57,500 nt of DNA from Commensalibacter melissae (GTDB lineage Bacteria; Pseudomonadota; Alphaproteobacteria; Acetobacterales; Acetobacteraceae): assembly GCF_009734185.1 (NCBI RefSeq), contig NZ_CP046393.1, forward strand, positions 182,501 through 240,000, read 5' to 3'. The notes below the pieces were generated by a model that was not told the DNA's origin, searched no databases, and was given only the letters and a program-made list of their open reading frames with translations. How positions within the stretch are numbered: position 1 is the stretch's first letter; each line of letters starts with the position of its first letter. A program made the position numbers and the translations under genes. Shown here one piece after another: positions 1 to 57,500 of the stretch.

Positions 1-725
<725 letters not shown>

Positions 726-832
726 GATATAACACATATACACTCATATCGGTCATGTTATGCGGTACTGTATGAAACAGGCCGAAATATCCGCTCTTAA
801 CCAACCAATCACATACCAATACAACCCTGCAG

Positions 833-975
833 GGTATATTGGATGACCTGGTGGCAATGGCGGGGTATGAACCACCCGATCCCATCCCGAACTCGGCCGT
901 GAAAAACCCCAGCGCCCATGATACTATGTCTTAAGGCATGGGAAAGTCGGTCGCCGCCAGGTCTTCCAATATACC
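833..975 (+). other. Processing stem bracketing 5S rRNA
   Basis: GGTATATTGG (833-842) is perfectly complementary to CCAATATACC (966-975). Together with the 5S terminal helix this gives a long duplex around the 5S RNA. It is most likely the precursor stem used by RNase processing of the rRNA transcript (inference from position and pairing). Confidence 0.7.
846..962 (+). rRNA. rrf: 5S ribosomal RNA
   Basis: About 117 nt, closed by the terminal helix ACCTGG (846-851) with CCAGGT (957-962). It contains the conserved CCGATCCCATCCCGAACTCG block at about 877-896. It lies ~120 nt after the 23S end and before the initiator tRNA, the usual rRNA operon order in alphaproteobacteria. Confidence 0.95.
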
Positions 976-1147
976 CCCATGCAATCCCTTGCAATATTCG
1001 ACAAAAAACTTTCAGTTCCCGCTGAAACATGCACCGCGAGGGAGCGTAGCCTCCAAGTCTGGTCACCACTTGTCATCCTGACATAAGTCCTGGCAGATCA
1101 CCATACGCCTTGAATACCGTCAGAAAAAGGCATCCTTGTTATACTAG

Positions 1148-1224
<77 letters not shown>

Positions 1225-1752
1225 ATAACTTCCACTCAAAATCGCTATATCATCACGGACAATATCCTGTCGATCCCGTGTTGAGACGCATCATCCTTGT
1301 TGCCGATCCTGCTTCCGCGGGCCAGTGGATGAACCCATGTGGTCTGTTGCCTTTGAAAGCAAAAAAAGCCTTTTATCCATGAAACCGTGAAAAAATGCGT
1401 CCTGTATGGCAATCTTGGCAAACAACATGGCCACTGGGCAGTCTTTATTCCGAGGCTGGCGTATCACTTGAAAATATCATGAATTGATGCAAACATAAAC
1501 TTGCAAAACCAACATGAAATCCAGCGCCAAACCCCTCCCATCCCCTCATGCAAAAAATGAATAAACCACTTGTGAATATCGCATGCCCACCTCTCATATA
1601 ACGTAAAAAACAAAATAAATATCATAACTTAATAAATATAAAAAATTTTTTATAGAATAATTAAATTAGATTGGCTTGTTTTCAGATCAAGATTTATATT
1701 TTAACATTAAAATAATTTCAACATATGTAATTTAAAAAATAATATTAAACTG
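1225..1752. other. Gene-free spacer after rRNA operon
   Basis: This 528-base stretch has no convincing gene. The first ~330 bases keep a moderate base composition; from about 1590 it becomes extremely AT-rich and stays so through the next genes. I see no clean intrinsic terminator for the rRNA operon. A small ORF across the tRNA and the first part of this spacer is not supported. The promoter of the following membrane-protein gene should lie in 1590-1750, but no single -35/-10 pair stands out in such AT-rich DNA. Confidence 0.5.
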
Positions 1753-3240
1753 ATGTCTATATCCATTTATAAAAAACATTATGTTTTATTAACATCTATT
1801 ATTACTTTTATTTATTCTATTCCTTTTTTATTGTCTCCTTATGATTTTGTCGATGATATGTATCGGGCATCTAATGGTGACCTTTTTGTATGGTTCCTTA
1901 ATGTAAGACCGTTTTCTGTTTGGTTGATCTGTTTATTGAACGGAAGTGCAATAGTTCCCGATCCTTATCCTTTTTCATTTATCATTGCTTTCTTAGCTTT
2001 GTATTTAATTTTTCTTTATACAACAGATAAAATAATTCGATCAGAAAATTATTTATTAAAATTAACTATATTTATTTTTCTTTTATGCAATCCATTTTTT
2101 TTACAAAATTTATCATATAAATATGATTGTATAATCATGACATGCAGTGTTGCATTGGCATGTCTATTTGTATTTAAAGAAAATAATCAAAATGTGTGTA
2201 TTGATTATATAATTCGTTCATGCCTATTATTTTCTTTATATTGTTTTTATCAATGTGCTTTGACATTAGTTATTGGACTATTGGCTGTAAAACTATTGAA
2301 TGATAGTGATCAGGTAGCATTTTCCGGATTGTTCAGGGAACTATTTTTAAGATTATGTAATATATTAACTACATTTTTCATTTATAAAATATGCGTTGTA
2401 AATTTTTTGATTACCAACGATTATGGTCCATTAGGAAAGATTATTGTTTTAAATGAATATATATTCATTCATCTTATTGAGAATATAAAAATATATCTAT
2501 TACTGTTTTTATTGTATATTCAGGAAAACTATATAATAGTATCTTTGATTATTTCATCTGTATTTTTTTTATATACAGTGATAAAAGATTTTTTAAAGAA
2601 AAATTATAAAAGAATTTATGTTTTATGCCTGTGTTTTCCTTTATTGCTGGTTGCCTTAACGAGTTCAAATATTATATTAAATATACCCAGTGGTAATACA
2701 CGTGAAATGATGGGTATATCATCCTTTTTCATTTTTATATTTCTGTATGTTCAAAAGGCTGGTTGTCATTCAAAGATAATGCTTTTGGTTCCAATTTGTT
2801 ATTTATGGACATCTTTACTTTTGTCATCAGCATTATGTAACCTGAAAAGAATAGATCATCAGAAGAATGCATTAATAGTTCAGGAAATTTTACAATCTAT
2901 TTATCATTTTGGTAATAAGAAAGTGGAGGGGATTACATTTATTCGCGATGATTTGAGGTTTTCTTCTCAACAAACCATTATGAAAACACATCCATTAACA
3001 AGGAAAATTTTTGATTTTGTTGGGTTGTCAAACCCTTGGTATGTAAACGGCTTATTAAATGGGGAGTATTACATGCATAAAAATGTTATTGGCAAAGCCT
3101 CTCCAGATTTTCCAAAAGATGCTAAAGATATTTTTTCTGGCTGTTATATTCAATCGACTTTATATGGCGTTATTTTGTATGTTAAAACAGGATCTTATTG
3201 CGATAGTATTACCAAAAACTATAATCCAGGAACTTTTTAA
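1753..3240 (+). CDS. GtrII-like membrane glucosyltransferase
   Basis: A 495-residue integral membrane protein with about ten hydrophobic segments covering residues 10-360 and a soluble C-terminal part of ~130 residues. The short loop after the first segment carries an acidic pair D34-D35, then R38 and an R52-P53 motif. This matches the pattern of the GtrII glucosyltransferase domain family, which transfers sugar from a polyprenyl-phosphate carrier to O-antigen or other surface glycans at the periplasmic face. The role here is inferred from that pattern. The gene is extremely AT-rich, unlike the core genes of the window, and stands alone between the rRNA operon and convergent genes, which suggests acquisition by transfer. 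The acceptor is unknown. Confidence 0.6.
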   Translation: MSISIYKKHYVLLTSIITFIYSIPFLLSPYDFVDDMYRASNGDLFVWFLNVRPFSVWLICLLNGSAIVPDPYPFSFIIAFLALYLIFLYTTDKIIRSENYLLKLTIFIFLLCNPFFLQNLSYKYDCIIMTCSVALACLFVFKENNQNVCIDYIIRSCLLFSLYCFYQCALTLVIGLLAVKLLNDSDQVAFSGLFRELFLRLCNILTTFFIYKICVVNFLITNDYGPLGKIIVLNEYIFIHLIENIKIYLLLFLLYIQENYIIVSLIISSVFFLYTVIKDFLKKNYKRIYVLCLCFPLLLVALTSSNIILNIPSGNTREMMGISSFFIFIFLYVQKAGCHSKIMLLVPICYLWTSLLLSSALCNLKRIDHQKNALIVQEILQSIYHFGNKKVEGITFIRDDLRFSSQQTIMKTHPLTRKIFDFVGLSNPWYVNGLLNGEYYMHKNVIGKASPDFPKDAKDIFSGCYIQSTLYGVILYVKTGSYCDSITKNYNPGTF

Positions 3241-3275
3241 TCCATATATTAAATATGGATAAGGATTGATTGAAC

Positions 3276-3304
3276 AAGGGATATGTCAATTAATCCCTTA
3301 TTTT
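3276..3304 (+). terminator. Intrinsic terminator of GtrII-like gene
   Basis: AAGGGAT (3276-3282) pairs with ATCCCTT (3293-3299), followed by ATTTT. It sits between two convergent genes. A second small hairpin (TCCATAT/ATATGGA, 3241-3259) precedes it. Confidence 0.6.
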
Positions 3305-3311
3305 AATTCTG

Positions 3312-4499
3312 TTATTCTTGTGCGAGTGGTTTTTGGTTGATTTGGGTTTCTTGATTGCCCTGAATATTGGTAATTTCCTTTTTCGTGATTTCAACAGCTT
3401 GCCGATCAAGTAAGGCGTTATATCTCAATTTAAACTCAACTGTTTTTCCAGCATGAAGTTTTTTAAGTCTATCTTGTTCACGTTCAATTGTCATAGGATA
3501 GGCAAAATTGGTTCCTGGTTCTATGCCTGTGACGTATCCCTGTTTTTCGGTATCTGTGTTCTTCCATAAAGTTAGAAAGGGAAGTTGCTTAGTATTGAAT
3601 TCTATGGAAACTCCTTTATTTTCGCTTTTATTATGCAACGCGGCCATGGTGCTTCCATCTTTTTTGGTATAGGGAATGATATTAAATACCATTTCATCAA
3701 AATCTTTGGTAGGTTCACGATAAGTTTGCCAATTATCTAGCCCATTTTGAGCATAGTTGTTAAAAGGACTTATTTCTTTAACAGGGGCGATAAATTTTGC
3801 ATCTTTTTCTAATAGAGGTTTGCCGAAATTGCTATGGTAAATAATTTGATAGGGATGCGAGTAATCGGCATGATTGGTCAAGCGATCATGAAGGGTAAAA
3901 CTGTGGGAGCCAGGAATATAGGATAGCTCTGTTAGAACACGTAAATCGGTTTTTTTGAAAGTGTTTTCTTTAATTAAGCCTTTTATCTTGATTTCGTATG
4001 GAAATAGAGTATCGATCTCAACAATAACTTCAGACGCTGGTGTATTTCCTGCTTTTCCATGAAGGCTATAAAGCTCACCATTGGTGTCGGTAAAAGGATG
4101 CCCTGACCATTCATAACCGCAACGTACCATCATTTCGTTAAAACCCTCTAACCATCCGGTGCCATTGCGACTTTGAAGATTTATAAAAGTGGGGTTGACT
4201 ATCTCCTTTACAGGTGAATCCCAACCCAGGCGAATGCCAGGAGCTGTTGCTTCAATCACATTCATTCCTCGTGTTGGGCTCAGGGTGATGGTCAATCCAT
4301 CAGGACATTTAATTATGATCAGTCTGGAACCTTCTTGTTTTCCTCCATGCAGGCAAATTTGCTGAATAGAAAATAAAACATCCTCAATGCCAAGCTGATG
4401 ATTGCTAATCTCCCAATTGCCTAATTCAATGTTATGAGCTGCGCTGGTTAGTGTAAAAGATTTGGTCTGATTTTGAGATAATGAAAATTCTAGTGTCAT
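3312..4499 (-). CDS. DUF4432 family aldose-1-epimerase-like protein
   Basis: A 395-residue soluble protein with no signal peptide. The segment around residues 70-180 (SPTRGMNV, GWDSP, then NPTF, GWLEGFNEMMVRCG and LHGKAGN) matches my picture of DUF4432, a galactose-mutarotase-fold family. Members bind and probably epimerise sugars; no exact substrate is assigned. The N-terminus (FSLSQNQT) and glutamine-rich C-terminus are peripheral. It is convergent with the upstream membrane glucosyltransferase and lies just downstream of the TPR/glycosyltransferase-like gene on the same strand (56-base gap), so the two may share a transcript and a role in sugar handling. The catalytic residues cannot be assigned with certainty from sequence alone. 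Confidence 0.75.
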   Translation of the reverse strand: MTLEFSLSQNQTKSFTLTSAAHNIELGNWEISNHQLGIEDVLFSIQQICLHGGKQEGSRLIIIKCPDGLTITLSPTRGMNVIEATAPGIRLGWDSPVKEIVNPTFINLQSRNGTGWLEGFNEMMVRCGYEWSGHPFTDTNGELYSLHGKAGNTPASEVIVEIDTLFPYEIKIKGLIKENTFKKTDLRVLTELSYIPGSHSFTLHDRLTNHADYSHPYQIIYHSNFGKPLLEKDAKFIAPVKEISPFNNYAQNGLDNWQTYREPTKDFDEMVFNIIPYTKKDGSTMAALHNKSENKGVSIEFNTKQLPFLTLWKNTDTEKQGYVTGIEPGTNFAYPMTIEREQDRLKKLHAGKTVEFKLRYNALLDRQAVEITKKEITNIQGNQETQINQKPLAQE

Positions 4500-4555
4500 T
4501 TTATTCTCCCGGATTTACAAACAGCACTCATGCATTATTTTGAAGATTTATATGA

Positions 4556-6187
4556 TTAATGCAATAATAATTGAATTTGTTCCTTAAAATTATTTTCACT
4601 GATGTAGGGGGATTGATAATAAAAATCGTTTTTTGATTTAAAATAATTGGATAGATCAAATAAATTCTCTTGATCAATATCTTTTATTACCAAATTTTTC
4701 CAGGAAGGGCGTATAAATTGCTCGACAGCTTGTGACAAAGCACATTGATCAATACACCAATTGGTAAAATTATGAGGATCATAAGCCCGTTTTATATAAT
4801 GTTCGATAAAATGAAGAATTTTAGGGGTGATTTCTGAATGGTTTAGATATGTAATTCCGGCTCCCAAACACCAAGGTGCCCCCACGAGCTGATCACCATT
4901 TTTATCAAAAGCAAAAAGTCTCAAACCAAAATCATAATTACTAAATAAAGGGAATTTTTTACTGAAAAAATCCTCTGTAACGGTGAGATCAATATCAAGA
5001 ATAAAGGTTTTTGTAGGATAACGTTGATAAAGTTTTTCCGCAAAAAGAAAACGTAAACAGGTAAAATAGGCTGCATCCCGATAAAGTGAGGAACCATAAC
5101 CATAGGTAATATGCATATTAGGAATGGTGTTATGAATAAATTCAGAGATATCCTTTAGAAATTCTTTTTGTTGAGATGATGGATTTTCCAATGCAAGAGC
5201 AAGAACGATTTTACTTTGAAAATCTACCCTTTTATGTGCTTTTACAAGAGTAAAGAGAAATTTGGGTAAATATTTTAAATACCGGGAATCACAACCCAGA
5301 ATGAATAGTAAATCGGCCTGTTGATCTTTTAGATCAGCATATGACCATTGCCATTTTTCCAGATGAAATGGATCATCATGTTTATTAGCCTGTTCAAAAT
5401 TTTGGTATCTCTTTTCTGTTAACCAACTATATACACCACTATCTTCATTGTCGAAATAAACGGAAGTTTCAGGGGCCAGTTCTTTGGATTTTTGAAAGTG
5501 ATAATCTGCCGAGGGTCTATTATGGAGAAGCCACTGCAATTTTCCTGCATTTAGATGATACCAGGTTGTATCTCCATTTAATTCATATTCCTCATCCAGT
5601 AATCCTTTTAACAGATCTCTAAAATGTTCTTGAAGTCTGTCACAATAATAGCCCAGATAAATTGCATAACGCTGTTGAATCGTTTGATTTGCGTCGTGCA
5701 TTGAATAAGGAAAAAGATAAAGGTTAAATTCGGAGGTTGGAATTGGCAATTTATATTTCTGTAAGATATTGGGTAAAAAAAACATATAATAATTGGTAAT
5801 TTCACCTTTTTCCAATTCGGACATGATATCCCTTGTTAAGAGATCAGAAGAACAAATGAAATTGAGATACTTTTCCAGTTTTTCTAAAGAAGCATCTATA
5901 TTTTTTTTCAAGAAAAGGATAGTTGCCTTAAAAAAATAGTAGTCCTTATTGTTTGAATCTATCTCTATAAGAAAATTTATTAACGCTTCAGCTAATATAT
6001 AATTTTTAAAAGTAAGGCAATATTGGCAGAGCTCTTTTAATATTGTTTGGTTAGCCAGGTTATTTTTAAAATTTTCAGTAATTTGCGTTATATTTTTCAA
6101 TCCGGGATATATTTTTGCTGGAATCGGTTTTACTTGATTTTTTTTTATGAAATCTAGAACATGATATTTAAGAATAGCCATTTCCAT
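4556..6187 (-). CDS. TPR-like protein with a glycosyltransferase-like domain
   Basis: I do not recognise an exact family for this 543-residue protein. Residues ~40-250 are helical and TPR-like (for example the AEALINFLIEID and HFQKSKELAPE segments). Residues ~290-530 look like a GT-A nucleotide-sugar fold: a hydrophobic start (ADLLFILGCD), a YRDAAYF helix near 369-375, and an acidic motif L-D398-I-D400 preceded by TFI, as in GT8-type enzymes where DxD binds Mn and the UDP-sugar. No signal peptide or membrane segment is seen. It is very AT-rich and followed on the same strand by the DUF4432 gene. A glycan- or protein-modifying transferase is inferred; an adaptor protein without activity is also possible. 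A near-start alternative is Met3. Confidence 0.5.
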   Translation of the reverse strand: MEMAILKYHVLDFIKKNQVKPIPAKIYPGLKNITQITENFKNNLANQTILKELCQYCLTFKNYILAEALINFLIEIDSNNKDYYFFKATILFLKKNIDASLEKLEKYLNFICSSDLLTRDIMSELEKGEITNYYMFFLPNILQKYKLPIPTSEFNLYLFPYSMHDANQTIQQRYAIYLGYYCDRLQEHFRDLLKGLLDEEYELNGDTTWYHLNAGKLQWLLHNRPSADYHFQKSKELAPETSVYFDNEDSGVYSWLTEKRYQNFEQANKHDDPFHLEKWQWSYADLKDQQADLLFILGCDSRYLKYLPKFLFTLVKAHKRVDFQSKIVLALALENPSSQQKEFLKDISEFIHNTIPNMHITYGYGSSLYRDAAYFTCLRFLFAEKLYQRYPTKTFILDIDLTVTEDFFSKKFPLFSNYDFGLRLFAFDKNGDQLVGAPWCLGAGITYLNHSEITPKILHFIEHYIKRAYDPHNFTNWCIDQCALSQAVEQFIRPSWKNLVIKDIDQENLFDLSNYFKSKNDFYYQSPYISENNFKEQIQLLLH

Positions 6188-6424
6188 TGGTTTTAAAATC
6201 TTTCTTGTTTTAATAAATTTGTTTAAATGAGTTCGTTCGATATAGATTTTTCAAAAGAGAAAAATTAAATTCAATGATCGTTTAAAAGTTAAATGGTCTT
6301 ATAAAAAATAAAATTATTATAATTAATTAAAACATGATCTATATTATATAAAGTTTTTTATAAATATTTTATATAATGATAAGCTTTATATGAATGAATT
6401 ATTTACGTAACTGGAATGGTAATA

Positions 6425-7630
6425 ATGGATATTTTATCTGCTCGATTGAAAAAAATACAGCCTAGTCAGACACTGGTGATTAGTGCAAAGGCGCGTGCCA
6501 TGAAAAGTAAGGGTCAGGATGTGATCAGCCTTTCGGCTGGTGAACCTGACTTTGATACGCCGATCAATATTAAGAACGCAGGCATAGCAGCCATTCAGTC
6601 CGGACAGACAAAATATACAGATGTTGGAGGGACCCCAGCTGTCCGCCAGGCAGTTGCCCAACGTTTGAAAGCCGATTATAATATTGACTACCAACCTGAA
6701 GAAATCATGGTTTCCAGTGGTGGAAAACAGGTTATATTCAATGCGATGATGGCCAGTCTTAATCCAGGAGATGAGGTCATTATCCCTTCACCTTGTTGGG
6801 TTTCTTATCCCGATATTGTAACATTGGCTGGTGGAACACCAGTTATCATTCCTTGTAAGGAGGAGCACGCAGGTTTCAAGTTGCAGCCCGAACAACTGAG
6901 TGCAGCAATTACGTCTAAAACGAAATGGCTGATTTTGAATTCCCCTTGTAATCCCACAGGTGCTGTATACAGTAAAGAAGAATTGCAGGCTTTATGTGAT
7001 GTCCTGATGCAATATCCAAATGTATGGGTTTTGACGGATGATATTTATTCCAAGCTTGTTTACGATGGGGTGGTTGCCCCAACAGTAGTCCAGGTTGAAC
7101 CACGCCTTAAAGAACGCACAATTACAATGAACGGTGTTTCAAAAGCCTATTCGATGACGGGATGGCGTATTGGATATGCTGCCGCCCCTGTAGAATTTAT
7201 CAAGGCAATGATAAAGTTGCAGGGACAGTCCACAACCAATCCCTGTTCCATTAGTCAGGCGGCAACTGTTGAGGCTTTGACTGGTTCACAGGATTCAGTT
7301 GCCGATATGGTGGCTACTTATCAAAAAAGGCGAAATCTGGTTTTGGATAACCTAAATGGCGCACCGGGTCTATCCTGTTTAAAACCCATGGGGGCCTTTT
7401 ACTTGTTTGTTTCAATGAAAAATTGTTTGGGTAAAACAACCAGTAAGGGGACAAAAATTAATAGTGATCAGGATTTCGTAACGGCCTTACTGGAAGAAGA
7501 GGGTGTAGCCACAGTTCATGGAGCAGCTTTTATGATGGATGGATATTTCCGTATTTCCTATGCGACAAATACAGAGTTGCTTAAGGAAGCCTGTTTACGG
7601 ATTAAACATTTCTGCATGAATTTGAGCTAG
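6425..7630 (+). CDS. Class I/II PLP-dependent aminotransferase (aspartate aminotransferase type)
   Basis: About 400 residues, with class I aminotransferase signatures: SAGEPDFDTP near the N-terminus, NSPCNPTGA, DDIYSKL, and the PLP-lysine motif NGVSKAYSMTGWRIGY. This is the bacterial I-gamma aspartate/prephenate aminotransferase group; the likely reaction is aspartate + 2-oxoglutarate = oxaloacetate + glutamate, possibly with aromatic or prephenate side activity. The start at 6425 is chosen over the ATG at 6416 because GGAA (6413-6416) sits 8 bases before it. The next gene is a diverged paralogue 15 bases downstream, so they form a tandem pair in one transcript. Confidence 0.88.
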   Translation: MDILSARLKKIQPSQTLVISAKARAMKSKGQDVISLSAGEPDFDTPINIKNAGIAAIQSGQTKYTDVGGTPAVRQAVAQRLKADYNIDYQPEEIMVSSGGKQVIFNAMMASLNPGDEVIIPSPCWVSYPDIVTLAGGTPVIIPCKEEHAGFKLQPEQLSAAITSKTKWLILNSPCNPTGAVYSKEELQALCDVLMQYPNVWVLTDDIYSKLVYDGVVAPTVVQVEPRLKERTITMNGVSKAYSMTGWRIGYAAAPVEFIKAMIKLQGQSTTNPCSISQAATVEALTGSQDSVADMVATYQKRRNLVLDNLNGAPGLSCLKPMGAFYLFVSMKNCLGKTTSKGTKINSDQDFVTALLEEEGVATVHGAAFMMDGYFRISYATNTELLKEACLRIKHFCMNLS

Positions 7631-7645
7631 GGCTAGATATTGGTT

Positions 7646-8872
7646 ATGAATAATGAGGAAATTGCAATTGAACCCGCTCTTGCCTCAAGAATGAGCGGGT
7701 TTGAGACTCCTGCAACCATCGCGATGTCAATGCGGGCAAGGGTTCTGAAAGCAGAAGGAAAAAATGTTATTTCCCTGGCCCTGGGACAGCCTGATTTTTT
7801 AACACCCAAAATAGCTATTGAGGGAGGTTATCAGGCGGCTTTGGAAGGAAAAACGAAGTATCCTCCTATAGACGGTTTTTTATCGTTGAAAAAGGCCATA
7901 CAAAAAAAATTCAAGGAAGAAAATGGTGTCGATTATGCATTGGACGAAATTATGGTTGCAAATGGGGTTAAACAGATTTTGTTCAATGCCTTGATGGCGA
8001 CTTTAGATCCGGAAGATGAGGTCATTATTCCGGCACCCTATTGGACTAGTTATCCAATTATGGTACGATTTCTGGGAGGGAACCCGGTTCATGTTGTTTG
8101 TCCTGAAAAAGATAATTTTGTCTTAAAGGCAAGGCAATTAAAAGCCGCTATTACGCCTAAGACCAAATGGCTGATTTTGAATTCCCCCAGCAATCCAACT
8201 GGTGCTGTCTGGACAAAAGAAGACTTGCTGGCATTGGTTGAGGTATTGAGGATTAATCCTCAGATATGGATTTTTTCTGATGAAATTTACGAACATTTGA
8301 TTTTTGATGGGCAACGCCATCATTCATTGGCGGCTTTGGCACCAGAATTAAAAGATCGTATTTTAACGGTGAATGGGGTTTCTAAAACTTTTGCAATGCC
8401 AGGTTGGCGTATAGGCTATGCCGGTGGGGTAAAGCGTTTGATTAGAGCGATGCTTAAAATTCAAAGCAATTCAACCTCTGGTGCCTGCAGTGTCAGTCAG
8501 GCAGCTGCTACTGCGGCTTTGCAATATGCGCAAAAAGAAGTTGAATCAATGAAACTGGCTTATGATCGACGTCGTAAAAAAATGACGGCCGCCTTTTCAG
8601 CAATGAATGGTATAAGCTGTAATATTCCACAGGGGGCCTTTTATATATATCCAGGTATTGCCGGCTGTATTGGAAAAAAAACAGCTCAGGGAAGGTTGAT
8701 TGCCAATGATCAGGATTTTGCTGAAGCATTATTGGAAGAGACTTATGTTGCGGTTGTTCCCGGATCAGCGTTTGGTTTAAGTCCCTACTTGCGTATAGCT
8801 TATGCCGCTGATGATGTCGTTCTTGAAGAGGCCTGTCAAAGAATTTCCCAGTTTGTGCAAGAGTTATCCTGA
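7646..8872 (+). CDS. Second class I/II PLP-dependent aminotransferase (tandem paralogue)
   Basis: About 408 residues, with the same fold and signatures as the preceding gene: ALGQPDFLTP, NSPSNPTGA, SDEIYEHL and the PLP-lysine motif NGVSKTFAMPGWRIGY. Differences from the neighbour lie in substrate-facing loops (APYWTSYP here, SPCWVSYP there), so the two probably differ in substrate preference (inference). The start is uncertain: TTG at 7640 has an AGGG seven bases upstream, ATG at 7646 is the conventional choice. The gene ends just before a perfect hairpin. Aspartate or aromatic aminotransferase are the main candidates. Confidence 0.87.
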   Translation: MNNEEIAIEPALASRMSGFETPATIAMSMRARVLKAEGKNVISLALGQPDFLTPKIAIEGGYQAALEGKTKYPPIDGFLSLKKAIQKKFKEENGVDYALDEIMVANGVKQILFNALMATLDPEDEVIIPAPYWTSYPIMVRFLGGNPVHVVCPEKDNFVLKARQLKAAITPKTKWLILNSPSNPTGAVWTKEDLLALVEVLRINPQIWIFSDEIYEHLIFDGQRHHSLAALAPELKDRILTVNGVSKTFAMPGWRIGYAGGVKRLIRAMLKIQSNSTSGACSVSQAAATAALQYAQKEVESMKLAYDRRRKKMTAAFSAMNGISCNIPQGAFYIYPGIAGCIGKKTAQGRLIANDQDFAEALLEETYVAVVPGSAFGLSPYLRIAYAADDVVLEEACQRISQFVQELS

Positions 8873-8877
8873 TCGTA

Positions 8878-8913
8878 TTCATTAATACTCCGGTTTTCTT
8901 GAGTATTAATGAA
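8878..8913 (+). terminator. 13-bp perfect hairpin between convergent genes
   Basis: TTCATTAATACTC (8878-8890) and GAGTATTAATGAA (8901-8913) form a 13-bp perfect stem with a 10-base loop. There is no T-run on either side. Its position between the aminotransferase gene and the convergent cobT suggests transcript ends for both strands (inference). Confidence 0.5.
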
Positions 8914-8924
8914 GGGGTTGAAAA

Positions 8925-10808
8925 TTATTTAGATTGAATTTTGTCTTTTTCATCAAATAGTTTGGTGAGTTCGTGAATCATTGTCCCCCCCAATTCTTCT
9001 GCCTTGGTGATTGTCACGGCATGTTTGTAGTAACGTGTTACATCATGCCCAATTCCAATGGCTACAAGCTCGATTTCAGCACGATTTTCGATTTTGCGAA
9101 TCATGCGTTTAAGATGATTTTCAAGATATTCTGATCCATTCGTCGATAAAGTGCTATCATCAACAGGTGCTCCATCAGAAATAACCATTAAAATTTTACG
9201 TTTTTCTACACGGGTTTTAAGTCTTTGCCACGCCCAAAAAAGAGCCTCTCCATCAATATTCTCTTTTAACAAGCCATCCTTGAGCATAAGGCCTAAATTA
9301 CGTTTGGCTCGTCGCCATGGCTGGTCGGCAGCTTTATAAATAATATGGCGTAAATCATTTAACCGTCCTGGATTCTGGGGACGTTTGTCAGCCAACCATT
9401 TTTCACGACTGCGTCCACCTTTCCAGGTCTGGGTTGTAAAACCGAGGATTTCTACCTTAACGGAACAACGTTCAAGAGTTCTGGCCAGAATATCTCCACA
9501 CATTGCCGCAATGGAAATAGGGCGTCCTCGCATGGATCCAGAATTATCGATTAACAGTGTTACAATCGTGTCCTTAAAACCGGTTGATTTTTCTTGTTTA
9601 AAGCTCAGAGAATTGGTTGGGTTGGTGATTATTCTTGTTAATTTGCTGGCATCGAGAAGTCCTTCCTCCTGATCAAAATTCCAGCTTCTGATTTGTTGCG
9701 ACATCAATTTGCGTTGTAAACGATTGGCCAGCTTGGATATGATATTCTGTATTTCCTGTAATTGTTGATCAAGCTGGTTTCTTAGGAAGTCTAGCTCGTT
9801 TACGTCGCAAATCTGTTCAGCGGTAACTACCTCATCAAATAATTTTGTGTAAATGTGATAGGATGCATCTTCAACATCAGCTAAAGTATCCGGAGGTTGT
9901 TGTGAGGGGCCACCAGCTTTTTCAGATTTATCACTTCCCATAGCTGAATCCGGTTTTTCTTGATCCTCCATATTCAGGGGAATTTGTGAAAATTGCTGTT
10001 TAAGTTCGCTTTCTTGCTGTTCTTGTTTTTCTTCAGGGTAATCTGGATTGCTATCTTTGTTTTGATCCGCGGTATCTTGAGAGGATTCTTCCTTGCCATT
10101 ATCGGATTTTTCCTCTTCTCCTTCTAGTAAACGATAGGCTTGAAGCAATTGTTTGGTAGCTTGTGCATAATGATCTTGGTCAGTCAAAGCCTCTTTCATG
10201 GCCTTGAGAGCTTTTTCACCCTGGGGTGTTAATTGATTGCGCCATAATTGCAGAATTTTACGAGATGCTTTTGGTACTGTTTTTCCAGTCAATGTTTCAT
10301 AAACAAGTAAAGAAAGGGCTTTTGCAGGAGATAATTGTTCCGCCTTGTCCATCCTTGCATGCCCTTCTATATGACTGTTATGTTCCATAACTGCCTGCAG
10401 ATTGGCGGCAACCCCTGCCATCTTCTTGCTTCCTAATGCCTCCACACGGACTTGTTCCAGGGCATTGAAACTATTTTGTGCATCCTCTGATGTTAAGTCT
10501 GGTGGTGAAGGAAGATCATTATCATGATATTTTAGATATAGGGCCAGTGCATCAGCTTGTCCCCTAATGAATTGCAGGGTTTTTGCATCTTGTATTTCTG
10601 GTGGTTGTGGAAGATGGACGTTTTCCTTGTTGTTTTTGGATTGATATTGACGATTGTTGACCGTGCTTGAACAGAAATTGATATTGGTTGCCGTATAACC
10701 ACTTAAAGTATGTATGGTACCAATCAGGGCTTGTTTGAAACGTTCAGGATTATAAGCGGTTTGAAAATTGAGTAAATCAGTCTGTCTGTTCTTTTGATTT
10801 TTAGGCAT
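8925..10808 (-). CDS. cobT: Cobaltochelatase subunit CobT
   Basis: A 627-residue protein with the CobT layout: N-terminal helical domain (1-220), a long acidic, Q/E-rich linker (~225-310), and a C-terminal von Willebrand A domain whose MIDAS motif is D421-N-S-G-S425-M. In the aerobic B12 route CobT works with the AAA+ protein CobS and the large subunit CobN to insert cobalt into hydrogenobyrinic acid a,c-diamide using ATP. The neighbour cobS lies 37 bases upstream on the same strand, so the two are co-transcribed. CobN is not in this window. Some CobS/CobT pairs serve other chelatases or occur without the full pathway, so B12 synthesis in this organism is not proven by these genes alone. Confidence 0.93.
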
Positions 10809-10845
10809 TATAATCCTCTTGTTAAATCGGATAATTTAATATTGT

Positions 10846-11868
10846 TTAAACCGTTTTAGGATCGGTTGTTAAAAGGTCAACATTAAAACAGCGTTGGTAA
10901 TATTCTGCTACAATTCCGTGTTCTGACAGGTCGCATTTATTTAGGAAGGTTAGGCGGAAAGACAATGCAAGATCATGAAAGATTGTATAGTTTTCAGCCC
11001 AGCTGATGACAGTGCGAGGAGACATTACAGTAGACAGTTCCCCTTCGGCAAATCCAATTCGGGTTAAATTGGCCAATGCTACCATTGATTCAATCTGTTT
11101 TTTTGTTTCTGCGTCCTGAGGCTGTACATTCATTTTTGCCATGATTATTTTAATTTCTTGTGGAGGGGGTAAATAATTCAGTGCGGCAACAATATTCCAG
11201 CGATCCATTTGCCCCTGATTGATTTGTTGAGTACCATGATACAGCCCGGTCGTATCTCCCAATCCAATGGTGTTTGCGGTTGCAAAAAGACGAAAGGATG
11301 GATTAGGGCGGATAACTCGATTTTGATCCAGCAAGGTCAGTTTGCCTTCTGTTTCAAGCACACGTTGAATGACAAACATAACATCAGGACGGCCAGCATC
11401 ATATTCATCAAAAATAAGTGCACATGGATGCTCTAAAGCCCATGGAAGTAAACCCTCTTGAAATTGTGTAACTTGTTTTCCGTCCTTTAGGATGATGGCA
11501 TCCTTTCCAATCAAGTCAATACGGGAAATATGGCTATCGAGATTGATGCGAATACATGGCCAATTCAGGCGGGCAGCGATTTGTTCGATATGGGAGGATT
11601 TTCCCGTACCATGAAATCCCTGTATCATGACCCGTCGATTATATTGAAATCCTGCAAGAATGGCATGAGTGGTATCTAGATCAAAAAAATAGTTTGGATC
11701 CAGATCGGGAACCAGTGAGGTTTTTTTTGAAAATCCCTTGACCTCCATATCAAGATCAATATCAAATGTTTTTCTTACGTTAAACAATTTATCTGGTTTT
11801 GATAACATAGAAATGTCAGGTAAATCGGTTTTATCGGGATTAGTTAGGTTTGAAGTTGATCTGGACAT
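10846..11868 (-). CDS. cobS: Cobaltochelatase AAA+ subunit CobS
   Basis: A 340-residue AAA+ ATPase. Walker A is GFHGTGKS at residues 84-91 and Walker B is LIFDEYD at about 151-157, followed by an MoxR/CobS-type sensor region (FRLFATANT). CobS forms the ring that with CobT drives cobalt insertion by CobN. It sits between the J-domain gene (upstream, 48-base gap) and cobT (downstream). The order J-domain - cobS - cobT is common in alphaproteobacteria. Length is normal for the family. Confidence 0.93.
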   Translation of the reverse strand: MSRSTSNLTNPDKTDLPDISMLSKPDKLFNVRKTFDIDLDMEVKGFSKKTSLVPDLDPNYFFDLDTTHAILAGFQYNRRVMIQGFHGTGKSSHIEQIAARLNWPCIRINLDSHISRIDLIGKDAIILKDGKQVTQFQEGLLPWALEHPCALIFDEYDAGRPDVMFVIQRVLETEGKLTLLDQNRVIRPNPSFRLFATANTIGLGDTTGLYHGTQQINQGQMDRWNIVAALNYLPPPQEIKIIMAKMNVQPQDAETKKQIESMVALANLTRIGFAEGELSTVMSPRTVISWAENYTIFHDLALSFRLTFLNKCDLSEHGIVAEYYQRCFNVDLLTTDPKTV

Positions 11869-11916
11869 AGAAATTATCCTGTGTAGAAGAGTTATTTTAA
11901 TGATCTAAATGATTTT

Positions 11917-12510
11917 TTATTTTGCTTCAATCATATTTGTCAAATATGTTCGGAGTAGGGAATAAGCTGCATTAATCTTTTTAAATTTTTCTTCCAAATC
12001 CGCGTCACCACCATTTGTATCAGGATGATATTTACGGGCAAGCTTGGTATATCTTTTTTTTAAACTGGCCAACGAAAGTGGCCAGCTAATTTCCAGTAAT
12101 TGCAAAGCTTTTTGTAATTCTTGGGGGATATTGGGTTTCTGTCCGGTATCATGATGTGTTTTTGTTCTTGTTTTTTGAAAAAGCCGTAGCGGATCATGGA
12201 ATGATTGCTCATTTAAAAGATTTTTTTTTCCTAATCTACCAAGCTTCCATGAAGGTTTATCCCATACAGCGGCGGAACGCATGTGTTCCTCTATTTGCGC
12301 AGTATTCATTCCCCTGAAATAGTCCCAGTTTTTGTTATATTCCCGAATATGGCTAAAACAGAACCAATAATAGTCATGTAACTGGTGACGGGATTTTGGT
12401 GCCCGATATTCTGCTGGTTCTCTGCATCCTGGCATGTCACAATAACGGTGCGGTGTTGTTTTTGCATTGTTGGGATCAAACATTGTTGCCCATTTCTTTT
12501 TAAACATCAT
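11917..12510 (-). CDS. J-domain (DnaJ-like) protein upstream of cobS
   Basis: About 197 residues. The N-terminal half carries a small Cys/His-containing segment (CDMPGC, then FCFSH and [11 protein letters not shown]), and the last ~65 residues are a J domain with the HPD tripeptide ([11 protein letters not shown]) that stimulates Hsp70 ATPase. Proteins of this layout lie next to cobS in many alphaproteobacteria. The client is unknown; a helper for chelatase assembly is only suggested by position. The start is uncertain: the frame opens with a GTG at 12576, but homologues of this type begin shortly before the FDPN motif, so ATG 12510 or 12507 is preferred; no good Shine-Dalgarno helps decide. 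Confidence 0.8.
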
Positions 12511-12693
12511 AAGTATTTTGATTTCATAAGAAATAGAATAGAAAAGTAAGGAACATTGTTCTTGGAAGAATATCACAAGAATTGGGGAAAAATGAATTAT
12601 ATTCCAAAAAACGGTTATAATTCAAAGGGCATATTAAAGATATTTTATAATTCTGATATAGAATTAATCATCTTGATATAAAGAGGTAAGGCG

Positions 12694-13320
12694 ATGAGAA
12701 TAGATAAAATTATGAATGGGATATGCAAAAAAATAATATTGCTTTTTCCGTTTATATTAATGGCATGTCAGGCTAATCAGAAAGCAAGACCTACTTGCGA
12801 GCTCGTTTCAATTTCAAGGGTTGAAAGTACCCTGAACGATCCAAGGGGATTTGAGGGACAATTCACGCAAATTTGGTCAAATGGTAATCAATCTGAAGGA
12901 CGTATCGTATATATACCTGGAAAATTACGTTTAAATTATGAAACCCCTTCCACAATGATTGTTGTTGCAAAGGGTAAAAAAATGGTGGCAAAAAATTTTG
13001 ACGATCATTCTGTTACACATATTGGATTGGCAAGAAACCCTTTGGGATTAATGCTAAATAGCCCTGTTCATTTATCATCACCCATTCTTGTAACGGCAAT
13101 ACAAAAGGGAACACAGGCTTTGCAAATTTCATTGGCAAGCGGGGATAATCCATCCCAAGGTTTGTTAACTCTACGGTTTCAAGATGTAAATGGTCAGTTA
13201 ACCCTTGATCAGATGCAAGCTATAGATGTGCGTAAACGGCAAACGATTATGAATATTTCAAATGTTCATATGGGTTTAAATGTTAAAAATAATTATTTTA
13301 ACTATCCTGATCAACCATAA
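12694..13320 (+). CDS. LolA-like outer-membrane lipoprotein carrier family protein
   Basis: A 208-residue exported protein. The signal peptide ends in a lipobox LMAC at residues 22-25, so it is itself probably a lipoprotein, unlike classic soluble LolA. The core shows the LolA pattern: GFEGQFTQIW, then a G-R-I-V-Y-I-P-G-K-L-R-L-N-Y-E-T-P-S strand pair and hydrophobic strands typical of the open barrel. LolA carries lipoproteins across the periplasm; alphaproteobacterial relatives of this type may act similarly. An AGAGGTAAGG ribosome site precedes the start. Its last 23 bases overlap the 3' end of convergent lipB. Confidence 0.75.
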   Translation: MRIDKIMNGICKKIILLFPFILMACQANQKARPTCELVSISRVESTLNDPRGFEGQFTQIWSNGNQSEGRIVYIPGKLRLNYETPSTMIVVAKGKKMVAKNFDDHSVTHIGLARNPLGLMLNSPVHLSSPILVTAIQKGTQALQISLASGDNPSQGLLTLRFQDVNGQLTLDQMQAIDVRKRQTIMNISNVHMGLNVKNNYFNYPDQP

Positions 13321-14023
13321 GGTCAGAAGGTGGTGACCGCAATTTTAAAGAATAGACAAACACTTGCTGCCAGGCTTGACAGAGGACTTGGTCTATCGTA
13401 TCAAATGAAGTATTAATTCCTAGTTCATGCATGCTCGTAATTCCATATTCCTTCAATCCACAGGGGACTATTCCGGAATAATTTTCCAGTTTGGGATTAA
13501 TATTCAACGCAATTCCATGCCAGCTGATCCAATGGGATAGCTTAATTCCAATTGCGGCAATTTTTTTCTCTTTTTTTGTAACAGGATCGGTAACCCATAA
13601 TCCGACACGCCCTTCTTTTTTTTCTGCTGCGATATTGAATTGTTGAAGGGTGAGAATGATCCAGTCTTCAAGTTTGTGAATGAATGCGCGAATATCATGA
13701 TCGGGAAAAGTGGGATGGGGTTTACGTAAATCCATCATTACATAGATGATTCGCATTCCTGGACCATGGTAAGTCCATTGTCCACCCCGATTAGTATGAA
13801 AAACAGGAAAATTCTGTGGATTGAACAAATCGCTCTCTTTTGCCGATGTTCCCGCAGTGTAAAGCGGAGGATGTTCCAAAAACCATAGGCATTCTGCCGC
13901 TTTCCCATCAAATATTTTTTGAACGTAATTTTTCATCCATTGAATTGCTGTGGGATAGGGAACAACTTTTTTGCTTTTTTGCAAAAATATTGGTGTGATA
14001 GCCATTGCTAGAAACTCTTTCAT
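13298..14023 (-). CDS. lipB: Octanoyl-[ACP]:protein octanoyltransferase LipB
   Basis: A 241-residue enzyme of lipoate synthesis that moves octanoate from ACP to the lipoyl domains of 2-oxoacid dehydrogenases and GcvH. Family motifs are clear: RGGQWTYHGPG, the KIAAIGIKL lysine motif, SWHGIALNIN, and the catalytic-cysteine motif GIVPCGL. The product contacts the convergent lolA-like gene by a 23-base overlap of 3' ends. The first ATG lacks a good ribosome site; the in-frame ATG at 14005 (six codons in) is preceded by AAAGAG and is an alternative start. Confidence 0.93.
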   Translation of the reverse strand: MKEFLAMAITPIFLQKSKKVVPYPTAIQWMKNYVQKIFDGKAAECLWFLEHPPLYTAGTSAKESDLFNPQNFPVFHTNRGGQWTYHGPGMRIIYVMMDLRKPHPTFPDHDIRAFIHKLEDWIILTLQQFNIAAEKKEGRVGLWVTDPVTKKEKKIAAIGIKLSHWISWHGIALNINPKLENYSGIVPCGLKEYGITSMHELGINTSFDTIDQVLCQAWQQVFVYSLKLRSPPSDLMVDQDS

Positions 14024-14071
14024 CGGTTATAGAGAAAGCATATTGGATTGAATTATGAAAATCAATCCCGT

Positions 14072-14158
14072 GCGACCGTGGCGGAATGGTAGACGCGCAA
14101 GCTTGAGGTGCTTGTGGGGAAATACCCCGTGGAAGTTCGAGTCTTCTCGGTCGCACCA
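14072..14158 (+). tRNA. tRNA-Leu (GAG)
   Basis: An 87-nt class II tRNA with encoded CCA. The acceptor strands GCGACCG and CGGTCGC pair perfectly. The anticodon loop TTGAGGT reads GAG, decoding CUU/CUC. The long variable arm (TGGGGAAATACCCCGT) is typical of leucine tRNA. It lies between lipB and maeB. Confidence 0.96.
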
Positions 14159-14279
14159 CATTCTTGTTGCGACTTGGATATAGAACCTATTTTCTTTTCA
14201 TTTGCCTTTGATATATAATTTTACCAATTTTACAAAGATTTATTTGTAAAAATGTCATGATTGCAATGAAGAGGAAATT

Positions 14280-16562
14280 ATGGATCATAAATTTAAGCAA
14301 GATGCATTGGATTATCATGAATATCCAACACCAGGGAAATTAACAATAACACCAACAAAAAGAATGGCGACTCAAACTGATTTGTCCTTAGCCTATTCCC
14401 CAGGGGTGGCGGCACCATGTTTGGAAATTAAAAGGGATCCTAGTTTGGCTAGCAAATACACGGCCAAAAGTAACCTGGTTGGGGTTATTTCCAATGGTAC
14501 GGCTGTTTTGGGGTTGGGAAACATCGGGCCCTTGGCGGGAAAACCCGTTATGGAGGGCAAGGCGGTTTTATTCAAGAAATTTGCTGGTATTGATGTTTTT
14601 GATATCGAAGTTGATGCCAATGATCCGGAACATTTCTGTAATGTTGTCTCGGCGCTTGAACCAACTTTTGGCGGAATTAATTTGGAGGATATCAAGGCGC
14701 CTGAATGTTTTATTATTGAACAGAATCTAAAATGCAGAATGAATATTCCGGTTTTTCATGATGATCAACATGGAACGGCGATTGTCGTAAGTGCGGCTAC
14801 CATTAATGCCTTGCGAATTCAGAATAAGAAAATTGAAGACGTTAAATTGGTCACTTCTGGGGCAGGGGCGGCAGCTATTGCATGTGTAAATTTATTGGTA
14901 ACTCTGGGATTAAAACTTGAAAATGTCATTTTAACGGATATTGATGGAGTGGTGTGGAAAGGCCGCGATCCAAATATGCCAGAAAATATGGCACGTTATG
15001 CCAAAGACACGCAGGCTCGCCGTTTGGAGGATGTTATAGCGGGTGCGGATATTTTTCTTGGTGTTTCTGTGGCTGGAGTTCTGAAAAAAGAATGGGTGGC
15101 AAAAATGGCATCCAATCCTTTGATTCTGGCATTGGCAAATCCGGAACCTGAAATCACTCCAGAAGAGGTTGGCAGTATTCGATCAGATGCGATTATGGCA
15201 ACAGGTCGTTCTGATCATCCAAATCAGGTTAATAATGTTTTATGTTTCCCTTTTATATTTCGCGGAGCCCTAGATGTTGGGGCAACCGAAATAAACGAGG
15301 AGATGAAAAAAGCCGCCGCTTATGCATTAGCAAATCTGGCGACACAAGAAGCCAATGAGGTTGTCGTGGCCGCTTATGGCGGTCAGGCACCTGCTTTTGG
15401 TCCTGAATATATTTTGCCAAAACCTTTTGATCCGCGATTAATTTTGGAAATTGCGCCAGCGGTTGCAAAAGCGGCCATGCAAACAGGGGTTGCCTTACGT
15501 CCGATTGATGATTTTAATGGATATCTGGAGCATCTGATGCAATTTGTGTTCAGAACCAGTCAGGTTATGCAACCTGTATTTGCAGCTGTTCATCAACATA
15601 AAGGACTGCAAAAGGTTGTCTTTTCTGAAGGCGAAAATGATAGGGTTTTACGTGCTATTCAAACTATGGTTAATGAACAGATGGTTTTACCTTATGTTAT
15701 TGGAGATCAGAAAAGAATTCATGAAAAAATTACTCAATTGGGGTTAAGCTTAAAAATTGGTAAGGATTTAACAGTTTATGACCCCCAAAAGGATAACGCA
15801 TTTTTACAAACACTGGAAAAACCTTATCAGAGATTGGTTGAAAGAACGGGTGTTCCTCCGTCTTTGGCGTATGAACAGCTCTATAGAAGAAAATCAATTC
15901 TAGCAGCGATGCTTTTAAGGGAGGGTCATGTTGATGCAGCACTTGTTGGTGGATTTGGTGAATGGTATCGTCATTTTAAGACATTGAAAAATATTATCCC
16001 CAAACAGGATGGAGTAAAGGAATTCCATACTATTTCTGCTATGATTCAGTCAAATGTAGCGCTTTTTATGGGGGATACTTATTTACATCTGGACCCTACG
16101 GCTGAGGAAATTGCTGAATTAACTTTATTGGCTTCTGAAATGGTATCTATGTTTGGTATGGTACCAAGAGCCGCTTTATTATCTTATTCTTCTTTTGGAA
16201 CGGGAAAATCTGAATCAGCATTAAAAATGAAAAAAGCCCTGGCCATAATACGTGAAAAGAATCCTTCATTGGAAATTGACGGGGAAATGCAGGGTGATGC
16301 TGCGTTAAGTGAAACCTTGCGTTCGAGATTAATTGATGATTCACCCTTGAGAGGAAATGCCAATTTGTTAATTATGCCCAGTCTTGATGCGGCAAATATT
16401 GGATTTTCCTTGAGTCGTGTGGTTGGAAATGGACTGCAGATTGGTCCTATAACGCTTGGCACAACAAAGCCGCTTCATGTTCTTACGGAAAATACAACGG
16501 CACGAGGTATCGTGAATCTGACAGCTATTGCCATTCGCCAATCATTAAGAAAAAAACAATAA
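14280..16562 (+). CDS. maeB: NADP-dependent malic enzyme (MaeB type)
   Basis: A 760-residue fusion typical of MaeB. Residues ~1-430 are malic enzyme: SLAYSPGVAAPC near the start, GTAVLGLGNIGPLAGKP, FHDDQHGTAIV and the nucleotide-binding TSGAGAAAIAC. Residues ~440-760 are a phosphotransacetylase-like domain (ending with IMPSLDAANI and GPITLGTTKP) that in MaeB proteins is regulatory and binds acetyl-CoA. The reaction is malate + NADP+ = pyruvate + CO2 + NADPH in the cytosol. GAGGAAAT gives a clear ribosome site. It is followed by an intrinsic terminator, so it is probably monocistronic. Confidence 0.94.
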   Translation: MDHKFKQDALDYHEYPTPGKLTITPTKRMATQTDLSLAYSPGVAAPCLEIKRDPSLASKYTAKSNLVGVISNGTAVLGLGNIGPLAGKPVMEGKAVLFKKFAGIDVFDIEVDANDPEHFCNVVSALEPTFGGINLEDIKAPECFIIEQNLKCRMNIPVFHDDQHGTAIVVSAATINALRIQNKKIEDVKLVTSGAGAAAIACVNLLVTLGLKLENVILTDIDGVVWKGRDPNMPENMARYAKDTQARRLEDVIAGADIFLGVSVAGVLKKEWVAKMASNPLILALANPEPEITPEEVGSIRSDAIMATGRSDHPNQVNNVLCFPFIFRGALDVGATEINEEMKKAAAYALANLATQEANEVVVAAYGGQAPAFGPEYILPKPFDPRLILEIAPAVAKAAMQTGVALRPIDDFNGYLEHLMQFVFRTSQVMQPVFAAVHQHKGLQKVVFSEGENDRVLRAIQTMVNEQMVLPYVIGDQKRIHEKITQLGLSLKIGKDLTVYDPQKDNAFLQTLEKPYQRLVERTGVPPSLAYEQLYRRKSILAAMLLREGHVDAALVGGFGEWYRHFKTLKNIIPKQDGVKEFHTISAMIQSNVALFMGDTYLHLDPTAEEIAELTLLASEMVSMFGMVPRAALLSYSSFGTGKSESALKMKKALAIIREKNPSLEIDGEMQGDAALSETLRSRLIDDSPLRGNANLLIMPSLDAANIGFSLSRVVGNGLQIGPITLGTTKPLHVLTENTTARGIVNLTAIAIRQSLRKKQ

Positions 16563-16626
16563 ATTTGATTGCAATATTAGGAAAATATTGTAATCTTGAT
16601 CAAGATTACTGAATTTACTGTGTATA

Positions 16627-16662
16627 AAAGAGTGAGATCCATTTTTTCACTCTTTATTTTTT
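16627..16662 (+). terminator. Intrinsic terminator of maeB
   Basis: AAAGAGTGA (16627-16635) pairs perfectly with TCACTCTTT (16647-16655), then ATTTTTT. It lies 65 bases after the maeB stop. Confidence 0.85.
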
Positions 16663-16729
16663 CATCAAAAATTGCATATTTGCGATTGCTTGTAAAACAC
16701 GCATTAAAATTTTGGATAAAATATAAAAA

Positions 16730-17548
16730 TTATAATTCTACAATTAATTGTTTAACTTCAGGGGAAACAGTTAGAATTAGATTTCCGTAAGGGTTAAATG
16801 TGCCTGAATGAGATGGTACATTATAATTGAAATGAAAGTTATTGTCGTGTTTGCGTAATTCGTACAAGTGGCATTTTAAAGATTTGTAGCTATAATAAAT
16901 TAAAGGAACCGGGGGAAGCGTTAATCCCATTTTTGGATCTTTATACATTGTTTTGAGTCTTTCAAAAAAACCGGAATTTATTTTTTTGATTTCCAATAAT
17001 ATTTTTGAAATTATAGAAGACAACGGGCTTCGTTGAGGTAGATCTATCGTATTTTTATTATTTGCTGGAAGATATTTATTTTCAAATTCATTTATTTTTT
17101 TAAATAATGAATCGAAGTCTATGATAGGTAAACGGTTAAAGCCGATTTCATTTTTAATGATCTCAAATATATCTGTTATCTTATTCTTATCTGAAATGTT
17201 GCCGCCCTCAAGCAAATTTAATGGGCTCGGTAAGGTGTCAACGGTTAATCCAGAGTGACAAAGTGGAATAACATTGATATTTTTTTGCCATCCTGCCCCA
17301 CATTCAAAACTGATCCAGGGACGTTGAATACTTTTGGGACTGCAAAATACAATCATGATGGCACTATTTTTTAAATTTTCTTCAATTTCATCAAACCATC
17401 TTTGACCCGGTTTTATGGAGAAACTGGACGTGAAAACATGGACTTGTCCAAAAAAACTGTCTTCGATTAATTGTTGAAATATACTTGTAAGTTCTTTTTC
17501 TTCTGTAATATGACTTAGGAAAATCGTTTTTTTGATTAATTCTGGCAT
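16730..17548 (-). CDS. TIR-domain protein
   Basis: A 272-residue soluble protein. The first ~135 residues form a TIR domain: opening strand TIFLSH, then VHVFTSSFSIKPGQRWFDEI, an IMIVFCSPKSI strand and WISFECGAGW with E82 at the position of the catalytic glutamate of NAD+-cleaving TIR domains. The C-terminal half (PIIDFDSLFKKIN, then a predicted mixed region) is not recognised. Bacterial TIR proteins act as NADase effectors in several antiphage systems or as virulence factors. No sensor gene (Thoeris ThsA, CBASS cyclase, Argonaute, STING) is adjacent, so a defence role is inference. It lies between the maeB terminator and a 730-base gene-free stretch. Confidence 0.82.
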   Translation of the reverse strand: MPELIKKTIFLSHITEEKELTSIFQQLIEDSFFGQVHVFTSSFSIKPGQRWFDEIEENLKNSAIMIVFCSPKSIQRPWISFECGAGWQKNINVIPLCHSGLTVDTLPSPLNLLEGGNISDKNKITDIFEIIKNEIGFNRLPIIDFDSLFKKINEFENKYLPANNKNTIDLPQRSPLSSIISKILLEIKKINSGFFERLKTMYKDPKMGLTLPPVPLIYYSYKSLKCHLYELRKHDNNFHFNYNVPSHSGTFNPYGNLILTVSPEVKQLIVEL

Positions 17549-18282
17549 TTATAAAGTGACCTTGTTATAATCCCTTTTTTAACATTATGAATAATAATGA
17601 TAAATTTAGGAAAGTATACATTAATATTAACAAAATGAAATAAAATAAATTGATCAAGTGGAAGCTGATAAATTGTGTAATAAAATTATACACATGAATT
17701 AATATAAATTTTATAAAATATGATTTTCTTCATATGATCAAAAAATTGGCAAAATATATCCAAGATTTTATACCATATATTGTTTTCACGATAGATTAGC
17801 TGTAAAAAGAAAGTATATTTAAATTATTTAAGCTTTTTTTAAATAAATATTATTTAAAAATAATTTAAGTTATTTAAATAGTAATGGTTTTTTAATTAAG
17901 TATAATCTTCCAAAGATGTGTATTTTATTCATCTTTGGTTTTTTTTGATTCACATTATATTTAAAAATTATCCAATTAGATAAATTTAATTCGATGTATT
18001 TGTAATAGCAATCATTTCTGGGAAGTTTGGAAAAACAAATTTTTCTGTTAAAATTTAGTTTTATTATGGTATCATTATTGCCCGTAAATTATTAGACATA
18101 ATTTGATTAAGATTTACATATAGGTATTTAATTAAAAGGGAATTCCGCGTTTAATTATTGAATGTGGCCTCTTTATCATAATTTTTACATATTCTTATCA
18201 AATTGTGAAATAATATTTGTTTTGTTCTAAATTAGACATTAGCATATTTGTTTTTTATTATTAAATTTCAAGGTAGAGTTCT
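17549..18282. other. AT-rich gene-free region upstream of galU
   Basis: No protein-coding ORF is credible in these 734 bases. The stretch 17815-17885 holds several overlapping near-palindromes built from ATTTAAATTATTTAAG-like blocks. A strong plus-strand intrinsic terminator lies at 17910-17946 without any gene in front of it, so a small RNA ending there is possible. The 18121-18282 part must hold the galU promoter, but I cannot point to a convincing -35/-10 pair. Confidence 0.5.
17910..17946 (+). terminator. Orphan intrinsic terminator
   Basis: CCAAAGATG (17910-17918) pairs with CATCTTTGG (17930-17938) around an 11-base AT loop, followed by eight T. It reads on the plus strand and no plus-strand gene precedes it for over 1.3 kb (maeB already has its own terminator). 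Confidence 0.75.
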
Positions 18283-19167
18283 GTGATTAAACCTTTAAAA
18301 AAAGCTGTATTACCTGTCGCTGGCTTAGGAACACGCTTCTTGCCCGCAACAAAATCAATGCCAAAAGAAATGTTGCCTGTTGTTGATCGTCCATTGATTC
18401 AATATGCACTGGATGAGGCGCGTGCGGCAGGAATTGAACAGTTTTGTCTGATTACAGGTCGAGGAAAAGATTCTCTAATTGATTATTTTGATGTTGCTTA
18501 TGAACTTGAGGATACACTGCGACAAAGAGGTAAAAAAGAGTCTCTAGAGGCTCTCTATCCATCTAGTATCGAGGCAGGTTCTTTAACCGCTTTGCGTCAG
18601 CAGTCTCCCTTAGGGTTGGGGCATGCAATATGGTGTGCTCGTACATTTGTTGGCGATGATCCATTTGCCATTTTATTACCGGATGATTTGATTATGGCGA
18701 CGCCAGGATGTTTGGCGCAAATGGTTGAAGTTTATAATGAATATGGCGGAAATGTTGTCGCTGTTACCGAGGTTCCTCGTGAAAAGACATCCAGTTACGG
18801 TATTGTGGATATTGAAAAGGATGATGGAAAACTGGTCACGATTTCCGGGGTTGTAGAAAAGCCGGAGCCTGAACAGGCTCCCTCTAATCTTTCAATTATT
18901 GGACGTTATATTTTGTCACCTGAAATTATGAAATATCTTTCTAAAATGGAAAAAGGTGCAGGAAATGAAGTTCAATTGACAGATTCTATGGAAAAATTGA
19001 TTGGACAAATGCCTTTTCATGGGTTGAGATATAATGGGGTTCGGTATGATTGTGGAAGCAAATCTGGATTTCTAGAAGCTCAGGTTGCCTTTGCTTTGAA
19101 ACGTCCCGACCTAGCTCCGGCCATGCGTAAGATAATACAGAAATATGCCCATGAAGAGGTTAAATAA
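18283..19167 (+). CDS. galU: UTP-glucose-1-phosphate uridylyltransferase
   Basis: A 294-residue enzyme making UDP-glucose from UTP and glucose 1-phosphate, the activated sugar for exopolysaccharide, LPS and cellulose. The nucleotide-binding start is GLGTRFLPATKSMPKEM (residues 14-30). Further motifs are LPDDLI, VVEKPEPEQAPSNLSIIGRY and the G-N-E-V-Q-L-T-D segment near residue 225. The start is GTG, with AAGGTAGAG ahead of it. Its stop shares one base with the next ATG, so translation is coupled to the phosphomutase that supplies glucose 1-phosphate. Confidence 0.96.
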   Translation: MIKPLKKAVLPVAGLGTRFLPATKSMPKEMLPVVDRPLIQYALDEARAAGIEQFCLITGRGKDSLIDYFDVAYELEDTLRQRGKKESLEALYPSSIEAGSLTALRQQSPLGLGHAIWCARTFVGDDPFAILLPDDLIMATPGCLAQMVEVYNEYGGNVVAVTEVPREKTSSYGIVDIEKDDGKLVTISGVVEKPEPEQAPSNLSIIGRYILSPEIMKYLSKMEKGAGNEVQLTDSMEKLIGQMPFHGLRYNGVRYDCGSKSGFLEAQVAFALKRPDLAPAMRKIIQKYAHEEVK

Positions 19168-20555
19168 TGGAACATCAACGTGTAATTAATTCGACAATCC
19201 TGCGAGAATATGATATTCGCGGCATTTATGAACAGACTTTTTTTGTCGAGGATGCCTATGCGATCGGACGGTCCTTTGGCAGTTTGGTCGCAAGGAAAAA
19301 TGGAAAAAAAGTTGTTGTTGGTTATGATGGTCGGGTTAGTTCGCCTGATTTAGAGGCCGCTCTGGTAAATGGATTAAAGAAAAGCGGTTTGGAAGTTGTC
19401 CGTATCGGTCGTGGTCCGACCCCAATGCTCTATTTTGCTTCAACAGTTATGCAGGCTGATGGTGCTGTTATGGTTACGGCCAGTCATAATCCCAAAGAAT
19501 ATAATGGGATGAAATTCATGCTGGGTGGCAAACCGTTTTTTGGTAAGCAGATTCAGGATTTAGGGGCACAGGTTGCGGCTGGTGATGTGGTTCCAGAGGG
19601 TAATGGTACAGTTCGCAAGGTTGATGTTTCAGAAGATTATATTAATCGGCTTTTGGAAGATTTTGGGGGAACTGAACGGAAATTACGTGTTGTCTGGGAT
19701 AACAGTAATGGGGCTGCTGGTGATATTCTAACCCGTTTGGTTCAGAAGTTGCCCGGTGAACATATTGTTCTGAATGGAACGATAGACGGCGATTTTCCCG
19801 CTCATAGTCCAGACCCTACTGTTCCCAAAAACCTTGTTCAGCTTCAGAAAGAGGTGGCCAATCGCAAGGCTGATATTGGTATTGCGTTTGATGGTGATGC
19901 CGATCGTATTGGCGTGATTGATGACAAAGGTAATATCCTTTGGGGTGATCAGCTTATGGTTATTTTTAGTCGTGATATTCTTGCCAGCAATCAAGGGGCA
20001 ACGATTGTTGCTGATGTTAAAGCAAGCAAAATTCTTTTTGATGAAATTCAAAAAGCGGGTGGAAATCCTTTGATGTGGTGTACTGGACATTCCTTGATCA
20101 AGGCCAAAATGGCTGAATCAAAGGCTGTTCTCGGTGGGGAAATGTCTGGTCATATTTTCTTTGCAGATAAATGGTACGGGTTTGACGACGCATTATACGT
20201 TGCAGTCAGAACGCTTGATATTGTCGCCCGGTTAAAGGGTCCTTTATCAGAAGTAACAGAGTCTTTACCCAAAGCAATTTCTACTCCTGAAATTCGTTTT
20301 GATTGTTCCGATGAGCGTAAATTCACCGTTGTCCGTGAAGTGGCTGAACGGTTAAAGGAAGAGAAGGCCAATGTCGTGACGATTGATGGTGTAAGGGTGA
20401 ATACAGAAGATGGATGGTGGCTTTTAAGGGCTTCCAACACTCAAGCTGCTTTAGTGGCACGAGCGGAGAGTACATCTGATGAGGGATTGGAGCGATTGAA
20501 AAATGCTTTAAAAGCCCAGTTGAAGGCTTCTGGTGTGGAATTTCCAGAAGAATAA
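19167..20555 (+). CDS. Phosphomannomutase/phosphoglucomutase
   Basis: A 462-residue alpha-D-phosphohexomutase of the AlgC/ManB type. The phosphoserine motif is TASHNPKEYNG with S106. The metal site is D242-G-D244-A-D246-R. The sugar-binding loop is GGEMSGH, and the phosphate-binding C-terminal motif is RASNTQAALVARAE. It interconverts hexose 6- and 1-phosphates, feeding galU in the same transcript (1-base overlap) and possibly GDP-mannose synthesis. Whether glucose or mannose phosphate is preferred cannot be decided from sequence. It is followed by a strong terminator. Confidence 0.93.
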   Translation: MEHQRVINSTILREYDIRGIYEQTFFVEDAYAIGRSFGSLVARKNGKKVVVGYDGRVSSPDLEAALVNGLKKSGLEVVRIGRGPTPMLYFASTVMQADGAVMVTASHNPKEYNGMKFMLGGKPFFGKQIQDLGAQVAAGDVVPEGNGTVRKVDVSEDYINRLLEDFGGTERKLRVVWDNSNGAAGDILTRLVQKLPGEHIVLNGTIDGDFPAHSPDPTVPKNLVQLQKEVANRKADIGIAFDGDADRIGVIDDKGNILWGDQLMVIFSRDILASNQGATIVADVKASKILFDEIQKAGGNPLMWCTGHSLIKAKMAESKAVLGGEMSGHIFFADKWYGFDDALYVAVRTLDIVARLKGPLSEVTESLPKAISTPEIRFDCSDERKFTVVREVAERLKEEKANVVTIDGVRVNTEDGWWLLRASNTQAALVARAESTSDEGLERLKNALKAQLKASGVEFPEE

Positions 20556-20593
20556 ATTGAGATTAGAATTTTAACTGGTTTCTATTTTTTTAT

Positions 20594-20630
20594 AAAAAGG
20601 ATACAGTCTAGCGATTGTATCCTTTTTGTT
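20594..20630 (+). terminator. Intrinsic terminator after phosphomutase gene
   Basis: AAAAAGGATACA (20594-20605) pairs with TGTATCCTTTTT (20616-20627), a 12-bp perfect stem with terminal T-run. It ends the galU operon only about 20 bases before the next gene's start. Confidence 0.88.
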
Positions 20631-20651
20631 ATCTATCAAATGATATATGCC

Positions 20652-21500
20652 ATGAATGTTCCATTATTATTTAACCGTTCTCTTCTGAAATTGCATCGAG
20701 ATAGATCTGTTTTATATCATTTTGAAATACAGGATATCTTTCAACAATGTACGGATCGGTTACTGGAACGACTTGACGATATAAATCGTTCCTTTGAATT
20801 TGCCTTGGAAATCGGAGGGCGAGGGTATGTTTCTTCCTACTTAAAAAATAGAAAAATAAAGGTGATATCGGCAGATTTGTCGGCAGATTTGGTCTCAATG
20901 AATGTAAATTCGAAAATCTGTATGGATGAAGAATTCTTGCCTTTTAAATCAGGATGCTTTGATCTGGTTATTGCGAATTTTAACTTGCATTGGGTTAATG
21001 ATTTGCCTGGTACTTTATTACAAATTCGAAGAATTTTGAAGCCTGATGGTCTTTTCCTGGCGGCAATTCCTATACTTCCGACTCTTTCTTTATTACGAAC
21101 CGTAATGGCTGAAGTTGAAATGGAATATTGTGGTGCTGTTTTGCCGCATATTTCTCCATTACCTGATTTAAGATCATGTGCAAGTTTGATGCAACGGGCT
21201 GGTTTTGCCTTACCCACTATTGATAAGGAGGCGATTGAAATTGTTTATCGCTCTTCATTGGCTTTATTTCGGGATCTGCGTTGGGCAGGGGAAACAAATT
21301 CCTTGCTAATGCATCAGGCTTATTTTGCAAAAAAAACTTTATTTGCCGAATTTATTGCACGTTTGGAAACTTTTAAACCTATTAAAGTTGATATAAATTT
21401 TGCCATTTTAACAGGTTGGTCTCCCGACGCGTCACAACCTCAACCTTTAAAACCTGGTCAATTCAAAATGTCTTTGGAAGAAGCGTTGCGGAATAAATAG
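20652..21500 (+). CDS. SAM-dependent methyltransferase (BioC/NDUFAF5-like)
   Basis: About 282 residues. A class I methyltransferase core is seen: EFALEIGGRGY (motif I, with GGRG in place of the usual GxGxG), VISADLSADLV (acidic ribose-binding strand), PFKSGCFDLVIANFNLHWVND and LKPDGLFLAAI. The FNLHWVNDLPG block and the tail (RWAGETN) resemble the NDUFAF5/BioC-like group, whose alphaproteobacterial members hydroxylate or methylate arginines or act on acyl chains. The exact reaction is not assigned. Start 20652 is chosen because the sequence from there (NVPLLFNRSLLK..RDR) matches the family start; ATG 20640 is also in frame. It begins right after the terminator of the galU operon. Confidence 0.78.
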   Translation: MNVPLLFNRSLLKLHRDRSVLYHFEIQDIFQQCTDRLLERLDDINRSFEFALEIGGRGYVSSYLKNRKIKVISADLSADLVSMNVNSKICMDEEFLPFKSGCFDLVIANFNLHWVNDLPGTLLQIRRILKPDGLFLAAIPILPTLSLLRTVMAEVEMEYCGAVLPHISPLPDLRSCASLMQRAGFALPTIDKEAIEIVYRSSLALFRDLRWAGETNSLLMHQAYFAKKTLFAEFIARLETFKPIKVDINFAILTGWSPDASQPQPLKPGQFKMSLEEALRNK

Positions 21501-21883
21501 AATCAGTTTTAATTTACGAATAATATAAAATTGTAAAATTTTGAAAAACTTGGGAAAGATTGTTTAATTTAATTGAAAATAAAATTTTTATTTTGGAATT
21601 TAATTTTTTAGATTATATGAAAAAAATCTGATTGTTAATTTTTTTAGAATAAGAAAAAGTTCTGCATAATTTTAAATTTATTGATCTATTTATTATTGAA
21701 CAATAGTTGTAATAATTTAAGTTATATAAATCAAATAGTTATTAAATATACATTTTTATTCATAATATATTTTTTTTAAAATTTTAATTTTAGGGTTCTT
21801 GCAAAGAATGATGATTTAAAAAGCTTTATATTGATGATATAACCGATCATAATTATAGAATTTTGATATGAAAAGTAAGCGGT
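21501..21883. other. AT-rich intergenic region upstream of argG
   Basis: These 383 bases have no credible ORF and no clear hairpin terminator. The region must contain the argG promoter; candidate hexamers near 21799-21832 have non-standard spacing, so none is asserted. No ARG-box-like palindrome was identified with confidence. Confidence 0.4.
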
Positions 21884-23113
21884 ATGGCACATAAGAATGT
21901 AAAAAAAGTTGTTCTGGCCTATTCGGGAGGGTTGGATACTTCTGTTATTTTACGGTGGTTACAAAAAACATATGAATGTGAGGTTGTAACCTTTACGGCT
22001 GATTTGGGACAAGGGGAAGAATTGGGTCCAGCCCGTAAAAAAGCGGAAATGTTTGGTGTAAAAGAAATTTTTGTCGAGGATTTGCGTGAAGAATTCGTAA
22101 GGGATTATGTCTTTCCAATGTTTCGTGCCAACACGCTTTACGAAGGACAATATTTATTGGGAACCTCAATCGCGCGTCCACTTATTTCTAAAAGACAAAT
22201 TGAAATTGCCGAACAGGTGGGGGCTGATGCCGTTGCGCATGGGGCAACGGGTAAAGGGAATGACCAGGTTCGATTTGAGCTGGCCTATTATGCATTAAAA
22301 CCCGATGTCACTGTTATTTCCCCTTGGCGTGAATGGGATCTCACTTCTCGTACCCGTTTATTGCAGTTTGCTGAAGAAAATCAGATTCCGGTTACTCATG
22401 ACAAACGTGGGGAAGCTCCCTTTTCGGTCGATGCCAATCTTTTACATTCATCTTCGGAAGGGAAAATTTTGGAAGATCCTTCTCTTCCTCCTGATGAAGC
22501 TGTTTTTCAGCGAACAATTTCACCGGAAGATGCTCCAGATAAGGCGACTGAAATCAGTATTGATTTCAAAGCTGGTGATCCTGTAGCGATTAATGGAATT
22601 GTAATGTCCCCGGCAACTATACTGACCCGTTTGAACGAGTTGGGTAAGGCCAATGGTATCGGGCGTCTTGATCTGGTTGAAAATCGTTTTGTTGGCATGA
22701 AATCCCGTGGAATTTATGAAACACCGGGTGGAACGATCTTATTATTTGCCCATAGAAACATGGAATCGATCACTCTTGATCGTGAGGCCGGGCATTTAAA
22801 GGATAGTATCATGCCTCGTTATGCAGAATTAATTTATAATGGTTTCTGGTTCTCACCAGAGCGCCGAATGCTGCAGGCCCTGATTGATGAAAGTCAGCAT
22901 TCTGTTACCGGTCGTGTAAAATTGAAGCTATATAAAGGTAATATTATCTTGATGGGACGTGAAAGTCCGAATAGTCTCTACGATATGCGTGTTGTAACAT
23001 TTGAAGATGATGAAGGTGCATATAATCAAATGGATGCACAGGGCTTCATTAAATTAAATGCGTTACGACTACGTTTGGGAGCACAGGCAGGTCGACGTGG
23101 CGGTGCCTTGTAA
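21884..23113 (+). CDS. argG: Argininosuccinate synthase
   Basis: A 409-residue enzyme of arginine synthesis that joins citrulline and aspartate with ATP. The P-loop AYSGGLDTS (residues 12-20) marks the N-type ATP pyrophosphatase fold. Other family blocks are [25 protein letters not shown], and the [15 protein letters not shown] tail region. Length matches type I ArgG. The ribosome site is weak (AAAGTAAGCGGT). The gene leads a likely operon with an FKBP lipoprotein and trpS downstream, although these have unrelated functions. Confidence 0.97.
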
Positions 23114-23137
23114 AATTTGAATTATCAGGAGTTGAAA

Positions 23138-23620
23138 ATGAAAAAGATGCTTTCTTGGATAGTTCCTGCGGTTTTGGCAATTCCCTTGGTTGCTTGCGCC
23201 GGTAGTAAAAAGGAGCAATTAACCCCCGAACAGTTTATGCAAAAGGTTGAGGCTGAACCGGGAGTGAAAACATTACCCAGTGGATTGGCTTACCGTATTA
23301 TCCAGTCTGGAAACCCTAAGGAAGCCTCTCCTGCTCCAGGGGATCTAATTTTGGCGGAATATGAAGGGCGTTTGCCAGACGGTGTCATATTTGATTCATC
23401 AGATCGGCATGGTGGTGGTTTAATGCAAATGCCTGTCGAGGGATTAATACCTGGCTGGATGGAAGCCCTGCCTAAAATGCATCCTGGCGATGTTTGGCAG
23501 CTTTATGTTCCGCCTAAATTAGGGTATGGAGAAAAATCTATGGGGATTATTCCTTCAAATAGCCCATTAATTTTTAAAATTCATCTTGTTGGGGTAACCA
23601 AAAACCAACCGGATAACTAA
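23138..23620 (+). CDS. FKBP-type peptidyl-prolyl isomerase, lipoprotein
   Basis: About 160 residues. The signal peptide ends in lipobox LVAC (C20), so the mature protein is a membrane-anchored periplasmic lipoprotein. The FKBP domain follows: LPSGLAYRIIQSG, GDLILAEYEGRLPDGVIFDSS, GWMEALPKMHPGDVWQLYVPPKLGYG and PLIFKIHLVGV. It catalyses proline cis-trans isomerisation during periplasmic folding. The start at 23138 is chosen over 23117 because AGGAG precedes it and the signal peptide then begins at MKK. It is probably co-transcribed with argG, 24 bases upstream. Confidence 0.92.
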   Translation: MKKMLSWIVPAVLAIPLVACAGSKKEQLTPEQFMQKVEAEPGVKTLPSGLAYRIIQSGNPKEASPAPGDLILAEYEGRLPDGVIFDSSDRHGGGLMQMPVEGLIPGWMEALPKMHPGDVWQLYVPPKLGYGEKSMGIIPSNSPLIFKIHLVGVTKNQPDN

Positions 23621-23643
23621 TAAATAAAGGATTAAGGTGATTT

Positions 23644-24657
23644 ATGAGTGTCAAGCCGTCAGGTAAGCGCGTATTTTCAGGAATTCAACCAACTGGTATC
23701 CCGCATTTGGGAAATTATCTGGGGGCCATTCAGTACTGGGTTGATATTCAACAGGATAATGAATGTATCTATTGCCTGGTTGATATGCATGCCTTGACGG
23801 TTTGGCAGGAACCCGTATCTCTACGAAAACAGACTTTGGAACAGACAGCTGTTTTATTGGCTGCTGGTATTGATCCCAACAAGCATATCTTATTTAATCA
23901 ATCAGCTGTATCCGCTCATGCGCGTTTGGCGTGGATTTTCAATTGTGTTGCGCGAATTGGCTGGATGAACCGGATGACACAGTTTAAAGATAAGGCGGGC
24001 AAAAACAGGGAGGCCAATTCTGTAGGATTGTATGTTTATCCTAATTTAATGGCCGCTGATATTTTGGCATATAAGGCAACGTGTGTACCTGTAGGTGAGG
24101 ATCAGCGTCAACATCTGGAATTAACAAATGATATTGCCCAGAAATTCAATCATGACTACAAAACTGGTTTCTTTCCTGTTGTCGAGGGATTTATTCCAAA
24201 AACAAGCGCCCGTGTAATGAATTTAAGGGATGGTAGTAAAAAAATGTCCAAATCGGATCCTTCCGAACAGGGAAGGATTGAATTACTGGATGAGGATGAT
24301 GTGATTACGAATAAAATTAAGCGGGCAAAAAGTGATTCTGAACCCTTACCGTCTGAACAGGAAGGGCTTTCACACCGTTTAGAGGCGTTAAATTTAGTGT
24401 CAATTTATTCGGTTTTAGCCAAGCAATCGGTTGAACAGGTGCTCCAGGATTTTGGCGGAAAAGGATTTAGTCCGTTTAAATCCGCATTGTCGGATCTTTT
24501 AATTCAAAAAATTGCACCAATCAGAGAGGAAACAAAGAAAATGTTGGCAGATAAACAACATCTACAGACAATTTTGAAACAGGGTGCCGAGAAGGCATCA
24601 GCAATTGCTGATCCTATTGTGTCTGAAGCGGAATATATCGTGGGGTTTTTAAAATAA
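23644..24657 (+). CDS. trpS: Tryptophanyl-tRNA synthetase
   Basis: A 337-residue class I aminoacyl-tRNA synthetase. The HIGH-type signature is PHLGNYLG (residues 20-27) and KMSKS is at 200-204. GIQPTGIPHLGN, DMHALT and GEDQRQHLELTND are typical of TrpS. It charges tRNA-Trp in the cytosol. It lies between the FKBP lipoprotein gene and yjbQ with 3-24 base gaps, suggesting one transcript. Confidence 0.96.
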   Translation: MSVKPSGKRVFSGIQPTGIPHLGNYLGAIQYWVDIQQDNECIYCLVDMHALTVWQEPVSLRKQTLEQTAVLLAAGIDPNKHILFNQSAVSAHARLAWIFNCVARIGWMNRMTQFKDKAGKNREANSVGLYVYPNLMAADILAYKATCVPVGEDQRQHLELTNDIAQKFNHDYKTGFFPVVEGFIPKTSARVMNLRDGSKKMSKSDPSEQGRIELLDEDDVITNKIKRAKSDSEPLPSEQEGLSHRLEALNLVSIYSVLAKQSVEQVLQDFGGKGFSPFKSALSDLLIQKIAPIREETKKMLADKQHLQTILKQGAEKASAIADPIVSEAEYIVGFLK

Positions 24658-24660
24658 AGA

Positions 24661-25077
24661 ATGAAACAGCAGGTTGGTAAATTGAGTGTTAAAACGCAAG
24701 GTCAGGGATTAACCATGATTACGGCTGACCTGTCCAGTTGGATTTTGCGATCAGCCATCAATACTGGCCTGTTAACGATATGGTGTAAACATACTTCAGC
24801 TTCTTTAACCGTTCAGGAAAATACGGATATTTCGGTAAGAAGTGATATTCTAAATTATTTTAATGATCTCGTTCCAGAAAATCGCTCCTATCAGCATACT
24901 GATGAGGGGAGTGACGATATGCCCGCCCATTTAAAAACGATGTTGACCGAAACCTCCTTGTCTATTCCTGTCATTGATCGGAAATTAAGTTTAGGGCCAT
25001 GGCAGGCCGTTTATTTGTTTGAACATAGAAAAAGGCCACATATTCGAGAACTGGTTTTACATGTAATGGGGAACTAG
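24661..25077 (+). CDS. yjbQ: YjbQ family protein (UPF0047)
   Basis: A 138-residue single-domain protein of the YjbQ family. The blocks are WCKHTSASLTVQENTD, YQHTDEGSDDMPAHLKT, and the C-terminal LGPWQAVYLFEHRKRPHIRELVLHVMG. Members have thiamine-phosphate synthase side activity and conserved histidines that bind a metal; the true cellular role is unsettled. It begins 3 bases after trpS and is probably co-transcribed. Confidence 0.9.
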   Translation: MKQQVGKLSVKTQGQGLTMITADLSSWILRSAINTGLLTIWCKHTSASLTVQENTDISVRSDILNYFNDLVPENRSYQHTDEGSDDMPAHLKTMLTETSLSIPVIDRKLSLGPWQAVYLFEHRKRPHIRELVLHVMGN

Positions 25078-25097
25078 AGAATAATGATATTAAGAAA

Positions 25098-25829
25098 ATG
25101 CTACCGAAAGCTTATCTTGATATAATTGATTTTTTATTTCCGCCACGCTGTATTTTATGCGGTGTTCATATTCAACGATCTGGATATTTATGCTCTGACT
25201 GTTTCAAACAGCTTGAATTTATTGTGGAGCCTTGTTGTGAACAATGTGGAACGCCTTTTCTTTCTGATTCAGAGGCGGGAGAGGATCATCTTTGTTTGAG
25301 TTGTCGGGAAGAGCCATGTTTATGGGAGAAGGGGCGGGCAGCTTTTGTATATAACGAAGGGATTAAAAAGTTAATTTTACCCTTAAAATATGCAGATCGG
25401 TTGAATGGCTTGAACTTTTTAGCAGGTTCTATTTGGAATATTGCCAATCCCTTTTTTGATAATGCTTCATATATAATTCCTGTTCCGTTATACAAGAAAC
25501 GTTTGCGACATAGAAAATACAATCAATCGGCCCTGCTGGGAAAAAAATTGGCCAAAAGATCAAATATTCCCCTTTTATTATTGGCCTTGAAAAGAATTAG
25601 GGATACACAGTCCTTGGGACATTTGAATAAACAGGAACGACAAGATTTACTGGAAAATGCATTTCAGGTTAATCTAGCCTATTCAAAAATTCTTCAGGGT
25701 AAGACAATTATATTGGTGGATGATGTTATGACCACGGGTAGTACCCTGATGGCTTGTAGCAGAATATTACTAGAAGCGGGTGTAAAACGCATATTTGTGG
25801 TTGTTATTGCAAAAGTAAGTTATTTCTGA
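25098..25829 (+). CDS. ComF family phosphoribosyltransferase-like protein
   Basis: A 243-residue protein. The N-terminal half has a double zinc-binding motif: CILCGVH, LCSDC, CCEQCGTP and LCLSC (residues ~14-75). The C-terminal half is a type I phosphoribosyltransferase fold with the PRPP loop ILVDDVMTTGSTL. Relatives (ComF/GntX) act in DNA uptake in competent bacteria; in alphaproteobacteria the job is unproven. It follows yjbQ closely on the same strand, and grxC follows 90 bases later, an arrangement common in alphaproteobacteria. Confidence 0.92.
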   Translation: MLPKAYLDIIDFLFPPRCILCGVHIQRSGYLCSDCFKQLEFIVEPCCEQCGTPFLSDSEAGEDHLCLSCREEPCLWEKGRAAFVYNEGIKKLILPLKYADRLNGLNFLAGSIWNIANPFFDNASYIIPVPLYKKRLRHRKYNQSALLGKKLAKRSNIPLLLLALKRIRDTQSLGHLNKQERQDLLENAFQVNLAYSKILQGKTIILVDDVMTTGSTLMACSRILLEAGVKRIFVVVIAKVSYF

Positions 25830-25919
25830 AAATAAAATTATTCATTTATAGTTTATAAATTATAGATTATCATAAATAAGATATATTATTTGTAATTAAA
25901 TGTTTTTGGGAGAAAAACT

Positions 25920-26174
25920 ATGGCAAAAGTTGAAATATATACACAACCAGGATGTCCTTTTTGTCAAAAAGCTTTGACGCTCTTGAATTCAAAAGGCGTG
26001 AAATTCAATCAGATTAATGCTCCTAAAGGTACGGCAGAACGAGAAGAGGCAATAAAACGTTCGGGGGGTAAAACTACTGTTCCGCAAATTTTTATAAATG
26101 GCCAGTCAGTGGGTGGATGTGATGATTTGTTAAAGATGGAAGAGACCGGGAAGCTTGATGCATTATTGAAATAA
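25920..26174 (+). CDS. grxC: Glutaredoxin 3
   Basis: An 84-residue thioredoxin-fold protein with the dithiol motif C12-P-F-C15, the cis-proline motif TTVPQIFING and the glutathione-binding GGCDDL. It reduces disulphides and mixed disulphides using glutathione. GGGAGAA gives a good ribosome site. Its place after comF is typical for alphaproteobacteria. Confidence 0.95.
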   Translation: MAKVEIYTQPGCPFCQKALTLLNSKGVKFNQINAPKGTAEREEAIKRSGGKTTVPQIFINGQSVGGCDDLLKMEETGKLDALLK

Positions 26175-26204
26175 ATCAATAAATACTGATTTATTTATTA
26201 ATAA

Positions 26205-26705
26205 ATGGAGATAATTAAGCAAGTGTTAAATAAAAGTAAAGTTATAACCAAGATCTTAGGTGCTGTGATAGGCGGAATGTTCTTATGTTGTCCCTTTTAT
26301 GAAAATTACGCGCAAAATCTGAATGAAACCAGATTCATGCCAGAAATTGGATTATGGACAACCAAGGCAGAAGACGGTGTTTTTCAGATATATAAATGTG
26401 GTGAGGGTCTTTGTGGCAAATTTGTAGGGATGCAATATAAAGGACCTGTTGCTCCCGTGAGTTCTAAAGGAACTTCCCAGTGTAATTTTTTAATGTTGCG
26501 TAATTTTATGCGTAAGGAAAAAAGTAAATATTGGGTAGGAAAAATTATCGATCCCCGGAATGAAAAAATTTATGATGCCAAAATCTGGATTGACGATCAT
26601 GATCAATTAAAAATCCGGGGTTTTATGGGGATCAGCCTATTTGGTGAAACACATGTTTGGCATCGGTATAATCATGTGATCGATAAAGGTTGTAGAATTA
26701 AATAA
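26205..26705 (+). CDS. DUF2147 family exported protein
   Basis: A 166-residue protein. Residues ~12-42 form a signal peptide (hydrophobic ILGAVIGGMFLCCPF, cleavage probably after NYA). The mature part has the DUF2147 layout: IGLWTTKAEDGVFQIYKCGEGLCGKFVGM, then GKIIDPRNEKIYDAKIWID and GFMGISLFGETHVWHRY. The family is a small periplasmic beta-barrel of unknown role, with paired cysteines here (C-G-E-G-L-C). An internal GTG at 26223 with GGAG upstream is an alternative start. It is followed by a large hairpin terminator. Confidence 0.87.
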   Translation: MEIIKQVLNKSKVITKILGAVIGGMFLCCPFYENYAQNLNETRFMPEIGLWTTKAEDGVFQIYKCGEGLCGKFVGMQYKGPVAPVSSKGTSQCNFLMLRNFMRKEKSKYWVGKIIDPRNEKIYDAKIWIDDHDQLKIRGFMGISLFGETHVWHRYNHVIDKGCRIK

Positions 26706-27060
26706 TGTTATTTTATTTCTACAAATAATTATTTTTTATTATTTCAATTGTTATCAAGAGCGTAATTAATAAATCGTAATGATTTATAATGGTTACGCTC
26801 TTAATTATTATTATATTTTATATTTCGAATAAATTATTATTAAATTAAAGAATAGATTTTATAAATATTCGTTAAATTATATCAATAATAAATAAATCGT
26901 ATTAAATTAATGATTTATTCTTTGTATTTTTATTGATATTATTAAAGATAAATTTTATTTGTTGAATCAATTACATATTTTTTATCTTATTTAAAAATCT
27001 TTTTATATAAAGATTAGGAAACTGATTTTATATAAAAATGGCGAATTAAAAGGAAATATT
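26706..27060. other. AT-rich spacer ahead of the surface-protein block
   Basis: No gene is seen. Apart from the terminator at 26756-26806, a second hairpin with the same stem words (AATAAATC 26891-26898, GATTTATT 26912-26919) occurs about 120 bases later. The remaining sequence is almost pure A and T; the promoter for the 27-45 kb block is expected here but no specific box can be asserted. Confidence 0.45.
26756..26806 (+). terminator. Long hairpin terminator after DUF2147 gene
   Basis: AAGAGCGTAA (26756-26765) pairs with TTACGCTCTT (26793-26802). An inner AATAAATC/GATTTATAAT pairing extends the stem. The trailing sequence is AATTATTATTAT, T-rich but not a clean T-run. Confidence 0.65.
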
Positions 27061-27402
27061 ATGGCCTATGTATTTACCCAGGTTTTTACCGGTAGGGAAA
27101 AATGGATAAAGCTTACAAAGGCAATCAAAGAACAAGTTTTGCAACGCATGATTTCAAGTCTATCAACCTTGGCAGGTGAAAATCGGGTCCAGTTAATCGC
27201 TATTGGTCAAATAGACGGAAAAGTTCCTCGTGCAGTGGATGCGGAATATTATGTAACCTGGTCTGTACCAATTAATGAGTTGACTTCATATATAGTTAGA
27301 CATTTTCAAGAAAGTGAATGGAATGAATATTTTGAATTGGTCAATATTGGGGGGAAAGCTTTGACTATCCCTCAATTTGCGGAAGTTATTTTAAGAGAAT
27401 AA
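27061..27402 (+). CDS. Small DUF6616-like protein
   Basis: A 113-residue soluble protein without signal peptide. I recognise only a weak resemblance to the DUF6616 group: an opening beta strand, WIKLTKAIKEQVLQRMISSLSTLAG, a charged strand (RVQLIAIGQIDG), YVTWSVPINEL and a late EWNEYFELVNIGGKA block. Such proteins look like dimeric ferredoxin-fold (ABM-like) modules of unknown function. It is 73 bases upstream of the giant Hint protein gene and on the same strand, so it may be the first gene of that block. No catalytic residue is assigned. Confidence 0.55.
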   Translation: MAYVFTQVFTGREKWIKLTKAIKEQVLQRMISSLSTLAGENRVQLIAIGQIDGKVPRAVDAEYYVTWSVPINELTSYIVRHFQESEWNEYFELVNIGGKALTIPQFAEVILRE

Positions 27403-27484
27403 TGCCAGATATATTTAACTAGATCATATTAATCAATTGAACAATATTTAAAAATACCATTGACTTTAATTAAGGATGAAATTA

Positions 27485-30400
27485 ATGCAGCCTACACGTG
27501 TACAAGATGCAGCCACATTGAGAAGTGGTGAAGATTCAGTTCCCGTATCTGACGATTCTTCAGTAACTTCCTCCTTAATTTCTTCCTCAAGTTTTGATCA
27601 TACGTCAACGTTTGCCATGCTTCAGCCAATTCCCGGTGCTACAAGCAACTCTATTGAATATGATCCATCTCAGGCGCATCCTGAATGGGGATCGGGTTAT
27701 GAACCTGATCCTAATGGGTTTAATGATAATACATTTGCCTTTAATTTTACATCTTTGACATTTTCCATGACAGATCCTACCGACATGATGAGCACGATTG
27801 CAGCGGCGGCTGGACAAGGCTGGGATTTGTTTGCAAACGCACTTGATCCTGATTCCTCCAGGATTGTTATCAATGATCCGGGTCAAGGTAATGACCTGTT
27901 GATAGGTGATGGATTGCAACTTGTTGTTGGAGCCACGCTTAGGGATCTATTAAAAAAGAATGGGGTTGATATCACTAATCCCATCGTTAGAAAACTTATA
28001 AAAGAACAGGATTGGGGGCAAAAATTTCTAAGCCAGATTGATAATTTGATCAGTGCCCAGAATGGTCCAGGACACATGATTATCTGGAATAAAACCGGCG
28101 TTATGGTTAGTGCGGGTGACAACAAGGCAACCATGGAAGTGAGGGCTGGCAACAAACTTTATGTGGGAGACACAAACAGTTCAGGATATGATGCCTTTGG
28201 AACGGGAAATTTACAGTTAGGTTATAATGAAAAAAGTGCAACGGGTTCCGCATCGCTGATCCTAGATGAAGGGTCATATCTAAGTGTTAATGGATTTTTG
28301 GGTGGAGCGGCGGATAAATCCTATGCAGGTCAATCCATTGGTTCAGGTATGGAAAATCAAAGAACAGGTGCTGTTTCAACCCAAAATCATGTAAAAATGG
28401 ATGTTGATGGAAATTGGGGGCTTGTTGGTGATATTCGACCCGATAAACCAGCCAATTGGACACGTGTAGGCAATAATAACAAGATTAATGTCGGAGGTAC
28501 ATTGGGGGTTTATATGTTGGCCTCCATGACAATTGGAAGTGATACAGAGATAAGTGTTGGATCCAATGGTTGGGCCCATACAGGAAGTGGTGTGTTTGTC
28601 GGTTCAGGTGGGTATATGTCCACTGGCTTGGGAAACAGGTTTACCATTGCTGGTGGTATGGGTGCCGGTTATATGGATCTGTCCGCTTCGGGGAAGGCGG
28701 CGCAGCTGATAATTGGTGATGATAATGTCATTCATCTTACCAACAGAAATGCCGGCATATTTGCAGCTGAGGCAGGGGCATCCGTTACAGTGGGGGATAA
28801 TTTGACCTTAACAGGGGCTGAAATATCAGTCGGTTATGGTCAAAATAGTATGGACCGAATTATTGATGAGGATTCCAAGTACCGTACTGCCTATATGTCT
28901 ATCGGTAACGATGCCAATATTTCTCTAGGTTATGAAAATTTGTATCCGATGGCCAATGCTCCATCCTTTGCAGAGGATGGTGTGATAAGATTAGATGCCA
29001 GTAATTCACTTTTACAGTTTGGAACAGGACTTGCGCTTGAAGCGAATATAATTTCCCTGGGACATTATTTAAAAGATACTTCCAATTCAAATTTTATAGA
29101 CAGTGATGGTAATGCCCTGGCTGAATTCAAGGTCGGTTCAAATAATAGCGTTGTCATTGGCTCAGGGGCAAATATCAGTTTGGGTTCTGGTATTGTTATT
29201 AATGAAAACCAGGGATATGTTGATTTGCAGGGAGGTGTTCTGAATGCTGGGTACATTCGTATGGGTCGCTATTATATTGAAAATCTGGAAGTTCCCATAA
29301 ACGGATCCAGTTATATATACCAGAATAATTCAAGTGCGTCGATTCATATTGGGGACGGTTATCAAGTCAGCTTGACCCAAGATATTACCATTGATGGTAG
29401 CTTTGATCGGTTAAATATTGGTGATAATGTCGGCATTCAAGGAAACGGGATGTATCTTGGTGATTTTAGAGGGATTGGTTCAGAAACCAATCATCCTACA
29501 TCAAGATCATTGATTTCTGCCGGCAATCTAACCTCAATGATAATAAGTGGTGACATCAATCTGAATGGTAATGCAAATTCAGTGATGTTGGGGAGCCAAT
29601 CTTTATTGGAAACCACTGACGGCAATTTAAATATAGATGGAATAAACCAGCTGTTGACTATAGGAAATGGGGGGATTTTATCCGCTGCAAAAACGCTGCT
29701 TCAGAATGGTAGTAAAAGCATTATTTCTGTTGGCAATGAAGGTAGGATTGTCGCGAGTGCTATCCAGCTAATAGGTAATGGTGAAACGTTCACTATCGGT
29801 GATAATGCTGGTATTTCTGCAGACCGAATTATTATCGGTTATCGTGGGGGTTCTTTAACGATAGGAAAAAATGTTGATTTTGATGTTCATAATTTTGATG
29901 TTAATGTATCCCGAACGGTAACATTAGGGGATGGAGCTACAGGATATATAGGTGATACAACCACGGTAGATAAAACGGTTTTCAATACGGGTAATGCGAA
30001 TAATCTTGAGTTTGGCAATATATCCCTTGGCGATAATAACAAATTTAATGTTTCAGGATCAATCAAGGGAGCTGGTATAAGCCTGGGTAGCAATACATCA
30101 TTTACAGCTGCAACAAATGCATCGGTTAATTTTGGTAGTGGTAATATCACGTTATCGAATAAAAATAATAGTTTTAAATTAAATGATAATGTTACTTTTA
30201 CGGCCGGGACGGTTACTGCTGATTTGAATACGAACAATTTTATTCTAGGCTCGAATGATTTTTATGATCTAAGAGGTTGGAATTTATCAAATACGTCAGG
30301 CTCTGCCAAAACATTCACTGTCGGGAATGGAGCTACCGGTAATTTTGGTAATGTAAATTTATTGGGTGAAAATGTCACCTTCAATACGGGTAATGCGAAT

Positions 30401-33088
30401 AATCTTGAGTTTGGCAATATATCCCTTGGCGATAATAACAAATTTAATGTTTCAGGATCAATCAAGGGAGCTGGTATAAGCCTGGGTAGCAATACATCAT
30501 TTACAGCTGCAACGAATGCATCGGTTAATTTTGGTAGTGGTAATGTCATGTTATCAGGTACCGGTAATAATTTTATACTAAATAATAATGTTGCTTTTAC
30601 GGCCGGGACGGTTACTGCTGATTTGAATACGAACGACTTCACCCTGGGTTCGAATGATATCTATGATGTGAAAGGATGGAACCTATCGAACTCGTCAAGT
30701 CTTGCAAAAAACTTTTCCATTAAGGATGGTGCGGCTGGTAATTTTGGTGACGTGAATTTATCGGGAAATATCACGTTCAATACAGGTAATATGAGTAATC
30801 TGACCTTTGGCAATGTCACGTTATCAGGTGCCGGTAATAATTTTATACTAAATAGTAATGTTGCTTTTACGGCCGGAACGGTTACTGCTGATTTGAATAT
30901 GAACGACTTCATCCTGGGTTCGAATGATATCTATGATGTGAAAGGATGGAATCTATCGAATTCATCAAGTCTAGCCAAGACATTTGCTGTCGCGGATGGT
31001 GCTACCGGTAATTTTGGTGACGTGAATTTAACGGGAAATATCGCGTTCAATACAGGTAATATGAGTAATCTGACCTTTGGCAATGTCACGTTATCAGGTA
31101 CCGGTAATAATTTTATACTAAATAATAATGTTGCTTTTACGGCCGGAACGGTTGCTGCTGATTTGAATGCGAACAATTTCACTTTGGGCTTGAATGATAT
31201 CTATGATGTGAAAGGATGGAATCTATCGAATTCATCAAGTCTAGCCAAAACATTTGCTGTCGCGGATGGTGCTACCGGTAATTTTGGTGACGTGAATTTA
31301 ACGGGTATGGTTAACTTTTCTACTGGTTTGGCAAATAATCTTATCTTAGATACAGTAATGTTGAACAAGAATGCATCCATTAATCTGGATGGGACGTATG
31401 TCACTGTTCATAACCTGGACATGAGTAATGGTGGTGTCGCAAATCTGAATTATAACAGTGCAGAGTCCAATGTTGTTTCTTTATCCAATGTAATATTGAG
31501 CGGTAATGGTCGGATAAAAATCGCACAAAATTCTGAAGTTGATATTGGTTCTCTAACAATGGACGGTGTAAATCCGGGTGTTATAGAATTGGATAATGAT
31601 GCAGTTTTGAATATCCGTTCAATCAATGCCACCAATGTTGGTACAGATATGCCGACAATCATTATTCATAATGGTGCCCGTGTTATCGTTAATGGTCAAC
31701 AAATAACAAGGTCAAGTTCTTCAAATGATTTGATTGCTGATTTTAATAATGAAGCCAATGGCGTTTACGAATATCATGGTAGCATTGAAGATGTCGATGG
31801 TCATTTGGTGATCAAGAATTTTAAACTCGATGATCATCTGTTATTTGAAAATGATACTGGGTCATCGGATGTTAACACTTTTTATACATGTTATAAGGAC
31901 GGTATTTTATCCATTATTCACAATGATGGAAAAACATCCAAAACTATTGCCTCTTTTCGTTATGATGCAGGGGACAGCAATCAGGCATTGCCTAATGTAA
32001 ATATTGTTCGGGGTTCTGATGGTAATTCCTATTTTGATATAACAAAATGCTTTCTATTGGGAACAAACATTCTTACATCTAAAGGTGAAAAACCGGTTGA
32101 ATCTCTTTCCGTTGGTGATGAGGTTGTGGCTATTTGTAATAATGGAAGGATAAACCGTAAAATTGTTTGGATTGGTAAAACGGATATTTCCGTGGATCAA
32201 GGTAAAAATAAAAACGATTTGTATCCAGTTTGTATCAAAGCACACGCATTTGGTCTGAATAAACCGCATCGTGATTTATATTTAACCCCTGAACATACCG
32301 TGTATATTGATGGTGGTTTGATTCCTGTCCGTATGTTGGTTAATGGCCGTTCGATTGTTATTGATAAATCCCGGGACAAATTCCAGATTTATCATGTTGA
32401 AACAGAACAACACTCGATTTTGCTATCAGAAAATCTGATGACTGAATCTTATTTAAATACAGATGATAAGTATCTATTTGATAACGATATTGTTAATTTC
32501 GGTCTGGAGTTTAATGAACATGCAGGTCATAAAAGCTGGGAAAATGACGCAGCTGCACCATTGACTGTTTCCAGAAGCAAGGTTGAACCGATTTGGAATC
32601 GTTTGGATCGCAGGGCAACTCAGCTGGGGTATAAACCTATCATAAAAAGAGCGATAACCCGTAATCCTGGTTTATGCCTTATTACTGATAAGGGGAAAAA
32701 GATTAAGCCTGTTCATTTCAAGGATAATATTTACAGTTTCTTTATTCCTGATGGTACTTATGTTGTAGCCATGAATTCAAAAACATCTTTACCTTCAGAT
32801 GTTATTGGACCCTTTATAGATGATAGACGGACACTAGGTGTTTTGGTTTCGAAAATTAGCGTGATTTCTAATAGAACCCTGATTATGTTCCCGACTGATA
32901 TTTCGGAACTTTCAGGTTGGCATAGCATTGAGCCCGATAGAACAGATCGTTGGACAATGGGATTGGCGCAATTGCCAATTGAGATAACAAGATTTGGCAC
33001 TGGGAAAAAATTGATCCGGGTTGAGCTGACAGATACAGCTTCTTATTTTGTTGAAGATGATATCAATGAAATGATGAAACTGGCATAA
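27485..33088 (+). CDS. Giant repeat surface protein with C-terminal Hint domain
   Basis: About 1867 residues. Residues 1-130 are Ser/Thr-rich with no classical signal peptide, so export may be non-Sec or type I (inference). Residues ~130-1430 are Gly/Asn/Asp-rich strands with NxTIGxNxxI-like turns, as in beta-solenoids; ~833-1280 are near-identical repeats. A Hint domain begins at C1522 (CFLLGTNI) with VESLSVGDEV, the LTPEHTVYIDG histidine block and HVETEQHSILLSE. The last ~180 residues (DDRRTLGVLVSKI, GWHSIEPDRTDRWTMG) form a module I associate with Acetobacteraceae Hint proteins. Hint domains self-cleave via the cysteine. Start 27485 is chosen because AAGG (27472-27475) is well spaced to it, while ATG 27476 abuts it. 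A probable substrate of the heptosyltransferase at 43.4-44.9 kb. Confidence 0.85.
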   Translation: MQPTRVQDAATLRSGEDSVPVSDDSSVTSSLISSSSFDHTSTFAMLQPIPGATSNSIEYDPSQAHPEWGSGYEPDPNGFNDNTFAFNFTSLTFSMTDPTDMMSTIAAAAGQGWDLFANALDPDSSRIVINDPGQGNDLLIGDGLQLVVGATLRDLLKKNGVDITNPIVRKLIKEQDWGQKFLSQIDNLISAQNGPGHMIIWNKTGVMVSAGDNKATMEVRAGNKLYVGDTNSSGYDAFGTGNLQLGYNEKSATGSASLILDEGSYLSVNGFLGGAADKSYAGQSIGSGMENQRTGAVSTQNHVKMDVDGNWGLVGDIRPDKPANWTRVGNNNKINVGGTLGVYMLASMTIGSDTEISVGSNGWAHTGSGVFVGSGGYMSTGLGNRFTIAGGMGAGYMDLSASGKAAQLIIGDDNVIHLTNRNAGIFAAEAGASVTVGDNLTLTGAEISVGYGQNSMDRIIDEDSKYRTAYMSIGNDANISLGYENLYPMANAPSFAEDGVIRLDASNSLLQFGTGLALEANIISLGHYLKDTSNSNFIDSDGNALAEFKVGSNNSVVIGSGANISLGSGIVINENQGYVDLQGGVLNAGYIRMGRYYIENLEVPINGSSYIYQNNSSASIHIGDGYQVSLTQDITIDGSFDRLNIGDNVGIQGNGMYLGDFRGIGSETNHPTSRSLISAGNLTSMIISGDINLNGNANSVMLGSQSLLETTDGNLNIDGINQLLTIGNGGILSAAKTLLQNGSKSIISVGNEGRIVASAIQLIGNGETFTIGDNAGISADRIIIGYRGGSLTIGKNVDFDVHNFDVNVSRTVTLGDGATGYIGDTTTVDKTVFNTGNANNLEFGNISLGDNNKFNVSGSIKGAGISLGSNTSFTAATNASVNFGSGNITLSNKNNSFKLNDNVTFTAGTVTADLNTNNFILGSNDFYDLRGWNLSNTSGSAKTFTVGNGATGNFGNVNLLGENVTFNTGNANNLEFGNISLGDNNKFNVSGSIKGAGISLGSNTSFTAATNASVNFGSGNVMLSGTGNNFILNNNVAFTAGTVTADLNTNDFTLGSNDIYDVKGWNLSNSSSLAKNFSIKDGAAGNFGDVNLSGNITFNTGNMSNLTFGNVTLSGAGNNFILNSNVAFTAGTVTADLNMNDFILGSNDIYDVKGWNLSNSSSLAKTFAVADGATGNFGDVNLTGNIAFNTGNMSNLTFGNVTLSGTGNNFILNNNVAFTAGTVAADLNANNFTLGLNDIYDVKGWNLSNSSSLAKTFAVADGATGNFGDVNLTGMVNFSTGLANNLILDTVMLNKNASINLDGTYVTVHNLDMSNGGVANLNYNSAESNVVSLSNVILSGNGRIKIAQNSEVDIGSLTMDGVNPGVIELDNDAVLNIRSINATNVGTDMPTIIIHNGARVIVNGQQITRSSSSNDLIADFNNEANGVYEYHGSIEDVDGHLVIKNFKLDDHLLFENDTGSSDVNTFYTCYKDGILSIIHNDGKTSKTIASFRYDAGDSNQALPNVNIVRGSDGNSYFDITKCFLLGTNILTSKGEKPVESLSVGDEVVAICNNGRINRKIVWIGKTDISVDQGKNKNDLYPVCIKAHAFGLNKPHRDLYLTPEHTVYIDGGLIPVRMLVNGRSIVIDKSRDKFQIYHVETEQHSILLSENLMTESYLNTDDKYLFDNDIVNFGLEFNEHAGHKSWENDAAAPLTVSRSKVEPIWNRLDRRATQLGYKPIIKRAITRNPGLCLITDKGKKIKPVHFKDNIYSFFIPDGTYVVAMNSKTSLPSDVIGPFIDDRRTLGVLVSKISVISNRTLIMFPTDISELSGWHSIEPDRTDRWTMGLAQLPIEITRFGTGKKLIRVELTDTASYFVEDDINEMMKLA
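29981..30544 (+). repeat. 165-bp direct repeat, two copies (29981-30145 and 30380-30544)
   Basis: Copies begin TTCAATACGGGTAATGCG and lie exactly 399 bases (133 codons) apart. By eye they differ at one base (ACAAATGCA versus ACGAATGCA). They are inside the repeat-protein gene and in frame. The near-identity at DNA level points to recent duplication or gene conversion. Confidence 0.85.
30655..31315 (+). repeat. 270-bp tandem units in the repeat protein gene
   Basis: The phrase GATATCTATGATGTGAAAGG recurs at 30655, 30925 and 31195, a period of 270 bases or 90 codons. Each unit encodes a YDVKGWNLSNSSSLAK start, a GATGNFGDVNL middle and a NNFILNNNVAFTAGTV end. The third unit is incomplete. Copies differ at scattered bases only. 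Confidence 0.85.
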
Positions 33089-33126
33089 AGCAATTTGTTG
33101 ATTATCCAGTTAAATAGGGTTAATAG

Positions 33127-33166
33127 AGCTTTCCTTTTATTATAGCTAAAAGGGAAGCTTTTATTT
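33127..33166 (+). terminator. Terminator between Hint protein gene and AMP-binding gene
   Basis: AGCTTTCCTTTT (33127-33138) pairs with AAAAGGGAAGCT (33148-33159), 12 bp with one G-T pair, followed by TTTATTT. It sits 16 bases before the GTG start of the next gene, so it would limit read-through from the surface-protein gene into the PKS genes, or act as an attenuator. Confidence 0.75.
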
Positions 33167-33181
33167 AAGGGAAAAACAGAC

Positions 33182-34654
33182 GTGTTTGATCGCTTCATAG
33201 ATTATGTTGCAAAAGTTGCACCGGATAAAATTGCTATCCGTTCATTCGAAGGCTCAATTACTTTTGCGGCAATGAATAGAGACATAAATCGGCTTGCACA
33301 TGCTTTATTGGACGTTATTGATAATAGTTCCGAAATTGTGGCTGTTAATTATAAGCAAGTACATATTCACTGGATGCTTTTAATGGCGCTAAGCCGAATT
33401 GGTGTCGCTTCAGCGTCAGTGTCCAGTAATAGCGAGATTGCTGAAAAGGAGATTGCTATATTGCAGCCTGATGCAATTATTAGCGATACGCTTTTTGATA
33501 TTGATACGGCAGCTAAAATACACGTGCTTGATTTGAATTGGTATGATCAGGCCATGAAGCGTTTCAAACCTGATCCCATTTATACGCTCTATGAACCGGA
33601 TCGTATTGTACGTGTTTCAATTGCGGCTGGAACGTCTTTCATGCGGCATAGAATTGATTATACAGCCTCAATGATTGAATCATCTGTCATAAGGATGATT
33701 ACCCAGGAAAAAATCAGCTGGTCTCTTATGTCGGAAATTCCGAGATATCCAACATTGCTACCCACATTAGCTTTTGGCAGTTTTCATGGATTTTTATGCT
33801 ATCTAAGCATCTGGTCAATCGGCGGGACAATTATTATGGCTGATCGCGAGCAGTATTTTGCCGCTATTGCCATGTTGTCACCTGATTTGATGGTTATTTC
33901 GCCTGCACAGCTTCAATTGATTGCAGAAAATTTGCCAGAAGATATACCCAGACAGGATCATTTAAGATTAATTGTCGTTGCTGGTAATTTTCCTAATGGT
34001 TTACGTCATTTTGTTCAGCAACGTCTGACAAAAAATCTGAATGTTACCTATGCGACAAGTGAGGCAGGGGTTATCGCTTCGATCAATATTGATCAAATCA
34101 ACCATGATGACACAGCGGGGTGGATCATGCCATGGATTGATGTGCAGGTTGTTGATGATCAAGACCATCCACTAACATATGGTGAGATAGGTAATATCCG
34201 AATTAAAAGTCCAAATATCGTACAGAAATTTTTCCAAAATGTTCAGGATACTCATAAACAGTTTAAAAATGGTTGGTTCTATCCCGGCGATTTAGGAATA
34301 TTGAATGAGGAAGGTCTTTTAAGGCTGATTGGTCGTGTAGATGAACTTTACAATTTTGGAGGTGATAAATTTTACGCTAATAAAATTGACGCAGTCATTT
34401 GCAGTATAGAAGGTATAAAAGATGCGGCTCTGTTTTCCATGCCTGATAACGATGGAATTCAGCAACCCTGGTTAGCTATTGTTCGCGGAGGTAATTTTGA
34501 TATTGATCAAATTGCTAGGCTATTGGAAAAAGAATTTTATAACCTGCCCGATGTAAGTGTCTTATGGGTCAATTCCATTCCGAGGGATGAAGAGGGACAT
34601 GTATTGCGCAATCATCTAGAAAAGCTGGCAATGCAATATATTGAAACCATTTAA
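33182..34654 (+). CDS. Divergent AMP-binding (acyl/aryl-CoA ligase-like) protein
   Basis: A 490-residue member of the adenylate-forming (ANL) fold. C-terminal motifs are well kept: WFYPGDLGILNEEGLLRLIGRVDELYNFGG and KFYANKID. However, the phosphate loop normally [ST]SGTTGxPK reads SIAAGTSFMRH (residues ~146-156), and the A10 catalytic lysine in IPRDEEG-K is H473 (EEGHVLR). Loss of that lysine usually abolishes adenylation, so the protein may be a non-catalytic or condensation-only relative, or use only the thioesterification half-reaction. The start is GTG with AAGGGAAAAA upstream. It sits ahead of the PKS gene (75-base gap), suggesting a role in its starter or product handling. Confidence 0.75.
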   Translation: MFDRFIDYVAKVAPDKIAIRSFEGSITFAAMNRDINRLAHALLDVIDNSSEIVAVNYKQVHIHWMLLMALSRIGVASASVSSNSEIAEKEIAILQPDAIISDTLFDIDTAAKIHVLDLNWYDQAMKRFKPDPIYTLYEPDRIVRVSIAAGTSFMRHRIDYTASMIESSVIRMITQEKISWSLMSEIPRYPTLLPTLAFGSFHGFLCYLSIWSIGGTIIMADREQYFAAIAMLSPDLMVISPAQLQLIAENLPEDIPRQDHLRLIVVAGNFPNGLRHFVQQRLTKNLNVTYATSEAGVIASINIDQINHDDTAGWIMPWIDVQVVDDQDHPLTYGEIGNIRIKSPNIVQKFFQNVQDTHKQFKNGWFYPGDLGILNEEGLLRLIGRVDELYNFGGDKFYANKIDAVICSIEGIKDAALFSMPDNDGIQQPWLAIVRGGNFDIDQIARLLEKEFYNLPDVSVLWVNSIPRDEEGHVLRNHLEKLAMQYIETI

Positions 34655-34729
34655 TAAAAATTCGAGATAGAATATTTTATTAATGAGAAAATATAATAAA
34701 TAATTATAGAAAAAAGAAAGTGTTATTTT

Positions 34730-37700
34730 ATGGGAAGACTAATAAACAAATATAGTAACGAAGAAATTGCAATCGTTGGTATAGGCTGTAGATTCCCAGG
34801 AGATATTTTCAATCTTTCAAGTTTTTGGGAGGCTATTTGTCAGAAAAAAGAAACGGTTAGCCGTATTTTGCCTGATCGTTGGAACTGGCGGACGGCCTAT
34901 GATCAGGATAATTCAGTTATTGCCAAAAGCTTTTTTCTAAATGCCAGTTTTCTGACACAGCCTATAGTTGAATTTGATCCCTTGTTCTTTGGTATGTCTC
35001 CTAAAGAGGCTGTACAATGTGATCCACAACAAAGAATATTACTTGAAGTCGCGTGGGAGGCGCTAGAAGAGGGAGGTCTTGTTCCATCATCCTATGCTGG
35101 ACAAAAAGTGGGCGTATTTATAGGTGTCTTTGCGACGGACTGGTTAACGAAACACTCTGTTAGCGAAGCGAAAGAAGGGGAAATAGAAAGAAATTTTCTT
35201 CCTACAACTTTGCCGATTACTATGCTTTCTGCCAGACTTTCTTATTTTTTTGATTTTTGTGGTCCCTCGCTTGTTCTTGATACAGCCTGCTCATCTTCTT
35301 TAACCGCAATTCATCTGGCGTGTCAAAGTCTGAGAAATGGCGATAGTGATATGGCCTTGGCCGGCGGCGTTAATTTGATGATCACGGATCAATCCGGTGC
35401 TATTGTCGCCAAGGCCAATTTCATGGCCGAAGATGGAAAAAGTAAAAGCTTTGATGCTTCTGCTGACGGATATGGCAGGGGAGAGGGTTGTGGTATTGTT
35501 GTTCTTAAACGGCTGAAAGATGCTGTGCGTGATGGAGATAAAATTCATGCAGTCATTAGCGGGGTTGGAATTAACCAGGATGGACATAATGAAGGATTAA
35601 CCGTTCCAAATGCGCGTGCACAGGAAAAACTAATTCATCAAGTTGCTCAACAGGCCAATGTACAATTGGGAGATATCGTTTATGTTGAGGCGCATGGAAC
35701 AGGGACACCTGTGGGAGATCCTTTAGAAGCTCAGGCAATCTCCAATACAATTGGCAAAAGCCGACCGAACGGACAACCTGTTATCATAGGATCTGTAAAG
35801 GCAAATATCGGGCATTTAGAAGCGGCGGCAGGTGTGGCCGGATTGATTAAGGCTTGTTTGTGTGTCAAGCATAGAGCCGTGCCACCACAGGCAAATTTAA
35901 AAGAGCCAAATCCTAATATCCCTTTTGCTGAGATGAATTTACGCCTGATTCAGGATAAAGTTGTTTCATTAAAATCCTTGTCAGATGATTTATATGTTGC
36001 GGTTAATTCCTTTGGTTATGGTGGATCAAACGCAAATGTTATTTTACGGGCTCCTCGTCAAAATGAACAATCATCAGATATCTGTGGCAAAACTGCTTGT
36101 TTACCTTCAAATCGGTATATTTTATCGTTATCAACGAAACAATTGCCGTCTTTAAAATTGATGGCACAAAGTTATTGTGAGTATTTCGAGCAGGGAACCG
36201 ATATATCCCTTGCGGATATCTGTTATTCAGTGGGAAAGCATCGTTCATTTTTTCAGAAACATCTGGTTGTTGTTGCAAAAAACAAAGATGAATTTATTCA
36301 AAACCTTCAGGATTTTATACAGGATAAGGTAAATTCGGATGTAATAATTGGTAATCAGCAGGTTAAAACACAAAGCAGGCCTGTTTTTGTTTTTTCTGGC
36401 ATGGGTCCACAATGGTGGGGAATGGGAAAGTGGCTCTTATCGAAGGGGCCTGCTGAATGTATAACAATCGCTGGGAAATGTGATTCTTATTTTAAGAAAT
36501 TGTCAGGTTGGTCAATTCTTGAAGAGATGCAGAAAATGGAAACTGAATCTCGTATTCATGAAACGGCGGTGGCTCAACCCGCCATTTTTGTAATTCAAGT
36601 TTGTATAGCGACAGCCCTGAAAATTTATGGAATTGAACCATCTGCGATTGTAGGACACAGTGTTGGTGAAATTGCTGCCGCCTATATTTCAGGTGCTTTA
36701 AGTTTGAAGGATGCCGTTACCGTCATTTACCATCGTAGTCGATTACAACAAAAATTTTCTGGTCAGGGGGCAATGCTGGCCGTCGGTCTGCCACCTTCAT
36801 CGGCGGTCAATTTAATCGAAAAATATGCCGGAGATGTTACGGTCGCCGCGATTAACAGTACGCGTTCTTTTACTCTATCTGGATCAAAAGAAAATCTAGA
36901 AAAAATTGCACTTGAACTTGATAGGCATTCAGAATTCAATCGTTTTCTTAGGGTGGAACTTGCCTATCATAATCCCATCATGGATCAGATCCGGGAAGAA
37001 TTTGAGGCGTCAGTGCAAGATATTTGTCCACAAATGCCTGTAATCCCCTTGTATTCGACGGTTACGGGGCGTATTTGTGATGACACCTTCTTTCATGATG
37101 AGAATTATTGGTATCGTAATTTACGTCAAACAGTTTTGTTTGCCGAGGCGGTATCCTCTCTTATTCATGATGGACACAATCTATTTTTGGAAATAGGTCC
37201 TCATCCAGTTTTATCTTCTTCTATCAAAGAATGTGCTGCAACATTAAACAGTTCGATTGCTGTTACTTATAGTTTGCACCGTTCTGAACCTGAAGAAAAA
37301 GCCATTATAAAAACGCTTGCCAATCTTTCCGCAATAGGTCTTGATCTTGACTGGGGAAAAATCACGGGTGGAAAACGGGTCGATTTACCTTTTTATCGTT
37401 GGGCACGAGAAAGTTACCTTTTTGAGAGTAAACATTCTAAAGCGACACGGTTGGCGGAACGCGTAAATCCAGTTCTAGGCAATGTTGATTGGGCCGCATC
37501 ACGGGGCTGGTTGTCCGAGATGAATATCAATTTTATGCCATGGTTGCCCGACCATAAGGTTGAAGGGATGATTGTCTTGCCTGGGGCGGCGTATGTTGAG
37601 GCCGCGTTGGCAGCTCATGCTCAACTGGCAATTGATGCACCTAAAGAAATGCAGGAGCCTGCCATTATCGAGGATCTGCAATTAAAAAAGGCAATGATTA

Positions 37701-40700
37701 TTGACCAGCATTTTTATCCGTATATGACTTGGTGCCTTGATGATTTAACAGGGCGATTACTTGCTTTTGGGCGAGTCAAAAATGATTCGCATGAATGGGA
37801 ATTATATGCAACGGTTGCTCTGCGACGTACTATGCCATGGTCGGAAGATAAGGTAATTGATCTCCAGATATTAAAAGGGAAAATGTCTGAAGATATTCAG
37901 ATTGAGTTCTTTTACCAGAAATTACGTGAGCATGGACTGGAATATGGCCGGGCTTTCCAAACAATTAAGAGATTATATCATAATTCTGATGCCGTATTGG
38001 CCTATCTTGAAATTGCTGATACTGAACAGAATAGTATCAAGGATTATTGTATTCATCCAACCTTGTTGGATGGGGCTTTTCAACTGTTTGGAATTTTGTG
38101 TGCAAAACAACAAGTAAAAGATACCACTTTCCTTCCTGTCGCTATTGAGCGGGTTATGTATTATGGTCGACATGAGGGCAAGTTATATGCTTATGCCAAT
38201 AATCCGGTAAGAGATGAAGACTTATTCACTGGTGATATTGATCTTTATACTGAAAAGGGAGAATTGATTGCTTCTATCAAGGGGTTGACTGTTAAAGAAA
38301 TAGCCAGTCAAAAGCAGAAAGAAGCCAGACAGATGGGATTGCTTTATCATCGTGAATGGCAAAAATCAAAACCTTTATCTCTTCTAGGAGAAATTGCCAA
38401 GATTGCGATATTGACAGATAGTGATCAATTTTTTGAACTCCTGAAAAAAGAACTTGAGATGCAGGGGATAACTGTTCTTGTTGGAAAGATTGGTCAGCAG
38501 TTTGGAAAAGAGACTGAAGACCTATTTCATATTCGGGAAGGTCAGGTAAAAGATTATCAGGATTTTTTTTCTTTTGTTAATATTCATCAATGTCGTGCGG
38601 TTGTTTATTTTTATACCAGAAACAACGAATTTGAAGATAGAATTGGATTGTCTCTGGTACAAGAAGCTCTGGTGCTGTCACATGGATTACCGGTAATTGA
38701 AGAAAAGAAAATTTCAGAGAATTTTCGTTTCGTGATAATTACTAATGGATCAGAACAAATTCATGAAAATAATAAATCAATTAATTTGGATCAATCATCA
38801 TTAAGAGGATTTGCGAGGGCTTTTTCCTTTGAACGTCCTGAACTGAAATTAAAATTGATTGATATTGATGCGGATCTTAAGACAGATTCAGCTATTCTTG
38901 CAGCTGAAATCCTGGATGAGGAGATGGAGGATGATGTTGTCTTGCGTGGTCAGGATCGCTACCTATCCCGTCTAACACCAATGACAAGGCGTGAGGAAGT
39001 GCAATGTGTTCCTTATGAACAATTTGATTCTCAAAAAATTGGATTTCGGCTTGTTTCTGGTTTTCCGGGTATTTTGGATAAAATCCGTTATGATGCATTT
39101 GTGCGTCAACCACCGCCTCCAGGTCATGTAGAACTTGAAATTATTGATGCTTCTTTGAATTTTAAAGATGTATTGAAAGTTATGGGCCTGTTACCGCGTT
39201 CTGTCATGAAGGATACATTTCACGGTGATGGACTGGGAATGGAAGCCTCTGCAAAGGTTGTCGCCGTTGGTAAAGGGGCGGAGGAGGCTGGCTTTTATGT
39301 TGGAGATCGCCTTGTCATTACGTTTAAGGGATGTTTAACTTCACATGTTACCCTGGCATTGAAGGATATTTACGCGGTCCATTATTCCACGCATTCCTTG
39401 TTAAGGGAATCAAAACGATATCAGTTGACCTCTGATGAAATTGATAAAATCAAAGAATATGATCAACATAAAATCCCTGATGCAGAAGCGGCTACTGTGC
39501 CCATAGTGTTCTCTACAGCTTATCATACACTGATCAATTTGGCGAATTTACAAAAGGGTCAAATAGTTCTTATTCATGCTGCGGCAGGCGGTTTGGGACT
39601 GGCAGCAATTCAAATTGCAAAAATGCGGGGAGCCAGAATTTTTGCAACGGCTGGAAATGAGAAAAAACGTCAGTATTTGCGGGATTTGGGATGTGAACAG
39701 GTTTGGAATTCGCGTAATCTTGAATTTGTCGATGGGGTTAAACAGGTAACTTGTGGAAGGGGAGTGGACGTTATCCTGAATTCCCTATCAGGAGAAGCAT
39801 TACATCACAGTTTGGAACTGCTTGCCCCATTCGGCAGTTTTTGTGAGGTGGGAAAGAAAGATATTGCCGAAGAACGCTGGATGCCAATGAAGGCATTCAA
39901 TAAAAATATTAATTTCTTTTCTATGGATTTGGATCGGATGGGAGCTGTTTGTCCAGAAAAAGTTCTGGATATTGTGACAAAAATTGTGCGGGATATAATG
40001 AATGACAAAATTATTCTGCCACCCTGTAAGGTCTATCCTGCTGCCAAAGCGGTTGAAGCGTTCAGAACATTAGCTTCTGCCCAGCATATCGGTAAAATTG
40101 TAATCAATTTTACCGATACAAAAGATGTAATGGTTAATCCTCTTCAAAAAAAAGTTGCCTCGATTGAAGCTAATGCGCTTTATCTGGTGACAGGCGCTTA
40201 TGGCGGTATGGGGCTTGAATTGGTGCAATGGCTGGCTGAAAAAGGAGCCAAACATCTTGTCTTGATAGGGCGCTCACTTAAGAAAAATGATTCATCAATT
40301 CAGAAAATTCTAAGCATCTTACAAGAGAATGAAATCAGTTTGTATCAAATGCAGTGCGACCTTACGGATTTTCATGCCCTACAACAAACAATTGGAAAAG
40401 TGCAACAGTTGCCATATCCTCTAAAGGGAATATTTCATTGTGCTGCAATTATTGATGATGGAGTGGTTGAAAATCTTGATAGGGAACGGGTTGCAAAAGT
40501 TATGTTACCCAAGGCGCAGGGTGCCTGGTATCTGCATGAGCTGACCAGGGATATTGCGTTGGATCATTTTGTTTTATTTTCATCTGCGACTCATTTGTTT
40601 GGCAATATCGGTCAGGCAGCCTATATTTCCGCAAATGCCTTTCTGGATGCTTTGGCGCAATATCGTCAAAGGATTGGTTTGCCTGCTCTATCTATTGAGT

Positions 40701-41272
40701 GGGGCGCTATTGATGGTGGCAATATGCTGAAAAAGGATAGTCATGTTGTCAAAACATTTCAGAATTTTGGAGTGAATCCTCTACCTGTCAAAAAGGCACT
40801 CGATGTAATGCCATTATTATGGAAACTTCACAAACCCTTTTTGGCCGTCCTTGATATTGATTGGTCAAAATGGTTCAGCGCGTTTCCTGTTACGCGAACT
40901 TATGGTCGTTTTCAGCCTTTGACCGCATTAGGGATTTCAACAGGTGAACAGACTGAAGTTATGAAACAGTTAAATACCTTGCCTTTAGAGGGGCGTTTAC
41001 CTTTTGTCATCGAGAATTTAATTCATATTTTGGAAAAAACGTTGCAATTACCAGCAGATACAATTGATGGAAACACTCGGTTAACCGAGCTCGGAATTGA
41101 TTCTTTGATTGGAGTGGAACTGCAGATTGCGATCAGTAATCAGTTGGGATGTGAAATTTCGTTGCTACAGCTTATGAAAGAGGAAAATCTTCAGGATGTT
41201 GGACGGGTATTGCTTAGAAAGTTAAAAGTTCCTTTTGAAAGTAATGAAATTTTAACACTGGAAAATGTCTGA
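34730..41272 (+). CDS. Type I reducing polyketide synthase, single module KS-AT-DH-ER-KR-ACP
   Basis: A 2180-residue protein with all reducing domains. KS (~10-440) has C187 in DTACSSS, histidine in EAHGTGTPVGD and NIGHLEAAAG. AT (~540-870) has S644 in GHSVGE; the specificity position reads LAYH, between the malonyl HAFH and methylmalonyl YASH types. DH (~905-1190) has H942 (WLPDHKVEG) and D1114 (TLLDGAF). A structural KR half (~1200-1430, FARAFSFERPELKL) precedes ER (~1440-1750, AAAGGLGLAAIQIAK). KR (~1810-2020) has VTGAYGGMG and Y1965. ACP carries S2125 (GIDSLIGVEL). No methyltransferase or thioesterase is present. A fully reduced acyl chain, possibly by iterative use, is the expected product; release must be by another protein. 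Confidence 0.95.
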   Translation: MGRLINKYSNEEIAIVGIGCRFPGDIFNLSSFWEAICQKKETVSRILPDRWNWRTAYDQDNSVIAKSFFLNASFLTQPIVEFDPLFFGMSPKEAVQCDPQQRILLEVAWEALEEGGLVPSSYAGQKVGVFIGVFATDWLTKHSVSEAKEGEIERNFLPTTLPITMLSARLSYFFDFCGPSLVLDTACSSSLTAIHLACQSLRNGDSDMALAGGVNLMITDQSGAIVAKANFMAEDGKSKSFDASADGYGRGEGCGIVVLKRLKDAVRDGDKIHAVISGVGINQDGHNEGLTVPNARAQEKLIHQVAQQANVQLGDIVYVEAHGTGTPVGDPLEAQAISNTIGKSRPNGQPVIIGSVKANIGHLEAAAGVAGLIKACLCVKHRAVPPQANLKEPNPNIPFAEMNLRLIQDKVVSLKSLSDDLYVAVNSFGYGGSNANVILRAPRQNEQSSDICGKTACLPSNRYILSLSTKQLPSLKLMAQSYCEYFEQGTDISLADICYSVGKHRSFFQKHLVVVAKNKDEFIQNLQDFIQDKVNSDVIIGNQQVKTQSRPVFVFSGMGPQWWGMGKWLLSKGPAECITIAGKCDSYFKKLSGWSILEEMQKMETESRIHETAVAQPAIFVIQVCIATALKIYGIEPSAIVGHSVGEIAAAYISGALSLKDAVTVIYHRSRLQQKFSGQGAMLAVGLPPSSAVNLIEKYAGDVTVAAINSTRSFTLSGSKENLEKIALELDRHSEFNRFLRVELAYHNPIMDQIREEFEASVQDICPQMPVIPLYSTVTGRICDDTFFHDENYWYRNLRQTVLFAEAVSSLIHDGHNLFLEIGPHPVLSSSIKECAATLNSSIAVTYSLHRSEPEEKAIIKTLANLSAIGLDLDWGKITGGKRVDLPFYRWARESYLFESKHSKATRLAERVNPVLGNVDWAASRGWLSEMNINFMPWLPDHKVEGMIVLPGAAYVEAALAAHAQLAIDAPKEMQEPAIIEDLQLKKAMIIDQHFYPYMTWCLDDLTGRLLAFGRVKNDSHEWELYATVALRRTMPWSEDKVIDLQILKGKMSEDIQIEFFYQKLREHGLEYGRAFQTIKRLYHNSDAVLAYLEIADTEQNSIKDYCIHPTLLDGAFQLFGILCAKQQVKDTTFLPVAIERVMYYGRHEGKLYAYANNPVRDEDLFTGDIDLYTEKGELIASIKGLTVKEIASQKQKEARQMGLLYHREWQKSKPLSLLGEIAKIAILTDSDQFFELLKKELEMQGITVLVGKIGQQFGKETEDLFHIREGQVKDYQDFFSFVNIHQCRAVVYFYTRNNEFEDRIGLSLVQEALVLSHGLPVIEEKKISENFRFVIITNGSEQIHENNKSINLDQSSLRGFARAFSFERPELKLKLIDIDADLKTDSAILAAEILDEEMEDDVVLRGQDRYLSRLTPMTRREEVQCVPYEQFDSQKIGFRLVSGFPGILDKIRYDAFVRQPPPPGHVELEIIDASLNFKDVLKVMGLLPRSVMKDTFHGDGLGMEASAKVVAVGKGAEEAGFYVGDRLVITFKGCLTSHVTLALKDIYAVHYSTHSLLRESKRYQLTSDEIDKIKEYDQHKIPDAEAATVPIVFSTAYHTLINLANLQKGQIVLIHAAAGGLGLAAIQIAKMRGARIFATAGNEKKRQYLRDLGCEQVWNSRNLEFVDGVKQVTCGRGVDVILNSLSGEALHHSLELLAPFGSFCEVGKKDIAEERWMPMKAFNKNINFFSMDLDRMGAVCPEKVLDIVTKIVRDIMNDKIILPPCKVYPAAKAVEAFRTLASAQHIGKIVINFTDTKDVMVNPLQKKVASIEANALYLVTGAYGGMGLELVQWLAEKGAKHLVLIGRSLKKNDSSIQKILSILQENEISLYQMQCDLTDFHALQQTIGKVQQLPYPLKGIFHCAAIIDDGVVENLDRERVAKVMLPKAQGAWYLHELTRDIALDHFVLFSSATHLFGNIGQAAYISANAFLDALAQYRQRIGLPALSIEWGAIDGGNMLKKDSHVVKTFQNFGVNPLPVKKALDVMPLLWKLHKPFLAVLDIDWSKWFSAFPVTRTYGRFQPLTALGISTGEQTEVMKQLNTLPLEGRLPFVIENLIHILEKTLQLPADTIDGNTRLTELGIDSLIGVELQIAISNQLGCEISLLQLMKEENLQDVGRVLLRKLKVPFESNEILTLENV

Positions 41273-41332
41273 GAATAATTCAAGTAAAAATTTGAACGTA
41301 TAGATACGAGTGATGGTATTGGTAAAGAAAAG

Positions 41333-43378
41333 ATGGTTTTGATTATCCCGAAAGAGCAGACGGAAGACCGAACTTGTAAGCAACATAACGTTGTTGATTG
41401 GCGAAACGATACCCTTGTTGATATGGTGCGGCATCGTGCATGCTCATCACCCTCAATGGTTATTTATACGCTGTTGAATGACCAATGTGATCCTGTTGAC
41501 ACTCTGACGGCCATTCAACTTGATCATCAGGCTTCGGTTATTGCGGCAGGACTGCATCATTTTGGTAAGGAAAAAAACAGGGTTTTGATCTTATGTGAAA
41601 ATGATTTGAATTATGTTTTGGCATTTTTTGGCTGTATATATGCCAATATGATCCCTGTTTCAGGAATTCATGTTGATGTTATTCGCAGTGATGAACGATT
41701 TGCAACGGTTTTAAATGATGCGCAACCAGATTTTGTTATTGGTCCACGTCATTTACTGATCGAATATAAAGATTATTTTCGGAAACTGGATTGTAATCCT
41801 GTCTGGATTCCCCTGGAGGTTTTATTAAATGTCAGGGATAAATTAATTAAAAAGGGTGATAATAAGGATGTTGCTCTAATTCAGTACAGTTCAGGGACAA
41901 CTCGGAATACGAAAGGGATTTTGATTACGCATCGTAACTTGATGTATAATGTGCGACATCAGCCAGCAAGTGAAAAAATTCTTGAAAGTGAATGCAACGG
42001 ATTGAGTTGGTTACCTTTCGCTCATGATATGGGATTAATCGGGGGGATTATAGTTCCAGTAGGTTTGGGACGAAAAATTTTTTTGTTGCCTCCAAAATAT
42101 TTTATTGAAAAACCGGTAAGATGGTTACAGGCGATTACCAGATATAAAATACAGGTTTCTGGTGGACCAACATTTGCCTATAATCTTTGTTTAAGGGAAA
42201 TCACGGAAAATGAGATCAGGAAATTAGATCTATCGTCATGGCAAATAGCAGTGAATGGGGCAGATAATTCTCAGGCTGAAACAATAGAAAAATTTTGCAA
42301 GAGATTTTCCTCGGCAGGGTTCAGGGCCAGGCATTTCATTTTTGGATATGGTCTTGCCGAGGCAACGTTAACCGTTACTAACAGCAAGGCAAATGTTTCC
42401 CCTAAAATCAGGAATTTTTCACGAAAAGCCCTGATGACAGGTTTCGTTAGGCAGGCTTCTGATGTTAATGATCAACGCATTTTGGTTTCATGTGGTTATT
42501 CTTTGGAGGATCAAAAGATTGTTATTGTGAATCCGGAAAACGACCAAATCCTACGAGATGGACGGGTCGGAGAAATTTGCGTTTCTGGACCCAGTGTTGC
42601 GAGAGGATATTTCAATCGTCCAGAAGAAACAGAGGATGTATTTCATGCAAAATTATCTGGTTCCAAGGAATTTTATTTACGGACCGGTGATTTGGGGTTC
42701 ATTTATGAAAATGAATTGTACTTTGCTGGAAGGATCAGCAACGTCATAACATTAGGCAACAAGAAATATGATCCTGGCGATATTAGTGGCACATTGGAAA
42801 ATTCCTGTCCTGATATCCGCATTAATGGAACAACCTTCTTTCTTGAAAATTTAAAGGATCCAACATCAATAACCATTCTTGCGGAAACCATACGAAATCC
42901 CGTCAAGTCATATGAAGAAATTGCCGGATATATTTATGAAAAGGTAACCAAGCTTTATATGATTTGGCCTCGGACAATTGTATTGACACGTCCGGGAGGT
43001 GTCTTAAAAACACCCAGTGGCAAAATTCAGATTGCGCGTACGCGAGAGGCTTTTTGCGAGAAGAAACTTCCTGTCATTAAGGAATTTCGATATCAGGTTC
43101 CGATCATTACAGCATTTTTGTCTTTTAAAGAGGCATATAATCAAGTAGAAGAATGGATTGGAAATGTAACGAAAGATTGGAGGGGGAATGTAAAGCAATT
43201 AACACGCAACAAATTGTTGAACAAAGAGGTTAATTATGACCTTTTGTTAGACTTACGTTATAAATTTGAAGAAAAATTTCACGTTGAGATTGACCCATCT
43301 GATTTTATGACCGCATGTCAAACATATACGGATTTATGTCATTTATTAGCAAAGCAAATTTGTAATTCTGAATTATAA
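41333..43378 (+). CDS. Fatty acyl-AMP ligase (FAAL) with degenerate C-terminal ACP-like domain
   Basis: A 681-residue protein. Residues ~25-595 are a FAAL: QYSSGTTRNTKG (from residue 184), LSWLPFAHDMGLIGG, FGYGLAEATLTV, YLRTGDLG and the A10 lysine K564 in TPSGKIQIAR. FAALs adenylate fatty acids and hand the acyl group to an ACP rather than CoA, priming PKSs. Residues ~600-681 resemble an ACP (LRYKFEEKFHVEIDPSDF, TYTDLCHLL), but the phosphopantetheine serine position is Y635 (VNYDLLLDL), so this ACP cannot be charged in the usual way. It lies 60 bases after the PKS gene and very probably loads the PKS. Confidence 0.9.
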   Translation: MVLIIPKEQTEDRTCKQHNVVDWRNDTLVDMVRHRACSSPSMVIYTLLNDQCDPVDTLTAIQLDHQASVIAAGLHHFGKEKNRVLILCENDLNYVLAFFGCIYANMIPVSGIHVDVIRSDERFATVLNDAQPDFVIGPRHLLIEYKDYFRKLDCNPVWIPLEVLLNVRDKLIKKGDNKDVALIQYSSGTTRNTKGILITHRNLMYNVRHQPASEKILESECNGLSWLPFAHDMGLIGGIIVPVGLGRKIFLLPPKYFIEKPVRWLQAITRYKIQVSGGPTFAYNLCLREITENEIRKLDLSSWQIAVNGADNSQAETIEKFCKRFSSAGFRARHFIFGYGLAEATLTVTNSKANVSPKIRNFSRKALMTGFVRQASDVNDQRILVSCGYSLEDQKIVIVNPENDQILRDGRVGEICVSGPSVARGYFNRPEETEDVFHAKLSGSKEFYLRTGDLGFIYENELYFAGRISNVITLGNKKYDPGDISGTLENSCPDIRINGTTFFLENLKDPTSITILAETIRNPVKSYEEIAGYIYEKVTKLYMIWPRTIVLTRPGGVLKTPSGKIQIARTREAFCEKKLPVIKEFRYQVPIITAFLSFKEAYNQVEEWIGNVTKDWRGNVKQLTRNKLLNKEVNYDLLLDLRYKFEEKFHVEIDPSDFMTACQTYTDLCHLLAKQICNSEL

Positions 43379-43413
43379 AAATAATTTTAATTCTACATTG
43401 AAAGGGAACTATC

Positions 43414-44901
43414 TTGACCCAGAATGATAAGGTGAGAGTAGAAGGGTTTGAAAGAGTTAAATTAAAAGTTAAAGGTGAAGACAATTTATCAAGTTCTCTG
43501 GAAAACAAGCAGACTCAGGAAAGTGAATTAATTAACAAAATAAATAATTTATCACAAAACAGACAGGTCCAAGACGCCATTCAAGCATTGGATAAACGAT
43601 TTTCACCTATGATTGGTGGTGAAGAGGTGAACAATCAAACAGAACAAAAGCCGGCAAATAGCACCAAAAATCTGGTAAATCAATTTATACAGGCTTCTCC
43701 TAAGCCTACCCAAAAAGGACCCATGGGTATTTTATACGATTTTAATTTTGGAATACGCGTATATGTTCCAAAACCAGCTGCAGGGGAGGGATGGCGCGTT
43801 TGTTTAATGGATCTTGATACAGAGGTTGTCTTGCTGGATCAAACCTGCCAGGATCAGGGATATGCAACCACTGCCAAACATCATTATATGAATGGAAAAA
43901 TCATTGTTTCAAAGATTCATAGGGATGGAAAGCAAGAAGAGGTTCTTGTTCATGAATATAATGCTCGGGGCAAGGAAGTTTTAATTGCCTTTCCAGTCGG
44001 ATCCTTGGGGGATTCACTGGGTTGGGTGCCCTATGCAGAAAAATTTAGGAAGAAACATGACTGTAAACTGACATTGGCTTTGGGAAAAAATCTTATTGAT
44101 TTGTTTGAAAAAGCCTATCCGGAAATCAGATTTGTTGACGCTTCTGTTTATGCTCAACAGAAAATTGAAAACAAATTTTATGCAGGATATTATATAGGCC
44201 TGTTTTTTGAGGATGAACAAAATAATTGGCAACCTCGTGATTTCAGGTTGGTAGGATTACATCGAACGGCAGGATATATTTTGGGTGTGGATCCTGAAGA
44301 GGTTCCCCCTCGTTTGGTTGCAAGTGAAGATACAAGACCTATTCCAGAACCTTATGTAGTCATTGCTACACAGGCCTCGACACAATGTAAATACTGGAAT
44401 AATCCTTTTGGATGGCATTATATTATTGATTTTTTGAAAAGCCTTGGATATCGTGTAATTTGTATTGATAGGGACAGGGTTTTCGGAAAGGATCTTGTTT
44501 GGAACCATATTCCAAACGGTGCGGAAGATCAAACAGGTCCGCGTCCTTTGACGGAAAGAGTACGCTGGTTAAAATATGCCGAATTTTTTGTCGGATTATC
44601 TTCTGGCCTTGCCTGGCTTGCATGGGGTGCTGGTATTCCAGTTGTTGTTATTTCAGGATTTACCAATCCATTAACTGAATTCAATACGCCTTATCGTGTG
44701 TTCAATACGCATGTTTGTAATGGATGTTGGAATGATATTCGATATTTATTTGATCATAATAATTTCTTATATTGTCCGAAACATAGCAACACTTCCCGAC
44801 AGTTCGAATGCACCAAGGCAATTTCTCATCAGCATGTTATCAAAACCATTTTGTCCATTCCAAGTTGTCGTCAGAAACCAGTAAATGAAAAAGGCAAGTA
44901 A
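43414..44901 (+). CDS. Autotransporter-type O-heptosyltransferase (TibC/Aah family)
   Basis: A 495-residue protein. The first ~105 residues are a polar, low-complexity extension. The core matches the bacterial autotransporter heptosyltransferase family: GILYDFNFGIRVYVP, FPVGSLGDSLGWVPYAEKF, GLHRTAGYILGVDPEEVPP, CKYWNNPFGWHYI, GLSSGLAWLAWGAGIPVVVISGFT and FNTPYRVFN. Four cysteines C435-x2-C438, C454 and C466 (HVCNGCW, LYCPKH, FECTK) correspond to the iron finger of TibC. TibC-type enzymes add heptose from ADP-heptose to serines in beta-strand-loop-strand repeats of autotransporters in the cytosol before export. The start is TTG with AAAGGGAA seven bases ahead. The obvious candidate substrate is the repeat protein at 27.5-33.1 kb. 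Confidence 0.93.
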   Translation: MTQNDKVRVEGFERVKLKVKGEDNLSSSLENKQTQESELINKINNLSQNRQVQDAIQALDKRFSPMIGGEEVNNQTEQKPANSTKNLVNQFIQASPKPTQKGPMGILYDFNFGIRVYVPKPAAGEGWRVCLMDLDTEVVLLDQTCQDQGYATTAKHHYMNGKIIVSKIHRDGKQEEVLVHEYNARGKEVLIAFPVGSLGDSLGWVPYAEKFRKKHDCKLTLALGKNLIDLFEKAYPEIRFVDASVYAQQKIENKFYAGYYIGLFFEDEQNNWQPRDFRLVGLHRTAGYILGVDPEEVPPRLVASEDTRPIPEPYVVIATQASTQCKYWNNPFGWHYIIDFLKSLGYRVICIDRDRVFGKDLVWNHIPNGAEDQTGPRPLTERVRWLKYAEFFVGLSSGLAWLAWGAGIPVVVISGFTNPLTEFNTPYRVFNTHVCNGCWNDIRYLFDHNNFLYCPKHSNTSRQFECTKAISHQHVIKTILSIPSCRQKPVNEKGK

Positions 44902-44986
44902 GGTTTAATAACAGTTGGATGTAAGGGCAACGGGCAAAATTCTTTAAGGGATATGATTAAGTCAATCCAATAATGGTGGAGTGAGA

Positions 44987-45022
44987 GAAAAAGCTTCTAG
45001 TTTTTTCTAAAAGCTTTTTTTA
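44987..45022. terminator. Bidirectional terminator between heptosyltransferase gene and ubiG
   Basis: AAAAAGCTTCTAG (from 44988) pairs with CTAAAAGCTTTTTTT across a T-loop. The stem lies between two convergent genes and has a T-run on the plus side and a T-rich tail when read on the minus strand, so it can end both transcripts. Confidence 0.8.
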
Positions 45023-45043
45023 ATTTATTTTGTAGTTAACAAA

Positions 45044-45796
45044 TTATGAGTTTGTTAAGCAGGCAATATAATTGATTTTTACATTCTGGGTCAGTTTCCA
45101 TCCATTTGGATAGAAAGTCATTCCGGCAATAGATTTTATGCGTAATCCGGCAGAATATGCCATTTTGCCCAATTCAGAAGGTGTGATGAATTGTCTCCAG
45201 TTATGTGTACCGACAGGCAACTTGCGTGTAATATATTCAGCTGCTACCTTGGCAAATAGAAAGGCTGGTAATGTACGGTTGATTGTTGATACAAAAATTA
45301 TGCCATTGGTTTGTAACAACTGGGAGATATTATGAATAAAGTTCTGAGGATCATTAACGTGCTCAAGTAGCTCTAGGGCCGTAATGACAGAAAAATGTTG
45401 ATTTTCGTGAACAAGTTCCTCAATGCTCCCCACCTTGTAGGTTAATGAGCCGCCTTTAGGGAGCAAGGGTGTTGTATCTAGATGATATTGTGCGGCTTTG
45501 ATAACTTTTTCTCCGGCATCTATTCCCAACACATTGTATCCCATATTTGCCAGGGCTTCACTGGCCAAACCGGCTCCACATCCGATATCCAGAATATTGC
45601 CGGATTTGTAATATTGATTATTATGTCTCAAGTTGCGGTTGATCCATTCAATACGAAGATCATTCATGTCATGAAGGGAGCTCATGGGCCCTTTTCGATC
45701 CCACCACTGATCTGCGAGCTGATTAAAATGATCAATTTCATTCGTATTAATTGAATTATTTTGCTTATTGGCATTATCTGTAGTATCGATAGGCAT
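45044..45796 (-). CDS. ubiG: Ubiquinone biosynthesis O-methyltransferase
   Basis: A 250-residue class I methyltransferase. UbiG traits are visible: HFNQLADQWWDRKGPMSSLHDMNDLRIEWINRN near the N-terminus, motif I ILDIGCGAGLASEALA, LELLEHVNDP and the late block VGTHNWRQFITPSEL. It performs both O-methylations of ubiquinone synthesis with SAM. It is divergent from lysC, an arrangement common in alphaproteobacteria. Confidence 0.95.
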   Translation of the reverse strand: MPIDTTDNANKQNNSINTNEIDHFNQLADQWWDRKGPMSSLHDMNDLRIEWINRNLRHNNQYYKSGNILDIGCGAGLASEALANMGYNVLGIDAGEKVIKAAQYHLDTTPLLPKGGSLTYKVGSIEELVHENQHFSVITALELLEHVNDPQNFIHNISQLLQTNGIIFVSTINRTLPAFLFAKVAAEYITRKLPVGTHNWRQFITPSELGKMAYSAGLRIKSIAGMTFYPNGWKLTQNVKINYIACLTNS

Positions 45797-45954
45797 TTAT
45801 TTCACCCTCGGTGGAAGAAAAGTAATAGAAAAGTCAATTATTTGCTTATAAATAATAATTGGGTTAATTATTGAATGATATTAGAAAAATGAGATTTATG
45901 CTTCATTATATCATATTTAAATGCTGAAAATAATAGTTGTGGAGTTTATTTTTT

Positions 45955-47214
45955 ATGTCTTGTGATATTCCCCGGATCGTAATGAAGTTTGGTGGGACGT
46001 CGGTTGCTGATTTGGATAGGATTCGTAAGGTCGCTCAAACAGTCAAAAAACAAGTTGGCGCAGGATGTGAAGTAGCCGTGGTTGTGTCAGCTATGTCAGG
46101 GGTCACAAATCAGCTGGTTGAATATTGTCAAACCCTCAATCCCCTATATGATCCTTGCGAATATGATTCAATTGTAGCGACAGGTGAACAGGTAACCAGC
46201 GGGCTTTTGGCTATTGCTTTGCAAACAATGGGGATTAAAGCACGTTCATGGTCAGGTTGGCAAATTCCCATAATTACAGATGATGCGCATGGTAGGGCCA
46301 GAATTAAACAGATTGAATCAGCAGCCCTGATAGAATGCATGCAGGCTGGAGTTGTGCCTGTTATTGCCGGATTTCAGGGAATAGATGAAAATAAGCGTAT
46401 ATCAACTTTGGGACGGGGTGGATCCGATACTTCGGCGGTTGCGTTGGCTGCAAGCTTGAATGCTACAAGATGTGATATTTACACGGATGTAGATGGAATT
46501 TACACAACTGATCCTAGAATAGTAAAAAAGGCAAAACGAATAAAGGCAATCGCATATGAAGAGATGTTGGAATTAGCCTCTGTCGGTGCAAAGGTCTTGC
46601 AAACCAGAAGTGTAGAATTGGCCATGAAGGAACAGGTGCGTGTTCAGGTTCTTTCAAGTTTTGAAGATCATGACCCGTCAAGGGAGGGGTCTTTGCCAGG
46701 TTCTTTAGTTGTTAGTGAGGATGAAATTGTGGAAAAAGAACAAGTAACAGGAATCGCTTATTCCTTGAATGAAGCAAAGGTGGTTGTAAAAGGTATTCCC
46801 GACTTTCCTGGAGTGGCATCTTCTATTTTCAGGCCCTTGGCAGAGGCCAATATCAATGTTGATATGATCGTGCAGAGTAGCGGGACAAATCAAACCACAG
46901 ATATGACATTTACAGTGCCTAAAACGGATTTGTTACAGGTTCAACAGCTTTTGGAGCAGGCAAAAGATACAATTAAATTCTCACAATTGCTGACCGATGA
47001 GGATGTTGTAAAAATCAGTGTGGTTGGAATTGGGATGCGTTCTCATACTGGTGTCGCAAATATTATGTTTAAAACATTGGCGGAACGTTCTATAAATGTT
47101 CAAGTGATTTCCACAAGTGAAATTAAGGTTTCTGTTATTGTTGCTGCGGAGTATGTGGAATTGGCTGTACGTGCTTTACATACAGCTTATGGATTGGACC
47201 AAATGAATGACTGA
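45955..47214 (+). CDS. lysC: Aspartate kinase
   Basis: About 419 residues. The kinase domain opens with IVMKFGGTSVADLDRI and contains GRGGSDTSAVALAASL and CDIYTDVDGIYTTDP. Two C-terminal ACT domains follow (from ~265), the sites for lysine/threonine feedback control. It phosphorylates aspartate as the first step to lysine, threonine and methionine. The frame extends upstream to a GTG at 45937, but ATG 45955 is preferred because GGAG (45939-45942) lies ahead of it and the family starts just before RIVMKFGG. It overlaps the next gene by 8 bases. Confidence 0.95.
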   Translation: MSCDIPRIVMKFGGTSVADLDRIRKVAQTVKKQVGAGCEVAVVVSAMSGVTNQLVEYCQTLNPLYDPCEYDSIVATGEQVTSGLLAIALQTMGIKARSWSGWQIPIITDDAHGRARIKQIESAALIECMQAGVVPVIAGFQGIDENKRISTLGRGGSDTSAVALAASLNATRCDIYTDVDGIYTTDPRIVKKAKRIKAIAYEEMLELASVGAKVLQTRSVELAMKEQVRVQVLSSFEDHDPSREGSLPGSLVVSEDEIVEKEQVTGIAYSLNEAKVVVKGIPDFPGVASSIFRPLAEANINVDMIVQSSGTNQTTDMTFTVPKTDLLQVQQLLEQAKDTIKFSQLLTDEDVVKISVVGIGMRSHTGVANIMFKTLAERSINVQVISTSEIKVSVIVAAEYVELAVRALHTAYGLDQMND

Positions 47215-48271
47215 TAAAATGAATATGGATTTAGTTTCATATGATCAAGCAAAAAGGGAATTGAAGCGTCTGTGGAAACGTGGCACTGATTTTTTGGGAA
47301 GTGAGGTTGCCATTCTTGGCGGAGCTATGTCCTGGGTCAGTGAGCATCATCTGGTTTCAGCCATTTCCAATGCCGGGGGTTTTGGCGTGATTGCATGTGG
47401 AGCAATGGAACCCGAAATGCTAGCTGTCGAAATCGAGGCCACTCAGGCACTGACAAAAAAGCCTTTTGGGGTAAATCTGATTACGATGCATCCTAAATTG
47501 TCTGAATTGATTGATGTCTGTCTGCGTCTAAAGGTTCATTATATTGTGTTGGCAGGGGGTATTCCTTCGAGTACAGCAATCAGGCAAATTAAAGATGGGG
47601 GAGCTAGGGTTATTGCGTTTGCTCCAGCCTTGATTTTGGCAAAACGCTTGCTTAAAATGGGTGTTGATGCACTGGTGATAGAAGGGGCAGAAGCAGGGGG
47701 ACATATAGGTCCTGTTTCTTTGACTGTACTTGCTCAAGAAATTTTACCTGTTATCCGTGAAATACCTGTTTTTGTTGCAGGTGGACTGGGTCGTGGCGAT
47801 GCCATTGTTTCATTTCTTGAATTGGGGGCCTCTGGCGCACAGTTGGGCACGATGTTTGCTGCAGCGGTAGAAAGTCAAGCCCACGAGAGGTTTAAAAAAG
47901 CGTTTATTCACGCTTCGGCACGGGATGCAGTCGCTTCAGTACAGTTGGATGATAGTTTTCCAGTTATTCCCGTGCGTGGTCTTTCCAATCCAGGGACAAA
48001 AGCGTTCATGAAGCATCAAGCCGCCGTAATTCAAAAATATCGTAATGGTGAATTAAGTAAAGAAGATGCCCAACTGGACATTGAACATTTTTGGGCGGGG
48101 GCTTTGCGTCGTGCGGTAAAGGAAGGTGATGTGGAATATGGCTCGGTTATGGCCGGTCAATCCGTGGGAATGGTAAAGGAAATTTTACCTGTTGCCGATA
48201 TCTTTCATACACTTATGCAACAGGCAATTGAGGCTTTGGTAAGACGACAACAACGTATATCAGATATGTGA
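47207..48271 (+). CDS. Nitronate monooxygenase-type flavin enzyme
   Basis: A 354-residue TIM-barrel FMN enzyme. Family blocks are PFGVNLITMHP, HYIVLAGGIPS, DALVIEGAEAGGHIGP, VFVAGGLGRGDAI and GASGAQLGTMFA. Nitronate monooxygenases oxidise nitronates such as propionate-3-nitronate; related FabK-like enzymes reduce enoyl-ACP. The GAEAGGH motif is shared by both groups, so the substrate is not certain. It overlaps lysC by 8 bases, so it is translationally linked. A second ATG at 47219 is in frame. Confidence 0.85.
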   Translation: MTDKMNMDLVSYDQAKRELKRLWKRGTDFLGSEVAILGGAMSWVSEHHLVSAISNAGGFGVIACGAMEPEMLAVEIEATQALTKKPFGVNLITMHPKLSELIDVCLRLKVHYIVLAGGIPSSTAIRQIKDGGARVIAFAPALILAKRLLKMGVDALVIEGAEAGGHIGPVSLTVLAQEILPVIREIPVFVAGGLGRGDAIVSFLELGASGAQLGTMFAAAVESQAHERFKKAFIHASARDAVASVQLDDSFPVIPVRGLSNPGTKAFMKHQAAVIQKYRNGELSKEDAQLDIEHFWAGALRRAVKEGDVEYGSVMAGQSVGMVKEILPVADIFHTLMQQAIEALVRRQQRISDM

Positions 48272-48283
48272 ACATTCTATATA

Positions 48284-49498
48284 ATGGGTTTTAAGCAAAT
48301 GAGTAATGGACCTGAACAATATGCGAATAAACAATCTATTGGCGAAATGCTTCGTTCAAGAAGAGAAGAATTGCACTTGAGTTTGGAGGATATTTCTCAG
48401 AGGCTGAGAATCCGGTTGGTTTTTTTAAAGGCTCTGGAGGATGGGCAGATCGATCAGTTGCCCGGTATAGCCTATGCAGCCGGTTTTTTGCGTTCTTATG
48501 CAGAGTTTCTGGGACTGAATGTTGACGAGGTAATCAAGCGCTTTCGTTTTGAGCATCAGGGAACAGAATATAAACAGAAATTACTGTTTCCTGCTCCTGT
48601 CCCTCAATCTGGCGTTCCTGCCGCTGTAATTATTTTTGCAGGTTTACTGATTATTGCCGGGGGATATGTTGGCTGGTACAAAATGACTGATCATCGAAAG
48701 GTTCCTGCCGAAACTATTCCATCCATTATGGATAAAAATGGTAAAGATCAGGCGCAGGAAAAAATTTCACCACAGATTGCATCTGTTATGCCTTCTCAAA
48801 ATGTAAATAATGCAAAACCGGATCAAAATGTTTCCAATGCTATCTATAAACTTGAATCACAGATAGCCCAGTCTCAAAAAACAAATGAACCGGCTTCGAA
48901 ACCGGCAAATTATTCGCAGGGTGATAAAAACAATTCTTTACAAGAAAATAAATTGTCTTCACAAAATTCATCTATAGACAACCAACAGAAACCACAGGAA
49001 CCTTCTTCTATTCAAACCAGTAAAGCATCTGACTCATCAGGTAAAGTTGATCAACAATATCCTGATTCGGTAAAAAATATTGAAAGCAAAGATAATGAGA
49101 CAACAGAAAAAGTTGATAACAATATCATTATCAGGACATCCGGAGCCAGTTGGTTAAAAGTTCAGGATCAACAGGGTCGTATTTTATTGCAAAAAACATT
49201 ACAAAAAGGTGAAAGCTGGGCTGTTCCATCAGATCATGCAAGGGTTGTTATGACCATTGGTAATGCCGGGGCTGTCATTATTGAAAATAATGGGAAGCAG
49301 TCAAGGCCTTTGGGTGAAAGGGGAAAGGTTTTACGGCATTTTGTTATAACGCCTGAGTTATTGGAAAAGATTGTTACAGAACCTGTAGATTATAATTCGG
49401 ATGCAATGCCTGCAAAAAATAAGAAGAAAATGGTCAATGAGAATGGCTTGAATTTAAATAATGATCAGGAAAAGACTGAAGGATCTGATAATCGTTAG
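48284..49498 (+). CDS. rodZ: RodZ-like cytoskeletal/HTH membrane protein
   Basis: A 404-residue protein. Residues ~17-90 are a Cro-type HTH (SIGEMLRSRREELHLSLEDISQRLRI, GIAYAAGFLRSYAEFLGL). A single transmembrane helix (~109-133) follows, then a long Gln/Ser/Asn-rich linker (~150-280) and a C-terminal DUF4115 beta domain (ASWLKVQDQQGRILLQKTL). RodZ couples the cell-shape protein MreB to the membrane. Its place directly before ispG is typical of alphaproteobacteria. The start is uncertain between ATG 48284 and ATG 48299. Confidence 0.85.
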   Translation: MGFKQMSNGPEQYANKQSIGEMLRSRREELHLSLEDISQRLRIRLVFLKALEDGQIDQLPGIAYAAGFLRSYAEFLGLNVDEVIKRFRFEHQGTEYKQKLLFPAPVPQSGVPAAVIIFAGLLIIAGGYVGWYKMTDHRKVPAETIPSIMDKNGKDQAQEKISPQIASVMPSQNVNNAKPDQNVSNAIYKLESQIAQSQKTNEPASKPANYSQGDKNNSLQENKLSSQNSSIDNQQKPQEPSSIQTSKASDSSGKVDQQYPDSVKNIESKDNETTEKVDNNIIIRTSGASWLKVQDQQGRILLQKTLQKGESWAVPSDHARVVMTIGNAGAVIIENNGKQSRPLGERGKVLRHFVITPELLEKIVTEPVDYNSDAMPAKNKKKMVNENGLNLNNDQEKTEGSDNR

Positions 49499-49642
49499 GA
49501 CAAATATTTTATGTTTAAGTGGTTATATATTGCATATTTTAATGGGGTTGGTTAGTTAAAAGAAGATGGTGTAAAATTGATCTTTTAAGATTGTTTCTTT
49601 TAAGATTAAAGGTATTACCATAATTAACTTGGAGAAAAATTA

Positions 49643-50767
49643 ATGAGTTTACGCCCATATCAGCAAATTATTCGTCGCAAAAGTCGACAAATTAATGTGG
49701 GGTCTGTTCCTGTTGGCGGGGATGCACCGATTAGTGTTCAAACAATGACAAATACGCTGACCAGTGATGCACAGGCAACGGTTGCACAAATTAAAAAAGC
49801 TGAAAAGGTGGGGGTTGATATTGTTCGGGTTTCCTGTCCTGATGAGGATAGTACCAGGGCGCTGAAAGAGATTGTCCGTAATGTGGAAGTTCCAATTGTT
49901 GCGGATATTCATTTTCATTATAAGAGGGCGATTGAAGCTGCACAGGCAGGCGCTGCTTGTTTAAGGATTAATCCAGGAAATATTGGTAATGCGGATCGTG
50001 TTCGGGATGTAATTAAGGCGGCAAAAGATTATAACTGTTCAATTCGTATCGGGGTTAATGCGGGTTCTCTTGAAAAACATCTTTTGGAAAAATACGGAGA
50101 GCCTAATCCTGAGGCTTTATTGGAAAGTGCGATGGAGCACGCGAAAATCCTAGAAGATAATGATTTTCGCGAATTCAAAATTAGTGTTAAAGCTTCAGAT
50201 GTTTTTTTGGCGGTTGAAGCTTATCGTTTATTATCTGAAGCTTGTGACTATCCATTGCATATCGGTATTACTGAAGCGGGCGGGAAAAGAGCGGGAACTG
50301 TAAAATCCTCCATTGGATTAGGTTCACTTTTATGGGCAGGTATTGGGGATACAATGCGCGTTTCCTTATCGGCTGAACCTGAAGAGGAAGTCGTTGTAGG
50401 CTGGGATATACTGAAAACGCTTGGTTTGCGTCATCGGGGGGTAAGGGTTGTTTCCTGTCCTTCCTGTGCGCGTCAAGGTTTTAAGGTCATTCCAACGGTT
50501 GCAACATTGGAAGAACGTTTGGCTCATATTGAAACGCCAATTACGCTTTCTGTCATTGGTTGCGTTGTTAATGGTCCAGGTGAAGCCACCATGACGGATG
50601 TGGGTGTTACCGGGGGTGGGTCAGGACGTCATATGGTCTATGTTGGTGGAAAGCAGGATCATACGATTCCGGCTGAAGAAATGATTAATCATATTGTGCA
50701 ATTGGTTGAACAAAAAGCCGCACAGATTGAAGCGGAAAAAACTGCTCAAAAAAAAGAAAAGAATTAA
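49643..50767 (+). CDS. ispG: (E)-4-hydroxy-3-methylbut-2-enyl-diphosphate synthase
   Basis: A 374-residue radical-type enzyme of the MEP isoprenoid pathway, with a TIM barrel ([29 protein letters not shown]) and a C-terminal 4Fe-4S domain. Cluster ligands are C272, C275 and C307, plus E314 in CVVNGPGEA. It converts MEcPP to HMBPP using reduced ferredoxin or flavodoxin. TTGGAGAAAAATT gives a ribosome site. It is followed by hisS after 36 bases, the usual order in this group. Confidence 0.97.
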
Positions 50768-50803
50768 TTTTAAAATATAATTTCAAACATAGGATAGTTT
50801 AAA

Positions 50804-52054
50804 GTGAGTGTGGTTAAACCCGTTCGTGGAACCCATGATTTGATTGGTGACGAGGCAAAAAATCATCAATATGTCATGCAAACCGCAAAAAATATTACTT
50901 CATTATATGGGTTTGAAGAATGGATAACACCGGTTTTTGAAGAAACAGGTGTTTTTGCGCGCTCTTTAGGGGATACGTCGGATATTGTTTCCAAGGAAAT
51001 GTATACATTCCAGGATCGTGGTGGGGATTCTCTCACCCTGCGTCCCGAAGGAACAGCTGGAATTTGCCGTGCCTTGGTTACAAATGCTTTGACCCAAACC
51101 CTTCCTCAAAAGGTTTTTTATGCCGGCCCAATGTTTCGTTATGAGCGTCCTCAAAAAGGCCGTTATCGGCAGTTTCATCAGATTGGTGCAGAATTGCTGG
51201 GTACGACAACCCCTTTTGCAGATGCGGAAATGATTGCAATGGGGCAGCATATTCTTAATGCCCTGGGTATTTCAGATAATGTTGTTCTTGAATTGAACAC
51301 GCTGGGGGATCTGGCCAGCCGTCAAGCATGGCGAGAAGCTTTAATTGCCTATTTCAAAACCGTTAAATCTGAATTATCAGAAGATAGTCAAAATCGGTTG
51401 GAGAAAAATCCCTTGCGTATTTTGGACAGTAAGGCCGCACAGGATAGAGCGTTATTGGATCATGCTCCGTTAATGAAAGATTATATGACTCCAACAGCAC
51501 TGGAATTCTGGGATAGATTACGAAAAGCACTGGATCAGTTTAAAATTCCATTTAGAGAAAATCATTATATTGTTCGTGGATTGGATTATTATAGTCATAC
51601 GGTTTTTGAATTTGTAACGACAAAGCTTGGATCACAGGGTACCGTTCTGGCGGGCGGACGATATGAGGGGCTGGTTGCAGAAATGGGTGGACCTTCTGTT
51701 CCTGCTATTGGATGGGCAGCTGGGGTTGAAAGATTGGCTCTTTTATTGAATTCGATACCCGTCCAACCTAAATCTGTAGCAATCATTGTATTTTCTGATG
51801 CGGTTCATGAAATGGCATTTACGGTTTTACAGCTATTAAGAACGCATAAAATTGCTGCTGAAATGACCTATAAAGGGAATTTCCGTAAACAAATGGAGTG
51901 GGCTAATAAAAGGAAAGCGTCTATTGCATTGCTTATTGGTGAGGATGAGGCGACCAAACAAGTTGTTCAGTTGAAAGATTTGAATTCTGGTGAACAAGTC
52001 GAGGTTGCCTTGCATGATTTGGTTTCTCAGCTTATTTTGAAATTGGCGAAATAA
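50804..52054 (+). CDS. hisS: Histidyl-tRNA synthetase
   Basis: A 416-residue class II synthetase. Family motifs: KPVRGTHDLIG at the start, motif 2 FYAGPMFRYERPQKGRYRQFHQIGAELLG, GLDYYSHTVFEF and AGGRYEGL (motif 3). The C-terminal anticodon-binding domain begins near residue 325. It charges tRNA-His. The start is GTG. prfA begins 3 bases after the stop, so both are co-translated. Confidence 0.97.
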   Translation: MSVVKPVRGTHDLIGDEAKNHQYVMQTAKNITSLYGFEEWITPVFEETGVFARSLGDTSDIVSKEMYTFQDRGGDSLTLRPEGTAGICRALVTNALTQTLPQKVFYAGPMFRYERPQKGRYRQFHQIGAELLGTTTPFADAEMIAMGQHILNALGISDNVVLELNTLGDLASRQAWREALIAYFKTVKSELSEDSQNRLEKNPLRILDSKAAQDRALLDHAPLMKDYMTPTALEFWDRLRKALDQFKIPFRENHYIVRGLDYYSHTVFEFVTTKLGSQGTVLAGGRYEGLVAEMGGPSVPAIGWAAGVERLALLLNSIPVQPKSVAIIVFSDAVHEMAFTVLQLLRTHKIAAEMTYKGNFRKQMEWANKRKASIALLIGEDEATKQVVQLKDLNSGEQVEVALHDLVSQLILKLAK

Positions 52055-52057
52055 TTT

Positions 52058-53140
52058 ATGTCTTCTGAAGAATTTTCTGCAAGTTTTAATGATCGTCTGG
52101 ATAAAATCATAGCTCGGTCAGAAGAATTACAACACTTGTTATCCACTGAGATATCCGGGGATGAATTTATTGAGGCTTCACGTGAATATGCTGAATTGAA
52201 TCCGCTTGTAGCCTTGATTGAATCTTTAAGGACGGCAGAAAAGGATTATCAGGCTGTTCAGGAAATGCTTGATGATCCTGAAATGAAAGATTTGGCGCAG
52301 GTCGAGTTACAGGGGTTGCATGAAAAACTTCCGGAAATAAGACATAAGATTCGTTTGGCAATGTTACCAAAGGACAAGGCTGATGAACGAAGTGCAATTT
52401 TAGAGCTACGTCCAGCGGCTGGGGGTGATGAGGCGGGTCTGTTTGCGGCAGAACTTTTCTCCGCTTATCAACGTTACGCGGAATCTCGAGGCTGGCGCTT
52501 TGAAATTCTGGAATATGGTGATACTGGATTGGGCGGTCTTAAAGAAGGGATTGCTTCAATCACGGGAACGGGAGTTTTTGCACGTTTGAAATATGAATCG
52601 GGTGTTCATCGCGTGCAACGTGTTCCAGCTACCGAAAGTCAGGGGCGTGTTCATACTTCAACAGTAACCGTTGCAGTATTGCCTGAGGCAGAGGAAGTGG
52701 ATGTCACAATTGATGAAAGTGATCTGCGGATTGATGTCTATCGTGCTTCTGGGGCTGGTGGACAGCATGTTAACAAAACGGAAAGTGCGGTGCGGATCAC
52801 TCATATTCCGACAGGTGTGGTCGTGGCGATGCAGGAGGAAAAAAGTCAGCACAAAAATAAGGCGAAAGCCATGAAGATCCTGCGTGCACGTTTATATGAA
52901 CAACAGCGGTTGGCCGCTCATGAAAATCGTGCGGCAGACCGTCGTTCTCAGGTGGGGACAGGAGATCGTTCTGAACGTATTCGTACATATAACTTTCCAC
53001 AAGGACGTGTTACCGATCATCGGGTAAATTTGACGTTGCATAAGATTGATCGTGTTATGTTGGGGGAATTTGATGAGATTATCGATTATTTAATCCAGGA
53101 AGAACAATCCCGACTGTTGGCTTCTGAAGAGAATACCTAG
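52058..53140 (+). CDS. prfA: Peptide chain release factor 1
   Basis: A 360-residue class I release factor. The GGQ tripeptide (G234-G235-Q236 in [10 protein letters not shown]) triggers peptide release, and the [13 protein letters not shown] segment holds the PxT codon-recognition motif that reads UAA/UAG and marks RF1 rather than RF2. It is the target of prmC, two genes further on the same strand, which methylates that glutamine. Confidence 0.97.
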
Positions 53141-53172
53141 GAAAAAAATCTGGTTTTGCCTTTTATTTCTGT

Positions 53173-53218
53173 CTAATGCCTTAGTTATATTATCGTTTAA
53201 AAGCATTAGTTGTTTTTA
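53173..53218 (+). terminator. Possible hairpin terminator after prfA
   Basis: CTAATGC (53173-53179) and GCATTAG (53203-53209) could pair, with a 23-base AT-rich loop, then TTGTTTTTA. The large loop makes it a weak candidate. prmC starts 40 bases later. Confidence 0.4.
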
Positions 53219-53249
53219 TATTTGGATAAATTGATTTTTACTGGATTAC

Positions 53250-54113
53250 ATGGATAATAGTGTACAAATATCGTTGGCTTCATTAATTCAGGAAGGCGAG
53301 ATGCTTTTTCAAAAGGCAGGAATTGAAGCACCGCGACGAGAGGTAATGTTATTAATAGCTGCGGCGTTAAAAAAAAGCAGAACCGAATTATTCTTGATGG
53401 ATAAAACAGAATTGATCGATCCTGTCCTAATTCGTTCATATTTTTATAGACGAAGTCAGCATGAACCTTTCGCTTATATTGTGAGGGAAAAAGGATTCTG
53501 GTCGTTAAATTTGGAAGTGTCAGAAGCCACTTTAATTCCTCGCGCTGATAGCGAGACTTTGATCGAGGTTTTGTTGAAATTGTTTCCGAAACGCCAAACT
53601 CGTTATAATTTTCTGGATCTGGGAACTGGCACAGGTTGCCTGTTGCTTGCCGCTTTGTCTGAATACACGAAAAGTTTTGGAATTGGGGTCGATTATAAAG
53701 AACAGGCTGTTAGATTGGCAAGGAAAAATGCGGAAAAATGCAAATTGGCGGACCGATCTATATTTTATACAGGTTATTGGGGTAATGCCTTAAAGGGAGA
53801 ATTTGATATTATTTTATCCAATCCACCTTACATTCGTGAACATGAATTATTAAATTTAATGCCAGAGGTCAAAAACTATGAACCCATGTCAGCTTTGGAT
53901 GGGGGAAGGGACGGCCTTGATGCATATCGTTTAATCTGTTATCAAGCCGCGGATTTATTAACGGAACAGGGAGTTTTGATTTTAGAACTAGGAATTGAAC
54001 AGGAAGAGCATGTTACAGAGATTGGAAGGGATATAGGGCTGTATGTTGTGCAAAAACAACAGGATTTAAATGGTTATACAAGAGCCCTTGTTTTTTCTAA
54101 TATAAAATTGTAA
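53250..54113 (+). CDS. prmC: Release factor glutamine methyltransferase
   Basis: A 287-residue SAM methyltransferase. N-terminal helical domain (~1-85), then motif I FLDLGTGTGCLLLAAL, and the glutamine-methylating motif N191-P-P-Y-I followed by RE. It methylates the GGQ glutamine of RF1 and RF2. It lies downstream of its substrate gene prfA (109-base gap), as in many bacteria. The N-terminal HEPFAYIVREKGFW segment also matches the family. Confidence 0.95.
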   Translation: MDNSVQISLASLIQEGEMLFQKAGIEAPRREVMLLIAAALKKSRTELFLMDKTELIDPVLIRSYFYRRSQHEPFAYIVREKGFWSLNLEVSEATLIPRADSETLIEVLLKLFPKRQTRYNFLDLGTGTGCLLLAALSEYTKSFGIGVDYKEQAVRLARKNAEKCKLADRSIFYTGYWGNALKGEFDIILSNPPYIREHELLNLMPEVKNYEPMSALDGGRDGLDAYRLICYQAADLLTEQGVLILELGIEQEEHVTEIGRDIGLYVVQKQQDLNGYTRALVFSNIKL

Positions 54114-54318
54114 AAGCTTATCATATAATTTTATTTTAATTATAGTAAGAGAAGCTACTAACTCAATATAATGATTAATAGCTGTATAAATTATAGTATT
54201 AAATTGCAATTTATTTATTTCATTTAGTTTACTTGTTTCATATTAATCATTATCTATCAACCAATCAAAATGTAACCTTAGTTTCATATTTACTAATAGG
54301 AAAGTATAACAATAACTT

Positions 54319-54837
54319 ATGAATACAAAACGTATGCGAGGTCGTTATTACCGGTCAGGCAATAACGGGGGGGCACGGCATCAAAACGGACAGGTTTCTT
54401 TTAATCGAAATCATGTGTTTGAAAGTAACGGTCCTAATGGACGTATTCGTGGAACTGCTCAACAATTACATGAAAAATATCTTCAACAGGGACGGGATGC
54501 CATAAGTTCAGGGGATCGGGTCAATGCTGAAAGTTTTTTTCAGTATGCAGAACATTATTCTCGTATTGTTAATATGATTAACCAGTCTAATCAACAAAGA
54601 CATCGTCCCAATAATTTTCAGGAAACGGCAAATAATACAGAGCCTGTAAAAATGATAGAGGATGAACCGGAAACAACCGAGGCTGTCGAAATTAAGATTG
54701 ATGAAACTGCAAATGAAACTCCTGTTGTTCAGGAGATAGAGGCTGAACAGCCCGCACCGGTTCGTGTGCCCCGTAGAGGAAGGCCTCCTAGAGCGCTGTC
54801 AGCAGGAAAAAAAAAGCTTTCGGAAGAAAATAGTTAA
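54319..54837 (+). CDS. DUF4167 family RNA-binding-like protein
   Basis: A 172-residue, highly charged protein. The N-terminal DUF4167 domain (~25-95) reads FESNGPNGRIRGTAQQLHEKYLQQGRDA, then NAESFFQYAEHYSRIVN. The rest is acidic and disordered with a basic RGRPPR AT-hook-like tail (~152-160). The family is confined largely to alphaproteobacteria and sits after prmC. The function is not established; the Arg/Gly-rich start and tail suggest nucleic-acid binding (inference). No signal peptide. Confidence 0.9.
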   Translation: MNTKRMRGRYYRSGNNGGARHQNGQVSFNRNHVFESNGPNGRIRGTAQQLHEKYLQQGRDAISSGDRVNAESFFQYAEHYSRIVNMINQSNQQRHRPNNFQETANNTEPVKMIEDEPETTEAVEIKIDETANETPVVQEIEAEQPAPVRVPRRGRPPRALSAGKKKLSEENS

Positions 54838-54919
54838 AATATTATAGAAGATGAGTGAAAAATACTTGACTTTGTCATTTAAATAAGGGTAATTAAACTC
54901 GTCTTTCAATAATTGATAA

Positions 54920-54994
54920 GGCGGCGTAGCTCAGTGGTAGAGCAGGGGAATCATAATCCCTTGGTCGGTGGTTCAAATCCGCCCGTCGCTACCA
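54920..54994 (+). tRNA. tRNA-Met (CAT), elongator
   Basis: A 75-nt cloverleaf with encoded CCA. Acceptor strands GGCGGCG and CGTCGCT pair with two G-T wobbles. The anticodon loop ATCATAA reads CAT. The GGAATCATAATCC anticodon arm and GCTACCA end fit my picture of the alphaproteobacterial elongator methionine tRNA; tRNA-Ile2 (CAT before lysidine modification) is the alternative. Confidence 0.88.
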
Positions 54995-55285
54995 TCTTTA
55001 AAATTTGGTTTAAATCTACAGATGGTTGTTAAAATTCAAAATCCTTAAAATCGAATAATTCTTAACAACTTATTTTTAATTTTGTTTTTAAGTTGGTATT
55101 TTGTGATTTGATTGTAATTTTATTATGATCAGACTGATGGTATGATTATTGTTGAAGTAATCAGAGTCATTGAATATGAAAATATATTTTGTTGGGAATG
55201 GAAAAACAGAACGATCTTGTAAAAATTTTTTAATAATTTAACGAGATTAGATGTGATATATTAAATTGTCATACATAATCAGAAA

Positions 55286-55360
<75 letters not shown>

Positions 55361-55641
55361 TTCGATTTGCTTTATTTAGTAGCTTTTCATTCAAAATGAT
55401 GCAACAAAAAAAATTTATCTTTTTGCATATTTTTTATATGGCTTGCAAATCAAGGATAAATTGTTCAAAAGTTAGATGAAATATTTACATCAAATCCAAA
55501 ATTCAGTTCGATTAATATTATTTTTGTCTTCTATGTAAATTCATCAAAGCGTATCTTAAATAGTATTAAAGAACCATCATGGTTCGAAATGAAAACGCCC
55601 GTTTAATGCTGTATATTAAAATAGGATATCAGGTTGTAACT

Positions 55642-57165
55642 ATGAAATATAGCTTTTGTTTTTTATCACTTTCCTTTTTGAGTATTGCATTGACCAGTTG
55701 TGCGGTTGGACCTGATTTTAAAAAACAGACACCTTGGTACCCTTCAAAATGGTATCCAAACCATAATTCAATCCACGGTAATGTTACAAGTCAAATCAGT
55801 AAGAATAAACTGGATCCAAATTGGTGGGAATGTTTTCATGATCCGATATTATCTGATCTGGAACGTCGTACTATCGTAAATAACCTTGATATTCAAATGG
55901 CTACACAGCGAATGATTGCTAGTCGTGCCCAGTTAATCATAACAGGATCGGCACGCTTTCCCACCTTGAATGCAATGGGTAGTTACAGCCGAGCACAACA
56001 TAGTAGTAAAATGGCACGTCGAATTATTAACCGTGTCGAGAATCAGAAACCTGAGTTAGGTAAAATCGTTGACCCCAAGGATATTGATATTCCCACTTTT
56101 AATGAATGGGCTGATGCTCTGGATTCAAGTTGGGAAGCTGATATTTGGGGGCGTGTTCGTCGTCAGTACGAGGCTGGTAAAGCTTTATGGCAAGTTTCCG
56201 AAGAGGAGCGACGAGATATTTTAACCCTCCAGTTGGCTGAAGTTGCCAATGATTATATAACTCTACGTGGATTGCAGACACAACTGGATATTGTTCGAAA
56301 AAATGCGAAAATTGCTCAGGATTCACTTGATTTAGCTCAAAAACGTTATACGGGGGGATTGGTAACAGAATTGGATGTTCACGATGCCCGTGCTCAACTG
56401 GAACAGACAAATGCACAGATCCCACAATTGGAAGAGCAGGTCATTAATTATATGAATGCCCTTGCATTGTTAATAGGGGAACCACCCCGCGCCTTGGATC
56501 AAACTTTGTCACAACAAAAACCAATTCCTCCAGTTCCCCCGCAGATTCCTGTTGGTTTGCCCTCTGAATTGCTGCAACGTCGTCCAGATGTAAGAGAGGC
56601 TGAAGCCGCCTTACATGTTGCAACTGCAGAGGTTGGTGTGGCAGAAGGGGATTTTTATCCAAAAGTAACCGTGGATGCAAAAATGGGCTTTCAATCTTTA
56701 TCGATCAAGGATTTGGGATTTTGGTCAGCACGAGCATGGAATGTTGGACCGACAATATCAATTCCCATTTTTGAAGGGGGGAAATTAAAGGGTCAATTAC
56801 AATTAAAAAAGGCGCAGCAGAAAGAAGCGGCTCTCGCTTATCGTAAAACTGTTTTGCGTGCTTGGCAGGAGGTTGATAACGCTCTGTCTGCTTATCAAGC
56901 CGAACAGTTAAGAAATGATAAATTAAGGGAAACTGTCAATTCAAACCAGCAATCTGTTTTTTTGGCACAGGAACAATATCGTGAGGGGTTACAAACTTTT
57001 ATCAATGTTCTGGATGCAGAACGTCGACTATTGCAATCTCAGGATGATTTGGTAAAAAGTACAACACGTATTTCAACCAATTTAGTACAACTGTATAAAG
57101 CACTTGGTGGAGGATGGGAAACAACCTTTCCCGAACATACTGAATCGCTTCAAAAGAAAAGTTGA
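55642..57165 (+). CDS. Outer-membrane efflux lipoprotein (NodT/OprM family)
   Basis: About 507 residues. The signal peptide ends in lipobox LTSC (C20), followed by AVGPDFKKQTPWYP, the classic start of NodT/OprM-type outer-membrane factors. Two repeated OEP halves follow (WEADIWGRVRRQYEAGKAL, RYTGGLVTELDVHDARAQLEQ; then PSELLQRRPDVREAEAALHVATAEVGVAEGDFYP and EQYREGLQTFINVLDAERRLLQSQ). It forms the trimeric channel of tripartite RND-type drug or metabolite pumps. Start 55642 is preferred over 55579 because the signal peptide begins there with AGG eight bases upstream. No pump or adaptor gene is in the window. Confidence 0.94.
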   Translation: MKYSFCFLSLSFLSIALTSCAVGPDFKKQTPWYPSKWYPNHNSIHGNVTSQISKNKLDPNWWECFHDPILSDLERRTIVNNLDIQMATQRMIASRAQLIITGSARFPTLNAMGSYSRAQHSSKMARRIINRVENQKPELGKIVDPKDIDIPTFNEWADALDSSWEADIWGRVRRQYEAGKALWQVSEEERRDILTLQLAEVANDYITLRGLQTQLDIVRKNAKIAQDSLDLAQKRYTGGLVTELDVHDARAQLEQTNAQIPQLEEQVINYMNALALLIGEPPRALDQTLSQQKPIPPVPPQIPVGLPSELLQRRPDVREAEAALHVATAEVGVAEGDFYPKVTVDAKMGFQSLSIKDLGFWSARAWNVGPTISIPIFEGGKLKGQLQLKKAQQKEAALAYRKTVLRAWQEVDNALSAYQAEQLRNDKLRETVNSNQQSVFLAQEQYREGLQTFINVLDAERRLLQSQDDLVKSTTRISTNLVQLYKALGGGWETTFPEHTESLQKKS

Positions 57166-57211
57166 TTATAAAATTGCTAGCGCATAATCAGAATAGTTGA
57201 TCATTACGGTC

Positions 57212-57244
57212 AAATTATTTATTTCCTTATAAATAATTTATATT
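57212..57244 (+). terminator. AT-only hairpin after efflux gene
   Basis: AAATTATTTAT (57212-57222) pairs perfectly with ATAAATAATTT (57229-57239), followed by ATATTTT. The stem has no G-C pairs, so it is a weak terminator candidate. Confidence 0.4.
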
Positions 57245-57258
57245 TTGGAGCCGTATTA

Positions 57259-57500
57259 TTGCTAAGGAAATTTTATACCCTTCAAATGTTAAGAGGGCTT
57301 GCCGCTTTATCAGTTTGTTGGGCGCATTTTTTATCGATTAAAATAGAAGTTAAACCCATATTTGCAACGATATATACGTTTTCTGGACCTTTTGTGCGAT
57401 ATGGGGTGGATCTATTTTTTGTTATAAGTGGTTTTGTCATTGCGTTGAACGTTCTTGAAAACCATGAAAAAGCATCATTTAAGGAAGGATTGAAATTTTT
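57259..57500 (+). CDS. Acyltransferase family 3 protein, 5' part
   Basis: The frame is open from a TTG at 57259 to the window edge (~80 codons). GGAG at 57247-57250 gives a well-spaced ribosome site. The peptide begins with LQMLRGLAALSVCWAHF and continues with GVDLFFVISGFVIAL, the opening of acyltransferase-3 membrane proteins that O-acylate polysaccharides or lipids. The gene is cut by the window end, so substrate cannot be judged. It is independent of the efflux gene, although on the same strand. Confidence 0.82.
   Translation, partial: MLRKFYTLQMLRGLAALSVCWAHFLSIKIEVKPIFATIYTFSGPFVRYGVDLFFVISGFVIALNVLENHEKASFKEGLKF

Follow-up and report, generated by a model that had tools for sequence, protein, structure and literature searches.

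The block and its genes

The window, the whole stretch of 57,500 nucleotides that was analysed, lies on a chromosome of the Commensalibacter melissae type with 99.1% identity to strain AMU001. Six co-oriented genes form one block within it (Table 1), separated in order by gaps of 73, 93, 75, 60, and 35 bp. A preliminary description of this DNA had named the products as a DUF6616 protein, a repeat/Hint protein, an AMP-binding enzyme, a complete polyketide synthase (PKS), a FAAL-type ligase, and a TibC/Aah-type heptosyltransferase, and Pfam and NCBIfam searches bear out these identities, the fifth as a second AMP-binding protein of FAAL-like type. It had also placed the block between terminators; both flanking stretches do fold as hairpins with T-rich tails, and a terminator consensus scan lists neither among its 23 sites. 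Among the loci read, the DUF6616 gene adjoins the block only in Commensalibacter.

Table 1. Features of the block and its flanks, in positions of the window
Feature	Position	Strand	Evidence
Terminator-like hairpin upstream of block	26756..26802	+	Folded stretch 26752-26815: -20.6 kcal/mol, z -6.0; T-rich tail
DUF6616 protein, 113 aa	27061..27402	+	PF20321, 9.5e-28
Repeat/Hint surface-protein candidate, 1870 aa	27476..33088	+	Hint_2, 1.6e-33 at aa 1525-1662
Passenger, Asn-rich, 8-residue period	27476..31960	+	Period 8, z 4.6; period 19, z -1.9
Tandem DNA repeats inside passenger, 399 and 270 bp units	29981..31305	+	DNA repeat search
Hint domain, aa 1525-1662	32048..32461	+	Cys1525 at first position; TPEH and HVETEQH stretches
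C-terminal tail after Hint, ~200 aa	32480..33085	+	Folded in predicted model
AMPd, ANL-superfamily pseudo-ligase, P-loop and A10 Lys lost	33182..34654	+	AMP-binding, 2.8e-22 (incomplete)
Single-module type I PKS, KS-AT-DH-ER-KR-ACP	34730..41272	+	Pfam/NCBIfam; all domains found, catalytic residues present
FAAL-type fatty acyl-AMP ligase	41333..43378	+	Pfam/NCBIfam AMP-binding
TibC/Aah-type O-heptosyltransferase, clade B of cluster copies	43414..44901	+	TIGR04414 hepto_Aah_TibC, 566 bits; TibC 4rap, 1.2e-120
Terminator-like hairpin after block	44986..45021	+	Folded stretch 44985-45025: -12.3 kcal/mol, z -2.5; T-rich tail

The PKS has no thioesterase in the domain search and, by Pfam, no reductase domain able to release an alcohol. 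Its catalytic residues are found in 40/40 aligned rows, and those of the AT domain in 38. Mycobacterial lipid synthesis of the Pks2/MAS type also pairs a FAAL with a single-module KS-AT-DH-ER-KR-ACP synthase that lacks a thioesterase. The architecture is alike, but the best NCBIfam model for the PKS, Pks2, scores 1160.7 bits, far under the equivalog cut-off of 2400 that would place it with the multimethyl-branched acid synthases. The NCBIfam matches of the FAAL, all below their cut-offs, are headed by an NRPS/PKS model on the N-terminal part (353.8 bits), followed by seven FAAL models at 318 bits or less. Among the rows measured, a C-terminal extension of FAAL is found only in Commensalibacter.

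The modelled part of the passenger, aa 700-1490, is predicted to form an all-beta solenoid (AF2 mean pLDDT 84.6 for that part). The preliminary description had invoked TibC-type glycosylation of beta-solenoid repeats; the predicted fold agrees with the solenoid, while no recognised heptosylation repeat occurs in the strain, the heptosyl-target model TIGR04415 giving 0 matches in its own genome at E 0.001 and none in the passenger. A Foldseek search with the passenger model returned nothing significant (best E 0.095); the non-significant matches listed include the S-layer protein RsaA, Hap, EspP, Ag43, and TibA.

The Hint domain combines a modelled Hint fold with a nucleophilic Cys and a TxxH motif, as would be expected of Hedgehog-type autoprocessing. 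It shares its fold and the Cys, TxxH, and His positions with Hedgehog and with bacterial intein-like (BIL) domains, and BIL gives the higher Z of the two. Unlike either, it carries the C-terminal tail of ~200 aa; the structural matches of the Hint-plus-tail model fall on the Hint part. Hint_2 is present in 117/150 family genomes and common among those that lack the PKS, and the combination of Hint and ~200-aa tail also occurs in proteins away from any PKS. Domain and tail are thus not particular to the cluster, which means that Hint does not generally partner with the PKS lipid.

Conservation across the Acetobacteraceae

The AMPd-PKS-FAAL-heptosyltransferase set recurs in Commensalibacter, Bombella, Saccharibacter, Asaia, Gluconobacter, and Acetobacter. 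A scan with AMPd gave 32 loci named Acetobacteraceae, with a PKS in 30, FAAL in 29, and a heptosyltransferase in 29; a thirtieth heptosyltransferase, at locus L135, was found by tblastn. A Hint gene adjoins AMPd or the PKS in 16 of the 30 PKS-bearing named loci. The 14 others comprise two broken by a contig end and 12 from Bombella and Saccharibacter, none of which has a Hint gene nearby, so the Hint protein is not an obligatory neighbour. In rearranged Asaia loci, all five parts stay within ~20 kb, and Acetobacter senegalensis has no heptosyltransferase after FAAL. The neighbourhood comparison across the family called for in the preliminary description accordingly finds one unit kept between genera. 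The module genes are co-inherited and under purifying selection, with dN/dS of 0.04-0.22 for AMPd, PKS, FAAL, and the heptosyltransferase; they change faster than argG (0.01-0.02).

The locus has the composition of a beta-group type-1 PKS cluster, with acyl ligase genes on either side of a KS-AT-DH-ER-KR-ACP PKS, an O-heptosyltransferase, and no PLP aminotransferase; none was found among the six block genes or ten neighbours scanned. This composition is already described in the relevant passages of PMC8776678, which report a PKS flanked by acyl ligases, an O-heptosyltransferase that certain genera have in duplicate, Hint proteins for Asaia, and no thioesterase, and which suggest sulfur-containing metabolites for the Bombella-type cluster. 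In the literature searched, that paper is the only one to join a polyketide synthase with an O-heptosyltransferase, and no paper joins a heptosyltransferase with a Hint domain or a Hint domain with Acetobacteraceae. Commensalibacter, with the cluster in 9/9 genomes, is new as a bearer; the polyketide section of PMC8776678 does not name it. That section is also silent on the loss of function in the ligase, the period of the repeats, the clades of the heptosyltransferase, and any interpretation as a surface protein.

The TibC/Aah assignment of the heptosyltransferase proved sound. It exceeds the curated TIGR04414 cut-off of 200, and the catalytic Asp110 and iron-finger Cys339/342/358/370 of TibC (PDB 4rap), as numbered in the passages of PMC4358343 on that enzyme, are kept as D200, C435, C438, C454, and C466. 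The heptosyltransferase tree puts 57 cluster rows, of which L128 and L223 represent a single gene, into two exclusive clades and keeps 21 solo rows separate; it needs 2 label changes, where shuffled labels need 18.6. The Hint tree behaves similarly, with 4 changes of cluster label against 17.2.

TibC and Aah heptosylate TibA and AIDA-I, and the comparison extends to the targets as presented in those passages of PMC4358343. They share the 19-residue period with cluster proteins outside Commensalibacter, where it reaches z of at least 2 in 27/29 passengers. Unlike TibA and AIDA-I, the putative target here ends in a Hint domain; Pfam finds no autotransporter beta-barrel in it, and no signal peptide is seen. 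The 19-residue repeat is absent from the Commensalibacter passenger. The periods of the cluster passengers, 19 residues in general and 8 in Commensalibacter, are new. TIGR04415 matches cluster Hint proteins of several other genera (4.7e-19 in Gluconobacter). In the genus g61, genomes G061 and G136 each have one Hint_2 and one TIGR04415 match, both to the cluster protein, the TIGR04415 match in G061 falling below the cut-off.

AMPd, placed by alignment to solved ligases, lacks the P-loop and A10 lysine of an active acyl/aryl-CoA ligase. Both are absent from 41/41 PKS-linked rows (39 loci), and likewise from the AMPd of G029 and G116 outside that set; both are present in the four other AMPd loci (5 rows), two of which adjoin a Hint gene without a PKS. 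The enzyme is therefore degenerate, as the preliminary description had it, but the loss runs through the whole cluster and is not peculiar to this strain. As read from these alignments, it is a new finding that PKS-linked AMPd has lost its adenylation motifs throughout. In two Acidisphaera, an intact AMPd adjoins a TIGR04415-bearing Hint gene in the absence of a PKS, and neither has a FAAL match at 1e-60; one of them has a heptosyltransferase beside the pair. The midpoint-rooted AMPd tree shows the grouping with Acidisphaera at support 80.

A possible route to an acylated surface glycoprotein

The reading that we favor, with somewhat less than even confidence, is a vertically kept surface-assembly module in which a heptosylated surface protein is supplied with a PKS-made acyl chain and AMPd replaces the missing thioesterase. 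That the block is a functional unit is highly probable. The Hint protein is a likely heptosylation substrate at the family level, and the case for it in this strain is evenly balanced. That the PKS chain ends on the protein or its glycan is more doubtful.

The heptosyltransferase would add heptoses to the solenoid in the cytoplasm, from ADP-heptose. FAAL would activate a fatty acid and hand it to the PKS, where it would be extended, bound to the ACP, into a long, reduced chain. AMPd, freed from acid activation, would be the missing release or handover factor and deliver the chain to the protein or to the sugars it carries; we infer this role from the lost motifs and the absent thioesterase. 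Export would follow, with type I secretion the probable route because no signal peptide is seen, and the Hint domain would detach itself from the passenger by cutting at Cys1525. Commensalibacter departs from this: its passenger would have turned into an 8-residue solenoid, and heptosyltransferase A is missing beside FAAL. An ADP-heptose epimerase and a type I HlyD are each present in 18/18 chosen genomes; both are probably general in the family and so add little weight. Genes next to the G061 cluster, considered as type I secretion candidates, were ruled out by Pfam as DsbD, beta-propeller, creatininase, halogenase-like, and GT4 genes.

Insect-associated acetic acid bacteria widely carry this PKS cluster, which is discussed as an antifungal source protecting honey bee brood; it may instead decorate the cell surface. 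If the product is a surface glycoprotein with a lipid, the antifungal search would be pursuing the wrong compound, and culturable bacteria would allow tests of a new way in which sugar, lipid, and protein are joined. With no thioesterase in the PKS, the neighbouring AMPd, which has consistently lost its adenylation motifs, is a concrete candidate for how the chain is released.

Competing explanations

The PKS could instead make an outer-envelope lipid or glycolipid that lies free in the membrane; the glycoprotein genes would then be neighbours because they serve a shared envelope state, with no covalent link, and AMPd would act as scaffold or regulator. The resemblance to mycobacterial lipid systems, with the Pks2 score under its cut-off, fits this idea, as do the Bombella and Saccharibacter loci that retain PKS and heptosyltransferases with no Hint gene close by; the pairing of AMPd with Hint in Acidisphaera lacking the PKS and the separation of cluster heptosyltransferases from the 21 other copies speak against it, and we consider it rather unlikely. 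A secreted metabolite, possibly heptosylated or antifungal, is proposed for Bombella apis, and the heptosyltransferases would then glycosylate the polyketide. Passages of PMC8262860 report that the B. apis strains studied carry a T1PKS and that their spent medium is antifungal and protease- and heat-stable, and PMC8776678, where it treats the cluster, places it among metabolite clusters. However, the heptosyltransferases belong to a protein-modifying family and keep its key residues, heptosyl-target repeats lie in cluster Hint proteins from several genera, passages of PMC9147383 find the cluster too widespread for a bee-symbiosis feature, and those of both PMC8262860 and PMC9147383 hold no test linking the PKS to antifungal activity, making this explanation improbable. 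Neighbouring genes without common function might be suspected from how common Hint genes are and how often they are missing nearby (12/30 loci), but gene order is retained between genera and even rearranged Asaia loci stay compact; linkage, the heptosyltransferase and Hint trees, and AMPd motif loss together reject chance, to which we give almost no credence.

A Hedgehog-like lipidation by the Hint domain is very unlikely. By this analogy, the PKS product would attack the Cys1525 thioester through a hydroxyl (or amine) and leave a C-terminal lipid on the passenger. The same Hint and tail in proteins distant from any PKS, the PKS clusters without Hint nearby, the lack of a reductase domain for alcohol release, and the sterol loci all count against it. 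A broader version, which we hold to be just as remote, is a lipoglycoprotein pathway with AMPd-Hint as its core, in which the dead ligase and the Hint domain would jointly attach a pathway-made lipid to a heptosylated surface solenoid, as a bacterial counterpart of Hedgehog lipidation; the lipid supplier would be exchangeable, so that acetic acid bacteria would use a PKS chain and one Acidisphaera perhaps a sterol. A general sterol-Hint pairing was rejected, as it occurs in one MAG only and a Hint gene is found at 0/6 other oxidosqualene cyclase loci (from 6 of 385 genomes in the class, with 7 to 19.5 kb read at each locus, in several cases up to a contig end). Within the family, an oxidosqualene cyclase at 1e-120 is present in 1/397 genomes, where it is located after AMPd-Hint.

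A conserved block and its exceptions

The six genes of the preliminary description stand in order, strand and coordinates by gene calls and Pfam/NCBIfam domains. The genome is a single contig of 1.96 Mb, and Commensalibacter melissae AMU001 matches the block at 99.1% identity over 17,954 bp. Intergenic gaps of 35 to 93 bp, the shared strand and the flanking hairpins predicted by RNA folding make co-transcription likely. A methyltransferase gene on the opposite strand adjoins the block here and in seven other Commensalibacter loci.

Nine Commensalibacter loci were compared (the window, seven others and AMU001). The pseudo-ligase AMPd occurs in all nine together with PKS, FAAL and heptosyltransferase. 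Seven have a full Hint gene; in G151 it is truncated by the end of the contig, and in G153 it is beyond reach. A FAAL relative at at least 55% identity is present in 9/9 Commensalibacter genomes. When genome contigs were searched with an AMPd alignment and the best 80 of 476 relatives taken, 32 loci bore Acetobacteraceae genus or family names; among these, PKS is found in 30, FAAL in 29, heptosyltransferase in 29 and Hint in 18. The two without PKS are Acidisphaera MAGs, one of which (L135) has a heptosyltransferase by tblastn. For Asaia sp. W19, FAAL falls past the end of a contig, and no heptosyltransferase was found in the 1.8 kb after FAAL in Acetobacter senegalensis, tblastn included. In Asaia, FAAL and two heptosyltransferases are inverted, yet in the same locus. 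The AMPd–PKS–FAAL–heptosyltransferase grouping recurs; Hint is not a constant neighbor, being absent from 12/12 Bombella/Saccharibacter loci (tblastn-confirmed within the loci).

The block is a true, conserved unit, and the composition of the cluster is already known (PMC8776678, polyketide section). Literature searches did not find the AMPd pattern described below or a surface-protein reading of the cluster. PMC8262860 names the Bombella cluster as an antifungal candidate; PMC9147383 does so with doubt.

Features and their coordinates
Feature	Location	Observation
Window	G000:C1:182501-240000	
Upstream hairpin	window:26756-26802	RNA fold; not in simple terminator scan
FAAL with C-terminal extension	window:41333-43378	
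Hairpin after block	window:44986-45021	RNA fold; not in simple terminator scan
Methyltransferase gene	window:45044-45796	
L108, adjacent Hint pair	G000:C1:351712-358789	
L105, second heptosyltransferase	G000:C1:1149816-1153343	
L051, second FAAL-like stretch	G000:C1:1757743-1758963	
Second heptosyltransferase of G136	G136:C1:1742501-1743660	
Genus g30 cluster PKS	G029:C1:1525207-1531248	
Genus g30 cluster PKS	G116:C1:1337328-1343363	
L122 operon-like row (Acidisphaera MAG)	L122:6305-15776	
SdmA-like	L122, after Hint gene, same strand	386 bits, below curated NCBIfam cut-off of 600
SdmB-like	L122, same-strand row	297 bits, below curated NCBIfam cut-off of 600
Methyltransferase with sterol-MT C-domain	L122, same-strand row	Pfam, 64.8 bits, over cut-off
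Oxidosqualene cyclase-like	L122, same-strand row	757 bits, below curated NCBIfam cut-off of 851

Heptosyltransferase, Hint domain and repeat passenger

The heptosyltransferase tree splits 57 cluster rows (56 genes) between clade A (30) and clade B (27), neither of which contains any of the 21 rows from solo copies; cluster and solo labels change twice, against a shuffled mean of 18.6. Commensalibacter enzymes fall in clade B only. The Hint tree likewise holds cluster copies mostly together (4 label changes against a shuffled mean of 17.2), the exceptions being those of A. senegalensis and G275, which lie among solo copies, and one from G222, which lies apart. Both groupings argue that the block arrangement is not due to chance. 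The catalytic Asp is present in 78/78 heptosyltransferase rows, as are three iron-finger Cys; the fourth is found in 77, with one gap (TibC mechanism: PMC4358343). The window's genome has a second heptosyltransferase, on a long tree branch, that directly adjoins a 762-aa Hint protein with no PKS; that of G136 is broken across two frames.

Hint_2 is common, being found in 117/150 family genomes; in G061 and in G136 the sole match is the cluster gene. The window's Hint part is modeled well (mean pLDDT with the tail, 82.7); structure comparison aligns it with both intein-like domains and Hedgehog. Across 23 aligned rows, Cys25, His107, His140 and His146 (alignment numbering) are invariant, and by eye no terminal His-Asn, a feature of splicing inteins, was found. 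Elsewhere in the genome, two adjacent Hint proteins (L108) have nearly identical Hint parts and different passengers, a pattern as might follow recent duplication and passenger exchange.

Passenger periodicity was tested in 44 rows. In genera other than Commensalibacter, all 29 cluster passengers show a 19-residue period, with z from 1.7 to 7.5 and 27 of them scoring 2 or higher; so do both Acidisphaera passengers (z 6.3 and 6.4), and 1 of 6 solo passengers reaches z 2.1 at this period. The seven cluster passengers of Commensalibacter repeat every 8 residues (z from 4.4 to 5.8), with negative z at 19. The heptosyl-target repeat model TIGR04415 matches cluster Hint proteins of Gluconobacter, G136, G029 and G085, with those of Asaia (just) and G061 below cut-off; G122, G152 and G040 have matches at non-cluster places. 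Genome searches found none in the window's own genome or in G155, G154, G032 and G206. The glycosylated surface protein first suggested is well founded for the family and less so for this strain. Structure prediction gives residues 700–1490 of the window passenger an all-beta solenoid fold (four-sequence alignment, pLDDT 84.6); a structure search found no significant PDB match. Judged by eye, no signal peptide was recognized in the Commensalibacter Hint-protein N-termini inspected.

An intact PKS beside a dead ligase

All 40 full-length cluster PKS rows, from 38 loci, keep Cys and both His in KS, His in DH, Ser and Tyr in KR, and Ser in ACP; AT Ser and His are present in 38, the others being gaps in G029 and G116 of genus g30. 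Several Hint genes surround the PKS in these two genomes. The PKS has no thioesterase domain, an absence also noted in PMC8776678. FAAL is 680–695 aa in Commensalibacter versus 582–621 in other rows, and the window's C-terminal extension weakly resembles an ACP (14.5 bits, below cut-off). Transfer of the lipid to the protein is a reasoned guess, and a Hedgehog-like step through Hint is a hypothesis. The window's genome has a second FAAL-like stretch (L051) within a frame of 2187 aa, where a single TAA interrupts the matching part; G122 shows the same.

The motif alignment of AMPd has 46 rows, 41 adjoining a PKS (39 loci) and 5 not (4 loci; L145 and L220 are the same contig, counted once). The P-loop and A10 lysine are both lost in 41/41 PKS-linked rows and both present in the 5 without PKS (L122, L135, L143 and L145). 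A separate alignment shows that AMPd of G029 and G116, outside this set, also lacks both. Between Commensalibacter pairs, dN/dS ranges are 0.07–0.22 (AMPd), 0.04–0.16 (PKS), 0.05–0.11 (FAAL) and 0.08–0.13 (heptosyltransferase), with many dS values near saturation; the comparison gene argG gives 0.01 to 0.02. The pattern of motif loss and the low dN/dS indicate that AMPd is a kept protein that has probably changed job.

Acidisphaera and the order of assembly

Of 397 family genomes searched with AMPd, 68 match at 1e-25. The strong matches fall in the cluster-bearing genera plus some others; weak matches, inspected in part, resemble ordinary ligases. The AMPd tree, rooted at its midpoint, unites its 32 cluster rows in one clade (support 99), whose closest neighbors are the Acidisphaera pair and L221 (support 80). 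The P-loop of L221 looks intact, and no Hint gene was found within its 7.7 kb contig. Because intact AMPd adjoins a repeat-Hint gene without PKS in Acidisphaera, and in L135 also a heptosyltransferase (55.8% identity, divergent, by tblastn), an acyl-handling step may have been tied to the Hint protein before PKS and FAAL arrived. FAAL would have taken over activation after the two joined.

In the other Acidisphaera MAG (L122), AMPd and a TIGR04415-bearing Hint gene share an operon-like row with sterol-type genes, spotted post hoc in this single MAG. Its oxidosqualene cyclase-like gene is the only match at 1e-120 in the 397 family genomes.
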